Part shown: in pieces, positions 1-64,000 of the stretch
Numbering within the stretch: the stretch's first letter is position 1
How the letters are laid out: every line of letters begins with the position of its first letter
Assembly: GCA_028554795.2 (NCBI GenBank)
Contig: CM068839.1
Coordinates: forward strand, 90,926,182 to 90,990,181
Source of the DNA: Sinohyriopsis cumingii
Lineage: Eukaryota; Mollusca; Bivalvia; Unionida; Unionidae
DNA length: 64,000 nucleotides
Direction: 5' to 3'
Position numbers and translations under genes: made by a program
Notes under the pieces: generated by a model
The model's database searches: none
What the model saw: the letters and a program-made list of their open reading frames with translations, nothing else
Told to the model about the DNA's origin: nothing

Positions 1-57
1 GAAAAGTACCTTTATCCTTTCCTAACGAGACAGAAAAAAATGGAAAAATTGCTTAAA

Positions 58-63
58 CATATC
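58..63. repeat. Left target site duplication of element 1 (CATATC)
   Basis: CATATC directly precedes the terminal AGTAGTG and recurs directly after the terminal CACTACT at 20617..20622. Six base pairs is the usual Polinton duplication length, so it marks the insertion site. Confidence 0.93.
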
Positions 64-118
64 AGTAGTGAAAGGGGGCACCCTACGTACAATGGGAATT
101 AGCATTACAGGGACCCCT

Positions 119-290
119 GGGTCACTCTACGTACAATGGAAATTTAACATGGCAAAAAATCGTGGGTCACTCTACGTACAAGGGGAATTTAACATGGCAA
201 TGAATCGTGGGTCACTCTACGTACAAGGGGAATTTAACATGGCAATAAATCGTGGGTCACTCTACGTACAAGGGGAATTTAACATGGGAT
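119..290 (+). repeat. 45-bp tandem repeats inside left TIR
   Basis: Units start at 119, 164, 209 and 254, each opening GGGTCACTCTACGTAC and continuing with a GGAATTTAACATGGCAA-type segment. A diverged unit lies at about 77..118. The core TCTACGTACA is nearly palindromic. Repeated subterminal sites are candidate binding sites for integrase or replication proteins (inference). Because 45 is a multiple of three, the array stays open as a spurious reading frame. Confidence 0.85.
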
Positions 291-344
291 TTTTTTTTAA
301 TTTTAAAAAATTTTTTTAAAAAAAGGGGTAGGCAATGGAAAGGT

Positions 345-384
345 TATCTCTTTTCGAGAAATATGGCTGGCCCTGAAAAGGGCC
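345..384 (-). terminator. Histone-type 3' processing signal (stem-loop plus downstream element) for the 76-aa gene
   Basis: On the minus strand: AAAGGCCCTTTTCAGGGCC (stem 369..374 with 379..384, loop TTTC), then the purine element CTCGAAAAGAGATA about 15 nt further on. It starts about 20 nt after the stop codon of the minus-strand gene 407..637. The match to the metazoan histone mRNA stem-loop consensus (GGCYCTTTTCAGRGCC) is exact. The 3' flank reads AGCCA here rather than ACCCA. Confidence 0.8.
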
Positions 385-406
385 TTTGGTTTATGTTAAT
401 ATGCCC

Positions 407-637
407 TTAACATAAAGGGCATTTGCGACATCTTCTTTTCCTCAAACTTCGTCTTACAGCAGGGCCATACATCAGAGTCCTCTTGAGGCAACCTTGTCTC
501 TCTATATAGACTCTTCTTATCCACAGACTGCTGTTGGTCCTGTGGACAACGGTCCACTTGGATCGGACATACATGAGCATGTCCGTCCTGAACATCATTG
601 TTGACACAAGGGTTGAAGATTCAACGTCGGTCCACAT
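407..637 (-). CDS. Small left-end protein, 76 aa, Cys/Arg-rich tail (unknown function)
   Basis: The family is not recognised. The protein is basic and ends in a compact Cys-rich tail (RRCRKCPLC). I judge it a real gene from its flanks rather than its sequence. A good TATA box (TATAAATA on the minus strand, 689..682) lies about 45 nt upstream of the ATG, and a histone-type stem-loop begins about 20 nt after the stop. It is divergent from the 188-aa gene at 857, sharing a 219-bp promoter region. The outermost position suggests an early or regulatory role, which is inference. A spurious ORF is possible but less likely given the flanking signals. Confidence 0.6.
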   Translation of the reverse strand: MWTDVESSTLVSTMMFRTDMLMYVRSKWTVVHRTNSSLWIRRVYIERQGCLKRTLMYGPAVRRSLRKRRCRKCPLC

Positions 638-856
638 GTTGAGGCTCCGAGAATAGGTGAATCAATGCAGTGAACTGCGCTTATTTATAGGGACAGAAAG
701 GATTGAAACGGATTGAGTTAATTCACCAATCCGAACACGCGTTACAGAATTCAGTCAGCCCGCATCCAATCCGAAGAGAGCAGTCTGTGACGTTACGTAG
801 TCAATATAGATTCGCTAGCGCTTGTGTGCAGTCAATCTATGCGATAGTGATTCAAC
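638..856. promoter_or_regulatory. Divergent promoter region with repeated CAATCCG boxes
   Basis: The region lies between two divergent genes. The minus-strand TATA is at 689..682 and a weaker plus-strand AATATAGA at 803..810, about 50 nt before the ATG at 857. Between them the heptamer CAATCCG or its complement CGGATTG occurs four times within 699..776, twice as part of a CCAAT motif (CCAATCCGAA). This looks like a shared upstream control region. Confidence 0.55.
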
Positions 857-1423
857 ATGACGGAAACTCAGAAAACGATCCAGTGGGGTGCACCAGCAGG
901 GGAGACCGCCCAAGGGAACCCGGACTTACTTTCAGAAGAGGTGAATTGGGATTTTGTGGATTTTCTCTCCTCGCAAGAATTTGTTCCGGAACCTTCGTTA
1001 CCTTCTTCATTACCGCAAGTGGAGAATTTTAGACAGAGACAGAAAGAAGAATTGGAGAAATTTATACAACGACAAAAGGAAGCCGAACAAGTTTTTCTCC
1101 TACAGCAACAGCAGCAAGAAGAAGTGGTAAGAAAAAAACAACAGCAAGAAGAAGTAGCAGCAAAGAAACAAGAGGGTGAAAATCAAACGGTCACGGTACT
1201 GTTGGACATTTTAGCGGAGTTAAGAAGTCTGAAACAAATGTATCAGACTTCTTTATTACGACCGAAGAGAATACGACCTTCCCGAGCTAAACACGTCAAC
1301 CCTGTGACTAAGCCTACCGTACCACCCTTAGTGATTTCAACCCAATCATTATCATCATTACGCAGTCCAGAAGTAGGCCTTGGCCGTGGCAAAGGCTTAA
1401 GGCAGTTAAAGTTGATTGCTTAA
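857..1423 (+). CDS. Coiled-coil protein with acidic-aromatic N-terminus, 188 aa (regulator-like)
   Basis: No family is recognised. Residues 25-45 form an acidic/aromatic patch containing VNWDFVDFL, which resembles acidic transactivation segments. Residues 55-105 are a Gln/Glu/Lys-rich coiled coil with polyQ runs. About residues 115-135 form a leucine-rich amphipathic helix, and a basic RPKRIRPSR stretch (about 138-146) could be a nuclear localisation signal. The ATG at 857 follows a TATA-like box at 803. The stop is 27 nt before a perfect histone-type stem-loop. Composition and placement are consistent with a small DNA-associated regulator, but this is inference. An overlapping frame at 703..1032 is a shadow. 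Confidence 0.7.
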   Translation: MTETQKTIQWGAPAGETAQGNPDLLSEEVNWDFVDFLSSQEFVPEPSLPSSLPQVENFRQRQKEELEKFIQRQKEAEQVFLLQQQQQEEVVRKKQQQEEVAAKKQEGENQTVTVLLDILAELRSLKQMYQTSLLRPKRIRPSRAKHVNPVTKPTVPPLVISTQSLSSLRSPEVGLGRGKGLRQLKLIA

Positions 1424-1448
1424 ACTCACCCCTTCACCATAAAGAAAA

Positions 1449-1492
1449 AAGGCCCTTTTCAGGGCCACCCACATTTCTCGAAAAGAAATACA
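1449..1492 (+). terminator. Histone-type 3' stem-loop and downstream purine element
   Basis: AAGGCCCTTTTCAGGGCC followed by ACCCA (stem 1451..1456 with 1461..1466, loop TTTC), then CTCGAAAAGAAATA at 1478..1491. This copy matches the consensus for replication-dependent histone mRNA 3' ends throughout the stem, loop and 3' flank. It lies 27 nt downstream of the stop at 1423. An AATAAA at 1681..1686 is a possible backup polyadenylation signal. Confidence 0.85.
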
Positions 1493-1716
1493 ATTTCAAT
1501 TTGCCAATAACTCAAAAAAAACCCACCCATTTTACCCTTATAGTACGTGTCTGTGTATGAGTGCGTGAGTGTAGCTTCTTATTTTAAAATCACAACTCAA
1601 AGACACTTACCTTATATCATTCATTTATTCTTTTCTCCATTTTTTTACAATCCAATTCACAATTCACAACACAACACTTTAATAAAAAGTTCATTGATTT
1701 CTTCTTTTCTCCTTGT

Positions 1717-2188
1717 TTAGTCTCTCTGTTTTTTGAATTTCTTCACCGTCACACTCTTTTCCTCTTCTTCTTCCTCCTCGCTTTCTTCCCTTCTTCTTTT
1801 TTTCTCCTGTTTCTTTTTCTTCACCTGTCTTCTTTCTTCCTCAGAAGAATCCCTCTCTTCCTCTGAAGAATCCCTCTCTTCTTCTGAAGAATTCCTCTTT
1901 TCTTCTGACTCCTCTTGTTTCTTTTTTGGGCAATCTGGAGACCAATGTCCTTTTTCTTTACAATAATAACAGGTATCTTGACTTTTGTCTTTTTTATCCC
2001 CTGTTTTTTCTTTTCTGACGGTCTGGACACTCTGAAGACCAATGCTCTTTCTTCTGACAGATATAGCAAGTATCTTGACTTTTATCTCTAAAGGAAGGAG
2101 AGTAGTCCGTAGGCTGGTCTGAAGAGAATTTTCTAATGACCCCTCGCAAAGCTCTGACGAAACGTTCCATCTGGTTAGTCTCTTCCAT
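1717..2188 (-). CDS. Double zinc-knuckle (CCHC) protein with charged tail, broken by a one-base frame shift
   Basis: Two adjacent CCHC knuckles are visible, CYICQKKEHWSSEC in the first frame and CYYCKEKGHWSPDC in the next, but they lie in different reading frames. The break falls in the A-rich tract around 2010-2020, which includes an A6 run. The span of 472 nt is one base more than a multiple of three, so a single extra base explains it. The start is placed at the ATG at 2188 because the TATA box at 2252..2241 would start transcription downstream of the ATG at 2236. The C-terminal half is made of SSEEERD repeats followed by Lys/Arg/Glu runs. A nucleic-acid-binding role is likely from the knuckles; the pathway is unknown. 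It is divergent from PolB. Confidence 0.65.
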
Positions 2189-2240
2189 CGTTGTGCTCGG
2201 CTTGAGAGTGAAATGAATAGTGAAAGGACAAGACACACAC

Positions 2241-2252
2241 CCTTTTATATAC
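2241..2252 (-). promoter_or_regulatory. TATA box of the zinc-knuckle gene
   Basis: GTATATAAAAGG on the minus strand, about 55 nt upstream of the ATG at 2188. Its position argues against the ATG at 2236. Confidence 0.7.
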
Positions 2253-2268
2253 GCTGGTCCGCTATGAC

Positions 2269-2275
2269 TATAAAG
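2269..2275 (+). promoter_or_regulatory. TATA box of PolB
   Basis: TATAAAG, 48 nt upstream of the PolB ATG at 2323. Together with the opposite TATA at 2252 it makes a compact divergent promoter. Confidence 0.65.
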
Positions 2276-2322
2276 TAGTTTATGGTGTTTGAACTTGAGT
2301 CATTTGACTTTTTGCTTTCAAG

Positions 2323-5300
2323 ATGAAACGATCCCATTCATTCGAGAAGAAAGAAGAAGAAAGTAAGAGGCAGAAACGTGATCTATCGCCTCGTACCAGG
2401 GCTGAAATCTTGGCACAAATTCATGCCAGTGATTTTGAAGAGGACATGAGTGAACCAGAATCCGAACCCTCTAACCCAAGTTCACCACCCTTACTCAACC
2501 CTGAAAAATACTATTCCATTCGAGAGACGGAAAAGCGCTCCTCTAGAAAATTTAGAACCACGGCTTACAAATACACAGTGAAGTTTAAAGATTTCAAGGC
2601 TGAAGTGCCGTTAGAGAAAGCAGAAGTGTTCATCACTGAGGTGTGGGATTCTTTGCTCACTGCACTCAAGCGACAATGTCAACCCAAAGAAGACGATCGC
2701 TTGAGACTTTCCATACAACACGACGGTTTGAAATCCCCTGTTTGGATCGAGTTTAGCACCCCTGCAGAATTGACTGCTTCCAAACTCATGGACAAGATTC
2801 AACACGTACAACAATCTAATGATCAGTTTGACATCACCGATGGTAAAGCCACACTGGACATGACCCACGTCTCTCCTCCTCAAGGGACAGGACGCAAAAA
2901 GATGTTATTGGTGGACGACCTTCGCAACACCAAAACGAGTCTCGTCCGAATTAACAACCCTCATGACCAGATGTGTTTAGCCCGTGCCATCGTGGTGGGA
3001 CGAACCTATGCCAACAAGAACGACACGGTAGAATGGAAAAGAACCTGGAACACTATTCAACGTTCCGACCGAGCCAAACAACGAAACGAAGCAGAACTCC
3101 TGTTACAACAAGCCGGACTGCCCAAAGACACACCCTGTGGCATTCCCGAGATGCAAAAATTGCAAGATGTCCTAGCTCCACGATACACCTTGAAAGTGCA
3201 CCCTCAAGAAATGCGCGGGCCTCTATTGTTTCGAGGCCAAGATTTTAAGGACGGAAAATACATTCACCTTTATCATCACGATGACCATTTCGATACCATT
3301 ACCAGTATCACTGGATTCCTGGGATATGCTTATTATTGTGAGAAATGTGACTATGGTTATAATAATCGAGAGCAACACAAACATTGTGGATGGAAATGCT
3401 CAGGATGTTTGGCCTCTCCACCCTGTCTGAGCGAAGAACCAGTGCCTTGTTCAACTTGTCTGCGCACGTTTGTCAGCCCTACCTGTTACCAACAACATTT
3501 GAAGACGCAAGGTTCACAGAAGAAATGCGCTTGTCAACTCCTGAGATTGTGCCCTACGTGTGGACAAGGCATACGTACCAATAATAACAAGGCACACGTA
3601 TGTTCAGGAAAGAAAAAATGTCACATTTGTCACCACATCGTGGACTTGGAACACCAATGCTACGTGCAAAAATACCAATCCCCACCAGAGAAAGAGGACG
3701 GTCACAAGAAGAAAGGCAATTTCATCTTTTTCGATTTCGAATGCATGCAAGAGACCGGCATTCACATTCCTAATTTTTGCGTGGCTCATCGAGCGTGCGA
3801 GAAGTGCATTCAAGAACCTATCTTCAGTCATTGCCCTCACTGCAGCAAGATTCCTGGAGGGCGTGAAAAAATCTTTCGGGGACCTAACACGTTAGCCGAT
3901 TTTGCCCAATGGGTCTTAGACCCCGTCGACAAGACATGGAGCCAAGAGGACATCGAACGTTACGGAGATTGTCATCGTCATGCCACGGTGATGGCTCACA
4001 ATTTCTCCGGATACGATGGACAGTTTCTTCTCAGATACTATACGGAACAAGGCACCGAGCGTCCTAAAGTGACTTTGAACGGAGCCAAAATCATTTTCAT
4101 GCAAGTGGGACAAGTACAGTTTAAAGATTCGATGAGCTATTAGGCCATGCCTTTGAGTCGAATGCCTAAAACGTTTGGAATGACAGAAATGGCTAAAGGG
4201 TACTTTCCACACTTTTTCAATACGGAAGCCAATCAACATGCCGTTCTACCCCATTTACCCGAGGCTCACTATTACGACCCCGACAACATGCGTACCGAAC
4301 AACGAGAAGCTTTCTACGCTTGGTACCAGATTCACGCCTCGGACCCTTTCGACTTTCAGGAAGAAATGCTAAAGTATTGTCGTTCCGACGTGGACATTTT
4401 ACGGCGTTGCTGTGGAAAATTTCGAGAACTGTTCATGGAACACGGAGGGGTCGATCCTTTGAAAGAAGCTTGCACCATTGCCAAAGCGTGTTCCTTAGTG
4501 TATCGACAACGATTCATGCCTGAAAAGACCGTGGCTGTCATCAGTCCTCAAACGACCCACTTTGTCAAACGTCAATACTCGGTCAAAGCCCTACGTTGGT
4601 TACATTACTTGTGCGACAAGGAAGACAAGTGGATTCAGCATGCCCGCAACGGAGGGGGCGAAAAGACCATCGGAACGTATTCGGTCGATGGCTGGGACTT
4701 AGAAAACCCCAAGATCGTGTACGAGTTTAACGGTTGCTTATTTCACGGATGTCCCGTCTGTTACCCTGACCGTGGCATTAAAAATCAGTTTTTGCAACGA
4801 ACCATGGAAGACTTGTACCAGGACACTTGTCAGCGACGCCTAAAGTTAGAACAGCAAGGATACCAAGTGGTGGAAATGTGGGAACACGAGTACGATCACC
4901 GTATGAGAACCGATCCCGAGTTTAAACGCCTCGTGGAAAGTTACCAGTTCATGGACCCGCTGAACCCGAGGGATAGTTTGTACGGAGGAAGGACCAATGC
5001 CACCTGTTTGCTGTACCAAGCCGACGAAGAGAAAGGAGAAGAAATCAAATACTTGGACGTGTGTTCGCTGTATCCCTACGTGTGCAAATATTGTCACTTT
5101 CCTGTAGGGCACCCGCAATTGCTGACGGAACACATCGACCTGGTCAACATTCGACAATACGACGGCTTGATCAAGTGCAAAGTTTTGCCTCCCACGAACC
5201 TATGCCATCCCGTCTTACCTCACCATTGTCAAGGCAAACTGATGTTTCCCTTGTGCCGTACTTGTGCCGAAACGTGCAACCAAGACCAGCCTTGTCAGCA

Positions 5301-6360
5301 CAGCCAGGAAGAACGGGCCTTGACGGGAACCTGGGTCAGCGTAGAATTGTTCAAAGCTCTGGACATGGGATACCAACTGTTAGAAGTGTACGAAATTTGC
5401 CACTTTCCCAAGACACAACAGTACCGCAAGGGTGATCCCAGTCAGAAAGGCATTTTCGCAGACTACGTGGATGCCTTTTTGAAACTGAAGCAAGAAGCCA
5501 GCGGCTATCCTTCCTGGTGTCACACTCCCGAAGACCAAATAAAATTCAAAGAGAAATATTACGAACAAGAAGGCATCACTTTAGACCACATCGAGAAAAA
5601 CGAAGGTAGGAGATCGTTTGCCAAAGTGATGTTAAATTGCTTGTGGGGTAAAATGGCACAACGACCGTGTTTACCCAAGACGGAATATTTGACAGAACCT
5701 TCCCGCTACTTCCAGATGATTCACGACAAAACCAAATACATGAAACACGTGGACGTCGTTCGAGAGAATTTGATCTTGGTCAATTACGAAGAAGATCTGG
5801 ACTTTGTACAAGACGACCCTTTTGGAAATGTTATCATTGCGGCTTACGTGACAGCCCATGCTCGCTTAAAATTGTACGAAGCTTTAGAACTGTTAGAAGA
5901 ACGCGTCCTGTACTTTGACACGGACAGTTGCATTTACATCCATCACCCGATTCAACATCACCCTAACATCGAAGGAGACCGTTTAGGAGCCTGGACAGAC
6001 GAGCATCCCGACGACAAGATTCTAAGTTTTGTCAGTGGCGGTCCCAAAAATTACGGCTACGAATACCGTGACAAACAAGGAGAAGTGCACACGACGTGCA
6101 AAGTGAAAGGACTGACTCTGAATTATCGTACCAGTCGAGTGGTCAACTTTGGGGTATTGAAAGAAGCCTTGCAATCGGGAGAAGATGGAAACTTTAAAGT
6201 GACCACCTATCAACCGAACAAGATTGTACGTTTACCCACTCACCACATCGTCAGTCGACCCTTGGAAAAAGTCTATCAAATCGTGTACCAGAAGCGAGTT
6301 CGACTTCCCAATCATTTCACCTTACCGTATGGACACGTTGGTATAAAACATTGGTTGTAA
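2323..6360 (+). CDS. Protein-primed family B DNA polymerase, interrupted by an in-frame TAG
   Basis: This is the replicative polymerase of the element, expected to copy the linear genome from protein-primed ends. The order read along one frame is: charged N-terminal region; a long Cys/His-rich zinc-binding region (about residues 340-450); exonuclease motif I FFDFE (about 470); exonuclease motif II NFSGYD (about 562); palm motif A DVCSLYP (about 909); motif B KVMLNCLWGK (about 1100); and motif C YFDTDS (about 1196). Palm residues DxxSLYP and DTDS are intact. One amber codon at 4141..4143 splits the frame into 606 and 737 codons without any frame change. This is either a nonsense mutation in this copy or, less likely, readthrough. 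The total of about 1,345 codons fits Polinton/adintovirus PolB. The start at 2323 follows a TATA at 2269. Confidence 0.93.
6342..6348 (+). promoter_or_regulatory. TATA box of the first BIR gene
   Basis: TATAAAA inside the last codons of PolB, 43 nt before the ATG at 6385. Confidence 0.6.
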
Positions 6361-6384
6361 GAGGATAGTTACCCCACCAGAAAG

Positions 6385-6843
6385 ATGACTTCGCCACAGC
6401 AAGAATCGAGTGAGAAACCCGATGAGAACTCCAAGTTCAAACCCTACCATTTTCCAGTCTTCTTACCTGACTATTGTGATTGTGCCCGTCGATTGGATAC
6501 GTTTCAGAAATGGCCTACGGATAGGGAAGGATTACCTTCTTCGCATGTTTTAGCTAGAACAGGATTTGTCTACTTGGGACCTGAGTCAGGATTGGGATAC
6601 GAGGTACAGTGTTTTGCTTGCGGACTGAAGTTACGAATGGATCTATGTATCTATAAAGATTCAGCTATTCTGGAACATACTCGATGGTCTCCGCACTGCC
6701 CTTACCTTTCTATGGCCTTTCCACCCATCACACTACGGTACAATGTTGACGGTACCTTAGAGACGGTACCTTCCAGAACAAGACATAAAAAACGTAAAAA
6801 AGGAAAGATGTACAAGCTGGAGACTGCATTGCGACTAGTATAA
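6385..6843 (+). CDS. BIR-domain (IAP-like) protein, 152 aa
   Basis: One baculovirus-IAP-repeat fold covers about residues 25-115. It opens with FLPDYCDCARRLDTFQKWP, carries LARTGFVYLG, and keeps the zinc ligands in CFAC and EHTRWSPHC. BIR proteins bind caspases or IAP antagonists and can block host apoptosis. That role is known for the family and inferred here. The tryptophan usually found shortly after the second cysteine is not obvious (KLRMDLCIY), so peptide binding may differ. The C-terminus is basic (RHKKRKKGK), and there is no RING finger. It is followed by a second BIR gene. Confidence 0.88.
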   Translation: MTSPQQESSEKPDENSKFKPYHFPVFLPDYCDCARRLDTFQKWPTDREGLPSSHVLARTGFVYLGPESGLGYEVQCFACGLKLRMDLCIYKDSAILEHTRWSPHCPYLSMAFPPITLRYNVDGTLETVPSRTRHKKRKKGKMYKLETALRLV

Positions 6844-6848
6844 AAAGG
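6839..6848 (+). promoter_or_regulatory. TATA box of the second BIR gene
   Basis: TATAAAAAGG overlapping the stop codon of the previous gene. Transcription would begin near 6868, so the in-frame ATG at 6903 is a more comfortable start than the ATG at 6867. Confidence 0.6.
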
Positions 6849-6866
6849 GGGCTATGGTCAAGATCG

Positions 6867-7640
6867 ATGGTTCATTTTGACTACCAAGACCGAGCGAACA
6901 AGATGAATACTTTGAAAAAGACATCGTTTCAGTTTGGGGATTGTAAAAAAGTTGTATCTTCCTCTAGTGTGACTAATATTGGATGGATAAGACCCAGGCA
7001 TTGCGATGGAAAATGTCCGGAAGGAAACTGCGATTGTCCATGTGGTTACCATTGTAATTGCGTAACGGAGTTTGCAGACGAGTGCGATTGTGAGCCTTGC
7101 GATGGATACGATGCTGTACCTTGTGACCTGAGCGATGCCGTAAAGCATCATGGGAACTTTGTTCTCACTGCCCCTATCATAGAAAGTGATGCTGTGCGTG
7201 TCAAACCTGAGGGATGCGAAAGCGATGCCGCTCGTCCTCTTAGACATTTTACCGGGTTTAAAGGGGAATGTCGACCTTCACGTTTACCTCCCTACGGATG
7301 TCATCCAGCCCTGAGAAAACTCCTGTTCCTGTCACCCAACCCTCATCGAAACGAACCTGTGAAAGACGAATATTCGTTCCCTGTGCGTTTGTCGGAATAC
7401 TGCGACTTTGAAAATCGTCTTCAATCGTTCAAAGGAAAATGGCCAAAGTATCTGGGAGGACCGACCCCTGAAGAATTAGCCAGAGCCGGATTTTTCTACT
7501 TGGGCGAAGGAGATAAAGTCAAGTGCTTCAGTTGCGGTGTGTCACTTCACCACTGGGAACCGCAAGATTCGGCCTACGTTGAACATGCTCGATGGTCACC
7601 GAATTGTCATTACTTACCTTTAGTGGGACCGAGACATTGA
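6867..7640 (+). CDS. BIR-domain (IAP-like) protein with Cys-rich N-terminal region, 257 aa
   Basis: The C-terminal BIR domain (about residues 168-255) is canonical: YCDFENRLQSFKGKWP, LARAGFFYLGEGDKVKCFSCG, HHWEPQDSAYVEHARWSPNC, with all four zinc ligands and the binding-groove tryptophan. Residues 45-80 form a separate Cys-rich stretch (repeated CxC and CxxxC) that is not a RING finger and that I do not recognise. The first ATG is at 6867, but the TATA at 6839 favours the in-frame ATG at 6903 (245 aa). It is likely an apoptosis inhibitor paralogous to the upstream gene. Its domain is closer to consensus, so it is the better candidate for caspase or IAP-antagonist binding. Confidence 0.9.
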   Translation: MVHFDYQDRANKMNTLKKTSFQFGDCKKVVSSSSVTNIGWIRPRHCDGKCPEGNCDCPCGYHCNCVTEFADECDCEPCDGYDAVPCDLSDAVKHHGNFVLTAPIIESDAVRVKPEGCESDAARPLRHFTGFKGECRPSRLPPYGCHPALRKLLFLSPNPHRNEPVKDEYSFPVRLSEYCDFENRLQSFKGKWPKYLGGPTPEELARAGFFYLGEGDKVKCFSCGVSLHHWEPQDSAYVEHARWSPNCHYLPLVGPRH

Positions 7641-7668
7641 AGTAACTTCTTACCATAATAATCTGTTC

Positions 7669-8124
7669 ATGGATACTTTACAAGAGAACATTCGTGCTTT
7701 GCCTGTGGAGTTGAGAGAACGCATTTACCGAGAGCTGGTCAAAATATAAGTCAAACGTAAAGAACAATTGCATCCGATACGTCACCAGATCTTTAACCAC
7801 TGGTACCTTCAGGCTATACAAGGACTGATTGAGTTGAAAGTGTTCCATTGGACAGACATTGATCAACGACCTCCTGGTTATAAAAAGGAATCGTTTGGTA
7901 TGGACGATTCTATCTACTACATTGTAAACGTACTGCATCGAATTCCAGAGGAAGAGTTAACGAATTACCAACATCTTGAACACAATGTCAACTTGGTGAA
8001 AGAGGAAACTTCTGAACGAATTGTAATGTATAGATTAGTGACTCAACGATTTAAATTCGACACTGAAGTAAAACCATGTTTGTGCAAACAGTACATTTCT
8101 TGTGTCAGACCAAAGAGGATTTAG
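7669..8124 (+). pseudogene. F-box-like protein, first tandem copy, broken by an early stop
   Basis: The first 26 codons are almost identical to those of the gene at 8137, then TAA at 7747..7749 occupies the place of a CAA in that copy (a single C-to-T change). The frame then stays open to 8124 with recognisable homology (HQIFNHWYL, EEETS). The N-terminal ALPVELRERIYREL resembles the start of an F-box, which would recruit a Skp1-Cullin ubiquitin ligase; this is a weak motif-level guess. An internal ATG at 7768 leaves a 118-codon frame, but it lacks the N-terminal motif. Confidence 0.7.
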
Positions 8125-8136
8125 TATAACCTATTC

Positions 8137-8742
8137 ATGGATACTTTACAAGAGAACATTCGTGCTTTGCCTGTGGAGTTGAGAGAAAGGATTTACCGAG
8201 AGCTGGTGAAAATACAAGTGAAACGTAAAGAACAATTGCATCCGTTACGTCACCAGATCTTTAACCACTGGTACCTGAATGGTATAAGAGAACTGATTCG
8301 TCAGAAATTCTTTCAATGGTCAGACATTGTTCAAAACTTTGAGGTCGCTAATGATCGACATGTTCATAATTATGGTTACTTCGAGATTCACCTACAGCAA
8401 TACATTGAGGAAGACAAGGTAAAGGATTACCAACATTTGTTACGTGGAATCTACTTAGCGGAAGAGGAAACTTCTAAACGAACTCTGGCGTTTCGGTTAC
8501 AGTATGCAAGTTTTAGATTCCCTACTGGAGAACGAAGATCTCTGGCTAGAAAGTACGTGTATTGCATCCAAAAAAAAAGAGAATATAAAAACAGGCTGCC
8601 ATGCCACGGTTTATGTCACATGTCATCCAACAGATTCCGTGGAAGGAACTCAATGACCATATTCAAACCGTGGATCATTACCATCAATTATTACAAGAAC
8701 TTTATCCATTCAATTTTGGACGACAAGTGGTGTGTGTCTTAG
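8137..8742 (+). CDS. F-box-like protein, second tandem copy, 201 aa (unknown function)
   Basis: Tandem paralogue of 7669..8124 with the same opening (RALPVELRERIYREL), a conserved HPLRHQIFNHWYL block and a later EEETSKR block. The first copy ends just after a CVRPKRI-type tail. This copy runs on about 50 codons past the equivalent point (CIQKKRE) into sequence that overlaps the next gene in another frame, so its original stop may have been lost. An F-box-like N-terminus is possible but not certain. The spacing between the two copies is only 12 bp. Confidence 0.65.
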   Translation: MDTLQENIRALPVELRERIYRELVKIQVKRKEQLHPLRHQIFNHWYLNGIRELIRQKFFQWSDIVQNFEVANDRHVHNYGYFEIHLQQYIEEDKVKDYQHLLRGIYLAEEETSKRTLAFRLQYASFRFPTGERRSLARKYVYCIQKKREYKNRLPCHGLCHMSSNRFRGRNSMTIFKPWIITINYYKNFIHSILDDKWCVS

Positions 8743-8825
8743 TGACTTGTTTTCTGGGATTTCGTTTACCAGTCGATTCTTTGTGGACTCTTTACGATCA
8801 GTATTTACCACCTCCATGGCCTTAA
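8601..8825 (+). CDS. Small protein with hydrophobic segment, 74 aa (unknown)
   Basis: Open frame with a hydrophobic stretch (RQVVCVLVTCFLGF, about residues 41-54). A TATA box (TATAAAA, 8584..8590) lies just upstream. It is so close that the second in-frame ATG at 8613 may be the real start. It overlaps the extended 3' end of the F-box-like gene and, by 10 nt, the start of the next gene at 8816. No homologue is recognised, so it could be a chance frame, though the TATA supports it. Confidence 0.4.
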   Translation: MPRFMSHVIQQIPWKELNDHIQTVDHYHQLLQELYPFNFGRQVVCVLVTCFLGFRLPVDSLWTLYDQYLPPPWP

Positions 8826-9329
8826 ATGGTCACGAAAAACTTCTTTTGCTCAAAGCCTTGCGTTTTCATCTGGATACTTCTCGACCTCTACGGGAAAAAA
8901 AGATTCGTCAACTTTTAGCTACCCAAGACGTGTATGACGATGTGTGTGTAGCTTGTGACTTACATCCCCATTGGACAGATGTCCGTGCCTGGAAAGAATG
9001 GGATTTTGAGGCTTGGACCCAAGAAGTGGCCCAGTATGCACGAGAGTTGTTCAAGGAAAAAAGTTACTTTTCAACCCGTGTTAGTAACGGTGCCAGAAGA
9101 AGAACCCGTCACCCAGGACAGGACTGTCGAGGACAGACCTGAAAGACCCTTTCGGGAGGACACTTGTGTGACCTTACCCCCTGTTGAACTGGTTAGAACA
9201 TTACCCAAAACATGTGATTGTTGTACAGACACTTGTGTTTATTCCACGTTCATTGTTATCATGTGCCTTTTATCCTTGTACTTAAGCCTTTGGCTTTTAT
9301 GTATTTTTGTCTTTCGTATTCATGTTTGA
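8816..9329 (+). CDS. C-terminal single-pass membrane protein, frame broken at an A6 run
   Basis: The N-terminal part is in one frame (from the ATG at 8816; helical, with CVACDLHPHW) and the C-terminal part in the next. They meet at a GGAAAAAAG run near 9056-9064. The 514-nt span is one base over a multiple of three, so one extra A accounts for the break. The downstream half has an acidic segment, a CDCCTDTC cluster and a strong C-terminal transmembrane helix (about 22 residues), suggesting a tail-anchored or type I membrane protein with most of the chain on one side. AATAAA follows 17 nt after the stop. Family unknown. Confidence 0.6.
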
Positions 9330-9345
9330 AAAAAAAAAAAAATTC

Positions 9346-9351
9346 AATAAA
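9346..9351 (+). terminator. Polyadenylation signal AATAAA
   Basis: AATAAA directly after the stop at 9329, preceded by an A-run. It is the 3' end signal of the membrane-protein transcript and contrasts with the stem-loop ends used by the outer genes. Confidence 0.65.
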
Positions 9352-9367
9352 CGTGTTCTGAAAAAAG

Positions 9368-9375
9368 TATATAAA
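9368..9375 (+). promoter_or_regulatory. TATA box of the packaging ATPase
   Basis: TATATAAA, 54 nt upstream of the ATG at 9422 and just downstream of the previous polyadenylation signal. Confidence 0.7.
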
Positions 9376-9421
9376 CTCTTGTCTTGTTTGTTTTCGTGTC
9401 ACAAGTGACATTTCTCACACA

Positions 9422-10165
9422 ATGGCTACCTCTGCTGTCTCTGCTCCCTCTTCCTCTACTGTCAAAGTCATCGACGAACACTTAGATCGTGCCAGTTGGG
9501 AGGCTTTGTATCTTCGTCATCCCTTTAACATGCTCATTGCTGGACCTAGCGGTTCAGGCAAAACCGAATTCGTCAAACGTTTGATCGAACATAAACATCA
9601 TTTGATCGATCGGCCCCCTCAACGGATCGTGTGGTGTTACAAAGAGTGGCAATCGGCGTACAGCCTCTTGCGAGAAAGTCAAGGCGATTCCATCGTGTTT
9701 GTGGAAGGCATTCCTAAAGAAGACGATGGCATCGTCTCTGACTCCCGTCTAACCCATTTGGTCATTTTCGACGACATGTTAGGAGAAGACGAAGAAGAAA
9801 TTAAATTGTGGTTTACGCGCAAAGGGCATCACCGTAATGCCAGTGTCGTTTACATCACCCAAAATTTGTTTCAACAAAGTAAAGCTCATCGCACCATCAG
9901 TCTCAATGCGCATTACGTGGTCTTGTTTAAAAGCCCTCGAGATAAATCGCAAGTGCAAGTCTTAGCCAAACAGTTAGGAACGCCTTGGCTGACTCAGGCG
10001 TACGACGATGCCACTCAAACGCCACACGCCTATTTACTCGTCGATTTGAAACCTACGACCCCCGAGGATTTGCGATTTCGTACCCACTTGTTTCACCACT
10101 GGTGCCAAGACGGAGGGTCTGTCCTGTACACGTCTCCGTCCTCGACTTCATTTCACTCCCCATGA
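9422..10165 (+). CDS. FtsK/HerA-type (A32-like) genome packaging ATPase, 247 aa
   Basis: P-loop ATPase expected to pump viral DNA into capsids. Walker A is GPSGSGKT (about residues 42-49). Walker B is HLVIFDDM (about 115-122). An arginine- and asparagine-containing region (ITQNLFQQS, about 147) fits the sensor motif of the family. Length and the short N-terminal extension are typical of Polinton ATPases. It starts the structural/morphogenesis half of the element, followed by small basic proteins and capsid genes. Confidence 0.93.
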   Translation: MATSAVSAPSSSTVKVIDEHLDRASWEALYLRHPFNMLIAGPSGSGKTEFVKRLIEHKHHLIDRPPQRIVWCYKEWQSAYSLLRESQGDSIVFVEGIPKEDDGIVSDSRLTHLVIFDDMLGEDEEEIKLWFTRKGHHRNASVVYITQNLFQQSKAHRTISLNAHYVVLFKSPRDKSQVQVLAKQLGTPWLTQAYDDATQTPHAYLLVDLKPTTPEDLRFRTHLFHHWCQDGGSVLYTSPSSTSFHSP

Positions 10166-10173
10166 AAAAAATC

Positions 10174-10180
10174 TATAAAA
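10174..10180 (+). promoter_or_regulatory. TATA box of the 315-aa basic protein
   Basis: TATAAAA, 46 nt before the ATG at 10220 and 9 nt after the ATPase stop. Confidence 0.65.
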
Positions 10181-10219
10181 ACCTCAGACCCTTTTTCGTC
10201 TGTCTCACACAGTGTGAAC

Positions 10220-11167
10220 ATGACGTCCCTTCAGTCGCATCTTCCCGTCAAATTGATTCGTGCTTTGTATGGCATCAGTCGAGAAAAAGATCCACAAACA
10301 CGAGCCCGTGTCTTAGAAGCTAGTCTCAAAGAAGTCTTACGATGGTTCACGGTGACGGCACGTCAATTACTCCAAGGAATCATTCAGATTCCTCATCAAA
10401 CCCAACGCTTTTTCGATCGAAACAAAGTCGCTTTGGACCAACTGGCCGATCCCCGCATCGACACTCAAACCAAAAAACAAATCATTTTGAAACCTGGAGG
10501 GAGCGGTACTCTAGGAGGGGTCATCATTCGCTCACTCTTAAGATGGGATCCTAATGCCCCCAAAGTTCTCCCCAAGACAAAAGTCCAACGAAGCCCCAAG
10601 AAGAAAAAGAAAAAGACCAGGTCCCCAAGAAGAATAACTTCTCCAGTGGCGGGACCCTCCTCTTACCAGACACCACCCCGGAAAAAGAAAAGAAGCCCCC
10701 AGAAAAAGAAACAGAGAAAAAGTCCCCAGAAAAAGAAAAGTCCACAGAAGAAGAAAACTAGTCGCAAGAGAGGCACTTCGGCCAGGACGCAACCTTACAC
10801 TCGCAAGCCACGACCTGCCACAGCGTCTCCGGCAGCCTCACGTTTGTCCACTTCTCTGTTGATGTCACCAGGAACTGAAGAGTACTTGGAGACGTTGATT
10901 ACACCAAGAACTTCTCCGTTGATGACCCCCAAAAGAACTTCCCCAGTGGCAGGACCTTCCAATTTAGCGGCAGTGGCTGCTGCTCACAAAGTACCTTCTC
11001 CCAAAATCAAAGTCCATGAAAGATCGGGCATGTTACAAAGTTTACTGGACTTGTCCAAGCAAGAACTGGCTCGATTTAGTCCGTTACGTACCCCTGCACG
11101 ACGTGTCATGCCTGTCCTCAAACTGATAAAACGTAAAGACAATCAGTGGCGACGCGTTCCAGTATAA
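10220..11167 (+). CDS. Basic Ser/Pro/Lys-rich protein, 315 aa (conserved Polinton-type N-domain)
   Basis: The N-terminal about 100 residues (LPVKLIRALYG..., KKQIILKPGGSGTLGGVI) resemble a small domain also seen at 11462: a helical segment followed by a K-rich stretch and a PGG/RGG-type hydrophobic end. The middle (residues 115-200) is a low-complexity run of KKKK, RSPR and SPQKKK repeats, typical of DNA-condensing core proteins. The C-terminus is again ordered and basic. By analogy with adenovirus pVII/pX it may bind packaged DNA; this is inference. The ATG at 10220 is used because the upstream GTG codon is not needed. Confidence 0.75.
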   Translation: MTSLQSHLPVKLIRALYGISREKDPQTRARVLEASLKEVLRWFTVTARQLLQGIIQIPHQTQRFFDRNKVALDQLADPRIDTQTKKQIILKPGGSGTLGGVIIRSLLRWDPNAPKVLPKTKVQRSPKKKKKKTRSPRRITSPVAGPSSYQTPPRKKKRSPQKKKQRKSPQKKKSPQKKKTSRKRGTSARTQPYTRKPRPATASPAASRLSTSLLMSPGTEEYLETLITPRTSPLMTPKRTSPVAGPSNLAAVAAAHKVPSPKIKVHERSGMLQSLLDLSKQELARFSPLRTPARRVMPVLKLIKRKDNQWRRVPV

Positions 11168-11169
11168 AA
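11163..11169 (+). promoter_or_regulatory. TATA box of the 62-aa basic protein
   Basis: TATAAAA overlapping the stop of the preceding gene, 48 nt before the ATG at 11211. Confidence 0.65.
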
Positions 11170-11210
11170 AGACCTGTGACCAAGTCGGGGTATCATTGAA
11201 CTTGTAAAAG

Positions 11211-11399
11211 ATGTCACCTCCAAGAAGCCACAAAAGAAAGAGACAAAGGCAGACGCGTCATCCGACAAAGCGCTTAGCCAAGCATCGACGTTACCCTAAA
11301 AAAAGACACAGTCGTTCCAAGAAAAAGAGGCATCAACAAAGGGGAGGATTCCTTGGCGATTTTAGGAAAAACATTGTCACCTTTATGACAAAGCGATAG
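11211..11399 (+). CDS. Protamine-like basic protein, 62 aa
   Basis: Nearly half of the residues are Lys or Arg. The chain ends with QQRGGFLGDF, matching the motif at the end of the 136-aa protein encoded at 11462. It has its own TATA box at 11163. Such small Arg/Lys-rich proteins in adenoviruses and adintoviruses condense DNA in the core, which is the likely role here. It looks like a shortened relative of its neighbours. Confidence 0.65.
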   Translation: MSPPRSHKRKRQRQTRHPTKRLAKHRRYPKKRHSRSKKKRHQQRGGFLGDFRKNIVTFMTKR

Positions 11400-11461
11400 T
11401 CCCAGAAAAAAAAGATAAAAGGGTGTGTGTTAAGTCATCGACGTTAGTGTCTGTTTGGTGA

Positions 11462-11872
11462 ATGTCCCGGAACCCACAAGCAAAGATGTCACCCTCCAAA
11501 AAACCCCAAGGAAAGAAAAGAAAAGGACTACCACCACGTTTAGCCAAACATGGGGACATGTTATCTGTCCTGTCCAAAGCTTCTCCACCCCTACGAAAAA
11601 AACTCATTCAAACAGCCTCCAAAGAGGTCATCGATACCGTGTGCGAATGTTGTTTGAACGTTTTGAAAGGCACGATCCCTTTGTCCAAACACCAGAAACA
11701 ATGCTTAGGCAAACATCGTCACGTTCTTCGGAAAATGGTTCAAAAGAAAATTCCCATTCGTCAAAAAAAGAAGATGTTGGTCCAACGTGGAGGCATTTTA
11801 CCTCTCTTGTTAGGCCCCATACTGAAAGGAGTCTTGGGAACCATGTTGGGAGGACTGGTGGGAGCAAGATAA
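11462..11872 (+). CDS. Small basic conserved Polinton protein, 136 aa
   Basis: A basic N-terminus is followed by the pattern RKKLIQTASKEVIDTV, CCLNVLKGTIPLS, then QKKKMLVQRGGILPLLLGPI and a Gly-rich hydrophobic tail. I recognise this as a frequent Polinton/Maverick protein of unknown function. A weak TATA-like GATAAAAGG (11414) precedes it. A second in-frame ATG at 11486 is possible. Its end motif is shared with the two genes upstream. Confidence 0.75.
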   Translation: MSRNPQAKMSPSKKPQGKKRKGLPPRLAKHGDMLSVLSKASPPLRKKLIQTASKEVIDTVCECCLNVLKGTIPLSKHQKQCLGKHRHVLRKMVQKKIPIRQKKKMLVQRGGILPLLLGPILKGVLGTMLGGLVGAR

Positions 11873-11921
11873 AAAGGCCTTCGGAAGTCCCAAGATCTCA
11901 GAATTCACCCCTGACAACCCC

Positions 11922-12632
11922 ATGGAAGGACGAAAACTAGCTTTAGTGCCTTACAAACGATGGATGGAATGCCATCGGTGGCAAGAACAACGCACCCCGC
12001 ATTTACCTCCCAATCCCAATTTGAGCGAGTTGTCCCAGTTACAACACGAATTGCAGTCCTTGATGGATCGCCAAGATTTGTCCGAAACAGAAAAATCGCA
12101 AAAGTACGGTCAAGTCTTGCAAAGACTGCAACTCTTTCACCAGAAAGCTTTAGACGAAACAGCTTTACCCACTCTGAAAGATTTTAAGACCTTGATGAAA
12201 AGTCCAGCACCATCATCATCATTACCACCACCACCACCACTACTGTCATCCCCAACCGTCACCAGAGATGCTACCCCACAAAGACCTGAGGAAGAAGAGA
12301 CGCGCGAAGTGTTTCAAACACCGTCAGCAGCTCCCATTTCGAGTAAGATTGCAGCATCCTTGTTGACCCCGTCCCCCACACCCCAACGAGAAGAAATGAA
12401 AGCTTGGGTTAAAAAGATGATGTCCACGCCTCCTTCGACAGAAGTGAAAAAGAAAGAAGGGAAACCAGAAGCGAAAAAAGAAAAGAAAACCAAAGCCATT
12501 CCATTGCCACCTCCACCTCCACCACTACCTTCGACTTCTACTCCCGTAGCCCATCGGACACGTAAATCCGTTTCCAAACCGCCCTTTCGACCCACCCAAA
12601 GTAGCATCACCGAAGAGTGGGTGACTTATTAA
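11922..12632 (+). CDS. Pro-rich protein with helical N-domain, 236 aa (conserved, unknown)
   Basis: The N-terminal domain (ALVPYKRWMECHRW..., then LSETEKSQKYGQVLQRL) matches a recurrent Polinton protein of unknown role. The middle is poly-Pro and Ser/Thr-rich, and the C-terminus ends KPPFRPTQSSITEEWVTY. It is probably a minor virion or scaffold component by position between core proteins and integrase. A GATAAAAAGG box at 11868 could act as its promoter. Confidence 0.7.
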   Translation: MEGRKLALVPYKRWMECHRWQEQRTPHLPPNPNLSELSQLQHELQSLMDRQDLSETEKSQKYGQVLQRLQLFHQKALDETALPTLKDFKTLMKSPAPSSSLPPPPPLLSSPTVTRDATPQRPEEEETREVFQTPSAAPISSKIAASLLTPSPTPQREEMKAWVKKMMSTPPSTEVKKKEGKPEAKKEKKTKAIPLPPPPPPLPSTSTPVAHRTRKSVSKPPFRPTQSSITEEWVTY

Positions 12633-12658
12633 CACACCAACACACAAAAAATAAAAAA

Positions 12659-13771
12659 ATGGAAAAAGTCTTAGCCAGCATTTACTACGATCCCTCGCAT
12701 CCTGCAGGTTACGCAGGAGTTCAAAAATTGTATCGTGCTGCCAAAACTCGACTGAAAAGTCTCCGTTTACCTCAAGTGCAACGATGGTTACAAGAACAAG
12801 CTACCTACACTTTACACAAACCCATTCGACGCAAGTTTGCCAGAAGTCGCACCCGAGTGGAAGGCATCGATCATCAATGGCAAGCCGATTTAGCCGATGT
12901 CTCTCATTTGGCCAGCTACAATCGTGGTTACAAATATTTGTTTTGTGTCATCGACGTCTTTTCCAAATTTGCCTGGGTCGTGCCTTTGACTTCCAAATCC
13001 AGCAGCGAGTTAGTGCGAGCCCTGCAACGGGTGTTGAAACAAAGCGGTCGTCGCCCTCTTCGATGGCAAACGGACAAAGGCACCGAATTTCTGAACCAAG
13101 CTTTCCAAAAAGAATTAAAGAAACGTGACATTCATTTTTTTACCACCGAGAATCCCGAAACCAAAGCCAGCATCGTGGAACGTTTTCAACGCACTTTGAA
13201 AGAACGCATGTGGAAATATTTTACGCATCACCACACTCTGAAGTGCATCGACATCTTACCGCACCTGGTGCAAGCGTACAACCAATCTTACCATCGAAGC
13301 ATCGGACGTGCCCCGCAAGACGTGACTCCCGACAACGAAGTGCTGGTGTTTGAGCGTCTGTTCGGTACGTCCCCGACGAGGGCTGTCCCCAAAAAAAGTG
13401 GAGAGTTGACCGTAGGAGATTGGGTGCGCATTGGCAAAACCAAACGCACTTTCGACAAAGGTTACTTACCTAACTGGACGACCGAACTGTTTCGCGTCAC
13501 TGGACGAGTACATGGCCGTCATCCTACCGTCTATAAATTGGAAGACATGAACGGAGAAGTGCTCAAAGGAACGTTTTATTTGCCCGAGTTACAACGTGTC
13601 ACCAAAAAAGAAGACGACGTGTACGACATCGAAAGCATTCTCGAACGCAGAACCCGTAAAGTGGGCAAACGACGTGTCAAAGAAGTCAAAGTACGTTGGA
13701 AAGGATATCCACCCAGTTTCGATTCTTGGATCGACGCTTCGCAAGTCATCGACTATAAAAAGAAGAAGTGA
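12659..13771 (+). CDS. Retroviral-type DDE integrase with C-terminal chromodomain, 370 aa
   Basis: It joins the element ends to host DNA. The catalytic triad is visible: D in WQADLADV (about residue 80), D in RWQTDKGTEF (about 139) and E in ASIVERFQRT (about 175). The HHCC zinc domain is not obvious; a helical N-terminus takes its place. The C-terminal about 50 residues form a chromodomain (YDIESILERR, VRWKGYPPSFDSWI), as in many Polintons and chromoviruses, which could steer insertion to modified chromatin. The start is the ATG at 12659; the frame is open upstream to 12617 without need. Confidence 0.95.
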   Translation: MEKVLASIYYDPSHPAGYAGVQKLYRAAKTRLKSLRLPQVQRWLQEQATYTLHKPIRRKFARSRTRVEGIDHQWQADLADVSHLASYNRGYKYLFCVIDVFSKFAWVVPLTSKSSSELVRALQRVLKQSGRRPLRWQTDKGTEFLNQAFQKELKKRDIHFFTTENPETKASIVERFQRTLKERMWKYFTHHHTLKCIDILPHLVQAYNQSYHRSIGRAPQDVTPDNEVLVFERLFGTSPTRAVPKKSGELTVGDWVRIGKTKRTFDKGYLPNWTTELFRVTGRVHGRHPTVYKLEDMNGEVLKGTFYLPELQRVTKKEDDVYDIESILERRTRKVGKRRVKEVKVRWKGYPPSFDSWIDASQVIDYKKKK

Positions 13772-13776
13772 CCATC

Positions 13777-14199
13777 ATGCCCTTTCACACAGCAGCAGAC
13801 GCAGCTACGTCGACCAGTCCTTCTTCCCCTAGTTCTTCTGTGCAAGATTTACAAAAACAACCCTTGTGGGTGTGGTGTGGAGAACGTGTGCCTAAAACGC
13901 AAATCGTCTTTTTCTGCCAAATCTTCGTGGTGTATTGTGTCATCGGGGCAGCCATCGCCAATTTGAGTTTGCAACAAGGAGACAAACAATTGTGGACCAT
14001 TTTATTGAGCAGTTGCATCGGTTACCTGCTTCCCAATCCCTCCCTGAAATTCTCCTCGAACGGGAACGTTGTGTCCAGTGCCAGTGTCAGTGCCAGTCAC
14101 CACTCCAACAACCACAACCAGAACCCCATTTTGGGCGGAGACACGCCTCTGACATCCAGTAATATCCCCTCGGACAGCCACAGAACTCTGGAATTATGA
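13777..14199 (+). CDS. Two-TM membrane protein, 140 aa (conserved Polinton type)
   Basis: It has a Ser-rich N-terminus, then WCGERVPKTQIVFF leading into one hydrophobic helix (about residues 46-67) and a second (about 77-92) ending IGYLLPNPSLK, then a Ser/Asn/His-rich tail. The pattern VPKxQIVFF...NLS...LLSS-IGYLLP recurs in Polintons, function unknown. The start is the ATG at 13777. The stop overlaps the ATG of the penton-like gene (ATGA), so the two are likely translated from one transcript. Confidence 0.75.
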   Translation: MPFHTAADAATSTSPSSPSSSVQDLQKQPLWVWCGERVPKTQIVFFCQIFVVYCVIGAAIANLSLQQGDKQLWTILLSSCIGYLLPNPSLKFSSNGNVVSSASVSASHHSNNHNQNPILGGDTPLTSSNIPSDSHRTLEL

Positions 14200-15131
14200 G
14201 TCACCAAAACCAATTTTACTTAACCTTATCCAGTGACAGTTCCATGGAGGTGTTTCCCAACAACACGTTGTGCTGTTACACGGCCAAATTACCTCAAGCC
14301 ATCCCCTTAGATCACGAAGCCCATTGGGAAGTGGCTTTAGTGGAAATGATTCACCCAACCCAAGTCCACAATATCACTGCCCAGCAAAATTGGTTTAAGG
14401 TGGAAGTTCATGACAAACAATTGCAAGAGGAGTTGGATAAGATTGGCACATCTACCAATAAAACCTATGATGACAAAACTAAAACGACCACCTACAACTT
14501 GTTGATTCTCCCAGGCTATTATTTCAGTGGTCATCATTTGGTCAGCGCCATAGCCTCTAGGTTTAATGGCGTGTTCCATAAAGCTTTGAGTAATGTCCAA
14601 AAAAGTGTCACCCTGGAATACCACAAAATAGCTCGTCGCTTTCTGATGAAATTTTCTGAGGGGTCCAAAAAATTCATGTCTTTCTTATTTTGTCCTGAAT
14701 TGTTTGACATATTGGGCGGTGACACGGAGATGAGAATGGTCATGATGAAGAAAAACGAATTGCCAGTCATTTCCGACAACGATATTTTTGCGAGGTATTT
14801 TCGTTTCCCGGTAGAACTGAACCAAGGACTGAATTTGATCTTTGTGTATTCCGATGTGGTGGAATACAACGTGGTGGGACACACCTCCGTGCCGTTACTG
14901 CGTGTCATTCCTTTCAAAGTGGATTCTGCCACAAACGCTGACGAGGAAGGTGGAAACACTTACCACGTCCACCGCGAATTTGTCCATCCTCACTATTTGC
15001 CGGTCAGCAAGTCGTATTTGGACACGGTCAACATTACTATAAAAGGAGATTTGGGACAAAATATTCCATTCACCAAAGGAAAAGTCACGGTGAAACTCCA
15101 TTTTCGAAAACGGTTCTCTCACGACTCGTAA
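14196..15131 (+). CDS. Penton-like minor capsid protein, 311 aa
   Basis: The start FYLTLSSDSSMEVFPNNT and HWEVALVEMIHP are the signature of the Polinton/adintovirus minor capsid protein, a jelly-roll protein thought to form pentons at capsid vertices. No large insertion is seen. It overlaps the upstream membrane protein by 4 nt and is followed after 7 bp by the pVI/pX-like gene, the usual Polinton order. Confidence 0.88.
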   Translation: MSHQNQFYLTLSSDSSMEVFPNNTLCCYTAKLPQAIPLDHEAHWEVALVEMIHPTQVHNITAQQNWFKVEVHDKQLQEELDKIGTSTNKTYDDKTKTTTYNLLILPGYYFSGHHLVSAIASRFNGVFHKALSNVQKSVTLEYHKIARRFLMKFSEGSKKFMSFLFCPELFDILGGDTEMRMVMMKKNELPVISDNDIFARYFRFPVELNQGLNLIFVYSDVVEYNVVGHTSVPLLRVIPFKVDSATNADEEGGNTYHVHREFVHPHYLPVSKSYLDTVNITIKGDLGQNIPFTKGKVTVKLHFRKRFSHDS

Positions 15132-15138
15132 GCAAGTC

Positions 15139-15555
15139 ATGTATCCAGTGTACCAAGGGGTGGCTCGACAGCGAGGACACGGTTTAGGAGACATGTTAAA
15201 ATCGGCCTTTCGTTCGGTGGCCCCGGTGTTGAAACCGATGGTGACACGCGGATTGCACGCCTTGAAAGATGCGGCACTGACACAAGGCAAAGAATTTCTC
15301 CAAAATGTCATCATCGACAAACAAAACCCTAAAGAAGCCTTCATGAGGGCAGGCAAAAATGTCTTGCTGCAAACGGGCAAAGACCTTTTGGGCCGACGAG
15401 ACACACCTATAAATGCCCTGCACGCTACCGAGTCAGGCATTCAGCAAGGACAAGGTAGAAAGAGACGACGAAGAAAACACCCTTTCACCAGACTTCAAGC
15501 GAGAAAGGCCAAGAAAAGAAGAACCGTTCGAGACTTAGACGTTTTCGATTATTGA
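15139..15555 (+). CDS. pVI/pX-like basic minor capsid protein, 138 aa
   Basis: The N-terminal RQRGHGLGDMLKSAFRSVAP is followed by an amphipathic helical region and a C-terminal Arg/Lys cluster (GRKRRRRKHP, RKAKKRR). This layout (Gly-rich start, amphipathic helix, basic tail) matches the Polinton equivalents of adenovirus protein VI or X, which act in membrane disruption or DNA binding. A TATAAAAGG at 15039 may drive it and the downstream capsid gene. Confidence 0.75.
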   Translation: MYPVYQGVARQRGHGLGDMLKSAFRSVAPVLKPMVTRGLHALKDAALTQGKEFLQNVIIDKQNPKEAFMRAGKNVLLQTGKDLLGRRDTPINALHATESGIQQGQGRKRRRRKHPFTRLQARKAKKRRTVRDLDVFDY

Positions 15556-15572
15556 AACACAGCAACAAAAAA

Positions 15573-16901
15573 ATGATGCACCGAGAGTCTTGTGCTTGTT
15601 CCAAGACGGAACTGGATATGTTTGCCATGCCCCCCACCATGATGACCATGCAAGAATCCCAATGGGTGGAATTTCATCCCGTCTCCTCATTGACGGAATC
15701 AGCTCCCATCGAGTTCGAAATCAAAGGACAACCCGAAGATTACATCGATCTGAATAGCAGTTACCTGTATTTGAAAGTCAAAGTGATCAAAACTGACAAC
15801 ACCAATCCTGGAGCCAATGATAGGGTAGCGCCCGTCAACAATTTCATGCATTCCTTGTTCAGCGAAGTGGACTTGTACTTGAATAACAAACTGGTCAGTA
15901 GCAGCATGGATACTTACCCGTATCGCGCCTACCTGGAAAATCTCTTGACGTACGGAAAAGAAGCCAAGAACACTCATCTGGATGCTTGCGTAGTATGGAA
16001 ACCTGACACGACCGGTATAACCACGTTTAGCGACACAGCCCTGACAGAAGATGGCAATCCTCACAATGTGGGGTTTAACACACGTAGAACTAAAATTAAG
16101 GAAGGGCGAAGTTTAGAACTGATGGATCGTTTGCATTTGGACATGTGGTTACAAGAAAAGTATTTGCTGAACGGAGTGGATATCCGTCTGAGACTGAATC
16201 GTAGCAGTGCCGCTTTCCATTTGATGGCCCATACCAATGAATACAAAACTGTTATCCAAGAAGCCAAGCTCTACGTGCGTCGCGTAGAAGTGTTACCTAA
16301 AGTGGGAAACGATATCAGTCAAACGTTAAGCAGAACAACCGCCAAGTATCCCATACGACGCGTAGAAGTGAAAACCTTCACCATTCCTGCTGGACAGCGA
16401 TCCATGATCGAAGATCATCTGTTCCAAGGACAGTTACCCAAGCGTTTGAGTGTTGGTATCGTCAAGAATACAGCCTTCAACGGAGTCCACAACGAAAATC
16501 CTTTTGAGTTTAAGCATTACAATGTGTCCAAGATCGAAGTCAGTCGCGATGGCAAGACCTTGTGTACCCGACCTTTCGAGCCTAACTTTGGTGAGGCAAA
16601 GAATTATTTGAGATCGTACTTGTCCCTGTACGAAGCTACCGGACAGTTAGGAACCAACACCAGTCACGGCATTACGTACGACGATTATGCAGGAGGCTAT
16701 GCTTTGTGGGCTTTCGATTTCACTCCAGACCAAGGCAGCGACGAGGGACATTTCCACCCTATAAAATCTGGCCAGATTCGTGTGGAAATTCAGTTTGCGA
16801 GTGCACTGGAAGCAGGGAACACGGTGAACGTCATCCTGTATGCCGAATTTGATAATACGATAGAAATCAACAGTTTAAGAGAAGTCATCCTAGATTACTA
16901 G
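15573..16901 (+). CDS. Double-jelly-roll major capsid protein (hexon-like), 442 aa
   Basis: It forms the trimeric capsomers of the icosahedral shell. Typical Polinton MCP signatures are present: YIDLNSSYLYLKVKV and VNNFMHSLFSEVDLYLNNKL in the first jelly roll, and RRVEVKTFTIPAGQRS and LYAEFDNTIEIN in the second. Length is in the usual 430-480 aa range and no break is seen. The start is the ATG at 15573; upstream in-frame codons to 15552 lack an ATG. It lies between the pVI-like and Cys-rich genes, followed by the protease. Confidence 0.95.
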   Translation: MMHRESCACSKTELDMFAMPPTMMTMQESQWVEFHPVSSLTESAPIEFEIKGQPEDYIDLNSSYLYLKVKVIKTDNTNPGANDRVAPVNNFMHSLFSEVDLYLNNKLVSSSMDTYPYRAYLENLLTYGKEAKNTHLDACVVWKPDTTGITTFSDTALTEDGNPHNVGFNTRRTKIKEGRSLELMDRLHLDMWLQEKYLLNGVDIRLRLNRSSAAFHLMAHTNEYKTVIQEAKLYVRRVEVLPKVGNDISQTLSRTTAKYPIRRVEVKTFTIPAGQRSMIEDHLFQGQLPKRLSVGIVKNTAFNGVHNENPFEFKHYNVSKIEVSRDGKTLCTRPFEPNFGEAKNYLRSYLSLYEATGQLGTNTSHGITYDDYAGGYALWAFDFTPDQGSDEGHFHPIKSGQIRVEIQFASALEAGNTVNVILYAEFDNTIEINSLREVILDY

Positions 16902-16906
16902 AAGAC

Positions 16907-17398
16907 ATGGAAGACTGTTATCCCTCTTTACCTAGTGGAGACACTTTGGAGATGGAATGTGAGGAGACCGTAGAAAAAGAAGAAGAAGAAGTGATCATGA
17001 TGAAATCGAGATGGCCAGAACAAGAAGCCCATTTAGTCTCCTGTTTTGCCAAACACTTGGTCGACAAAATGACGGAATTGATCAAGAAAAATTGCTATGG
17101 ATGTCAAAACGATCATCCCAGTCAAATTCAACACGATAAATGCCTGATGTTAAGTCAAGAAGAAAAATTGGACGAGTATCTGGACGAAGCTTGGAGTCTC
17201 ATCTCGAACAAAGACGTGTTGCACCAGTGGTATAAAGACTTGCGTGAACATTCTTGTCCACCATTAACCACTCAAGAGATCCATCGTATCGAAGCTCTCC
17301 TGAATCAGAGTGAGGAAACAGAACGAATAACCGTTTATTCGTCAGACATTTTCAAGCAAAAAGTCAGGATCGAATTGACGACGTATTATTACCTGTGA
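16907..17398 (+). CDS. Cys-rich conserved Polinton protein, 163 aa
   Basis: An acidic N-terminus (EKEEEEV) is followed by a CYGCQNDHPSQIQHDKC signature (about residues 62-78) that could bind zinc, then a helical C-terminal part. This 'CxGCxxxxxSQxxHxxC' pattern recurs beside Polinton capsid genes; function unknown. It starts 6 bp after the MCP stop. Confidence 0.75.
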   Translation: MEDCYPSLPSGDTLEMECEETVEKEEEEVIMMKSRWPEQEAHLVSCFAKHLVDKMTELIKKNCYGCQNDHPSQIQHDKCLMLSQEEKLDEYLDEAWSLISNKDVLHQWYKDLREHSCPPLTTQEIHRIEALLNQSEETERITVYSSDIFKQKVRIELTTYYYL

Positions 17399-17421
17399 AG
17401 AAGAAAACCACACACAAATCA

Positions 17422-17982
17422 ATGGATACCTGGGAACTTTATTACCTTTTGAACCACAGTTCGTATACGTCTTCTTGGAATCCTGTCGTCTGTGCTAAAG
17501 ATGAACTCCCTCATCGCAAACCTAAAGACCATCAAGCTTACGTGATCAACACGGACGACAGTCATCTCCCAGGAACCCACTGGGTAGCCGTCTACTTTCC
17601 TCAAGAAGGATGTGTGGAATATTTCGATTCGTATGGATTGCCTCCTTTGGAAGACGATATCATCGACTTTATGAGAAGAAATGCTCAAACCACCCGATTC
17701 AATAATGTGAAATTACAAGGAACAGATTCCTTGGTGTGTGGACAGTACTGTGTGTATTTTCTGCATCATCGCAGCCTGGGCTATTCCTTAGAACATTTAG
17801 TGACTCATTTCGATCCTCGTTCTTCTGCTAGAAACGATGTGAAAGTAGATCGATGGTTTTGTGACCATTATGCTTATCTTTTGTCTCAAGCTAGGAAACG
17901 TAGTGTCCATCAATGGCCTAATGATTTCCAACAGTGGAAATCACAATTTCATTCACAACGTTGTCAGCCCTGTTTAAAGTAG
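17422..17982 (+). CDS. Adenain-type cysteine protease, 186 aa
   Basis: Maturation protease of the ULP1/adenain fold, expected to trim capsid precursors. The catalytic residues are visible: His in GTHWVAVYF (about residue 54), Asp in EYFDSYG (about 71), Gln in LQGTDS (about 104) and Cys in VCGQYC (about 112). The start is the ATG at 17422; the frame is open upstream to 17395 through non-ATG codons overlapping the previous gene. It is the last gene of the structural block, with AATAAA 114 nt downstream. Confidence 0.93.
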   Translation: MDTWELYYLLNHSSYTSSWNPVVCAKDELPHRKPKDHQAYVINTDDSHLPGTHWVAVYFPQEGCVEYFDSYGLPPLEDDIIDFMRRNAQTTRFNNVKLQGTDSLVCGQYCVYFLHHRSLGYSLEHLVTHFDPRSSARNDVKVDRWFCDHYAYLLSQARKRSVHQWPNDFQQWKSQFHSQRCQPCLK

Positions 17983-18095
17983 ATTGTCCATTGAGAAAAA
18001 AATGTTTGTGATTTGAAAAAAATTGTTTGATGTTATAGTGTTATATTATTGTTAAAAAAATGTTAGAGTTGTTGTTTAGTGTTAAGTGATTTTTG

Positions 18096-18101
18096 AATAA
18101 A
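18096..18101 (+). terminator. Polyadenylation signal for the structural block
   Basis: AATAAA in an AT-rich spacer after the protease. No stem-loop is found here, unlike the genes further right. Confidence 0.6.
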
Positions 18102-18229
18102 AATGTTGTGTTTTGAAAAAATGCCTTTGTGGTTTGTTTAGCTATAAGACTGTTGGATTGATGCTCTTTCATTTCTTACTATCCCTCTCATGACACTCAC
18201 TGAAACGTTGCGGCTCGAAAACCGTGTGA

Positions 18230-18265
18230 GGGATGTTTTCCTTCACGTCCGCGCTTTGACTTTAA
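18230..18265 (+). promoter_or_regulatory. Right-arm promoter box, copy 1
   Basis: GGGATGTTTTCC followed by TTCACGTCCGCGCTTT, then a TATA-like TTTAAGAA at 18258, about 60 nt before the ATG at 18320. The 28-bp box is identical in the promoters at 19124 and 19812. Confidence 0.75.
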
Positions 18266-18319
18266 GAACCTGGTTGTTCCCAGTCTAGCCATCCATTGTC
18301 GACTCATCCTCCTACGAAG

Positions 18320-18691
18320 ATGTGCTCCAAACTAGCTAAGCTCAACGAAGCCTACGTGAATCTGCATAGGGTCAGACACAGTCTGATACCGAAGCCAGAA
18401 GAAATAGAGAATGTGAGAATGTTAAAAATCACTGAAGACCTGATAGAAGAGCTCTTCAGAGAAGAAATGAACAGGGAGAAAGAAGAATGGACAGAGAAGT
18501 ACAGACTTCAGAGACAGCAGCAACAGCAGCAACAACAACAACAACAGCAGCAGCAGCAGCAGCAACCTGAACCTGACAGAGGCTTTGTCGATTGTCGTAT
18601 CGACACCAAAGAGTTCTTCTTCTCTTTCCGAAGAAGCAGACCTATCGCCAGAAAGTCTATCCTCAGAGGACATCGCATTCTTAGAAACTAA
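18320..18691 (+). CDS. Right-arm coiled-coil protein A with polyQ, 123 aa
   Basis: No known family. The helical N-terminus (KLAKLNEAYVNLHRVRHSL) resembles those of the two following genes. A charged helix and a polyQ tract of about 17 residues follow, then a basic Arg-rich tail. The start is the first ATG after the conserved promoter box; in-frame codons upstream to 18296 lack ATG. A histone-type stem-loop begins 35 nt after the stop. Confidence 0.65.
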   Translation: MCSKLAKLNEAYVNLHRVRHSLIPKPEEIENVRMLKITEDLIEELFREEMNREKEEWTEKYRLQRQQQQQQQQQQQQQQQQQPEPDRGFVDCRIDTKEFFFSFRRSRPIARKSILRGHRILRN

Positions 18692-18724
18692 AAAAAGAAT
18701 GCCATAGCAAAACAAAAAAAAAAC

Positions 18725-18768
18725 CCAGCCCTTTTCAGGGCTACCCAATACTCTAGAAAAGAAATAAC
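18725..18768 (+). terminator. Histone-type 3' stem-loop and downstream element, copy A
   Basis: AGCCCT-TTTC-AGGGCT (18727..18742) then ACCCA, then CTCTAGAAAAGAAATA at 18751..18766. AATAAA at 18807..18812 may be a backup signal. The segment from the stem-loop through the AATAAA is nearly repeated at 19611. Confidence 0.8.
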
Positions 18769-19123
18769 AATCGATTTGCCAATGTGTGTAGGTAGAGTAG
18801 TGTGAAAATAAACACTAACTCTTTTTTAAAAAAAATGTGAGGGTATGTGTTTGTGTGTTTGTGTGTTTGTGTTTGTAAGTGATAAAGTAGGTTGGTGTGG
18901 ATAGTAGATTAAAATGATGTTTGTTTTTTTGGGCTATTTGAGGTGTAAATTTGGGGTTAGATTGGATTGCTTTGCATATGTAAATAGTCTATTGAAGTGA
19001 TTTATAAAAAAATTTATAATAGTGATGGGTAGCATAAAAAAGTGAGTGAGTGTTTCTTTTAGGTCCGCGCGTTGTTGTTGTTTTTTGGTCATGATCTAGG
19101 TAAGATGAATTTTATGTTTTTAG
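18769..19123 (+). other. Spacer with repeat-derived sequence between right-arm genes A and B
   Basis: No gene is seen. It contains the AATAAA at 18807, a GT-rich run near 18840-18880, and a partial promoter-like piece (GGTCCGCGCGTTG near 19062) followed by GGTCATGATCTAGGTAAGAT, which recurs at 19775. This fits an older duplicated cassette that has decayed. Confidence 0.6.
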
Positions 19124-19161
19124 GGGATGTTTTCCTTCACGTCCGCGCTTTCAGTATAAAT
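19124..19161 (+). promoter_or_regulatory. Right-arm promoter box, copy 2
   Basis: Same box as at 18230, ending in TATAAAT at 19155..19161, about 58 nt before the ATG at 19213. Confidence 0.78.
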
Positions 19162-19212
19162 TGAAACTCGTTCGGCAGTCCAGCTACCCTTGTTGATTGA
19201 TCAACACCAAAA

Positions 19213-19581
19213 ATGAACACGAGACTGGAGAAACTGTTGGAACTTCATGTGCATCTGGAATATGCCAGGCGCATATTAAATGAACTGGCCGCTGAAGCCA
19301 TTGTCGAGGAGGGAAGGATAAGAGAGGAGGAAAGAAGAAACAAAGAAGAGGAGGAGAGAAGATATAAAGAAGAAGAGGAAAGAAGATACAAAGAGGAGGA
19401 GAGAAGATACAAAGAAGAGGAGGAGGAAAAGGAGAGAAGAAAAAATTTCAGAATCCCAGAGAGTGAAAATTGGGATTCTGAAGCGACATATCCTGCCTCT
19501 GCTCTCTCCCCCCAAAAGGTAAAAAGTAACTGGGGGATAAGATGTGTATGTGGCGCCAGGCCTGGAAGGTGCCACCATTAA
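19213..19581 (+). CDS. Right-arm coiled-coil protein B, 122 aa
   Basis: The N-terminal helix (LEKLLELHVHLEYARRIL) is similar in pattern to protein A. Then come degenerate Glu/Arg/Lys repeats (EEERRYKEE, repeated about four times) forming a long single alpha-helix or coiled coil, and a short Cys-containing tail (CVCGARPGRC). Flanked by the shared promoter box and a stem-loop 29 nt after the stop. Function unknown. Confidence 0.65.
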   Translation: MNTRLEKLLELHVHLEYARRILNELAAEAIVEEGRIREEERRNKEEEERRYKEEEERRYKEEERRYKEEEEEKERRKNFRIPESENWDSEATYPASALSPQKVKSNWGIRCVCGARPGRCHH

Positions 19582-19608
19582 CCAGGTGTCCATGAAGTTC
19601 CAAACAAA

Positions 19609-19652
19609 ACAGCCCTTTTCAGGGCTACCCAATACTCTAGAAAAGAAATAAC
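19609..19652 (+). terminator. Histone-type 3' stem-loop and downstream element, copy B
   Basis: Stem 19611..19616 with 19621..19626, loop TTTC, ACCCA, then CTCTAGAAAAGAAATAAC. AATAAA follows at 19691..19696. Nearly identical to copy A over about 100 bp. Confidence 0.8.
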
Positions 19653-19742
19653 GATCGATTTGCCAATGTGTGTAGGTAGAGTAGTGTGAAAATAAACACT
19701 AACTCTTTATTAGGGTTATATTATATGAAATGAGAAAGTAGG

Positions 19743-19768
19743 GGGATGTTTTCCTTCACGTCCTTGCG
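19743..19768 (+). promoter_or_regulatory. Orphan copy of the right-arm promoter box
   Basis: GGGATGTTTTCC then TTCACGTCCTTGCG, without a TATA box or a following gene. It is probably a remnant of a duplicated cassette. Confidence 0.6.
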
Positions 19769-19811
19769 TTGTCGGGTCATGATCTAGGTAAGATCAATTT
19801 TATGTTTTAGG

Positions 19812-19850
19812 GGGATGTTTTCCTTCACGTCCGCGCTTTTCGTATAAGAA
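19812..19850 (+). promoter_or_regulatory. Right-arm promoter box, copy 3
   Basis: Full box followed by TATAAGAA at 19843..19850, 55 nt before the ATG at 19898. The preceding 35 bp (GGTCATGATCTAGGTAAGAT...) also match the copy upstream of 19124. Confidence 0.78.
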
Positions 19851-19897
19851 CCCACAGTATTAGTTGTTCAAACCATTCTGCAAAGAATAAAAAGAAG

Positions 19898-20278
19898 ATG
19901 GCGTCAAACCAAATGGACAAAATACAAACCTTGCAAGACGTTTTAGACAACTTAGGAATAATGGAACAGATGCTAATAAGACTGGTTGAAGACCATTATT
20001 CCTATAGTCCCCATCGTGTAAAGATGGAAATTAACAATTTAAGAAAAGCAAAGGACAAGATTAGTGGTGTGATGAAGGAAATAAAGGAGGAGAAGGAGGA
20101 TGAAGAGGAAAAGATAAGAATAAGAACATGGAACGAAAAAATTGAAAAAGAAGAGGAAAATGAGAAGAGGAAGAAAGAAGAGGAGGAGGAAGAGAAGAAA
20201 GAAGAGGAGGAGAAAAAAAAGAAGAGAAAGAGTGTTGGAGATAAAATAAGAAGTTGGTGGAGGAAAAGAAGAAATTAG
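19898..20278 (+). CDS. Right-arm coiled-coil protein C, 126 aa
   Basis: The helical N-terminus (MDKIQTLQDVLDNLG, MLIRLVEDH) is like proteins A and B. A long Glu/Lys-rich helix follows, then a basic tail ending RSWWRKRRN-like. Last gene of the element; its histone-type stem-loop lies 20 nt after the stop, inside the right TIR. The three right-arm proteins share architecture more than sequence and may be diverged paralogues. Confidence 0.65.
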   Translation: MASNQMDKIQTLQDVLDNLGIMEQMLIRLVEDHYSYSPHRVKMEINNLRKAKDKISGVMKEIKEEKEDEEEKIRIRTWNEKIEKEEENEKRKKEEEEEEKKEEEEKKKKRKSVGDKIRSWWRKRRN

Positions 20279-20295
20279 AAGCAGAAGAAAACCCA

Positions 20296-20336
20296 AAGGC
20301 CCTTTTCAGGGCCCCCATATATCTCGAAAAGCGATA
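20296..20336 (+). terminator. Histone-type 3' stem-loop and downstream element, copy C (inside right TIR)
   Basis: AAAGGCCCTTTTCAGGGCC (20296..20313) then CCCCA, then CTCGAAAAGCGATA. It is the TIR counterpart of the signal at 345..384. Confidence 0.8.
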
Positions 20337-20389
20337 GCCTTTCCATTGCCTACCCCTTTTTTAAAAAATTTTTTTAAAATTTAAAAAAA

Positions 20390-20561
20390 ATCCCATGTTA
20401 AATTCCCCTTGTACGTCGAGTGACCCACGATTTATTGCCATGTTAAATTCCCCTTGTACGTAGAGTGACCCACGATTTATTGCCATGTTAAATTCCCCTT
20501 GTACGTAGAGTGACCCACGATTTTTCGCCATGTTAAATTTCCATTGTACGTAGAGTGACCC
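20390..20561 (-). repeat. 45-bp tandem repeats inside right TIR
   Basis: Inverted counterpart of the left array with the same 45-bp period. One unit reads GTACGTCGAG instead of GTACGTAGAG. Confidence 0.85.
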
Positions 20562-20616
20562 AGGGGTCCCTGTAATGCTAATTCCCATTGTACGTAGGGT
20601 GCCCCCTTTCACTACT

Positions 20617-20622
20617 CATATC
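20617..20622. repeat. Right target site duplication of element 1 (CATATC)
   Basis: Exact copy of the 6 bp at 58..63, directly adjoining the right terminus of the element. Confidence 0.93.
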
Positions 20623-22589
20623 AATATTTTAGGATATTTCGGGACAATGATGTATACTTATTACCCTAAATTCTAAAATGACATCGCATAGGAAACTTTT
20701 ACAAGTGTATACTTTTAAAATAAGTAACAGAAAAGATTGAAAGACAACAAGCTTTGCAAAATTTAACAAATAATTTATTTCCCTCAGATACAAAGTGAAA
20801 GTGAGAAAAAAGAATGTACGGTATTGCGAATTAAATCCCAAAATAATTCAAGAATTACAGACAAAAGTCCTAATGATATAAAGTCCTGAATATAACTCAG
20901 TTAAGTCCCGAATAGATCCAAAACTGAAGGTGATGGCACGTATCTTAGAGCGTATTAAGTGCTGATGTGTCAACAGATTTTTGTTTAATCACAGTAATAC
21001 AATTCCAGGTTTGAATATATTATAATTTCCAGTGAAGGTCTTTATCAAAAAAAATTTTATTAGAGCATGTCTGTGTTTCCAGAGAAAATAGTAACTTAAA
21101 ATCGATAATTTGAATAAAAGAAAATGCAGCCCATAGTGATCACAGCATAATACAACTTGAAAGTGCTAGATATTAAAGCACAAATGACTAAATCCTCACA
21201 ATTACAAGATTATATAGTTCTCTACTTGACCTCAGGTCTCAATTTTCTTCAAAACATCCAGGAATTAAATATAAAAACAAATAGCGAAACAAATAAACCA
21301 GACGAATAAGTTAAAAAATTACTGGAAAGAAGCGATACAATGTTAGATAGGATATAAAATCTATTATAGTGATGCAGAGAAAAAAAAACCAACATAACCG
21401 GTGATTCCGGATCTCCTGTATACGAGCTGGAGAAATTACATTAAATTGAAAACTGGCAATAGTAATTCCTGTCCCGAAACCTGAAATGTCTCCGGCAGAT
21501 GTAAATTGGTACAAATCACGTAAATAAATCTATACAAAATCACGGAGATAATAATAACAAACAAGCCAAAGCAAAATCTCTGATCTGACATAGGTTAAGG
21601 GTCGAATTGCGATGTCAAACCAATTCAGTTAGTAGGCCGCTTACATGAATGGATGAAAAACTTTCTAATGGATCTAAAACTGAGAACAAAAGTGGGAAAC
21701 CTATTTCCAACACACATACAAATTAGAAACTGAACACACTAGGGAAGTGTTGAGATTCTCACCTTGTTCAATATTATCATAAGTGACCTAACTAGATGAT
21801 AGATGAGCGTATAAACGTCCTGTTGCAGTTCATCAAAGACAGCGGAGTCTGGAAGAGGAAAACCATTTCAGCTAAACTGTGTTGGGAAACCTTTAGGCAG
21901 TACTAATAGGTTTAGTCAATGTGTTTATAAATTGGGCTTTAGACAAGCTCCCGGGAATACTGTATTATTATTTTCACTAAAACAGATATACGTAGGGGAT
22001 ATCCAACACGTTACCTTAACCTTTAGATTAAATTCGTAAAAGTAGCCAGATTTCTATGAATGATATTTGCTGAGCACCTAACATAGAACAAACATGTTGC
22101 AAGTTGACGAAACTATGCGGCCACGATTTAAATATCCCAAGGAACTGATTGGGGAGCGGATCAGGATAAACTTCTTACTCTATTTCGATCTTTAGTTCGA
22201 TCCAAATAGAGTATGAATGTTATGCCTATGCTCTTGCTATATGTACTGGTGCGCTCAAGAGCACATTCGGAGAAGAACCACAATTATGGTAGGTGAATCA
22301 CCATTCACACTACAGGGAGATAAGGTCTTCCTTGGCTACACAAAAAGAATATCAATTCATCATATTTCGCAACCTGCCAGGTCTGTCATCTAGAGATGCA
22401 ACGTACCTTTAGATCCAAATTGGTTCAGAACATGGGGGGTGGGATTCATGAGTTAATTGTTTTAAAACCTGAGGATTCCAAACATCCAGGTAGAACAGAT
22501 TAAATTCTTCGACGCCGCGTCAAGGATAAGTAAAACCACCAAAATAAACCTAAATGCATTGACATTCGCGACCAAGCAAGTGCAACTGT
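20623..22589. other. Host DNA without recognisable genes; contains one copy of a dispersed repeat
   Basis: AT-rich sequence with stops in all frames. The part from about 20725 to 21000 (opening AGACAACAAGCTTTGCAAAATTTAACAAATAAT) resembles 57045..57300 and is a dispersed repeat of unknown class. Nothing else is recognised. Confidence 0.6.
20725..21000 (+). repeat. Dispersed repeat, copy 1
   Basis: Shares ACAACAAGCTTT, AACAAATAAT, GATTTCCCT-like and later AAGTCCTAAT segments in the same order with 57045..57300. Borders are uncertain and the class is unknown. Confidence 0.5.
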
Positions 22590-23110
22590 TATGAAAAGAA
22601 CATATATACTCTCGGCTACAGAATGGAAATACAGAGGATTTACCAACAAATATGCAGATGGATCAAAATCCTCAGACCCGATTGGTACTGCAACAGTAGT
22701 GTTAATTCCGGGGGAAAACAACGCGATATTCCTGAAAACTATTCCATTTATATTGTGGAGTTCTGGGCAATTGGTAAGGATCTAAAATGGATTCAAAACG
22801 CAATGACAAATATTGCAATGAAATTTTGCGTCTCCCTCAACGTTTTCACCTCCTTTTATCAGGCAACGCACTAACATGGTGTAGCACGTAAAAGACGTAT
22901 ACCTTATTCAAAAACTTGGAATCAAACAACTGTACTGTGAAGCTGATGTGGGTACCTTCCCAAATATACATACCTGGAGAAAAAAGGTCTGGTAAAGAAG
23001 CTAAACCTAAAGATAATGAGCCGAATATCCAGAAACTGGATCACATCATCCAGGAAATATACCGTAAGATAAGACAAAACAAATTAACAATAAATGGCAA
23101 AATTAAGTGA
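22590..23110 (+). pseudogene. LINE RNase H relic
   Basis: Pieces in different frames match the RNase H of non-LTR retrotransposons in order: KYADGSKSSDPIGTA, then IVEFWAIGKDLKWI (place of the usual AELxAIxxAL), then VKLMWVPSQIYIPG (place of the usual WVPSHxGIxGNE). Frame shifts and substitutions of active-site residues show it is dead. No reverse transcriptase is recognised upstream. Confidence 0.6.
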
Positions 23111-23408
23111 ACAGCTGTCAGAAAGTACGTAAGTTGTACAATATGCAAAATGAAATACGCTCAAGGAAATAGGCTATTGGTATACCATCACATTCAAGAC
23201 TATTGGTACAACAGCACAGTTGAGACCATTGCAATTCATTCGAAATATTATATCCTCTTGTACTTGTGATATAATATTTACGATTATTTGGAATTTAATT
23301 CACAATACTGCAATAGTCTTCTGAATTTTCAAATCGCATTCTAGGGAAATAATTATTACTTGATTCATTTAGTAAACTTGTTAGTTCAAGTCCATATTGT
23401 CATAGCAA

Positions 23409-23760
23409 TGTATGTATGTATGTATGTATGTATGTATGTATGTATGTATGTATGTATGTGTGTGTGTGTGTGTGTGTGTGTGCATGTATGTATGTATGTG
23501 TGTATGTGTGTATGTATGTATGTATAAGTATGTGTGTATGTATGTATGTGTGTATGTATGTATGTATGTATGTATGTATGTATGTATGTATGTATGTATG
23601 TATGTATGCATGTATGTAAGTATGTATGTATGTAAGTATGTATGTATGTAAGTATGTATGTATATATGTATGTATGTATTTATGTGTGTCTGTATGTATG
23701 TGTGTGTATGTTTGTGTATGTATATGTGTGCGTGTATGTATGTATATGTCTATGTATGCA
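23409..23760 (+). repeat. (TATG)n microsatellite with (TG)n core
   Basis: About 350 bp of TATG repeats with interruptions and a TG run. Long 'Tyr-Val-Cys-Met' or 'His-Thr-Tyr' reading frames here are artefacts of the repeat. Confidence 0.97.
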
Positions 23761-23945
23761 TCAGTGGAATGATTGGCTGATGAACTCTTAGAGATCAGTA
23801 CATAGAAAAAGTTTAAACTTAACATTAAGTCCTTTTGAAAGCATGACAACCAAATCTATTCTGGTTTCATTTTTGTTCTTCATACCATAAGTACGGTATG
23901 TTTATGATACGTTTGGATAGTAATTCTCAGTCTGTCGTTATACAG

Positions 23946-24094
23946 CTGGGGTGCACAACCCACAGCCCGCGAACGTGTTCTGTCTGGCCCTTCGGGAAAA
24001 TTAAAAGTGCACAGAAATATGGCCCCTGATTAGTAATTAAATTAAATACATTAGTGTTTGCGGCCCTCAAATGGTCGTAGCAAATGCACCCCTG
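23946..24094. mobile_element. Short non-autonomous hAT-type element (149 bp)
   Basis: Ends CTGGGGTGCA and TGCACCCCTG form 10-bp inverted repeats with one mismatch. TTATACAG stands directly on both sides (23938..23945 and 24095..24102), an 8-bp duplication as expected for hAT transposons. The interior has the 'CAACC..CAGCCCGCGAACG...GCGGCCCTCAA' look of common hAT-derived MITEs. Confidence 0.82.
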
Positions 24095-24634
24095 TTATAC
24101 AGCATTTCAACATAATACAAAACCTTAAAGTGGAACACATTGTGATAAACATATTTATTGAATTTAAGACTCACAGTGGATCGAGTGCAGTAACTACTCT
24201 GACATATCGTAAGTAGAGCAAATTACCACATGTGGATGTCTTGAATCACTTCGATCTACAATTAATTAGAATTGACATTTGGAATTATTTTTAATTAATA
24301 CTAAAGATACTTGTTTTCAAAGTTTTATCCGATTTAAAATCGTGTGATTTTAGAAACGATTAATCAGGAATCTCAATCATATCTATTTTCTGTCTAAACA
24401 TTCGATTCATATTACAGCCAGAACACACCGGTGCATATATATTATTTCCAAATACGGTCATACAAACGAAGCTTGTGCACGTCGTCAAAATAACTGCCTA
24501 GATACAAAGTTGGGGTGACTATAAAGGCCACGCACGGCAAGTACCTAGAATAGTTGTCTCGTGGAAAATATCTCAAGAAGGCCACAACTGAAGAAAAAAA
24601 GAAACAAATCGGGTGATATCATCGAATAACAGGT

Positions 24635-24639
24635 ACATC

Positions 24640-24700
<61 letters not shown>

Positions 24701-24706
24701 CACACA
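24635..24706 (+). repeat. (TC)n / (CA)n microsatellite
   Basis: About 60 bp of CT repeats followed by a short CA run. Confidence 0.95.
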
Positions 24707-24730
24707 CAGACAGGCACACACAAACGCACA

Positions 24731-26372
24731 CACATGGATTGCTGGCCCTTCTAGAATCTATTCCAGAAATATAGCCCAAACTCAATATATTTGCAAAACA
24801 TTTTTTTAATTTAAATTTTGAAATTGGCTTTGTGAATGACATTAAACAAAATAGAAAAATATATAATTCGTGGAACACAGGTGAATCTCTAGATAATGAC
24901 ATTCATTAATCTCAATTTCGAATGGAGATTAACCAGTCACCTGTTTGTAGCTTTTAAATTCTTTTATCATTCTAATTAAATTTTGAAGCACGAAAAGATT
25001 GGTTATTACATGATTTAATGTTATGTTATCTTTGGGGTAAAACACGCCTGAAAATCAAACACGCCTCCATTTTTAACTACACACACAACTACCACAGTTT
25101 ACTCATGTTTCCAGATAAACTTTACTCTTATATAGATGGTAACATTGAGATATTTTCGAAAGGATAAAAAACGCCTAAGGCACAGACTATAACATTTCCA
25201 AAGGGGACTGTATTCGAAGGAAAAGTATATTATTAAAAAATAAATAATTATTCTACTTATTGGTTTATAAAATCTGATAAACCACTAATTCAGTAACAAG
25301 TCACCAAATTAGGAATATTGTGTAAAAGGTATCAGTTCATTACCATTTGAATTATTATGTAATTTTTGTACTCTGAGTCTGAATTGGAGAGGTGAAAGTA
25401 GAATTTTAGGATGCAATGACCGCATAATAACATTCCCGACCTATGCAATATTCGTTTCAGCATCATCCTTTGCTTAAATTGTCTTCAGAATAATTTGTAG
25501 ACTTTCAAAGACTTATACAAGATTTTGATGTCAACTCAGGATGTTTCGGAATATGACAGGTATTTTAGTTTACTTGCATTTATATACTATATCTCAAATT
25601 TTACGAAAGAAGCAAATAACTCAGGGACCGGCTTTTTATGCATCAAAATCTTAATCTTAATCGATACGGCTAAATGTTCCTGTAATTTCTTTTCCATATA
25701 AACAGTGTCACAAACTTCTTATTACAGACTCATACGCCTTAATTTCAACCATGAGATCCGAAACTGTGATTTGTTCATCATACTTCTCTTTTAAGACTGT
25801 GCAACTCTTATGAATGCTTATGATTGATCGAAATTTAGTGTAATTTTTTTCCATTATCAGCAATAAAGCAGCCTTCTTTACACTCGGACACTGCAAACAA
25901 ACGGGCGAGTTTCACTGAAACGAACAGAAGGGGTAGTGTAGGTCGGAGTGTTACTCACTTATTCTACATATAATTATCAAAACGTGAAATTAAAACTATA
26001 ACATTGCTAAATAAAAGGGACGATCGCCTAGTTAAACTGAAAACACAAAGCGAATATGCCATGTAGATGCAGAGATATAATGCAAACAATTTGTTTTACT
26101 TAGCTAGTAACACGCATTGTTCATCTTGTGTACCATTACAGGACAAATATATGAACTTTAAAAACCTAGCAACCTAGATTTTTTATGAAAGAAATCACGG
26201 TATATATAATTAATTATATAGAATTATAAATATACACCTCACAGAAAGAAAAGTGATATCTCTGGATTCTACAGGAGAATGCTTGATAATAGTAAGCAGA
26301 ATTAATATTTAATAAAAAATAATGCTATCACTCAGGTTAGGTAATTTTTAATTCGCGCTTTACGGAGATTAG

Positions 26373-26375
<3 letters not shown>
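24731..26375. other. Host DNA, nothing recognised
   Basis: AT-rich, stops in all frames, no repeats or RNA genes that I can identify. Confidence 0.5.

Positions 26376-26456
<81 letters not shown>
26376..26456 (+). repeat. (TA)n microsatellite
   Basis: About 80 bp of uninterrupted TA. Confidence 0.97.
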
Positions 26457-29014
<2,558 letters not shown>

Positions 29015-29021
29015 GTTACAG
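29015..29021. repeat. Left target duplication of element 2 (GTTACAG)
   Basis: GTTACAG adjoins the left terminus and again the right terminus (43629..43635). Polintons usually duplicate 6 bp; one of the seven bases may be shared by chance with the terminus. Confidence 0.85.
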
Positions 29022-29218
29022 AGCAGCAGGGAAGTCGTACAGACCAGGTGGCACAGACCAAAATAACCCTCCCACCAAACATTTCTCCGTAGAAGCCTCA
29101 GATTTCAAAAATAAAGCCTCCTACGCAAATTAATCCGCAAAATTTCAACCCAAAGTGCATTTTCAGACATAAAAAAAAACAGCATTTTTTGGGGGGGGGG
29201 TATTGTAAAATTTATTTG
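29022..29218 (+). repeat. Left TIR of element 2
   Basis: Pairs with 43431..43628. Best-kept blocks are the terminal AGCAGCAGGGAAG, CCGTAGAAGCCTCAGA, TCAAAAATAAAGCCTCCTAC, and the inner G-run with TATTGTAAAATTTATTTG. In between there are roughly 30 mismatches and small gaps in 200 bp by eye. Confidence 0.9.
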
Positions 29219-29290
29219 TGCCATAATGAATTATGGTGGGCTGCGGATGCTAATTTTATTTCACATTAAAACAATATCATTGAAAATAAG

Positions 29291-31243
29291 ATGAGTCGGA
29301 AAACTAGCACAGTTGGAGAACCTCAATCTGCTAGATTAGCGCGAGAGCAATTAGCGGCATTAAAGAAGTTCATTCCGACAAAACAATTATTTAAGAGAAA
29401 TGTTCGTGGTTACGAAGATATGCAGCATGGAATTTCAGAAACTTCGGCAAAATGGTTGAAGCCAGTGACCGGAACAATTGAGCAGGTTGTATATGGCGAC
29501 GAAAAAGATCCAGATGCCAGAAAACGTGGAATATTTCCTATGTTGAAAGGTATTGAGGATCAATCACGAACATTACCCGAGCGATTAGCAATAGCAGCAG
29601 CGGCGCAACAACTTGCAATTGATGATGGAGGACAACCTGGAGGAAAAAAACCTGGAGGAAAACCTTTAATGATAAAAGGAAAGTTTAATATTGAGAATTT
29701 AAGAGAAAATTTTACCGAGGAGGGATGGGATATGATATCGCGACCTCTCTCGGCATTGTATACTATAGAACAAATTGGTGATTTTGCGGAAAATTATTTT
29801 AGCGATCGAAATGAATATTTGACTCCAATAGGAAAAAAAAGATATGGAACTCGTGATAATTGGTACAGCATGGTATATAAAGTTTATACGGGAAAAACAC
29901 ATGTGAGTGTAGTAACGGATCCGCGTTACAGAAGATTTTTAGAAGCGGCAAGAGATACACAAAGATTTAATAAGCAAGTAGCGGACGAAAGAAAACAAGA
30001 GGAGAAAGAAAGAAAACAACAGGAGAAGAAGGAAAAAACTAAAAAACGAGGGAGAAAAGAAACACTACAGGAAGATATTCAACCACAGGAGTCAATATTT
30101 CAACCAGAGGAATTAGAAGTTAGACCAACACCTAAAAAACGAGGAAGAAAAGCAGCACCACAGGAAGATATTCAACCACAGGAGCCAATATTTCAACCAG
30201 AGGAATTAGGAGCTAGACCAAAAGAGAGAACTCTACCACAGAAAAAAGAGAGAAAATCGAAAAAGAAAAAAGATCAGAGTGATGAACCGATAATTGTACC
30301 TAAATACATATACGATGAATCTGGTTGGTTTATTCCTGATCCTAGTTTACCTGCTGATAATTATTTGGATGAAGATAACATACATTCAATTCGTGAAGAT
30401 GATGTTGCGAGAGTTGTAATTGCTTCAAAAGCTGATTTGAAAACTAAAAAAATTTATTTGAAAAAAGATATTAATGTTGATAAAATCAACGATCTTGTTT
30501 GGTATGCGATAGTTTATTTTGGTAGTTTAGGAAAACCAGTAAATTTTAAAGATGATGATTTTTCAAAATTTTTGTCGGATATTGTTAATTATCAAGTAAG
30601 GAAAGATGTAAAAATTTCAACACCCAAATTTAAGGGTTCGCCACCCAAAAGTAAAAGTTCGTCACCTAAAAGTAAAAGTTCGTCACCTAAAGATGAAAGT
30701 TCTGATTCATCCTCCTTTGATATTCGCCACTCCATTGAACTTCCTGAAATACGTGAAAAGTTTTATCCTCACGTAGAACGCCCCTGGTATATGGACCCAC
30801 CTCCGGAACCAACAGCTTCAAACTACAAAGGACCCCTCCCTGAAAAACCAATAAGATGGGGAATTCACCCGGGGGAGGGTTCAACACTTAGGGGTGGTAC
30901 CCCTCCATCTCCACCAGAAATATATTCACCACGGACGTCGTCAGGGACATCGCCGGGATCACCATCAGAGGAGAAGAAATCTTCAACACCGTCAGACGAT
31001 TTATTTTACGTAACGCCATTGGAATCTCCAGAAACAAAAAAAACAGGAAGTGGATATTCAGTTTGTCCCGACAGTGTTGTCAATGATGTATCTCGCCTCG
31101 AAGTATTAATCGGAGGAAAGCGAGCCGGAAATAACTCCCGTGAGATAGTCAACGAAGCATCAGATATTTGTCAGCGATTATTCCGTGGTGGTATCATCGA
31201 TTCTCACATTTATAAAGAGTTTGTCGATGAACTCATCGATTAA
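29291..31243 (+). CDS. Left-end protein, 650 aa (unknown; Polinton-type C-terminal helical domain)
   Basis: The N-terminal about 220 residues look globular and are not recognised. Residues 230-340 hold charged coiled-coil sequence and two long near-identical Lys/Arg/Gln-rich repeats (KKRGRK..., QPEEL) with basic nuclear-signal-like runs (KKERKSKKKK). A second globular part (about 350-430) and a Ser/Pro/Lys-rich linker follow. The last about 60 residues (RLEVLIGGKRAGNNSREIVNEASDI...) match a short helical segment I have seen at the ends of other Polinton proteins. Function unknown; DNA association is plausible from the basic repeats. Confidence 0.75.
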   Translation: MSRKTSTVGEPQSARLAREQLAALKKFIPTKQLFKRNVRGYEDMQHGISETSAKWLKPVTGTIEQVVYGDEKDPDARKRGIFPMLKGIEDQSRTLPERLAIAAAAQQLAIDDGGQPGGKKPGGKPLMIKGKFNIENLRENFTEEGWDMISRPLSALYTIEQIGDFAENYFSDRNEYLTPIGKKRYGTRDNWYSMVYKVYTGKTHVSVVTDPRYRRFLEAARDTQRFNKQVADERKQEEKERKQQEKKEKTKKRGRKETLQEDIQPQESIFQPEELEVRPTPKKRGRKAAPQEDIQPQEPIFQPEELGARPKERTLPQKKERKSKKKKDQSDEPIIVPKYIYDESGWFIPDPSLPADNYLDEDNIHSIREDDVARVVIASKADLKTKKIYLKKDINVDKINDLVWYAIVYFGSLGKPVNFKDDDFSKFLSDIVNYQVRKDVKISTPKFKGSPPKSKSSSPKSKSSSPKDESSDSSSFDIRHSIELPEIREKFYPHVERPWYMDPPPEPTASNYKGPLPEKPIRWGIHPGEGSTLRGGTPPSPPEIYSPRTSSGTSPGSPSEEKKSSTPSDDLFYVTPLESPETKKTGSGYSVCPDSVVNDVSRLEVLIGGKRAGNNSREIVNEASDICQRLFRGGIIDSHIYKEFVDELID

Positions 31244-31263
31244 ATCAATACAATTGAAATAAT

Positions 31264-31761
31264 ATGATTATTCACAAACATCAACGCAGACCTAATCAGG
31301 TCCGCATAGTAAACTCTCGATTGCCAGTATACAAATATATTCACGGTAATGGATTCGGCGATATCGTTGGAAGTCTTGTCACGCGAGTAATACCTAAAAT
31401 TGGACCCGTGATTAAGCAATTTGGGTTGAAAGCGATAGGAAAGATCGGCGAGACTGCCATTTCTGGTATCGGTAATTTGGCCAGTAAAGGCTTCAACGCT
31501 ATCAAAAATAAAATATTAAGTTTAGTACGTAAAAAGCAACCTGTTAAATTACCTAGCACCAGAGAAATGCCACCCGAAGTTAGTAAGGTCATAAATGATG
31601 CGGCAAATAAAAAAATAAATGATCTAGCACAGGAAGCTGCTATAACAAATCTAGTGCAGGAAGTTGCTAATATAAATCCAGCACAGAATGTTGCTAATAC
31701 AAATTTAGCAAATACAAGTTTTGTTTCAGGTAGTGGTCTTCGTTTTAGACGATATTATTAA
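31264..31761 (+). CDS. pVI-like minor capsid protein, 165 aa
   Basis: A basic start (HKHQRRPNQVR) is followed by HGNGFGDIVGSLVTRVIPKIG and a long amphipathic region. The Gly-rich GxGFGD..slV..v.P pattern matches the pVI/pX-like protein of element 1 (15139) and other Polintons. The C-terminus carries Ala/Asn-rich degenerate repeats (QEAAITNLVQEVANINPAQ). It is 6 bp upstream of the MCP gene, as in element 1 where the order is also pVI-like then MCP. Confidence 0.75.
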   Translation: MIIHKHQRRPNQVRIVNSRLPVYKYIHGNGFGDIVGSLVTRVIPKIGPVIKQFGLKAIGKIGETAISGIGNLASKGFNAIKNKILSLVRKKQPVKLPSTREMPPEVSKVINDAANKKINDLAQEAAITNLVQEVANINPAQNVANTNLANTSFVSGSGLRFRRYY

Positions 31762-31767
31762 TAATAA

Positions 31768-33138
31768 ATGTTTGCACAAGTGTCAAATGAAGTATTTGAT
31801 ATGGACGAGCCAGTAGGTAGGGACACATCAGTGCGAGATTTTCAGTATTTCTCGTACGATGTAGTTGAGCCAGATTCAAGAAATCGGAAGGAAATTCAAG
31901 TCCACGATACAACAAGATATTTTCTTCCATCTGAGGCGTATATCGAATTTGTTGGTAAAATTGTAAAGGCAGCTGATGGTACCAACTACGATGCGGATTT
32001 TGGTGTTGGTTTTGTCAATAATGGTATCATGGCATTATTCAAGAATGCCACTTACATGATTGATGGAAGAGAGATTGAATCAATTACGAACAACGTTGAT
32101 ATAGCAACGACTATCATAGGTCTAGCGAGATACTCGGATGATTTTACCAGATCAGCCGGTCCTAGTATGATGTTTGCCAAGGATAATTCCAACTACCCTG
32201 AACATTTACCATTTGATATCGGTAGACCGGTAGACCCCAATGGCCAACCCGCTGATGTTCGTTCAGCGATGATTGCCCCCAATGGCAATTACAATCTTGG
32301 ATTTGCCATAAGAAAAAATATGTTGAAGGGAGCTGAACGAAAATTCTCCTGTGCAATTCCATTATCTCATATTTTTGGATTTTGCAGACATTTCAGAAAA
32401 GTTATTTACGGAGCGAAGCATACGATATCTTTCGTTCGAGATGCCAATGATGACAGAGCCATTTGGAGAGATCCTGGTGATCCTGGTAAAGTTGTCCTTG
32501 AAAAAATTACCTTGTGGATGCCAGCAATAGTTCCATCAATGATCATAGAAGAAAAATTACTGTCGTTTATGAATCAAGGAGGAAAATCCATCATGTCTTG
32601 GTTGACAACAATGACTGACTCCAACGAAAATGTTAATTTGGACGGAATATTTACTTGGCGAATTGCGTCACAGCAGGGCTCTTCCGCACCTAGACATATC
32701 TTTGTTGCCCTGCAAAGCATGATTAGAGACGATCAATTACATAGTAACATGATATTCGATAGATTAGAGGCAACAAACGTATCGTTGAGAATAAATGGCC
32801 AACAGGAGCCATCTGAGGAAATAGCCATCGATTTTGAAAATTATTCCACGGCGCGCGCGTATCATCGCTTGCTAAGTTTTATGGGTCGTGATCAAAATAT
32901 TGATACCGGATTGCAAATATCACAGTTAGATTTTAATACTCTCTATCCCATCTATTACTTTTCCCTGGAACATCTCGATTTGGTAAAGCAGTCGGTTGTC
33001 GATATTCATTTCAAAGCCAGAATTAACACAGGAGGACCGGCAAGAGCAATCGCGGTTATTCTCAGCGATAGAACAATGATCCTAGAAGGTATTAGTGGAA
33101 GAATGAGAGTCATCGATGCACCCGTAGAGAACATGTAA
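31768..33138 (+). CDS. Major capsid protein (double jelly-roll), 456 aa
   Basis: The N-terminal half has the Polinton MCP signature: FLPSEAYIEFVGKI, then FVNNGIMALFKNATYMIDG, which corresponds to the 'vNNa..slF....v.ing' strand pair of the first jelly roll. The second half (IPLSHIFGFCRHFRKVIYG, DRTMILEGISGRM) fits the other jelly roll. The length is normal and the frame is intact. It differs strongly from the MCP of element 1, in line with a separate lineage. Confidence 0.85.
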   Translation: MFAQVSNEVFDMDEPVGRDTSVRDFQYFSYDVVEPDSRNRKEIQVHDTTRYFLPSEAYIEFVGKIVKAADGTNYDADFGVGFVNNGIMALFKNATYMIDGREIESITNNVDIATTIIGLARYSDDFTRSAGPSMMFAKDNSNYPEHLPFDIGRPVDPNGQPADVRSAMIAPNGNYNLGFAIRKNMLKGAERKFSCAIPLSHIFGFCRHFRKVIYGAKHTISFVRDANDDRAIWRDPGDPGKVVLEKITLWMPAIVPSMIIEEKLLSFMNQGGKSIMSWLTTMTDSNENVNLDGIFTWRIASQQGSSAPRHIFVALQSMIRDDQLHSNMIFDRLEATNVSLRINGQQEPSEEIAIDFENYSTARAYHRLLSFMGRDQNIDTGLQISQLDFNTLYPIYYFSLEHLDLVKQSVVDIHFKARINTGGPARAIAVILSDRTMILEGISGRMRVIDAPVENM

Positions 33139-33172
33139 CAAAATTCTAAATTTAGATTAAGTGATTATTAAT

Positions 33173-33682
33173 ATGCCATACGATCACGTCAGCGTAACTC
33201 TGACCCCAGGTCAAATAAAAAAACTTCATGCAGCAACAACAGCGCGACGAGGTTTAAGTTTAACCTTAAAAAGTAATCAACTTCACGGTGGACCTAACAA
33301 ACTATCGTTAACTAAAAATCAACACGGACATTTCACCAGAGCCAGATCAGCAAATACTGGTATTCGCCTGAATCTCTCGATAGGCGCAATCAGAGATATG
33401 ATCAAAGTAGGTGGTATTTTTCCTTTATTCGCGGCTATTCCAGGATTAATAGCTGCAGCGGCCCCCATGATTGCAAAAACAATAGGATTAGGTGCACTTA
33501 GTGGGATGGGTACCGTATTAGGAAAGAAGATCGTCGGAGGAAGATATCGCAAAAAAAAGGGAGGATTTCTCTTCCCCTCTCTTCTCGCAAAATTATTGCA
33601 GCCGCAACAAGGATCAGGCCTTTACCTAAGACGACCCCCGTACGGATCCGGTCTAAGTCGAGCCTACCAGCCTCAAATTTAG
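33173..33682 (+). CDS. Conserved Polinton protein with Gly-rich C-terminus, 169 aa
   Basis: Begins MPYDHVSVTLTPGQIKKLHA, a start shared with many Polinton proteins of unknown role. It has a hydrophobic Ala/Ile/Gly segment (about residues 85-120) that could insert in membranes and ends GSGLYLRRPPYGSGLSRAY. The ATG at 33173 is chosen; the frame is open upstream to 33161 from a GTG. It may be a minor virion or membrane-active protein (inference). Confidence 0.72.
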   Translation: MPYDHVSVTLTPGQIKKLHAATTARRGLSLTLKSNQLHGGPNKLSLTKNQHGHFTRARSANTGIRLNLSIGAIRDMIKVGGIFPLFAAIPGLIAAAAPMIAKTIGLGALSGMGTVLGKKIVGGRYRKKKGGFLFPSLLAKLLQPQQGSGLYLRRPPYGSGLSRAYQPQI

Positions 33683-33735
33683 ATTTAATCAGTGAAGCAA
33701 AAAAAAAGAAAATAAAATTTTTCAGAGGCGTATTT

Positions 33736-34074
33736 ATGCGAGATCAACTACCAGATAAACCAAATCTCACCGAGACAGGAATAATAAATCTCGATAAAAA
33801 TTCTGGTCCTGGCACTCACTGGGTTGCGTATGCGATTAATCCTCGCGAAGTTATTTACTTCGACTCATACGGATTAGCACCGCCAAATGAATTTATCAAA
33901 TACGTGTCAAAACTAAAACTTCCGGTTTGGTATTCAACACTTCCAACACAAACATTAGCAGATCCACCAATATGCGGCCCGGAGTCAATTAACGTCCTTG
34001 ATGCAATTTCAAAATCATCCAATCCTTATCGCAAAATTTTATTTGAATATACCGTAGATAAATATCATGGTTGA
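33736..34074 (+). CDS. Adenain-type protease, N-terminus lying upstream of the only ATG
   Basis: His in GTHWVAY, Asp in YFDSYG, Gln in LPTQTL and Cys in PPICGPES form the adenain catalytic set. The family's usual N-terminal block (FFRGVFMRDQLP) straddles the ATG at 33736: the codons before it are in frame and encode the first part, and the frame stays open back into the preceding gene without an ATG. The true start is therefore a non-AUG codon, a lost ATG, or reached by frameshifting from the gene upstream. The stop overlaps the next gene by 8 nt. Confidence 0.82.
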   Translation: MRDQLPDKPNLTETGIINLDKNSGPGTHWVAYAINPREVIYFDSYGLAPPNEFIKYVSKLKLPVWYSTLPTQTLADPPICGPESINVLDAISKSSNPYRKILFEYTVDKYHG

Positions 34075-35254
34075 CATTTACGGTAGATCTCTTTTTAGGA
34101 AAGAAAAAAGAGAAGTAGTAGGCGACATCGACACATCAAAGTTTGTAACCAAAGGCGATATTAACAATCTTTTATCGCTGTCAGAAGTTGATCCTGGTGA
34201 AGTTGCTGTATTTCAAAATACAGAAGGGCGATTACAAACTAGCAACGTCAAAATAACTGATATAATTAAGCGAGACGAATACCGCGATCACATTAGTCAA
34301 TTTACTCGCCAATCGGAGATGGTATTAAAATCTATTGCTGATATCGCCGATATTATAGCAAAGTTACCCCTGAAGGCCGATAAAGCATTACACGACGATC
34401 TTCAGGATAGAATGACAAAAAGACTTAATAGGCTAAATAACGACCTTAAAAAACTTGACGATGCTTTAGATAAATTTATCAAAAAATTTGACGAGAATAT
34501 AAAAACATCAACTGATACTTCCTCCGTATCAGATAAGAAAGCCGATCAAGCATCACATGACGATCTTAGCGAGAAAATAAAAAAAATCAACGAAGATATC
34601 GAGAAAATAAACGCATCTCAAGGAAATGATGCAAATTCCGAAGCGATTAGAATAATAAAAGATAATCTCGAAGTAATTCATATGTTATTGCAACATAAAG
34701 TCGATATAAAATCACATGAAGAAACAAAAAAAACCATTAAGGAAGTTAACGACAATATCAATAAAATGTTTGAACTAACACATAAGAAACTCGATCCATC
34801 AGTGTATCACGGAGAAATAAAAGATATCAATGAGAAATTTCTTACTTTAACAACAAACATCAACGAAATCAGCACAAAATTATCATCAATGAAATTTGGA
34901 AGATTATCGCGAATTTCGATACCAGAGGAAGTAGAAACAAAAAATCTTACCTGCAGTGTGCCATTCGTGTTAAGGACAAAATCCTATATTTGGAGTATTA
35001 AAAATGCCACAACCGATTTTAGTCTCACCGTGCCAATTACCGGTATATATCGAATACATATTATCTCTGATACGAAATTTAGAATCCGATCGTGGCATAA
35101 AATCCACGAATTTTATCCCTCATCTTTTATTATTTCACTAAAAAAAGATGAGGATACAGTATGCAATCTGGAACCACCAGATAGAACTACCACAGGACCG
35201 GTGGATTATTTTGTAATTTTCGAATTTTTGTCGGGATTGGAAGTATTTGGATAA
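34067..35254 (+). CDS. Fibre-like coiled-coil protein, 395 aa
   Basis: Begins MVDIYGRSL, a start common to Polinton fibre-like proteins. Residues 85-285 are heptad-rich coiled coil with three degenerate repeats (KAxxHDDL..., KxxSHEE). The last about 100 residues look like a compact beta-sandwich head (SLTVPITGIYRIHII...). Shaft plus head suggests a trimeric vertex fibre for host-cell attachment; this is inference from layout. It overlaps the protease by 8 nt. Confidence 0.7.
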   Translation: MVDIYGRSLFRKEKREVVGDIDTSKFVTKGDINNLLSLSEVDPGEVAVFQNTEGRLQTSNVKITDIIKRDEYRDHISQFTRQSEMVLKSIADIADIIAKLPLKADKALHDDLQDRMTKRLNRLNNDLKKLDDALDKFIKKFDENIKTSTDTSSVSDKKADQASHDDLSEKIKKINEDIEKINASQGNDANSEAIRIIKDNLEVIHMLLQHKVDIKSHEETKKTIKEVNDNINKMFELTHKKLDPSVYHGEIKDINEKFLTLTTNINEISTKLSSMKFGRLSRISIPEEVETKNLTCSVPFVLRTKSYIWSIKNATTDFSLTVPITGIYRIHIISDTKFRIRSWHKIHEFYPSSFIISLKKDEDTVCNLEPPDRTTTGPVDYFVIFEFLSGLEVFG

Positions 35255-35292
35255 ATAATGATTATGCAATTGTTATCGTAGGATACTAATAA

Positions 35293-35823
35293 ATGACAGC
35301 ATCGGATTACCGTTACAATCAGGCGCGATCATGGCAGGATTCACTAAAAAAACAACTTGACGATTATCAAACAAAAATAAATAAATACCAGCGCAAATTA
35401 GTTATCATTGATGTTGCAGTGTACGCGGTATCGGCCGTGGTTGTTGGTGCAGGAATAATATTATCCGCGGTAACAATGATAGCGCCAATTGCAGCAACAA
35501 TAATAATCTCGTCAACAACAGCAATCGCGGGTGTTCTTAGTATCATCGCGAAAAAGATATCCTCGTGCACGAGTGAAAAGTTATCTTTGTACAAAAGTAA
35601 ACTTGCTAAAGTTAGTGACGCGTACTCGAAGTTATCATTGTTACTTTCTGAGAGTCTCAACGATGGTATTATATCCGATCTAGAATTTTCTTCAATGATT
35701 AGTATTTACTCGGAGATTGAACAAATGAATATTAATAATGTCCGAGTTAGCCCAGATCGTGACAAACACGACACCGCCAACAACAACGTTAATATCGCTA
35801 AGTTCAACGAAACCAGAGTTTAG
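35293..35823 (+). CDS. Membrane protein flanked by coiled coils, 176 aa
   Basis: A helical N-terminus (SLKKQLDDYQTKINKYQRK) precedes two adjoining hydrophobic segments (about residues 37-58 and 62-85), then a helical C-terminal part with SESLNDGIISDLEF. This arrangement recurs in Polintons next to the penton/fibre gene; function unknown. It overlaps the next gene by 86 nt in a different frame. Confidence 0.72.
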   Translation: MTASDYRYNQARSWQDSLKKQLDDYQTKINKYQRKLVIIDVAVYAVSAVVVGAGIILSAVTMIAPIAATIIISSTTAIAGVLSIIAKKISSCTSEKLSLYKSKLAKVSDAYSKLSLLLSESLNDGIISDLEFSSMISIYSEIEQMNINNVRVSPDRDKHDTANNNVNIAKFNETRV

Positions 35824-37288
35824 CATTAATTTCTCAACACCAATTAACGTTAGCGAAATTGCATTAACACAATTGCGCGTCTACAATAGCTGGCCTAATG
35901 TTAGATCAAAATCATTCGGTAATTTGATGTCAAATAATTCACTAGTTTTTGCAAATAAGAATAAACCCGATGGAACGCCGGATTGGATCGTTGTTGGTAT
36001 ACCAACGGGCAGTTACGAAATTGATCAGCTGAATAATGAGTTTACCACTAGAATATCAAATATAACCGGCGATGCTACTCCGGGAATAAAGATATCTTCA
36101 CATGATCCAACATTGTCATCGATCATCGAAGTAGCGTCGCCGTATATTGTTGATATTTACCAATCGTCGATTAGAACCGTATTAGGTTGGCCCGAGGTTG
36201 CACCTCTAGCAGAACCAAAGAAATCGGATGTTATTATTCCAGGTTGGTATGATGAAACCCTTCCAGAACTACCGGAACCAAAAAAGGAAGATTTTACAAC
36301 CGACGAAGGATGGTATGGAGATATCAAACACAAACCTCTGATCCACAGCGCCATCAATCTCATGAATAACCACAAATTTAACCTGGTAATATTCGCTTTC
36401 ACTTTTATTAACGAAAGAATTCTCTCATGGTTGCCTCTTCCTAAAATCCCCCCAGATATGAAAATCTTCGACGCTACCCACATTAACAGGATAATAGCCC
36501 CCATAGACGGTATCTTGGTAAGAAGAACATTAGACGAGTTTATTCAAGAACACGAATTACAATTAAATTTATTGCGAGGATCATTTCATGAATGCATCCT
36601 AAATAAATCTAGTTCATGTAGCGAAATTATAAAGCACGTGAAGATTTTAAATCAACTTGCGAATGATATTGAATATTATCATGATATGTTTATTCGGGCG
36701 ATAGTCGACGATATATCAATTGCCGACTATGTTCTTCCTATTAGCAAATTCGAGTTGATCAAGAACTCGGGTGAAAAACAAAAATTCATGAGAGTATTTG
36801 AATTAACCGAGGAAACACTGCCAAATTTCAAATTTCCCAATTCTGATTTTGATGCGATGAGAAAATCCGTCACTGATACCATTGATGATTTATTTCCAAA
36901 ATTACATGCTTCATGGACCAAAAAAATATATTCAGAATTGATTCTTAAACACAACAATGATCCTTCCAAACTTGGACGACATATCTCGCCGGGTATCGTT
37001 AATATAACGGAAGTTATCGCGATTTATCTTCACGCGGATGTTGTCGAGGGTAGCTATAATGTTGATTCGTCAGTGTCGAATCAAGCGAATCAGGGATTTG
37101 TATTGTATTCATTTTCACCTAGCGCATCTCCCGGTTATTTGATAATCAAGGAACCAATGAATCCGTTTTACCTGCGATGTCATAATCGATTATTGACAAG
37201 AATAAATTTCAAACTAACGGATCAGAAAGGAAATTTACTTGATATACGAGGAGAAACTGTGAGTATCAATCTTTTGGTGAAATCGTGA
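35738..37288 (+). CDS. Penton/fibre-family protein with large central insertion, 516 aa
   Basis: Terminal blocks match a frequent Polinton structural protein: the N-terminal EIALTQLRVYNSWPN and PTGSYEIDQLNNEF, and the C-terminal YLRCHNRLLTRINFKLTDQ, RGETVSINL. Such proteins are usually about 250-300 aa. Here about 260 extra residues (about 155-420), starting with a Pro/Glu-rich linker, separate the two halves. The insertion is mostly helical by appearance and is not recognised. The start at 35738 overlaps the upstream gene. Confidence 0.75.
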   Translation: MSELAQIVTNTTPPTTTLISLSSTKPEFSINFSTPINVSEIALTQLRVYNSWPNVRSKSFGNLMSNNSLVFANKNKPDGTPDWIVVGIPTGSYEIDQLNNEFTTRISNITGDATPGIKISSHDPTLSSIIEVASPYIVDIYQSSIRTVLGWPEVAPLAEPKKSDVIIPGWYDETLPELPEPKKEDFTTDEGWYGDIKHKPLIHSAINLMNNHKFNLVIFAFTFINERILSWLPLPKIPPDMKIFDATHINRIIAPIDGILVRRTLDEFIQEHELQLNLLRGSFHECILNKSSSCSEIIKHVKILNQLANDIEYYHDMFIRAIVDDISIADYVLPISKFELIKNSGEKQKFMRVFELTEETLPNFKFPNSDFDAMRKSVTDTIDDLFPKLHASWTKKIYSELILKHNNDPSKLGRHISPGIVNITEVIAIYLHADVVEGSYNVDSSVSNQANQGFVLYSFSPSASPGYLIIKEPMNPFYLRCHNRLLTRINFKLTDQKGNLLDIRGETVSINLLVKS

Positions 37289-37341
37289 GAATCTCTGATT
37301 CCCGATTTTTAAATCGCAAGTGAGATTTTCCAAATCTGTAT

Positions 37342-37359
37342 CCCAGAAATATTTCTGGG
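37342..37359. terminator. Perfect palindrome between convergent genes
   Basis: CCCAGAAATATTTCTGGG, an 18-bp perfect palindrome, lies 54 nt after the plus-strand stop, with AATAAA at about 37369. It is a plausible 3'-end or transcription-stop structure for the structural block. Confidence 0.5.
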
Positions 37360-37432
37360 GGAAAAAAATAAATAAAATCCAGGGAAATTTTCAAAATTAA
37401 TCTTTTTTTTTTTGTTTTGCGGAGATATTCAA

Positions 37433-37993
37433 TTATTCTTCGTCAATCTCCGAATCAAATATTATTGGTACATAGGAGAATTTGATCCACGAATCAGCAT
37501 CATAAGAAAATGTTGCGTTGTATTTTCCTTCTGCCACTCGTTTTACTGAATGCGAGTCAATAACGAAATATTTTGCTGCTGCAGACATCGATGTAAACGC
37601 GATTTCCTCACCTGTTGCTTGATTCACTGATTTAACAGTCCTCGAATAATTAGGAAATCCACGGTTATTACCAAATCTTGAATTTTCACTCTGGGTTACC
37701 GCGCGCAGATTGGAAAGTTTATTGTTAAGTTTATTACCGTCAATGTGGTCGATAACAAGTCCGATCTCTATTGGTCCTTTGTAGCATTCGAACACAAATC
37801 TATGATTCGAATAACATTCTGTTCTTTCATTTCTTTTATGGACTGTAAATTTGAGATATCCCGAATTACAAATACTACCAACACGTTTCTTTGTTTTGAT
37901 GTTTCTGACATTACCATCCTCAGATGCTTCGTAACCTTCGATGATGGGATGCGATTTATATTCACTCATGGGAATCGTTGATTTCATTTCCAT
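37433..37993 (-). CDS. HNH endonuclease with NUMOD-like DNA-binding modules, 186 aa
   Basis: A NUMOD4-like start (HPIIEGYEASEDGNVRN) is followed by an HNH core (HRFVFECY..., LVIDHIDGNKLNN, NLRAVTQSEN), then a NUMOD1-like module (AFTSMSAAAKYFVIDSHSVKRV). This is the arrangement of homing-type endonucleases of phages and giant viruses. Two starts are possible, 37993 and 37969. Its 5' end overlaps the upstream zinc-binding gene by 32 nt, so both are probably on one transcript. A role in competition with related elements or recombination is inference. Confidence 0.88.
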   Translation of the reverse strand: MEMKSTIPMSEYKSHPIIEGYEASEDGNVRNIKTKKRVGSICNSGYLKFTVHKRNERTECYSNHRFVFECYKGPIEIGLVIDHIDGNKLNNKLSNLRAVTQSENSRFGNNRGFPNYSRTVKSVNQATGEEIAFTSMSAAAKYFVIDSHSVKRVAEGKYNATFSYDADSWIKFSYVPIIFDSEIDEE

Positions 37994-38294
37994 ATATGAT
38001 ATTCTCTTTGTTTAAATCGAAATTTGCTTTGAAACGATTAATATAATCTTCTTCGCATTTTATTACCGAGGAGGATCTTTTTTCATAATATCTCCGTAAC
38101 TCACGATATTTTTTCCCTCCACAGGAGAAACATAATCTTGTCTTTCCTCGAATACCAACTTGGCAAACTAAACATCGCTGTGGTCCTTTGTTACCTCGTC
38201 GAATTTCGTATATATGAGCGCCACAATATTCACCTCTGCAGGATTTGTTACATGATTTTGTTGATCCAACTGTTATCCACGCGCATTGCTTCAT
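37962..38294 (-). CDS. Cys-rich zinc-binding protein, 110 aa (conserved Polinton type)
   Basis: Two Cys clusters: CAW..., CNKSCRGEYCGAH near the start and CLVCQVGIRGKTRLCFSCG in the middle, likely two zinc sites. The C-terminus is charged and helical. Similar small Cys-rich proteins occur beside HNH genes in Polintons (recalled). It is divergent from the PolB-helicase gene with only 30 bp between the start codons. Confidence 0.72.
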   Translation of the reverse strand: MKQCAWITVGSTKSCNKSCRGEYCGAHIYEIRRGNKGPQRCLVCQVGIRGKTRLCFSCGGKKYRELRRYYEKRSSSVIKCEEDYINRFKANFDLNKENIIYGNEINDSHE

Positions 38295-38324
38295 TATATT
38301 TAGATATTTGTCTAAAATATAATA

Positions 38325-41309
38325 ATGGATTTATTTGATCTCGATGAGGCAGAATATATCATTCCTGAAGTTGATAGTGCGAAGAAGGAATTTTTTGATG
38401 ATGGAGCGATTCATGTTTGGTCGACATGGAAAACTAACTTTGTTGATGCTACGATGAATCTGGAGCGAGCGAAGAAGATAATCGAACATATAAAAAACTC
38501 ACACAAAGAAGAGAGATTTATTTTCGGAATAAAATTTATTGCACAAATGCCCGATGACATTTGGATTATTCGTGATAAACGAGATCCGGTACGCGGTGGT
38601 AAGAAAAATGTTGTTCTTGATAAAAATTCGAAACCAGGATTGCTGCTGGGGATTGATGGTCCTTATTATGCTAGGGCGTATCCTTCTAGTGCTGTTGTTT
38701 ATGGAATTTATCGGCTGAATAATAATCCTGATGTGAAAAATCTACCTACGATGAGGGAATCTCCGATAATAAACTGCGTGGCTGAGCGAGTTATCGAGCA
38801 CATGAAAAATGCTCGTCGCGGATCTGGTCTGACTCAATTGAGATTGGATAAAATTAATTCATGGGCAAAGACAGTTACTGATGGCGCATCAATCGATGAT
38901 GTTGCTGCGTTAAGTAAGAAACTTAAATTTCCTATTACGGTTAAAACACTATCGGGTGAAATATTATATTCATCGCCGTATAATTCTCGAGGAACACCAA
39001 TCGAAATTGTTGATCATAATTCACATGCGTGGAGTCAGTCGGTAATGATATTCCCGCGAGATCGTGTTGTTAAATTCTATCCCGTGGAAAAATCCACGGT
39101 GGAATCCAAAGATAGTTCCGATGCAATGTTTAGGTTTATCAAACTATTAGCCAAGTCCGATCCAATATCGATTTGGTTATTTTCTAGCGAAGAAAGATAC
39201 GATCAATTTATCTTACCACGCGGAGATATTTACCGAGATGAAATATTACACGAAGCGATGAGAAATATCGCGGAGAAGTATTCGTCTAATCCAAATCAGT
39301 TGCTGACAAATTGCTTTACTGTTCCGTCTGTTGCTGCTCATGCTGCCAGAGAAAGAAATTCGTGGAAACCTACAAGAAATGAATTTCTCAATGATATTCA
39401 ACTTAGTTGTATCGAATACGGCCATGGAGGATTATGGAATACCAAATACTATTTCGAAGATATGATTTCCGTTGATATGAGCGCATGCTATCCTGGAAGT
39501 TTCCTTGGATATGGTGATTGTGCAGATTACTTTGCTAAATTCGGTCATCCCACCAACGAGATGACTAGAGTTGCAATTAACGGACCGTTACCCGATTTTG
39601 TAATGACAGGATTCGCTCATGTTACTTCATTCGAACTTGCTGAAAATTTGCATAAAATTTGTTATATTTGGTTTGGTCGGCATTTATCTCAGCGAAGATG
39701 GATTCCTATAGTGTTGTTGAGATTTATGTTGGATTCGTCGATGTTGATATCGCTGACGGTAAGTGAAGCGATTATATCGTATAGAAAGCAGACCGAGGTG
39801 TGGTTACCCACGGATTGTGAGAACGCGAAAGATATTGGAAGAAAAATAATTGGTAAATTTACTCAAGGAGGATCAGTTGATCATAAACATCGCCACGCTA
39901 GGTTATTTATCAATGATACTGAGATGGATTTTATTATTGCCGATACAGTATCGCGTGGAATATTTTGCAACAGAGAAAATATTATTATTGATGGAACGAA
40001 ATTAGGAACAGTGATAACTTATCTCGATGGAGAATCAGCACAGTATACTCATTTAAGATCATCAATGCTCGCTTATGTGAGTATTAATTTGCTGTCAATG
40101 ATAAATAAATTTTCTGATATCGCGGTAAGGGTTGCAACGGATTCATTTTATATCAATAAGAAATTTCAATGTAGGTTGGAAAATTTAATCACCGATGGTT
40201 CCTGGGGAACTTGGAGAATAAAAAACGAGGATATTCTAGATTATTGTGAGGACGCGGATGTGGAAGATTGCGATAAATTTCATAAAGACCAATGTGATGA
40301 AATATCAACAGCAGTATCAGTGTTCGATCCAATTTCACGAAACAAATTCGTTTACCTAAATGGTCCTGGCGGTAGTGGTAAAACAACACGAGCAATAAAC
40401 TTATTTTCAAACTCTGATATGATCGTGTTGACTCCAACTCACAGACTAGCGAGAGAAATAAAACAGCGTGGCGTTAATTCTTGTACGTATCATAGTTATT
40501 TCAAGTATAGCGGTGGATTGTGGGATTCAGCTCGAATGGGAAACAAATATATCAACAAGATTATAATATTTGATGAAATTTGCACGGTAAATTTAGTTAT
40601 ACTAAAATTATTCCTGAGTTGGCTAGAAGAAAAAAACATCGCAGTAATAATGTGCGGCGATCACGGCCAACCTGATCCTATTGATGGCGAATCTCCTCAT
40701 AGATGGCTTAGAAATTTTGTGGATTATTATGAAGAGATTGATGCTGATTATAGATCTAATGATATTTTACTGACCGAGTTTAAAAAAATGATTCGGTTGC
40801 AACCTAATAAGTTTCAATGTGATGTGATGAGAAAAATAATCGACGAAACTTCGATGGATAATTTTCTAACCTTGTGGCGTCCGGATCATTTGATCGTTGC
40901 TAGCAGAAAAATTATTCGCGATGCTATTCAGGAAATGCTATTCAAGCTTCACTGTGAGAAATTTCCAACGCTGCAGGTGCCGTTGTGTTATAGGCCAACT
41001 GATACTAGGAAACAAAATATCAATGTTATTTTGCCATGTGGAGAAGAAAAAATATTAGTTTTGAATGATATTATTTTCGTTGATATTAATCTTGTCAATG
41101 ATGCAATAAACGCAGAAAGATCGCCATGGAAACTCGGATACGCAGCAACGATACATTCATCACAAGGATTAACAGTAGATGGTCAGGTCTGGATCGTCGA
41201 TGATAGAATTTCCTGGTCAAATTTAGTTTATCTGGCCGTGTCTCGAGTAAGAAAATTATCTCAGTTAGGTAGAATTAAATTTCACATTAACGACGATGGT
41301 GGTAATTGA
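38325..41309 (+). CDS. Divergent PolB palm fused to SF1 helicase, 994 aa
   Basis: The middle carries DNA polymerase B palm motifs: SVDMSACYPGSF (motif A, about residue 383) and RVATDSFYI (motif C, about 602), with SSMLAYVSINLLSMINKF just before motif C as in other PolBs. The first Asp of the usual DTDS is Ala, while the second is kept. From about residue 675 there is a full SF1 helicase: Walker A GPGGSGKTT, Walker B IIIFDE, GDHGQPDP, HSSQGLTVDG and YLAVSRVR, of the Pif1/RecD type. The N-terminal about 330 residues are unassigned, and no clear 3'-5' exonuclease motifs are seen. It probably replicates element 2, with polymerase and helicase in one chain. The 3' end overlaps the integrase by 28 nt tail to tail. 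Confidence 0.85.
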   Translation: MDLFDLDEAEYIIPEVDSAKKEFFDDGAIHVWSTWKTNFVDATMNLERAKKIIEHIKNSHKEERFIFGIKFIAQMPDDIWIIRDKRDPVRGGKKNVVLDKNSKPGLLLGIDGPYYARAYPSSAVVYGIYRLNNNPDVKNLPTMRESPIINCVAERVIEHMKNARRGSGLTQLRLDKINSWAKTVTDGASIDDVAALSKKLKFPITVKTLSGEILYSSPYNSRGTPIEIVDHNSHAWSQSVMIFPRDRVVKFYPVEKSTVESKDSSDAMFRFIKLLAKSDPISIWLFSSEERYDQFILPRGDIYRDEILHEAMRNIAEKYSSNPNQLLTNCFTVPSVAAHAARERNSWKPTRNEFLNDIQLSCIEYGHGGLWNTKYYFEDMISVDMSACYPGSFLGYGDCADYFAKFGHPTNEMTRVAINGPLPDFVMTGFAHVTSFELAENLHKICYIWFGRHLSQRRWIPIVLLRFMLDSSMLISLTVSEAIISYRKQTEVWLPTDCENAKDIGRKIIGKFTQGGSVDHKHRHARLFINDTEMDFIIADTVSRGIFCNRENIIIDGTKLGTVITYLDGESAQYTHLRSSMLAYVSINLLSMINKFSDIAVRVATDSFYINKKFQCRLENLITDGSWGTWRIKNEDILDYCEDADVEDCDKFHKDQCDEISTAVSVFDPISRNKFVYLNGPGGSGKTTRAINLFSNSDMIVLTPTHRLAREIKQRGVNSCTYHSYFKYSGGLWDSARMGNKYINKIIIFDEICTVNLVILKLFLSWLEEKNIAVIMCGDHGQPDPIDGESPHRWLRNFVDYYEEIDADYRSNDILLTEFKKMIRLQPNKFQCDVMRKIIDETSMDNFLTLWRPDHLIVASRKIIRDAIQEMLFKLHCEKFPTLQVPLCYRPTDTRKQNINVILPCGEEKILVLNDIIFVDINLVNDAINAERSPWKLGYAATIHSSQGLTVDGQVWIVDDRISWSNLVYLAVSRVRKLSQLGRIKFHINDDGGN

Positions 41310-42232
41310 GTATCATTTGGAATTACTTGTAGTTCTTCTTTGGTAAATCCTCGTTGCGGTGCTAGTGAATCTAGAAAATAAATCGCTGGCCTTCCTGATG
41401 ATCTTGTTACAGCTGATATTTTATGTGTCGTAACACTCCAGTTTGGATCAGTTGCTCTTTTTCTGCCACCCTCGGCTTCTCCCTCCTTATATAAATATCT
41501 GACCGTGACGCTACCTAACACCGGTGGAATTATTGAACTTCGCTTTAGTGGTATATTTGGTTTTGTAATTGCAGTTGCGGGTTTCATTGATATTGTTCGT
41601 GTTACTTCGTTATTTAGCGCATTAATCACGTGAGGTAATCTTGTTACCCAATCGTGAGATCGTTTATCTTGGATAAATTCTCTCGCGTACTGATATCCGA
41701 ATAATCGTTCTGCAAGAGTTTTATTGAATCTCTCAACGATAGCTTGATTGTGATGAACACCTACAATACCGCGACGGATTTTAACATTATTCTTTTTCAT
41801 CAGTGAAGTAACCGCGCCAAGAAATTCTCGACCTGGATCAACCTGGAGAAGCTTCGGCCATGTTAATGGAGATCGTGAATAAATTTCGCTAAACGCCTTA
41901 GCAATATCTGTTGCTGTTTTATTCGATAACGGTTCCGCTTCCTTGTACCTACTTGCAATATCAACAACCGTCAGAACATATTTGTATGTAACTCCGTCAA
42001 CGGTATCGTAAGGAAGAAACATAAGATCAGCCTGATGGACTTCATTAGGGACGCTGACAGAGAAACTCGCATATGATATTTTCTTAGGCGGAGGAAGATA
42101 AATTTGCCAGACTGCTTGCCTCGATAGCCACGATTCAGCGACAGATTGCTTTACTTTTGCTGCCTTAGCAAGTTTGTCTATTGCTGATTTTCCCTTCCAA
42201 AATCCTCGCGGAGAATAATATATTTGCTCCAT
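41282..42232 (-). CDS. Retroviral-type DDE integrase, 316 aa, no chromodomain
   Basis: Catalytic residues: D in VHQADLMFLP (about residue 68), D in LQVDPGREFLG (about 131) and E in QAIVERFNKT (about 167). The N-terminal part (FWKGKSAIDKLAKAAK) resembles Polinton integrases. The C-terminus ends without a chromodomain, unlike element 1. The start codon overlaps the stop of the upstream PLA2 frame in TAATG, which suggests coupled translation. Confidence 0.92.
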   Translation of the reverse strand: MEQIYYSPRGFWKGKSAIDKLAKAAKVKQSVAESWLSRQAVWQIYLPPPKKISYASFSVSVPNEVHQADLMFLPYDTVDGVTYKYVLTVVDIASRYKEAEPLSNKTATDIAKAFSEIYSRSPLTWPKLLQVDPGREFLGAVTSLMKKNNVKIRRGIVGVHHNQAIVERFNKTLAERLFGYQYAREFIQDKRSHDWVTRLPHVINALNNEVTRTISMKPATAITKPNIPLKRSSIIPPVLGSVTVRYLYKEGEAEGGRKRATDPNWSVTTHKISAVTRSSGRPAIYFLDSLAPQRGFTKEELQVIPNDTQLPPSSLM

Positions 42233-42740
42233 TATAAATTACCAGCACCTAGTACTAATTTACCTTTCATTGCTCCTTTTATCAACCAAGTTGCCAATTT
42301 CTCTTTGAAATTTTTATCAGGAATGGCGTCTATTGCGTGAATTAGCTTCACATCAGCGAGATGTCGTTGTTGTAAATCTCCACTGCGATATGCGAGATCG
42401 TGATAGTAGCATGCGTTATCGATGGCGTTTACTGGATCCTCGCCAGGATTTGGTTGATTATTATCGTTAAGTCTTATATCTAGCCTTGTGCCAGGTCCGC
42501 AGTAATTATATCCTGGTAAATGTTTCTCTCCGGGATATTTCGCCCAGGGAGTTCCAGGCAGATTTGTTAAGGAGGTTGCGATGTCTCCTCCGGTTCTACT
42601 TTTTTTTTTACAAATCTAAACTTAATTGTCTTACAAACTTCACATTCTCCCTTGATTGCATTCCTGTTGTTGCGCGTAACGACTTCGATTGGATTTAGCG
42701 TAGCAGTTCGAGTGCGACACTTAACACAATATGAATCCAT
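42232..42740 (-). CDS. Zinc-ribbon plus parvovirus-type phospholipase A2 protein, frame broken at A10
   Basis: From the ATG at 42740 the first frame encodes a small zinc ribbon (YCVKCRTRT..., GECEVCKTIKF), matching the viral DUF5679 type, and stops after 57 codons at 42567. The next frame, open from an A10 run (42600..42609) to 42232, encodes a phospholipase A2: Ca-loop YCGPGT (GPGT at 42498..42487) and catalytic HDLAY (42402..42388), preceded by PWAKYPGEKHLPGY. The 509-nt span is one base short of a multiple of three, so one missing A or slippage explains the break. Viral PLA2s open endosomal membranes during entry (known for parvoviruses). The PLA2 frame has no early ATG of its own. Stop and integrase start overlap (TAATG). 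Confidence 0.82.
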
Positions 42741-42754
42741 AATATTCTAATAAC

Positions 42755-43405
42755 ATGAATGTAATTGATTTTTCAGCCACAAAAAAACGCGAGCAAGTAA
42801 AGCACACCGAAGCATTACCAAATTCGATTAGAATGATAATCATTGGACCATCTGGTTCTGGAAAAACGCAATTGTTGCTAAATTTGATAATGAGATGGTT
42901 AAAATGGGATAAATTATACTTGGTTGCGCCGTCCGTTGATGATCAGCGATGTTATCAAGTACTAAAGGAATTTAGCGATAATACTGAGGATGGCACAATA
43001 GAATTTATCACGGACATCAATGAATCTCCATCAGTAGAAAGTTTAGATGGCGATACTAATAATCTTGTTGTTTTCGACGATGTGATGCTGGATAAGCAAA
43101 CTAACCCAGCTAGGATATTCTCGCGTGGCCGACACAAGAACACCGATGTGATTTACGTGACGCAGCGATATACGCAAATTCCGAAGGTTATTAGAGACAA
43201 TTGTAATATTTTATCAGTTTTCAATGGCGTTGATACTCACACGCTGAGGAATATCCATCAAACTTGGTGTAATGGCGACATGGATATAAATAAGTTTAAA
43301 AATTTCTTCAGTAACGCTCAGGCAACACCACACGGTTTTGTCACGATTAATCTTCATGATCCGCGTAGTAGATATCGAGTCGGTCTTGATCAGATTTACT
43401 CATAA
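42755..43405 (+). CDS. FtsK/HerA-type (A32-like) packaging ATPase, 216 aa
   Basis: Walker A IIGPSGSGKTQLLL (about residues 29-42) and Walker B NLVVFDDVML (about 102-111), with a VTQRYTQIP motif (about 132) as in other Polinton packaging ATPases. It is divergent from the zinc-ribbon/PLA2 gene with only 14 bp between start codons, and is the last gene before the right TIR. Confidence 0.92.
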   Translation: MNVIDFSATKKREQVKHTEALPNSIRMIIIGPSGSGKTQLLLNLIMRWLKWDKLYLVAPSVDDQRCYQVLKEFSDNTEDGTIEFITDINESPSVESLDGDTNNLVVFDDVMLDKQTNPARIFSRGRHKNTDVIYVTQRYTQIPKVIRDNCNILSVFNGVDTHTLRNIHQTWCNGDMDINKFKNFFSNAQATPHGFVTINLHDPRSRYRVGLDQIYS

Positions 43406-43430
43406 AATTGCAACCCAAATTCAATTACAG

Positions 43431-43628
43431 CAAATAAATTTTACAATACCCCCCCCCAAAAAAAGCCGCCATTTTTTTTGTGTCCGAAAATGCAAATTTG
43501 GGGGGAATTTTTCAGATTATTTCGCGTAGGAGGCTTTATTTTTGAATTCTGAGGCTTCTACGGAAATTATTTGTCTAGAAGGGTTAATTTCGTCTGTGCC
43601 AGGGGGTCTGTAGAACTTCCCTGCTGCT
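43431..43628 (-). repeat. Right TIR of element 2
   Basis: Inverted partner of 29022..29218, diverged as described there. It begins 26 bp after the ATPase stop. Confidence 0.9.
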
Positions 43629-43635
43629 GTTACAG
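43629..43635. repeat. Right target duplication of element 2 (GTTACAG)
   Basis: Exact copy of 29015..29021 directly after the right terminus. Confidence 0.85.
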
Positions 43636-44979
43636 ACCATTAGTTTGCAGAGGTTCTTGCTGTATTCATGAGTTCTAATAATGGTTAGGTAGGATCGCAA
43701 AATTAGTGTACAAAAATTAAGACTGAAAAATAAAAAAAACTAAGGTATTGACTCATTAAGATGAGAAACATTTTACCTCGGCAAATATATACCATATATA
43801 TGAATCATAGATACATAAATAACAACAGACTTAGTACCAGACAACCAAAACTATTAATCCTGAAGTCAGAACACAAAATCAATTAGTGGAACCTGATCAC
43901 ACCTTGCGGAAACCCAATAGAATTACTATATTATCACTAATGTTCGTAGAGTACCACGTGTGGTGGATTTCAATGTTGTTCTGAACCAAGAATTTAAAGA
44001 CGCAGCTCAGTATTAGCTAAACATGAAACACCACTGAATCAACATCATATACATCAAAGTCACACACACGTTAGTCATGTTTAATAATCGTGAAATTTTT
44101 AAATTAAGCAAGTCAAGTATTCTCAAATGTACGGTCAATTAGACAGAATCTTTGAAACATTCAGCATCAGTTGGCTTGATAGATGAAGCACTGAGTAAGG
44201 TCTAGTGGTCAAAGTTGGTTCATACACAAGGCAGGCTCAAAAACTAGGAGTTTTTCAAATTAGGTTTTACACTTTGATGGGCTCTGAACTATAAATACCT
44301 GGTAAAGTGAATGTCTTGGCAGGCATTTAATTAACATAAGAAACATTATTATGAAGGGGAATGCCATCCCATGTTTTATTAAATAGATTCAAAACAGAAA
44401 CACGTTAACTTACATTAATGACTGGTAGAAATATTTACTGATTCAAATGATTTGTGAGTGCGGTGGTTTTGGTCAACTTCGGCAAATATACTGGGATTGG
44501 AGGATACGAGTTAATTTTGAGCCCCGCATAACCACAAATTAGAAAAACAAATCTGCTTAATGACACCCCCACCCCCAATGAAACTTAAGGTCTATTAATT
44601 TCTGCATAATGACTCTGATATTCCATCAATTAATGCCACCATTTAAAGAATGGAAACAATTTTTTTATAACTCTAATTATCAGAATAAGGTTTGTTTGAA
44701 CATCTGGCATTAAAGTCTCTCACACATATAGTACCTCTCTACCATGAAATTTGACAACTATCTACATATTTAGGGAAACTACTCGTAACTCAGTCAACAT
44801 AAATTAACAAAATAAGATATAATAAATCATCGTAACAAGAGTTGACTGCAACATATTAACTCAACGTTATAATATTTCTTTTTTGGGTTTGGAGGGATTC
44901 CATAGTATCCATTCAGATCATAGTTTGTATTACTAATAAGAAACTTGATAAGCTTAATAAAAGTGGTAAAAAATGTAGA

Positions 44980-44982
<3 letters not shown>
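43636..44982. other. Host DNA right of element 2, nothing recognised
   Basis: AT-rich with stops throughout. Confidence 0.5.

Positions 44983-45042
<60 letters not shown>
44983..45042 (+). repeat. (TA)n microsatellite
   Basis: About 60 bp of TA repeats. Confidence 0.96.
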
Positions 45043-45045
<3 letters not shown>

Positions 45046-46163
45046 CAAAGATGGGAACTTAAAATGGTACATGTCAAGGGAGGTAAATAAGACTGTAAAT
45101 GGTTAGACTTAACACTAGTTATCTCTGTGGATATTGTGGATATTGTTCCAATGTGGGTAGTTCTCGAAACAAATTTGTAAAATACCCTTCAAAGAATATA
45201 ACCACAGCAAATCAACACTCCATCATATTAAGTTTGAAATGTTAATATAAACTATATTTGTAGTCATGGTAGCCATTAAATATATCGCCTTAAAGCACGT
45301 TGCACATATAATTTGACTACCACTTAAAGAAATTGGATCCATGAGAATATTTGTCTTCTAGCAGGAACTATGTTGTAACGAAATACAAGAAACTGTATTG
45401 CAGTGAAGGACATTATAACAGGACATGTGTTGTATTGAAAGGTCTCAGAATGTAGAGTGTTGTCTATACGAGCAAATTTTGAAAATATTATGAAGATTAT
45501 TTTGGTCAGTATGTTTATGACATCAAGAAGTACTATTAATAGCAATATGTATGTAGTTATGTTAGTCTGTATCATCTTATGTAAATTAATGATATTTGAA
45601 CCCTTTTCATTATTATTCTCAAAATATTATTACCAAATAAATGATGCAAGTATTGATATTTGCTCTACGTGCAGTCCACAGTAAAAATCGAGAAGTCTCT
45701 TCGTTACAGTGATACACTTTCTGACACAAAAAGGCAGTACACTTATACGATTCACAAGAAAATGCAACATGTAGCATAGCGTTATGCTAGGCTTAATCAA
45801 AACGTCATTTTCAGAAGATACAATGTTATGCAGATAGCAAAAATGTCTCTCTGCCATAAAGCGTTTCTTTTAAAGTTTAAACATGATTTCATATTTCGAA
45901 ATCATCAGCTTCAGTAGCAGAATTATTGCGTAGTTTCTTGACCTGCTGTAGTAGTCAAGATCAAAGGTGAGGAGCAAAAATTGTATCTTGGGAGCTGGAC
46001 TGGCACTCTGGCCTCTCATGAAGATGAATGACCGATGCCCGTAGAGAAATTCAAGATGGCGGAAGTAATATAAAAATTCTTTGGTAAGAAAGAAATGGCA
46101 TTAAGTCATTTATTTCCAGATGGGTTGTCATTGTCGCTTTCGTGGCATTAGTGACAACTATGT
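45043..46163. other. Host DNA, nothing recognised
   Basis: Only short chance frames (largest about 80 codons) without family resemblance. Confidence 0.5.
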
Positions 46164-46423
46164 CGTTGTTGTTGTTGTTGTTGTTGTGGGGTTTAACGCC
46201 ATTTTTCAGCACAAGACAGGCTATACATGGCGGCCAGTATTAATGGTGGAGGAAGAACCCGGGAAAACCCCGGAAAGAACCACCGACCCTCGAGAAGCTA
46301 CTGGCAAGCTTTCTCACATACCCACATTGGCTGAATCTTAGACTCGAACCGCCGCAGACAGAGGTGAGATGGCAGTGATCCGTAACGAAGAGCGCTTTAG
46401 ACCACTCGGCCACTCGGGGCCCC
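46164..46423 (-). repeat. tRNA-Leu-derived SINE, copy 1
   Basis: On the minus strand the head GGCCGAGTGGTCTAAAGCGC is a tRNA-Leu-like A-box region, and GGTTCGAGTCT (46350..46340) is a perfect B box. The body ends with a CTGGCCGCCATGTATA block and AATGGCGTTAAACCCCACAAC, then (CAA)n. The tail resembles the conserved 3' domain of mollusc SINEs (recalled). A related copy lies at 59043. Confidence 0.82.
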
Positions 46424-46808
46424 GACAACTATGTCAACTGAGTGTTTGTTTAAGTGTCACTATGTATTACTGACATTTTCAGCCATCATATACGGCTTGA
46501 GGTGGGGGGGGGACGGTACCGTGAAAGATTGTTATTGCTATTTCTTTTTCTACTGCTTATACACTTGTTAATTCTTACCAGCAACGAGGCTGACCAAACA
46601 TTCGTCTCCAAATATTAGATTGCATAAAAATGTATCTATTGCATTATAGACCTAATTCCACCCACCCACCCCCTTATCTGTTCCACTGATGCATACAATT
46701 CAAGTGTGCCCAATAACAAGAAAATCCGTTTATTATAAAATGATAAGCGTAATGTAAAATAACGGCGAAACACAATCGATTCAACTTACATTTAAATGAA
46801 GCATATCT

Positions 46809-46855
<47 letters not shown>

Positions 46856-48165
46856 AGACATTGAAAAGCACAAACATACAATTTCACAATCTCTAACCCT
46901 ACCTACCCTTTGGCCTCAGCTGGCACATGCTGGCTGAAAATATGTATCTGGTCAACAAATCAAACAATCTTGTATAAATGACGCGTTCGGCCATTACTTT
47001 TGTTTGAATCAAAACAGACCACTGGCTCAATCTACTTGTAATAAATTTTGAATAAAAAAGGAATTTCTTGTAAAAAGTACTTTTTCTTTTTGAAAACAAC
47101 AATTTAATTAAAAATGGGTTAAGTAACCCTTAATTGTTTTGATGATAGCAAAAGACCGGAGGTGAAAAGAATCAAATTAGTTGTTTCGTGGTATTCTCAA
47201 AATATGTTTTCCAAATCAAAATAAAATCTCTAAGGCAATGAATTAATTCTTTAGGACTTAAAAATTCTTCTAGTGACAAGTTCAGTGGGTCCTATTTTTG
47301 TCTCGGGCGATTCCTGGGGTTCTCGTCTTTAAACATTTTGAGCTGGTTAGATGAGATGTATGGGTTAGTTAGAGACGTCTTCCTCAAGTTGGTGATGTAT
47401 CTTCAGACAATTGGAAATCCATGCACCCAGGGGTACGGGGAATTCAAGGAATTCGCAATCGAAGCACCTGATGTTATTCGCTAATTTTCCACAGCGGATC
47501 TTTGCAGCCTTGCTCTTTGGGAAAAAAGGGGACATTTCTCATAGCACTATGTGGTCTTTAATGTACCGTTATGCTGTTTGTCTATTGTAGAGTTCCAGGA
47601 AACCCATAACACATATAGTCGTGGGCATGTTGTAAGGCCTCTTGGAAGAGTACATATTTTACGTCCTCTGATTCGGTATTCTTTGCCCCAGATGGAGGTG
47701 GCGGGGGAGGGGACGATGCAGGTGGCTGGGTTTACTTTCTCGCTAACGTCTCTAGTTTTTCTCCCGGTGTCGTGTTTGAAACTTTTTTATGCTTTGCTAA
47801 GTTGTCTTCTGTTGTGATTTTCAAGGTAGTGGTGGTAGTAGTGATGGCAGCAGTTTTTCTTCTGCTTGTGACCTTTTTTTCATTTTTGTTCGGGATGGGT
47901 ACACGGAATATTTTGAGTTTGCCCTCTCTGTTTCCTCGGGTCCCTCTGATCATGCTCTCTTCCAGTGCCACTATCACAGAGTCATTTTCTCTTGTTGTTT
48001 TCTCCTCCCAGATTAAGAGAAGACTTGTTCTCTTCTCTTGTGCCCCAAGGTTCCACCTTGATGCAGGGTTTAATCGTAATCCTTTCAAACGCATACAGGG
48101 CTTGCTCCAGAATTACGATTTCCATCTCAAGCTATTGTTCTTATGCGTTTTGCTTGCTGTTTGTT
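46424..48165. other. Host DNA with a (CA)n microsatellite (46810..46852)
   Basis: No gene is recognised. A frame of 120 codons on the minus strand (47732..48094) has low-complexity Thr/Lys composition and no known motif. Confidence 0.45.
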
Positions 48166-48283
48166 TAGCTCAAAACTGTTAATGGCCAGTCTGGCAGACC
48201 CAGTAAATTCTTTATATACCTATATAGCTTAAATCTGTTAATGGCCAGCCGGGCAGAACCAGTAAATTCTTTATATACCTATG
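48166..48283 (+). repeat. Two-copy 59-bp tandem repeat
   Basis: Units begin TAGCTCAAAACTGTTAATGG (48166) and TAGCTTAAATCTGTTAATGG (48225) and share GTAAATTCTTTATATACCTA. Confidence 0.88.
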
Positions 48284-49571
48284 TATGCGTTATTCCAATT
48301 GAATGTATGCACGAAACGTTTCATTAGTCGATGTCAGAGCTGCATATGTACGTCACCATAAACAGGGGCATGAAGACAGAGACATATATGATCGATACAA
48401 GATGCAAATATTATTTTTCTTAAAAAAAAAAAAAATTAGATCGCTATTTATAAAGTTTAATATAACCAATTATATATAACTTGTCTATAAAAACAAGGCC
48501 ATACCACTTGTCAGATTACTAGGATCTGCTGAAAGCGGTTCATGTATACAATATTCCACTGGCCTTAGAATGTGTTGCATATTAAACCAGAAAACAGAGA
48601 CGCTTACTTTAGTACACAAATTCTTCAACATACATATGAAACTGAAAGACGTAATCAAAATTGTAACTACATCTAGATAACTAGTCAACAGTCAACATTT
48701 TAGGTGGGTGGCGAGGTTGTAAAATCTGGAAAAAATTATGCCTTAAATCTGTAAGCTGCAGCCTTGCTCATTTCCACAATGGAAGATGGCTGGAATGAAA
48801 CAGCGCATGAACATGGTGGTAGAAAACCCGGGGATTGTGAAGGTAACTTTGTCAGATATCTTGCTGATAAATTATGTCCGTTACTCCACAGTTTTCACAC
48901 CATTATTTTATAAAGTCAGTTAAATTAGGGACATTTAATTGATGTTATGGAAAGGAAAAGCTACTTTAAACAAACAACAAACAGTAGATTGTAATTAACA
49001 CGCCAAGGCATTTAATTTTGGCAAGAAACACGTGACCAGCTTCTGAGAGAATAATTCTTTCTTGGATAAACCTAATCCAAAGCCTTGTGATGTATTCCAA
49101 GCTGGGAACTCCACAGGCAAATGTCCCTCCCACTGGTTAGTGTCCATGGCAAACTTAGCATAACACAATTATTACAACATCAACCCCAAGGGTGTATTTA
49201 CCATCATCATCACCATTATCACCATCATCATCTTTATTTCCTTCCATAGAAGATTGCATTATATAACAATAAATCATCTGAATACAATCAATATATAGTA
49301 CAAACAAATTGAATATTAGAATACAAATTATTACAGTATCTCAATCAAAAAATTATCTTATTGACTCACAAGGTAAAACCACGGTACGCTCCGCATGCAT
49401 CCACGATTTCCATATTAGTTACCAAAGCGATTAACCTGATATCATTATTTAATTTTTTTGGAGGGTTCTCTCTCCTTTTTGATCTTCACAGACCAGTTAG
49501 GGAGGCCCTCCTGCCCTACATGTTATGATTGGTATTCTGTATGTTTAGCTATTGTGTTATTGCTTTTTTTT
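48284..49571. other. Host DNA, nothing recognised apart from an (ATC)n run near 49202
   Basis: No gene-like frame of note. A CAT/ATC-rich tract lies at about 49200-49232. Confidence 0.5.
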
Positions 49572-51414
49572 AAAGTATAATTTTTTTTTTATTTTTTTTT
49601 ATTTTTTTTTTTTTTTTTTTTTTTTAAATTCCATACTTTCTTTCAATGTATTCATCGTAGCTGAACATAGGTTTTTCTTCTGTCTCTTTTTGACTTTTTC
49701 TCCTTTCTTGTCTTTTCATTTTTGTCTTATTTCGAAGTGCTTTCCTTAAATCTAGGCTTGTTTCCATTCGTTGTGACAATTCTGGATCTTCATTTGAATT
49801 TTGCTGCGGTATCCTGTTTGTTTGGGGTGTTTCTAATAATCTAGGTGTTTGTGTTTTCTGAATCTGTTGTAATTTGAAAGCTGTAACTTCTGAGTCATTT
49901 TCTTGTAATAATGGCTGTACTGGTATCCCTTCTTTTTCTTGTAGACTTCGTTTTGTTTGCTTTGGGTGTAGTTTGCTTTCTAGTTGTTGCCCAGGTTCAA
50001 TATCTTGTTGGATTAGCTTGTTATTTTCTTGTTGACTTTCTTGTATTTGCATTTGTATTTGATGTTGTTGTTGTTTACATCCCTGTGATTCGTTTTCTGG
50101 AGGCTGATCTGTTGGTATTGTTGTCGTTGTTGTTGACCCTTGTAGTTCTAAGTTTTCTTGTTGCTGTTGTGATTTTATTTCCTTTTGTTGTTCTTCTTGT
50201 CTATTTTCCATCACCTGTTGTTGCTTTGTTTGTTGTTGTTGCTGTTGTTGTTGCCCTTGTTGTTCATTTCCTCTTGTTTGTTTGGGTTGCTGCAGTAGGA
50301 CTTTTGGCCCTTTTTTATTGTTTTCAATTTCTTTCTGCAGTATAGTTTCTCTCTCTTGTTGTTGTTGTTGTTGTATTTGTTCTATCCTTTGCTTTTCTCC
50401 TACTTGTTTCTGTATTTCCTGTTCTTGTTTTTGTTTTTGTTGTCCTTGTTCTTGTAACTGCTGTTGTTGTTGTTGTTGCTGCTGCTCATCTCTTTGTTGT
50501 TGTATTTGTTCTATCTTTTCTGCTGCTTGTTTCGGTATTTCCTGTTCTTGTATTTGTTTTCCCTGTTCTTGTAACTGCTGCTGTTGTTGTTGCTGCTGCT
50601 CATCTTGTGTTCTTTGTTGTTGTTGTTGTTGTGGCTGCATATTTCCTATTTGTCTGCTGATTGTTTTTGTAGATGTCATTGTTGGTCCTATATTTTCCGA
50701 GTTCTGGGGACATTTGAATGGTGTGTGACCTGTATTCCCACATCTATTGCATGTTCTGTCAAAAATGCATCCTTTGTACCACGTCTTTGCTAAGAATCCG
50801 AATATGTAAAAGGCTCTCTTTACTTTCTTCAAGTTACTGCTTTCTATTTCTAATATCCGTGTTCCATCTAAAATCGATGTTGTTTCTATTGTTCTATTCC
50901 TTGCTGAGATAACCGGGATATTGAATTTTTCCTCAAAGCGCTTAACTATTTCTTCTAGTGGAATTTCCAGCGGGATGTCTGTAACATGTAATTCTCCTGA
51001 TCGTTTTTTTATCTCTCTTAGCAATGGTTCTGGTTCCTTTATTGTCACTCTTTCTTTCCCAATATGTATTTCCCCATATGGTAAGATTGGTTTTTTCCCT
51101 TTTGGTCTTATTATGTAGCCTTTGTATCCATTAGGGTTTATGGAGTATACTCTCTCCATACATTCTGGATGGGCTATTTTCATGGCTATCATTACTGTGG
51201 TTAGACAAGGTATGTTTTCCCTTTGTATGTGCCTCATGTCTATTTCTTGCGTTCCTTCCCTGTATTTACATTGTAGGTAGCTTTTGTCATGCATCACTAT
51301 TCTTTCCAGCTTGAAGAATTTCTCCAGGTATTTGATTTCTTTTCTCGTCGCCATATTGCCTCGTGTTTCTCGCATTCTGTTTTCGATGTCACGTTTTTCC
51401 ATGTTGTTTTCCAT
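49572..51414 (-). mobile_element. ORF1-only LINE-like retroposed unit with poly(A) tail
   Basis: Minus-strand unit: one long gag/ORF1-like frame (51414..49624) followed at once by about 50 nt of A-rich sequence (T-run 49572..49623 on the plus strand). No ORF2 or reverse transcriptase lies on either side. This looks like a retroposed ORF1 transcript or a half-LINE. No target duplication was found by eye. Confidence 0.55.
49624..51414 (-). CDS. LINE ORF1/gag-like protein with CCHC knuckle and long polyQ region, 596 aa
   Basis: About residues 136-215 resemble the RRM-like domain of LINE ORF1 proteins (ELHVTDIPLEIP, GTRILEIES), directly followed by a zinc knuckle CNRCGNTGHTPFKC (about 220-233). 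About 240 residues of Gln-rich repeats (QQQQQ, QEQGKQ) follow, then a short charged C-terminus. ORF1 proteins bind LINE RNA. The long polyQ stretch is not normal for the family. The frame is intact over 596 codons, which is notable for a repeat-derived gene. Confidence 0.6.
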   Translation of the reverse strand: MENNMEKRDIENRMRETRGNMATRKEIKYLEKFFKLERIVMHDKSYLQCKYREGTQEIDMRHIQRENIPCLTTVMIAMKIAHPECMERVYSINPNGYKGYIIRPKGKKPILPYGEIHIGKERVTIKEPEPLLREIKKRSGELHVTDIPLEIPLEEIVKRFEEKFNIPVISARNRTIETTSILDGTRILEIESSNLKKVKRAFYIFGFLAKTWYKGCIFDRTCNRCGNTGHTPFKCPQNSENIGPTMTSTKTISRQIGNMQPQQQQQQRTQDEQQQQQQQQLQEQGKQIQEQEIPKQAAEKIEQIQQQRDEQQQQQQQQQLQEQGQQKQKQEQEIQKQVGEKQRIEQIQQQQQQERETILQKEIENNKKGPKVLLQQPKQTRGNEQQGQQQQQQQQTKQQQVMENRQEEQQKEIKSQQQQENLELQGSTTTTTIPTDQPPENESQGCKQQQHQIQMQIQESQQENNKLIQQDIEPGQQLESKLHPKQTKRSLQEKEGIPVQPLLQENDSEVTAFKLQQIQKTQTPRLLETPQTNRIPQQNSNEDPELSQRMETSLDLRKALRNKTKMKRQERRKSQKETEEKPMFSYDEYIERKYGI

Positions 51415-52250
51415 TTGTTTGTTGATTATTTTCTTTTGGATTAATTAATTTGTGTAATATGATTCTTCTTACTCTTTTTGAGCTTCGGAGTCCGTAGTGG
51501 ACAGTTCAGATAGTCCTGTGGGGGAATCCAGTGCTTCTAAACTGTGGTTTGCTTTGTACGCGCCATTGCTATATTATTTATTACCGTGTTCTCTCCAAAG
51601 ATAATCAGATTGCAGCCAGATCATGCACCTACTATATGATATAGACTCCCATGGTGAAACCATGTCCAAGCTTTGCCCAATGAATGCAGGTATTATTATT
51701 AGTCGGAAGGGATGCACACCAATAATTAAAATGTTCCATAATATATATTTCCTGTCACGTTTGCCTGCCCGCGATTATGTAAGTCAGGAACAAAGGAATG
51801 GGTTAGCGCAATGAGTATGTCGCCCCTGCACTCTTATGGCGATTTTTGTTTGTACAAGAGCCGCCTCGTTAGGTGTTAGCACTAGCATATAGATGTTAGA
51901 AGCTTTGTTCTAAGAACAAAGGACCCTCAACACTATTGTAAATCTCCCCGCTTTGACAGATGGCCTGAGGCTTGTCTTTTAAGTGGACCGACTGGGGGTA
52001 GAATTGATATCCAGTCTTAACTGAGGAAGGGTGGGGCCATCAATTCGAACCAGAACTTAACAGTCATTTGAACTGATACCAATTAGTGATTTGTAAGCCG
52101 TCGTACTGGTAAAGTAGAATATACTCACTCCGAGGGAGCCACTCGTGATTTGGCGGGAAAATTCTTAGTACATTCTAAGGACAGAAAGCTTCGTAAAGGA
52201 AGCTTTTGGGGACAGAGTAGGGAAGTTCCGAGTCTCAGAGAGACAGGATA
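51415..52250. other. Host DNA, possible 5' part of the gypsy LTR towards the right
   Basis: No gene seen. Confidence 0.4.
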
Positions 52251-52337
52251 GAAGTAGGCGGAGAACAAGCTTCGTTGAAGGAGAAATAGAGAATAGAAGT
52301 AGGCGGGGAACAAGCCTCGTTGAAGGAGAAAGAAAGA
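52251..52337 (+). repeat. Two-copy 45-bp tandem repeat
   Basis: GAAGTAGGCGG..GAACAAGC.TCGTTGAAGGAGAAA at 52251 and again at 52296. It may lie inside the gypsy LTR. Confidence 0.75.
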
Positions 52338-53099
52338 AATAAAGGAGGAGGAGAAAAGAAGACAAAAGGGGAAAAGGACAGGAATAATCGGAGACTGCCG
52401 GAAGGAGGAAAGCAATTGGCGTAGTAAACACAGATGAGTAGAAACCAGATACAGGGGAAAGCCATCTCACACTATAATCACGTGATGAAATAGGTTGTCA
52501 CATGGTCGAGAGGAAGCAGATTGGTTGAGAACTTAATATTGTTTAATTTGTATTAAATTGTTATTCTTTTGGATTTCACCTTTGTTTTCTTAATACTTTA
52601 ATTGTCGGTATTGCTGACTGGGGACTCGGAGCTTTACCTCTCTCTATCACTAATTTCACTTCCTACAAAAACGAGCCAGGGTGGGAATTCCACAGTAATT
52701 CAAATAAATTTGGGAGCACCCCACCCAAACGCATAACTGTGAGTCACATAGAACTTCACAGTGGGCGCTTCGTCCTGGATATGAATTAGACAAAAATATT
52801 ATCTTTACGATCTAAAGTTTTATTTGTTAGGAAGTAATAGTGAACAATGTGAGATATTTTCCATCCTGTGTATTTTGAATTTTATGATTTTTCATCTTGT
52901 GTATGTTATATTTTGATATTTGCATGCTTGGTAGATTTTTAATTACTCGCAGTAGATTTGAAGCAAATATCTAGCAAATTATCTTACCTGAGCGAAGTAA
53001 GTGGTGTTAACAGGTAAGTATTTGGTTAGAAACGTGTAACATCTGTCAATTGTTAGTGAGTCGAGACATGGTATCACTTACTGTTAGTATCCTAATACA

Positions 53100-54346
53100 A
53101 TGGCTACACAAAGACAGATGATTAAGGTGTACCGTGCCATGGGCGCGGAAGATCTCGGTTACGAGGGAGATCTCCTGGCAGTGTTCGTTGAACAACGCAT
53201 AAAAGAATGGAAGGCAGAAAGAGCAGCGGACAGAGAGCGGGAGCTAGCTAGGATAGCAGCGGACAGAGAGCTGGCCAAGATAGCAGCGGACAGAGAGCTG
53301 CAGCTGGCCAAGATAACAGCGGACAAAGAAACCCAGAAAGAGCTGGAGCTGGACCGGATAGCAACCGAAAGAGAAACACAGAAAGAGCTGGCCAAGATAG
53401 CAGCGGACAGAGAAACACAGAAAGAACTGGAGCTGTCCAGGATATAAGCGGCCACAAAAGAACGAGAGCTTGCTCACACTCTCGAAATGGAGAAGGTCAG
53501 GTTAGCGGCTAGGGACACAGATAGGGACGACGCCAGTACAAGTTCTGGAGGGACCGGACGACCTTTCGTCGACCACCGAATGGTCCAGATAAATATTCCG
53601 CGGTTCAACGATAAGGAGGAATCTATCGACGATTTTCTCGTGCAGTTTGAGAAACTCGATCACGCTCATAAAATTCCTAAGCAACATTGGGCGATTAATG
53701 TCTAAGCTTTTTTGCAAGGTGCAGCTAGTGAAATCTACCACGGTTTAGCTGCAGACGATGCTGACGATTATAATGCGCTCAAGAAGGCCCTTCTTTGCCA
53801 TTATCGGCTGATCGCCGAAACGTACCGTAAACTTTTTCGGACTCGAAGAAAAAGGCAACGGAGCCCCACTCTCAACTCCACACCCGTGTTCGAGGGTTAT
53901 TTGAGAAGTGGATGAAGATGGCCGAAGTCGAACGATCGTACGACGGGCTACGCGAGGTTATACTCAAGGAACATGTCCTGAGTACTTACCATAGCGAGTT
54001 GACAGTCTTCCTAGCAGAGAGAGAGCACCGTCCGCTCGAAGAGATCGCTAGCATGGCGGAGCGATATGAGCACGCACAATCGAAGAGTGGAGGTTCCGGG
54101 GGTGCGGACCGACCCCGACCTACTGAGCCACGCCGTGTGGTTGAGGTAGAGCCGGCTGTCCGTAACCGTCAGGGTGACGGGAGGGTCGGAGGGGAATCTA
54201 CAGGTAAGGATGCGAACCACAGACTGGACAGGGCTCATCCACGAAAGCGGGACTTGCAAGTCGGCGAGGGCCGCCGACGTGTTACAACTGCAAGCGCCCG
54301 GGGCATATTGCCAGGGACTGTCCCAAGGGCAGGCAGACCCAGGTGA
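53100..54346 (+). pseudogene. Gypsy Gag relic (coiled coil, SCAN-like, zinc knuckle)
   Basis: From the ATG at 53100: a helical start, then AADRE.LAKI repeats forming a coiled coil (stop at 53445). Then comes VQINIPRFNDKEESIDDFL, the usual entry to a retroviral-type SCAN/capsid domain, continuing in other frames (KALLCHYRLIAETYRKLF, EHVLSTYHSELTVFL). A zinc knuckle CYNCKRPGHIARDC is at about 54275..54316. At least three frame breaks or stops. Confidence 0.78.
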
Positions 54347-54399
54347 ATGCCGTCGCTAGGACGGAGCGCGACCCGGAGGCAAACTATAATCCAGCCAAC

Positions 54400-55250
54400 C
54401 TCGCGTCGGCTACTGTCAACGGAGAAGGTATGACACTGGGTGTAGCGTTGCAGCCCTTGTCGACAAGAAATACGTGAAGCCCGAAGATTACACAGGGGAG
54501 GTAATCGAAGTTCAGTACGCGAACAGCGCGCGTGACTCATTGCCAGTGGCTGTCATTACCTCTATTCACCGTACGTGAAGGGGAAATTTGAAGCTGTGTG
54601 CTTGGATGGTTTATCACATGACGTCATACTGGGATGTCGTTATGTGTTCCCACAATCGAACCCCGAAACCTGCACACCGATGCCGGTGAGTGCCGTGGAA
54701 ACCAGGTCTCAAGAAGCTGTGCGAAGGCCGCTCTAAAGATTGGGATAGATTCATTCCTGCAATGCTTTTCGCATATTGGGAAGTACCCCAAGCGAGTTTA
54801 GGGTTTTCTCCCTTTGAACTCTTGTACGGAAGGACCGTACGTGGCCCAATCGCCGTACTGAGACAACTGTGGACGGACAATCACGCTGTGGAGGAGGTAC
54901 GCACTACCTACCAGTACGTCGCGGACTTGCGCAACAAACTGGAGGAAGTTTGTTTCCTCGCACAGGAGAACCTCAATTGAGCGAAGTCGCGGCAGGCGAA
55001 AAATTACAACAAGCGCGCAAAACCACGCCAGTTTGAAGTAGGGGACAAGGTGTTGTTGCTGCTGCCCCAAGAACACAACAAGTTGCAAGTTTCCTGGAGG
55101 GGTCCATACGTTGTCACTGAGAAGGTCGGAGGTCAAACCTATCGGATACGGCTATCAACGAAGGAGAAATTGTACCATGCCAATCTCCTTAAGAGATACC
55201 GGGAAAGAGAGACCGTCAGCGATTTTGTTATCGCCACGATAGTCACCTAG
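54400..55250 (+). pseudogene. Gypsy protease and integrase C-terminus relic
   Basis: A protease-like stretch (YVKPEDYTGEVIEVQYANS, then GLSHDVILGCRYVFP) runs to about 54690. It joins directly to the C-terminal end of an integrase (KDWDRFIPAMLFAYWEVPQA, ASLGFSPFELLYGRTVRGP, then FEVGDKVLLLLPQE, YHANLLKRYRERE). The catalytic core of integrase is missing, so a deletion near 54700 is likely. Confidence 0.78.
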
Positions 55251-55325
55251 GACGCCGAAGGCGATACGGAAGGTGCCAACACTGTTCCGAGCTGTCCATT
55301 AACGAGGGCTGAGTCACCCTCGGAC

Positions 55326-56520
55326 GTGGAGTGCTACCCCATGTTGACTGCATTACAGCAGGAAGAGATTGAGACGTTGCTGGCCGGGTATTCCGATGTG
55401 CTTACGGAAATACCCGGGAGAACGTCGCTTGTCGAGTTCGGGTTAAAGCTGGTTGACGACCGGCCAGTCCAACGGAAACCCTACCCCTTGTCCCACGCAA
55501 AACGACAAGTCGTAAGGGAGGAGATCGAGCAGATGATTGCTCTGGGAGTAATCGAACCCGCCGACTCTCCGTACAGCTCTCCGGTAGTCCTAGTGCAGAA
55601 GAAGGATGGCACCCATCGGTTTTGTGTCGACTACCGGAAGCTGAATCAAGTGACAGAATTTCAAGTCGAAATGCTACCTGACCCGGAACATATTTTCGAT
55701 ACGGTCTCGAAAGCGAAATATTTCTCCAAGCTGGATTTGTCCAAGGGCTATCGGCAAATTCCGGTAAGGGAGGATGATAGGGCAAAGCTCGCTTTTGCTA
55801 CTCACAACGGGACCTACCAGTGGCTGGTCATGCCGTTCGGGGTACAGAACGTGCCCAGCGTCATTACTAGGATGATGCGGAAGCTGTTGGAACCCTTGCG
55901 CGATAGGGGTGTCCACAACTTCATGGATGACCTCTTGTTAGCCACAGAGACGTGGGGTGAACACCTCACTCTATTAGCTGACGTTTTGGAGCGGCTACAT
56001 TAGGCGGGATTGACAGCTCGCCCTTCCAAATGTCACCTTGGGTTCCGGACATTGGACTATTTGGTACATACCCTGAGCCAAGGCACGCTGTCCCCAGAGA
56101 AGTCGAAGGTGGAACAGCTGAGAAACACCGCACGACCCACCACAAAAAAGCTGAGGTGAGGTAATTCCTGGGATTGGCCGGGTATTACCGGAGGTATGTG
56201 GCCAATTTCAGTGCGATTGCGCAACCGTTGTCTGACCTAACCAAGAAACGGGCCCCAAGTAAAGTTATTTGGACTGATTCGTGTGAGCACGCTTTCCAAA
56301 CGCTAAAGGATAGGCTTACATCCGACGCGGTTGTCCGTCTACCAGACCTGTCCAAAGACTTTGTGCTTCGTATTGACGCATGTAACACGGGACTTGGAGC
56401 AGTACTACTGCAAGAGCACGAGGGTACGCTTTTTCCTGTCGCGTATGGCAGTCGGAAACTGTATGCTGCCGAGAAGAACTACTCCGTATCGGATAGGGAA
56501 TGCCTCCACACATTCCCATA
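55326..56520 (+). pseudogene. Gypsy reverse transcriptase and partial RNase H relic
   Basis: RT fingers and palm are clear: YPLSHAKRQVVREEIEQM, SPVVLVQKKDGTHRFCVDYR, YFSKLDLSKGYRQIPV, and HNFMDDLLL as the YxDD box. A TAG at about 56001 ends the frame. The connection and the RNase H start (WTDSCEHAFQTLKDRL, VLRIDACNTGLGAVLLQE, YSVSDRECL) follow with further stops, ending at about 56520. Confidence 0.85.
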
Positions 56521-57020
56521 AACACTTGGCGATGAGAAATCCCTTGCTATCCTATCTCAGGTCTTCGCCACGCCCATGTGGCTTTCAGGTACACATTCAT
56601 GTGCCAGCCGAAGCACTTCTCTTTGCTTAGCTCTCGGCACTATAACTTGTTGAAACGTACCGGTGCAAGATACACCGCTTAAACACAAATTTTACTTCTG
56701 GCGATTTCCCTATGGACCCCTCTTTTGACTACCTGCTTAACTTGATGAGAGACAAATCTTCATCTTTAAGGTTTCCCAACTCATCAGGTAGAACATTGTC
56801 AATGGGCGAAGTCGTGGGTCTAAGCGGCTTCGACCCTTACTTTCGCTTCATAGACCTCGTCTCGACTTACCCCACGTCCACACTTGTACTTGTCACAGGG
56901 TTAAGCTGTGACAACACGTATCTACACACTAGAATGAGATCGTTCGACAACCTCAACAAACATGCTGCATCAATTCACCCTTTCACCTACGGCGAGTGTT
57001 ACGTGTTTAGGCTTGAATAA
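56521..57020 (+). other. Unassigned stretch with a 102-codon open frame
   Basis: Frame 56712..57020 is not recognised and has no flanking signals. It may be part of a repeat adjoining the dispersed repeat at 57045. Confidence 0.3.
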
Positions 57021-57044
57021 ACAGTAACACAAGAACGAGTGAAA

Positions 57045-57300
57045 ACAACAAGCTTTAAAAAATATAACAAATAATTGATTTCCCTGGAAAAATACTGTAA
57101 AAATGAAAAATATGGTAACTTACGGCTTCCAGAATCAAATCCAAAATTAATACAAGAATAATCCACGAATAAATTTTTTGAAGTCCTAATATTGAAATGT
57201 TCTAATGATTCCAAGTTCGAGTCCTGACGAAGAATCCAAGATGGTAGGCCATGACGTATGCTGTGGCCTGTACTGTGTTGACGTCTACAGTTCCTTTTAG
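57045..57300 (+). repeat. Dispersed repeat, copy 2
   Basis: Same ordered segments as 20725..21000 (ACAACAAGCTTT, TAACAAATAAT, GATTTCCCT, GAAGTCCTAAT, TGTGTTGACGTC versus TGATGTGTCAAC). Confidence 0.5.
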
Positions 57301-57540
57301 AAACATAATAATTAATCCTCCGTTCTTGGAAATCCAAATAAAATTTTCAAGTAATATCCTTGTTCAAGAGTTATGAATGAATACAATAATATTTCCAGAG
57401 AAACGAATTAATCTTCTACAGTCAAAATAATCTAAAGGAAAATTAAAATATAACTCAGAAACGCAAAATCTTCACTACTTCAATGCTGGTCAAAACAGAA
57501 GCAAACAACCTGGCAACAAGTGTTTAAAAGCCAGGACTCT

Positions 57541-57578
<38 letters not shown>
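57541..57578 (+). repeat. (TC)n microsatellite
   Basis: CT repeat of about 38 bp. Confidence 0.95.
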
Positions 57579-57581
<3 letters not shown>

Positions 57582-57950
57582 ATCACTATTAATACTAAGT
57601 ATTTCGCAATTTCGGAAATGCTTATTTGCCAAATAGAAGATGACGTGATCATGTTTACATGTAAAAGTCACATAGCTTCTGTATGTCCTTGAGAAGAACC
57701 AATCATTTTCCTTCTGGAAAAAGTTGTTTACTTGACCCTCAATCAAGGCTAGGAACTATGTCAGAAATAGAAACAAGTGTTTCTATTATTAGGTATCTAT
57801 AGAAAAACTCAGGTCAAACTGAATTTTCTGGAAAATGTCAAATGTCTAGTAAACAAAATTACATTATATTGGCATGCAAAGAAAATAAAAAGATTCCAAG
57901 CCCCACAAACAATCAAATCAAAATCAAACACAAATTAAATCAAATATAAA

Positions 57951-58820
57951 TTAAATCAAATATATGTAACAGGAGTCTAGGTCAATATGCACTACCAGGA
58001 GCGGACCTTTAGTCATGTTAGCAAAGTTAATTTTGAACATATCGCCTGTGCATTCTCCAGGCCTGACAAATTTAATATCTACCAAAGCCGAATAATGCAG
58101 CACTGTTTCCATCTCATAATTTACCATAGCTATCTGTGTGTTTGTCAACTCTACTGTTTTTCGTTGCATAATAGTACTCGGAGTTACTGCATTTTCGTTG
58201 TCGAACGAAACTTTCTGCAATCCTTAATGACATTGCGTGTGGTGTTGCAGCCATACCATAAGAGATCTACTTTATACCCGTGCATATCCTTATCTGCCTC
58301 CTGCCCCCCACAGGTCATTCCTGTCCCACATAAATGACCACGTCTGGTATTACTGGCCCCTTGCCTCCCACCATTTTGACCATTTCGTCTTTGGTGTGCC
58401 ACTTGGTGGAATTCCATGGTTCGCAGATGGCGGGTAGGCCCATGCTAACCCAGGTAGTGGGACAAGAGTACTCACTCTCGTAATGCTCTTCGATCAGGTT
58501 GATATAGTCCAAGGTCGAGAACTCATGCTCCGCTAGGAACACGATTAAAATCTTTCCCATACGCACTTAAAACGGGCTCTTTCAACATCTTGTCGCGTAT
58601 ACCATCATCCGTTAATGTCATACACGTCATTTTGATCCACTTATCAAAAAGTACCCGTACGCGTACATAGAATTGCACGTGTTTTCTGTTGTTCTTTTCG
58701 ACGACCGTTTGAAGAGATTTCGGAAGCTTTCAGCCGACAGCCCATAGTGCCGCATCAGCGCTGTCGTCAGGGTGTCACGATCGACGATGTCGTTCGGCGT
58801 CATATTAGGGTAGACATCTT
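57951..58820 (-). pseudogene. Frame-broken coding relic, partly gag-like
   Basis: Minus-strand pieces in several frames read like former protein sequence. Near 58690-58800 LRHYGLSAESFRNLFKRS resembles the gypsy Gag segment KALLCHYRLIAETYRKLF of the element at 53100. Further on, SCPTTWVSMGLPAICEPWN and GKGPVIPDVVIYVGQE are not recognised. Probably another retroelement relic. Confidence 0.35.
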
Positions 58821-59042
58821 ACGACCTCCATTGCTCTTCTGTCTTCTATTCAGGTCCTCGCACCTTATCGACTCGAATTATATCTTTAGCCTCTCCAATG
58901 CTTACGTATCTTCGCATTCCCGAGGTCTTTCCTCACCTGGCAATCTGGCTAAATCGAGTTCTTTCTCCTTTCCTCGCTCCGCTTCATGTCCTTCCCTTTA
59001 TTTTCTCTCTCAGCTGCATGTCTTTCTTTCCCTCGGTCTGTT

Positions 59043-59270
59043 GGGGCCCCAAGTGGTCTAAAGCGCTCGCCGTTCCGGATCACTGCCATCTCACCTTTAC
59101 CTTTGTGGGTTTGAGTCTCAGGCTCGGCTAACGTAGGTACGTGAGAAAGCTTGCCAGTTGCTGCTCGTGGGTCGGTGGTTCTTCCTGAGGTTTTCCAGGT
59201 TTCTTCCTCCACAAGTTATACTGGCCACCATGTATAGTCTATCTTATGTTGAAAAATGGCGTTTAAACTC
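59043..59270 (+). repeat. tRNA-Leu-derived SINE, copy 2
   Basis: Same family as 46164..46423 in the opposite orientation. The head is shortened (GGGGCCCCAAGTGGTCTAAA lacks about 8 bp of copy 1), the B box is GGTTTGAGTCT (one change), and the tail has CTGGCCACCATGTATA and AATGGCGTTTAAA. Confidence 0.8.
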
Positions 59271-61582
59271 TAACTATCCTCGGTCTGCTACTTTTCTTTT
59301 TCTTTCTTTCTCTCGCTCCGCCGCTTGTTGTAACTTCTGTTCTCTAACACTTCACTCTACAAATTCAGCTAACCGAGCCCCATCGCAATCTAACTCATCC
59401 TTACCAGTTCGCTTAAATTTCCTCACTAGCGGTCTCAGTATTGTCATCCTGGTCTACTTGAACGGTATCACAAGAACGAGGTTCTCTACCAGCTCTGGTC
59501 TTACTGCCTTACTCAAAATAGCTCCACATGTATGTACCTGCTTCTGGTATAGCCCTACATATATACTCACTTAAACAAGACTATAACTTGCACAAACAAT
59601 CAATACACGGGCAGTAGAAGTCTGAATGTCTCCACAAAATTCAGATTAAATCTTACACGCCAAGGAAGGAGTAACTACTACTGCGGGGCTTAACTAATTA
59701 ACCCTTCATATAAGAGAACAATAAGATAACACCCCCATCAGTTTCGCAAATTCAGAATACGGCCTTTTCTCATCAACGTAATGAATAACAGCGAAAGGAA
59801 CATCTCACACCATTACAATGTTATTATCACAACATGGAAAAAAGTGGCAATACCATTTTATTCATTGAACATATAAAGTATAAAGGCAATCGTTCGATTC
59901 ACTCGATTCGATATTTACCCCAATAGAACTTTTAAACCCCGGACGAGCCACCACTTTGTCAGGTGGTGAGATAGATCAACACAATCCCTTGTATGTACAA
60001 TATAAAAATTTAATCAAAGACATAAACAAAACGAAATTGTACATGACATTTGAATGATTCGAATTATCGTAGAAATAGACTTATCGAATTAATTTGAAAT
60101 TCAAATAGAAATTGTTTTATACCACGTAAATAAATTTCATCATAGAACTCAAATTGGCGGCATGTCGACATAACCTTCACGATTCCGGTCATTTCCAAAT
60201 CACTGTTGGCGACAGGTTAGTGTTGCGGATTTTCCTCTCTCTCTCTTTCTCTCTCTCTCTCTCCAGCCTCTTCGGGTCAACAACCTTGACGTGGTTGTAG
60301 ACCGCGCTCTTTTCCACTAATTTATTAATAACGTTTCATGGAAAATATCATTTCATCGCGCCTATTTGAAAGTATTACCTAAAATATAACTCTGGTTTGT
60401 CTCCGCTTTGTCATTTTATCTACTTGACCTTAGTTTTACATGCCTTCCATCGATCTGTCTCACATTTATCGAACGGATTCTAAAATTCACTAACGCCCTC
60501 AAACAAGAGAGGTTAACCATGAACAAGCTACCAATGTATTGGGAACCTAGCACATATGTCAATTTTAATTGTTACGTGTCACGCTGACCATATCTACAAA
60601 ATTATATATGGCGGTGAAGAGATGATTATTCTGATTGCGATGAATATGATAAAATTGATGGCGGCTAGAGAAAGTAATTCTGACTGACTAATCTAAACGA
60701 CGCGTGTGTATTCCCAAAGTGAATTCAGGCTTTTAAATCTCTAATTGTGTGTATGTATAACGGTTAGATATTTATTTTCAAACCTATGCATGCAAGAATG
60801 CACATATATACAGTATGTGCAGTTGTTGGGAGAGTAAACTGGTGTGATACATATTTGACTCTGAAACTATGTGCAACTGAAAATTTGTACATAAGTTTTA
60901 TTTTTAATTCACTATTCATTTAATACCATTCAGTGTTAAACAAATTATATTTTTCGGTAGCTGATGTGTATAAATTACTATCAGACTCACGTATATACTT
61001 TTAAATAAAATTCCATCCTTCCTTATCATTCTACTACAACCACTACTACTAATAATTCTGCTACTATCATTATAATCAATAGATCAATTGTACGTCAAAT
61101 ATCTCTTCTGCTGCTACTATTACTACTACTACCAAACAAAAAGTATCACACGCTTTTTGTTTGTACAGTGACTGGGAAATTTAAAAAAAAAAAATATTAT
61201 TCGTCGAAGACCGGTTTCTGTTGTTACAGAATGTTAGTTGGTTTCTAGTCAATACAATCATGTGCAAGTGACTAGCACACTCTTCGAAGTGTAAATCTAC
61301 GTGCACATCATATTCATGGAAGTGGGCTTGAATTATGTGAAGGTTTTTTGGGGTTACTTGGTTTCCCAACAAGGAAGCCAGGAGCTTTTCCGATTAATAT
61401 TAGCATGCTTTGAATTGTAAATAAGGTAGCATCTCTTTTTATATTTATTGTATGACTGCGGCTTTCACGTATACTGTTTCCCCGTTCTAAATTTAAGTAA
61501 CCGGTTTTCCACAGATTGTGCATTGCCAAGTGGGCAAAATGAATTAACGAGAAAGGAAAACAAATTCCATTAAGTTTTAGCG

Positions 61583-61584
<2 letters not shown>
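59271..61584. other. Host DNA, nothing recognised; (CT)n run near 60235-60262
   Basis: AT-rich, with no family-like frames. Confidence 0.45.

Positions 61585-61628
<44 letters not shown>
61585..61628 (+). repeat. (GA)n microsatellite
   Basis: About 44 bp of GA repeats. Confidence 0.96.
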
Positions 61629-61630
<2 letters not shown>

Positions 61631-64000
61631 ACATCTGTTGAATAAATGAGCAAGTCAATTAATTTTCAAACACTAGGCCATTTTAAATTTTGAAACATTT
61701 TATCGGACCGAAATATCATTCGTGCGAATATATTTGAAAATAAGTTCATTGGTCAAAAGGTATAATAAGTCTTAAGGTCTCGAATAAAAGTTAATTTTTG
61801 CAGTACTGATGTTTTACGAAATCCGAAAATATTTGAAAAATAGTCCAACAACAGGGTCCTTTGGAAATAATGTTTTCAAAACCATATCGGTCTTTATCAT
61901 ACTTAATAACAATTCAATGGAAACAATTTATAATTTTGAGTGCTCTTCTTCAAAACTGGGGTAATACAACAGAAAATGATACAATGTATATCCAAATTAA
62001 TCATTGGTTCTATATAAAATAATTTTACAGTTACTTCAAGTATTTATTTTGCAGCCAACAATCTTCTATGAAATCTATAATGAAAAGACACAATGAGACA
62101 AGAACACAACATATTGTACGACTGTAAGGAAATACAATTGAAAACTATTTTTGTAAAAATTGTAAGCATTTGCATCAAAAACTTCAAAGGCAAGCTATTC
62201 ACATAAATCAGCGTTTTCTTTTATAATAAAATCACATTTTTGGTCCAGATTACTAAACGACTTTCTAACAGAAATTAGAAAGGTGTCTGTTGGACACGAA
62301 AATCCCCGATCAAAGGGTATTAAATGAAAGAAACACTGGTTCAGTCAAGGAAGTTTTTCATGCAGTCAGATATTTCGGTAGAGGTATATAAGTAAAAGTA
62401 TAGAAAGGACATGACAAAATATTCAAAGGTGTCCTGTGAGCTCCGTCTCTGCTATTATTCCTGGGCATACGGGTTATATTTGCAAATATGTGCAAAAATT
62501 CCTTTTAAAAAATCCCACAAACATTCAAACGTTATAGAGAGAATACTAAAACATCTCTGTCGCCCCTTAAACCAAGATTAAGACTTGGACCTTGTATGTA
62601 TGTATGTATGTATTGTTATTTATATTTATATTATGTGATAAAAAAAATCCATGATATAGATTGTAAGGGTCATTTTCTAAACATCACAATGCATAGCTAA
62701 TTTTTGTTTATGATTTTAGATTCTATTTTAAGGTCATTATTATCTGTAGTTAAAAGTCTTTACTTGTATTTGAGTTCAGAAAATAATTATTCCCTTTGTA
62801 TAAACGGGCTCTAGATGTAGACAAAGAATAGGTTTTCCCCTTGCAAAAAATGTCTACGAGATAAGCTGGAAACTTTGTTTCTCCTTCGAATACGTTTCCC
62901 GATCCCATTACGTTAGGAATCTTATCATACTACCTCGCGAATCCAGCCTTAATAAAAGACGAAAATCGTTTTTTTTCTGTCTATTTTAATAGACAAAGGG
63001 CAAAAAGTTATTTCCCACTATATTCCCTTGGCACTTCCAGTTGCCATCAGTTTTTAGCTTCACTGCTTATACTGGATAACATCATTCGGTTTACCCTCCA
63101 ACAAGTCCAAGAAATGTTTGTGTTATAATCGACTGATCCAACGTTCCGATTGGATTTATTATGTGAATTAATCATGCTACTGCATGTTATAAAGATTTAT
63201 TTTACAATTACTATCAAATATGAGCGATCTCAGGGACATTGTCTTTTTAAGACCACGTCACACTACGGTATCTTTGACCTCTGCAAAGTTGTTACTGGTT
63301 AGCATGACTTTGATGTTTTATCACTTGCTCCGTTTTAACGTAGTTGGTTTTAGTGAGTCTTTAACATGCTGCATTGCTAATGGATGCTTTTTGTGTTTCC
63401 CTTCTTGTATAGTTTCAGCAAAACGGTCAACTAGATACTTGAAATGCGCAAGTTCAAAACAAAGTCTATAAGTTTCGAATGTGTCACTGACATTATCGAT
63501 TCCTTCTCTAGTTACAAGGGAATATATTTCTATTAATGAGCTAGTAGCTTGATGAACTATTAGTTCAGGCTTTGCTTTCTCTTCGTATCTCCTTTCAGCA
63601 GAATGCCTTTTAAATGCTATGTATGCAGCTTCAGAGCATGGGCGTCTACCTAGACTCTTGCTTTGTTTGTACAAAGAATAAACCGTCTATAGTATGCAGC
63701 GTCTGTAATACGTGGTCAGAGGAAGTCTGGGGTATCCTGTTAGCTAGTCACATACTGACTTGCAAATATAATGCTTATTCTCTTCTTGTGTCGTTTGAAG
63801 AGAATGTTTACTAAATGAATGAAAGATACGTTCAAAGTCATAGTTCATGAAAGGAAGAAAAGACGGAATAAGTCAAGGAGGACAATCTACGGTTGACAAT
63901 ACCGACTCATTGGGGAGAATTTCACAGTTTTAGGCATCCCTGTTAGCGTTAGTCCCCCCACCCCACCCGCGTGTCAGAGCATGGCACATTGGGTTCATAT
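61629..64000. other. Host DNA; one unassigned minus-strand frame (63674..63321, 117 codons)
   Basis: The 117-codon frame has ordinary amino-acid composition (KRHSAERRYEEKAKPE, ETYRLCFELAHFKYLVDRF) and may be an exon or a transposase fragment. I do not recognise it. The rest shows nothing. Confidence 0.35.

Follow-up and report, generated by a model that had tools for sequence, protein, structure and literature searches.

Histone-mRNA-type stem-loops behind the outer genes of a Polinton in the bivalve Sinohyriopsis cumingii

Among metazoan mRNAs, only those of replication-dependent histones are known to lack poly(A), according to PMC10388802. The question raised by the locus described here is whether a virus-like mobile element could have adopted the same type of 3′ end for some genes of its own. 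The initial annotation of this DNA had pointed to histone-type hairpins behind the small outer genes of a Polinton, together with U7-like downstream elements. The window, that is, the whole 64-kb stretch of S. cumingii DNA (contig CM068839.1) that was analysed, contains this carrier, called here element 1, and also a second Polinton-like element (element 2).

Polintons are defined by a set of genes for a type B DNA polymerase (PolB), an rve integrase, an A32-like ATPase and a cysteine protease, and typically create a 6-bp target duplication. From a reading of the sequence, an alignment of the terminal inverted repeats (TIRs) and Pfam matches, element 1 was delimited as a Polinton of 20,553 bp (64..20616), with the 6-bp direct repeat CATATC on either side (58-63 and 20617-20622). 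Its left TIR (64..397) has 45-bp tandem repeats and holds hairpin 1 in its inner part, and the right TIR (20285..20616) carries hairpin 5, also in its inner part; the aligned segments 59-397 and 20285-20621, the former beginning inside the target duplication, share 324 of 339 positions. The core genes all lie on the plus strand. An in-frame stop splits the PolB region (2323..6360) into the ORFs 2323-4143 and 4147-6360; the second matches DNA_pol_B_2 (Pfam, 2.2e-33) and the first has no Pfam match. Since the polymerase frame holds a stop, this copy of the element may be dead, as judged from its sequence. Two BIR-domain genes follow (6385..7640; Pfam, 2.3e-14 for 6385-6843 and 1.4e-23 for 6867-7640), and then an A32-like packaging ATPase (9422..10165; Pfam, 1.3e-7) and an rve integrase with a C-terminal chromodomain (12659..13771; Pfam). 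The block at 14196..16901 encodes what we take, by resemblance and not from a library match, to be a penton (14196-15131) and a hexon or major capsid protein (15573-16901) with a small ORF between them; the putative hexon matched nothing in Pfam up to E 10, and its fold model (pLDDT 40) was unusable. The protease of the set, an adenain-like cysteine protease (17422..17982), was recognised through a weak match (6lj9, 2.5e-4), with Peptidase_C5 at 0.0084, below cut-off.

Searches of IMG/VR with the putative capsid protein, the integrase, the C-terminal PolB ORF and a two-row ATPase alignment retrieved no relatives, nor did a PolB-motif pattern, and five distant polymerase matches were found among phage records. 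In PMC11071296, adintoviruses are defined by an rve integrase with a C-terminal chromodomain, a PolB with an N-terminal OTU-like domain and a hexon detectable by BLASTp against known adintoviruses. The integrase feature was detected in element 1 by Pfam; for the OTU-like domain, Pfam gave no family at E≤0.001 within 2323-4140. Altogether, element 1 is probably an integrated Polinton of the adintovirus type, and it has in common with adintoviruses and Polintons (Mavericks) PolB, the rve integrase with chromodomain, the A32-like ATPase, the adenain-like protease, the TIRs and the 6-bp target duplication. It departs from them in its histone-type 3′ ends, of which the titles and abstract openings of the literature searched make no mention for this group, and in small charged genes forming a tandem family with a common promoter element.

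The five hairpins (RGCCCTTTTCAGGGCY) were located exactly where they had been annotated, and a search allowing up to two mismatches returned five matches in the window, all of them exact. Each one has a 6-bp stem closed by a 4-nt UUUC loop. The covariance-model check suggested in the initial annotation was carried out as a scan against all 4227 Rfam families, and the five hairpins matched RF00032 (Histone3) with E values from 9.6e-9 to 1.8e-3: hairpin 1 (369..384, minus strand; match 345-389, 35.2 bits, E 1.7e-6) and, on the plus strand, hairpins 2 (1451..1466; 1446-1490, 41.2 bits, E 9.6e-9), 3 (18727..18742; 18722-18767, 27.1 bits, E 1.8e-3), 4 (19611..19626; 19606-19651, 31.0 bits, E 6.4e-5) and 5 (20298..20313; 20293-20337, 30.7 bits, E 8.2e-5). 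Two of them exceed the gathering score of the family (34) and three fall below it. No further RF00032 match up to E 1 was found in the window, and element 2 has no histone-type hairpin. All five are in sense orientation to their gene, at 22, 27, 35, 29 and 19 nt past the stop codon in map order (20-35 nt in the initial annotation); a random site on either strand would fall within 40 nt downstream of any of 24 stops with p 0.023. A chance origin of the hairpins was rejected on these scores, on their position after stops, on the 0.08 matches expected against the five found, and on the absence of any shuffle, among 100, that reached five.

Other collections served as controls. The bare 19-mer hairpin occurs in IMG/VR at 12 loci on 11 contigs, none of which attains the RF00032 gathering score; the five that were scored gave 17.1-24.8 bits, against 27-41 bits in element 1. 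A first pattern joining the hairpin to ACCCA found no IMG/VR locus, and a looser one found three, one of which matches RF00032 at E≤1 (27.5 bits). This last locus lies antisense within an ORF and was taken as a chance match; as such a match arises among millions of contigs, the weakest copy of element 1 alone proves little. The pattern of hairpin and ACCCA, which was drawn from the window, where it occurs three times, was counted in six stretches of 257 Gb of prokaryote genomes, a rarity that also speaks against chance. It is extremely improbable that the hairpins are a viral DNA or RNA element with a part in TIR-linked replication, in packaging or in the termination of transcription, whose likeness to the histone signal is convergent. 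Such an origin would fit the two copies lying within TIRs and the look, by eye, of an intrinsic terminator that the same hairpin has in some IMG/VR contigs, but the other three copies are internal, all five outscore the bare hairpin of the five scored loci, and gene orientation, a purine element and its spacing are common to the whole set. RF00032 has been matched in a viral genome before, in coronaviruses, where PMC7786107 gives 14.7 bits for a match within a coding region, whereas the five matches of element 1 each stand past a stop codon.

A closer view of the hairpins shows how far they keep the binding site of the stem-loop binding protein, SLBP. According to PMC10388802, SLBP needs a guanine at stem position 7, one pair above the bottom of the stem and opposite position 20, and its minimal site includes two adenines on the 5′ side and one on the 3′ side. 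The guanine is kept in all five hairpins and its pair is invariant. The only one of the six stem pairs that varies is the bottom one (positions 6-21), and the change is compensatory: in copies 3 and 4, an A at position 6 replaces G, so that A-U stands for G-C. The two 5′ adenines are found in copies 1, 2 and 5, copy 4 ends in AC and copy 3 in CC, the latter having CCC where adenines are expected; the 3′ adenine is present in every copy except copy 5. As had been annotated, the ACCCA flank is exact in three hairpins (1451, 18727 and 19611), and it reads AGCCA in copy 1 and CCCA, without the 3′ adenine, in copy 5.

The second component of a histone 3′ end, a purine element, had been proposed downstream of every hairpin, and CTC(TA)GAAAAGNNATA indeed follows all five. 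Its GAAAAG starts 12-13 nt past the hairpin throughout (13 nt in copies 1 and 2, 12 nt in copy 5). The host U7 5′ end would pair with GAAAAGAAAUA through a stretch of about UAUUUCUUUUC. Complementarity to U7, as initially proposed, is not supported so far: when the 5′ ends of human and fly U7 were used, duplex energies compared with mononucleotide shuffles gave p 0.02-0.73, and p≤0.05 was reached in 2 of 10 combinations, those of fly U7 with copies 1 and 2.

The genes in front of the hairpins are small. On the left, a 76-aa ORF without a Pfam family (407..637, minus strand) has a TATAAA starting 52 nt ahead of its ATG and exceeds shuffles in length (p 0.004), and diverges from a Q-rich, charged ORF of 188 aa (857..1423, plus strand); the 219 bp between them hold two CCAAT boxes. 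On the right, three charged ORFs lie in tandem on the plus strand: 18320..18691 (123 aa, Q-rich), 19213..19581 (122 aa, glutamate/arginine-rich) and 19898..20278 (126 aa, lysine/glutamate-rich), the product of the first aligning weakly with those of the second and third (29% and 24% identity). Upstream of these three genes stands the promoter element GGGATGTTTTCCTTCACGTCC (18230..18250, plus strand), with exact copies at 19124, 19743 and 19812; when up to three substitutions were allowed, the window yielded no further match. A short query, GGAAGGAAAAC, used with three substitutions gave many noise matches and was dropped. In all five genes, a TATA-like box begins 52-59 nt upstream of the ATG, by patterns picked after viewing the sequences and without shuffle control. 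With this box, a short leader, a short 3′ UTR and a single ORF, the outer genes have the architecture of histone genes. Nevertheless, they are not histone genes by Pfam, which gave no histone match in the five ORFs at E≤0.1; an LxCxE motif is likewise absent from them.

The covariance model, the flanks, the position after stops and the kept SLBP guanine thus support the identification as histone-mRNA-type 3′ ends, whereas the overall interpretation first proposed is partly supported. The likeness to the replication-dependent system (RF00032, SLBP/U7) extends from the 6-bp stem, the UUUC loop and an ACCCA or near-ACCCA flank to a purine element that begins 12-13 nt later, hairpins close to the stop codon and compact genes with TATA-like boxes. 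Element 1 differs from it in that the genes are non-histone ones in a mobile element, U7 pairing is putative and the stem starts with A-U in two copies. On sequence grounds, it is likely that host SLBP/U7 processing matures the mRNAs of the five outer genes. In such a mechanism, host SLBP would bind the hairpin and the U7 snRNP would recognise the purine element; the pre-mRNA would be cleaved just past the hairpin, and the mature viral mRNAs would end in it without poly(A). Their export, translation and decay would then proceed as for histone mRNAs, and they would be made mainly in DNA-replicating cells, through a presumed link to S phase.

The distribution of AATAAA bears on a different reading, in which the mRNAs are polyadenylated downstream and the hairpin lies within their 3′ UTR, acting through SLBP or another factor on stability or translation. 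The central genes had been said to have AATAAA instead of hairpins, which holds only in part: three sites do follow central gene blocks, at 9346, 12650 and 18096 (16, 17 and 113 nt past the last ORF); however, the overall density is that of chance (11 on the plus and 10 on the minus strand of element 1, 9.75 expected), and others lie beyond hairpins. As AATAAA is present 64 nt beyond hairpins 3 and 4 (at 18807 and 19691), a polyadenylated form of hairpin-gene mRNAs is possible. A further site lies 214 nt beyond hairpin 2, and human H2AC18 reportedly uses both pathways (PMC9756948). An internal element is nonetheless unlikely, since it would not need the hairpin-to-purine spacing kept in all five copies, AATAAA is no denser than by chance, and the sequence past hairpins 1 and 5 passes into the TIR: the 300 nt that follow the stop of gene 5 contain neither AATAAA nor ATTAAA, and gene 1 has one ATTAAA, 105 nt past its stop, as its sole signal.

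Processing by the host histone machinery, if true, would provide the first viral, non-histone users of SLBP/U7, as far as the literature search goes, and five exceptions to the rule that only histone mRNAs lack poly(A) in metazoans. The broader idea of a eukaryotic DNA virus lineage with two mRNA classes, a polyadenylated one for the core genes and another without poly(A) made by host histone machinery for the outer genes, appears somewhat more probable than its opposite. Such a virus would couple expression to S phase through the choice of 3′ end, and its outer genes, timed in this way, would evade poly(A)-based control or shutoff. Moreover, these genes would be natural non-histone substrates for testing what the hairpin alone confers, and some transcripts of such viruses would escape poly(A)-selected RNA data, a point directly checkable in total-RNA data.

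Finally, how the copies are related bears on whether they could be mere relics, that is, a host histone 3′ end captured and duplicated within the element, with no present role. Copies 3 and 4 are 95% identical over 111 nt (18718-18828 and 19602-19712). Because these two are recent duplicates and copies 1 and 5 lie in the TIRs, the five hairpins represent about three independent lineages. The recent duplication and the interrupted polymerase frame would suit a relic. A relic is very unlikely, though, given that an ORF still precedes every hairpin, that the stem change is compensatory, and that the lineages agree in their stem-loop and purine core but have diverged upstream and further downstream, by gapless counts that understate copy 5, which has a one-base gap.

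Within element 1, a 20,553-bp Polinton at 64-20616 bounded by CATATC repeats, the initial annotation had located five copies of a hairpin and proposed that they form 3' ends of the histone mRNA type. The positions were confirmed, with exact matches to RGCCCTTTTCAGGGCY at 369-384 on the minus strand (copy 1) and at 1451, 18727, 19611 and 20298 on the plus strand (copies 2 to 5), against 0.08 expected in shuffles at up to two mismatches. A scan of the window with all 4227 Rfam families revealed that the five hairpins match the Histone3 stem-loop (RF00032) with 35.2 bits (E 1.7e-6), 41.2 bits (E 9.6e-9), 27.1 bits (E 1.8e-3), 31.0 bits (E 6.4e-5) and 30.7 bits (E 8.2e-5), respectively, two of them passing the curated gathering score of 34 and three staying below it. 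No further RF00032 match up to E 1 occurs in the 64 kb; of the 20 Rfam matches listed, the remaining 15 fall on simple repeats and belong to microRNA families, none reaching its own gathering score. Histone-type 3' ends, as originally advanced, are the best reading of the five hairpins and quite probably the correct one; S-phase control and the lack of poly(A) would be its natural consequences.

The surroundings of the hairpins are those of histone genes. All five lie in sense orientation behind small ORFs (407-637 on the minus strand; 857-1423, 18320-18691, 19213-19581 and 19898-20278 on the plus strand), at 22, 27, 35, 29 and 19 nt from the stop codon, and are followed by GAAAAG after 13, 13, 13, 13 and 12 nt. 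The chance that a randomly placed and oriented site falls no more than 40 nt past the stop of one of 24 selected ORFs is p 0.023; the fifth power of this value is not relied on because the five placements are interdependent. All five ORFs exceed in length what Markov shuffles of the same stretch yield (p 0.004 for the ORF of 76 aa; 0/2000 for each of the other four). TATA-like boxes (TATAAA, TATAGA, TTTAAG, TATAAA and TATAAG) precede the ATG, starting at distances of 52, 52, 59, 58 and 55 nt; their patterns were picked after inspecting the sequences and without a shuffle control. The three right-hand genes have in common a 21-bp promoter element, present in four exact copies and nowhere else in the window when up to three substitutions are allowed, and encode small charged proteins that align weakly (the second and third share 29% and 24% identity with the first). 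The left-hand genes diverge across 219 bp containing two CCAAT boxes, a weak excess over the window background of 2.1 CCAAT/ATTGG per kb. None of the five products reached a Pfam cut-off or contains an LxCxE motif. A second hairpin, with an 8-bp stem paired by eye (ATGCCCTT-TATGTT-AAGGGCAT, minus strand, 401-422), lies just before copy 1 and overlaps the stop codon there.

Copies 1 and 5 lie in the inner part of the terminal inverted repeats (TIRs; 324 identities in 339 columns) and copies 3 and 4 within a 111-nt duplication (95% identical), leaving about three hairpin lineages. In gapless comparison, copies 2 and 3 keep 14/16 positions of the stem-loop and 12/16 of positions 13-28 past the hairpin, where the purine core lies; agreement is 14/30 in the sequence immediately before the stem-loop and 7/20 farther on. 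Copy 5 gives low gapless counts (2-6 of 12-16), since one base is absent after its hairpin, which alignment restores. The two stem differences between copies 2 and 3 form one compensatory pair at the stem base (G-C to A-U, one of six pairs), probably a single event. The neighbouring pair, which holds the guanine that SLBP requires (PMC10388802), is the same in all five copies. Against this count the departures from the minimal site given in PMC10388802, with a pair of adenines on the 5' side and a single one on the 3' side: copy 3 has a 5' CCC, copy 4 a C beside the stem, and copy 5 lacks the 3' A.

When paired computationally with U7 of human and fly, the downstream stretches formed duplexes better than those of mononucleotide shuffles (p<=0.05) in 2 of 10 combinations, namely fly U7 with copies 1 and 2, so that U7 pairing is hypothetical. 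The further suggestion that central genes use AATAAA and hairpin genes do not was sustained only in part: the signal is present at the central-block ends, but it occurs at chance density and also 64 nt past the hairpins of copies 3 and 4, so that two cleanly divided mRNA classes are hypothetical.

Outside element 1, the bare 19-mer hairpin pattern without flanks was found at 12 IMG/VR loci on 11 contigs, none reaching the RF00032 gathering score; the five loci chosen for scoring, of total length similar to the window, gave 17.1-24.8 bits, below all five window copies. With ACCCA and a TTTTC loop there were no IMG/VR loci, and with a looser loop three, one of which scores 27.5 bits and lies antisense inside an ORF. 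Within the window, the hairpin+ACCCA pattern derived from it hits three of the five copies alone; 257 Gb of prokaryote genomes contain six stretches that match. In one bare-hairpin contig, L011, a twister-P1 match below threshold comes immediately past the hairpin, and two matches to the type II hammerhead ribozyme exceed gathering (hairpin and ribozyme matches at 13-80, 3487-3538 and 5897-5960). Among the matches listed from open PMC (titles and abstract beginnings), no report described 3' ends of the histone type in Polintons, adintoviruses or other DNA viruses, a negative confined to the open literature that does not establish novelty. Closest is, in PMC7786107, a weak RF00032 match (14.7 bits) inside a coding region of a coronavirus genome.

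As for the carrier, the type B polymerase of element 1 (2323-6360) consists of two same-frame ORFs with an in-frame stop between them, so this copy may, judging from its sequence, be non-functional. Two adjoining BIR-domain genes (6385-7640) encode proteins probably of the inhibitor-of-apoptosis type, and there are also an A32-like ATPase, an adenain-like protease, a putative 'penton' and a putative 'hexon'. Both TIRs contain a tandem repeat with a 45-bp unit, in 3.8 copies each (118-287 and 20393-20562). Element 1 further encodes an rve integrase with a chromodomain, and an integrase with a C-terminal chromodomain is common to it and to the definition of adintoviruses in PMC11071296. The Polinton-like element 2 (29022-43628; TIR arms 29022-29178 and 43472-43628, 81% over 157 nt) has no RF00032 hairpin up to E 1 and encodes a double jelly-roll protein (PF21738), an rve integrase, an A32-like ATPase, an AAA-domain protein and an HNH endonuclease. 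Retrotransposon-like pieces were recognized by eye at 53100-56003, including a reverse-transcriptase-like ORF (55341-56003).
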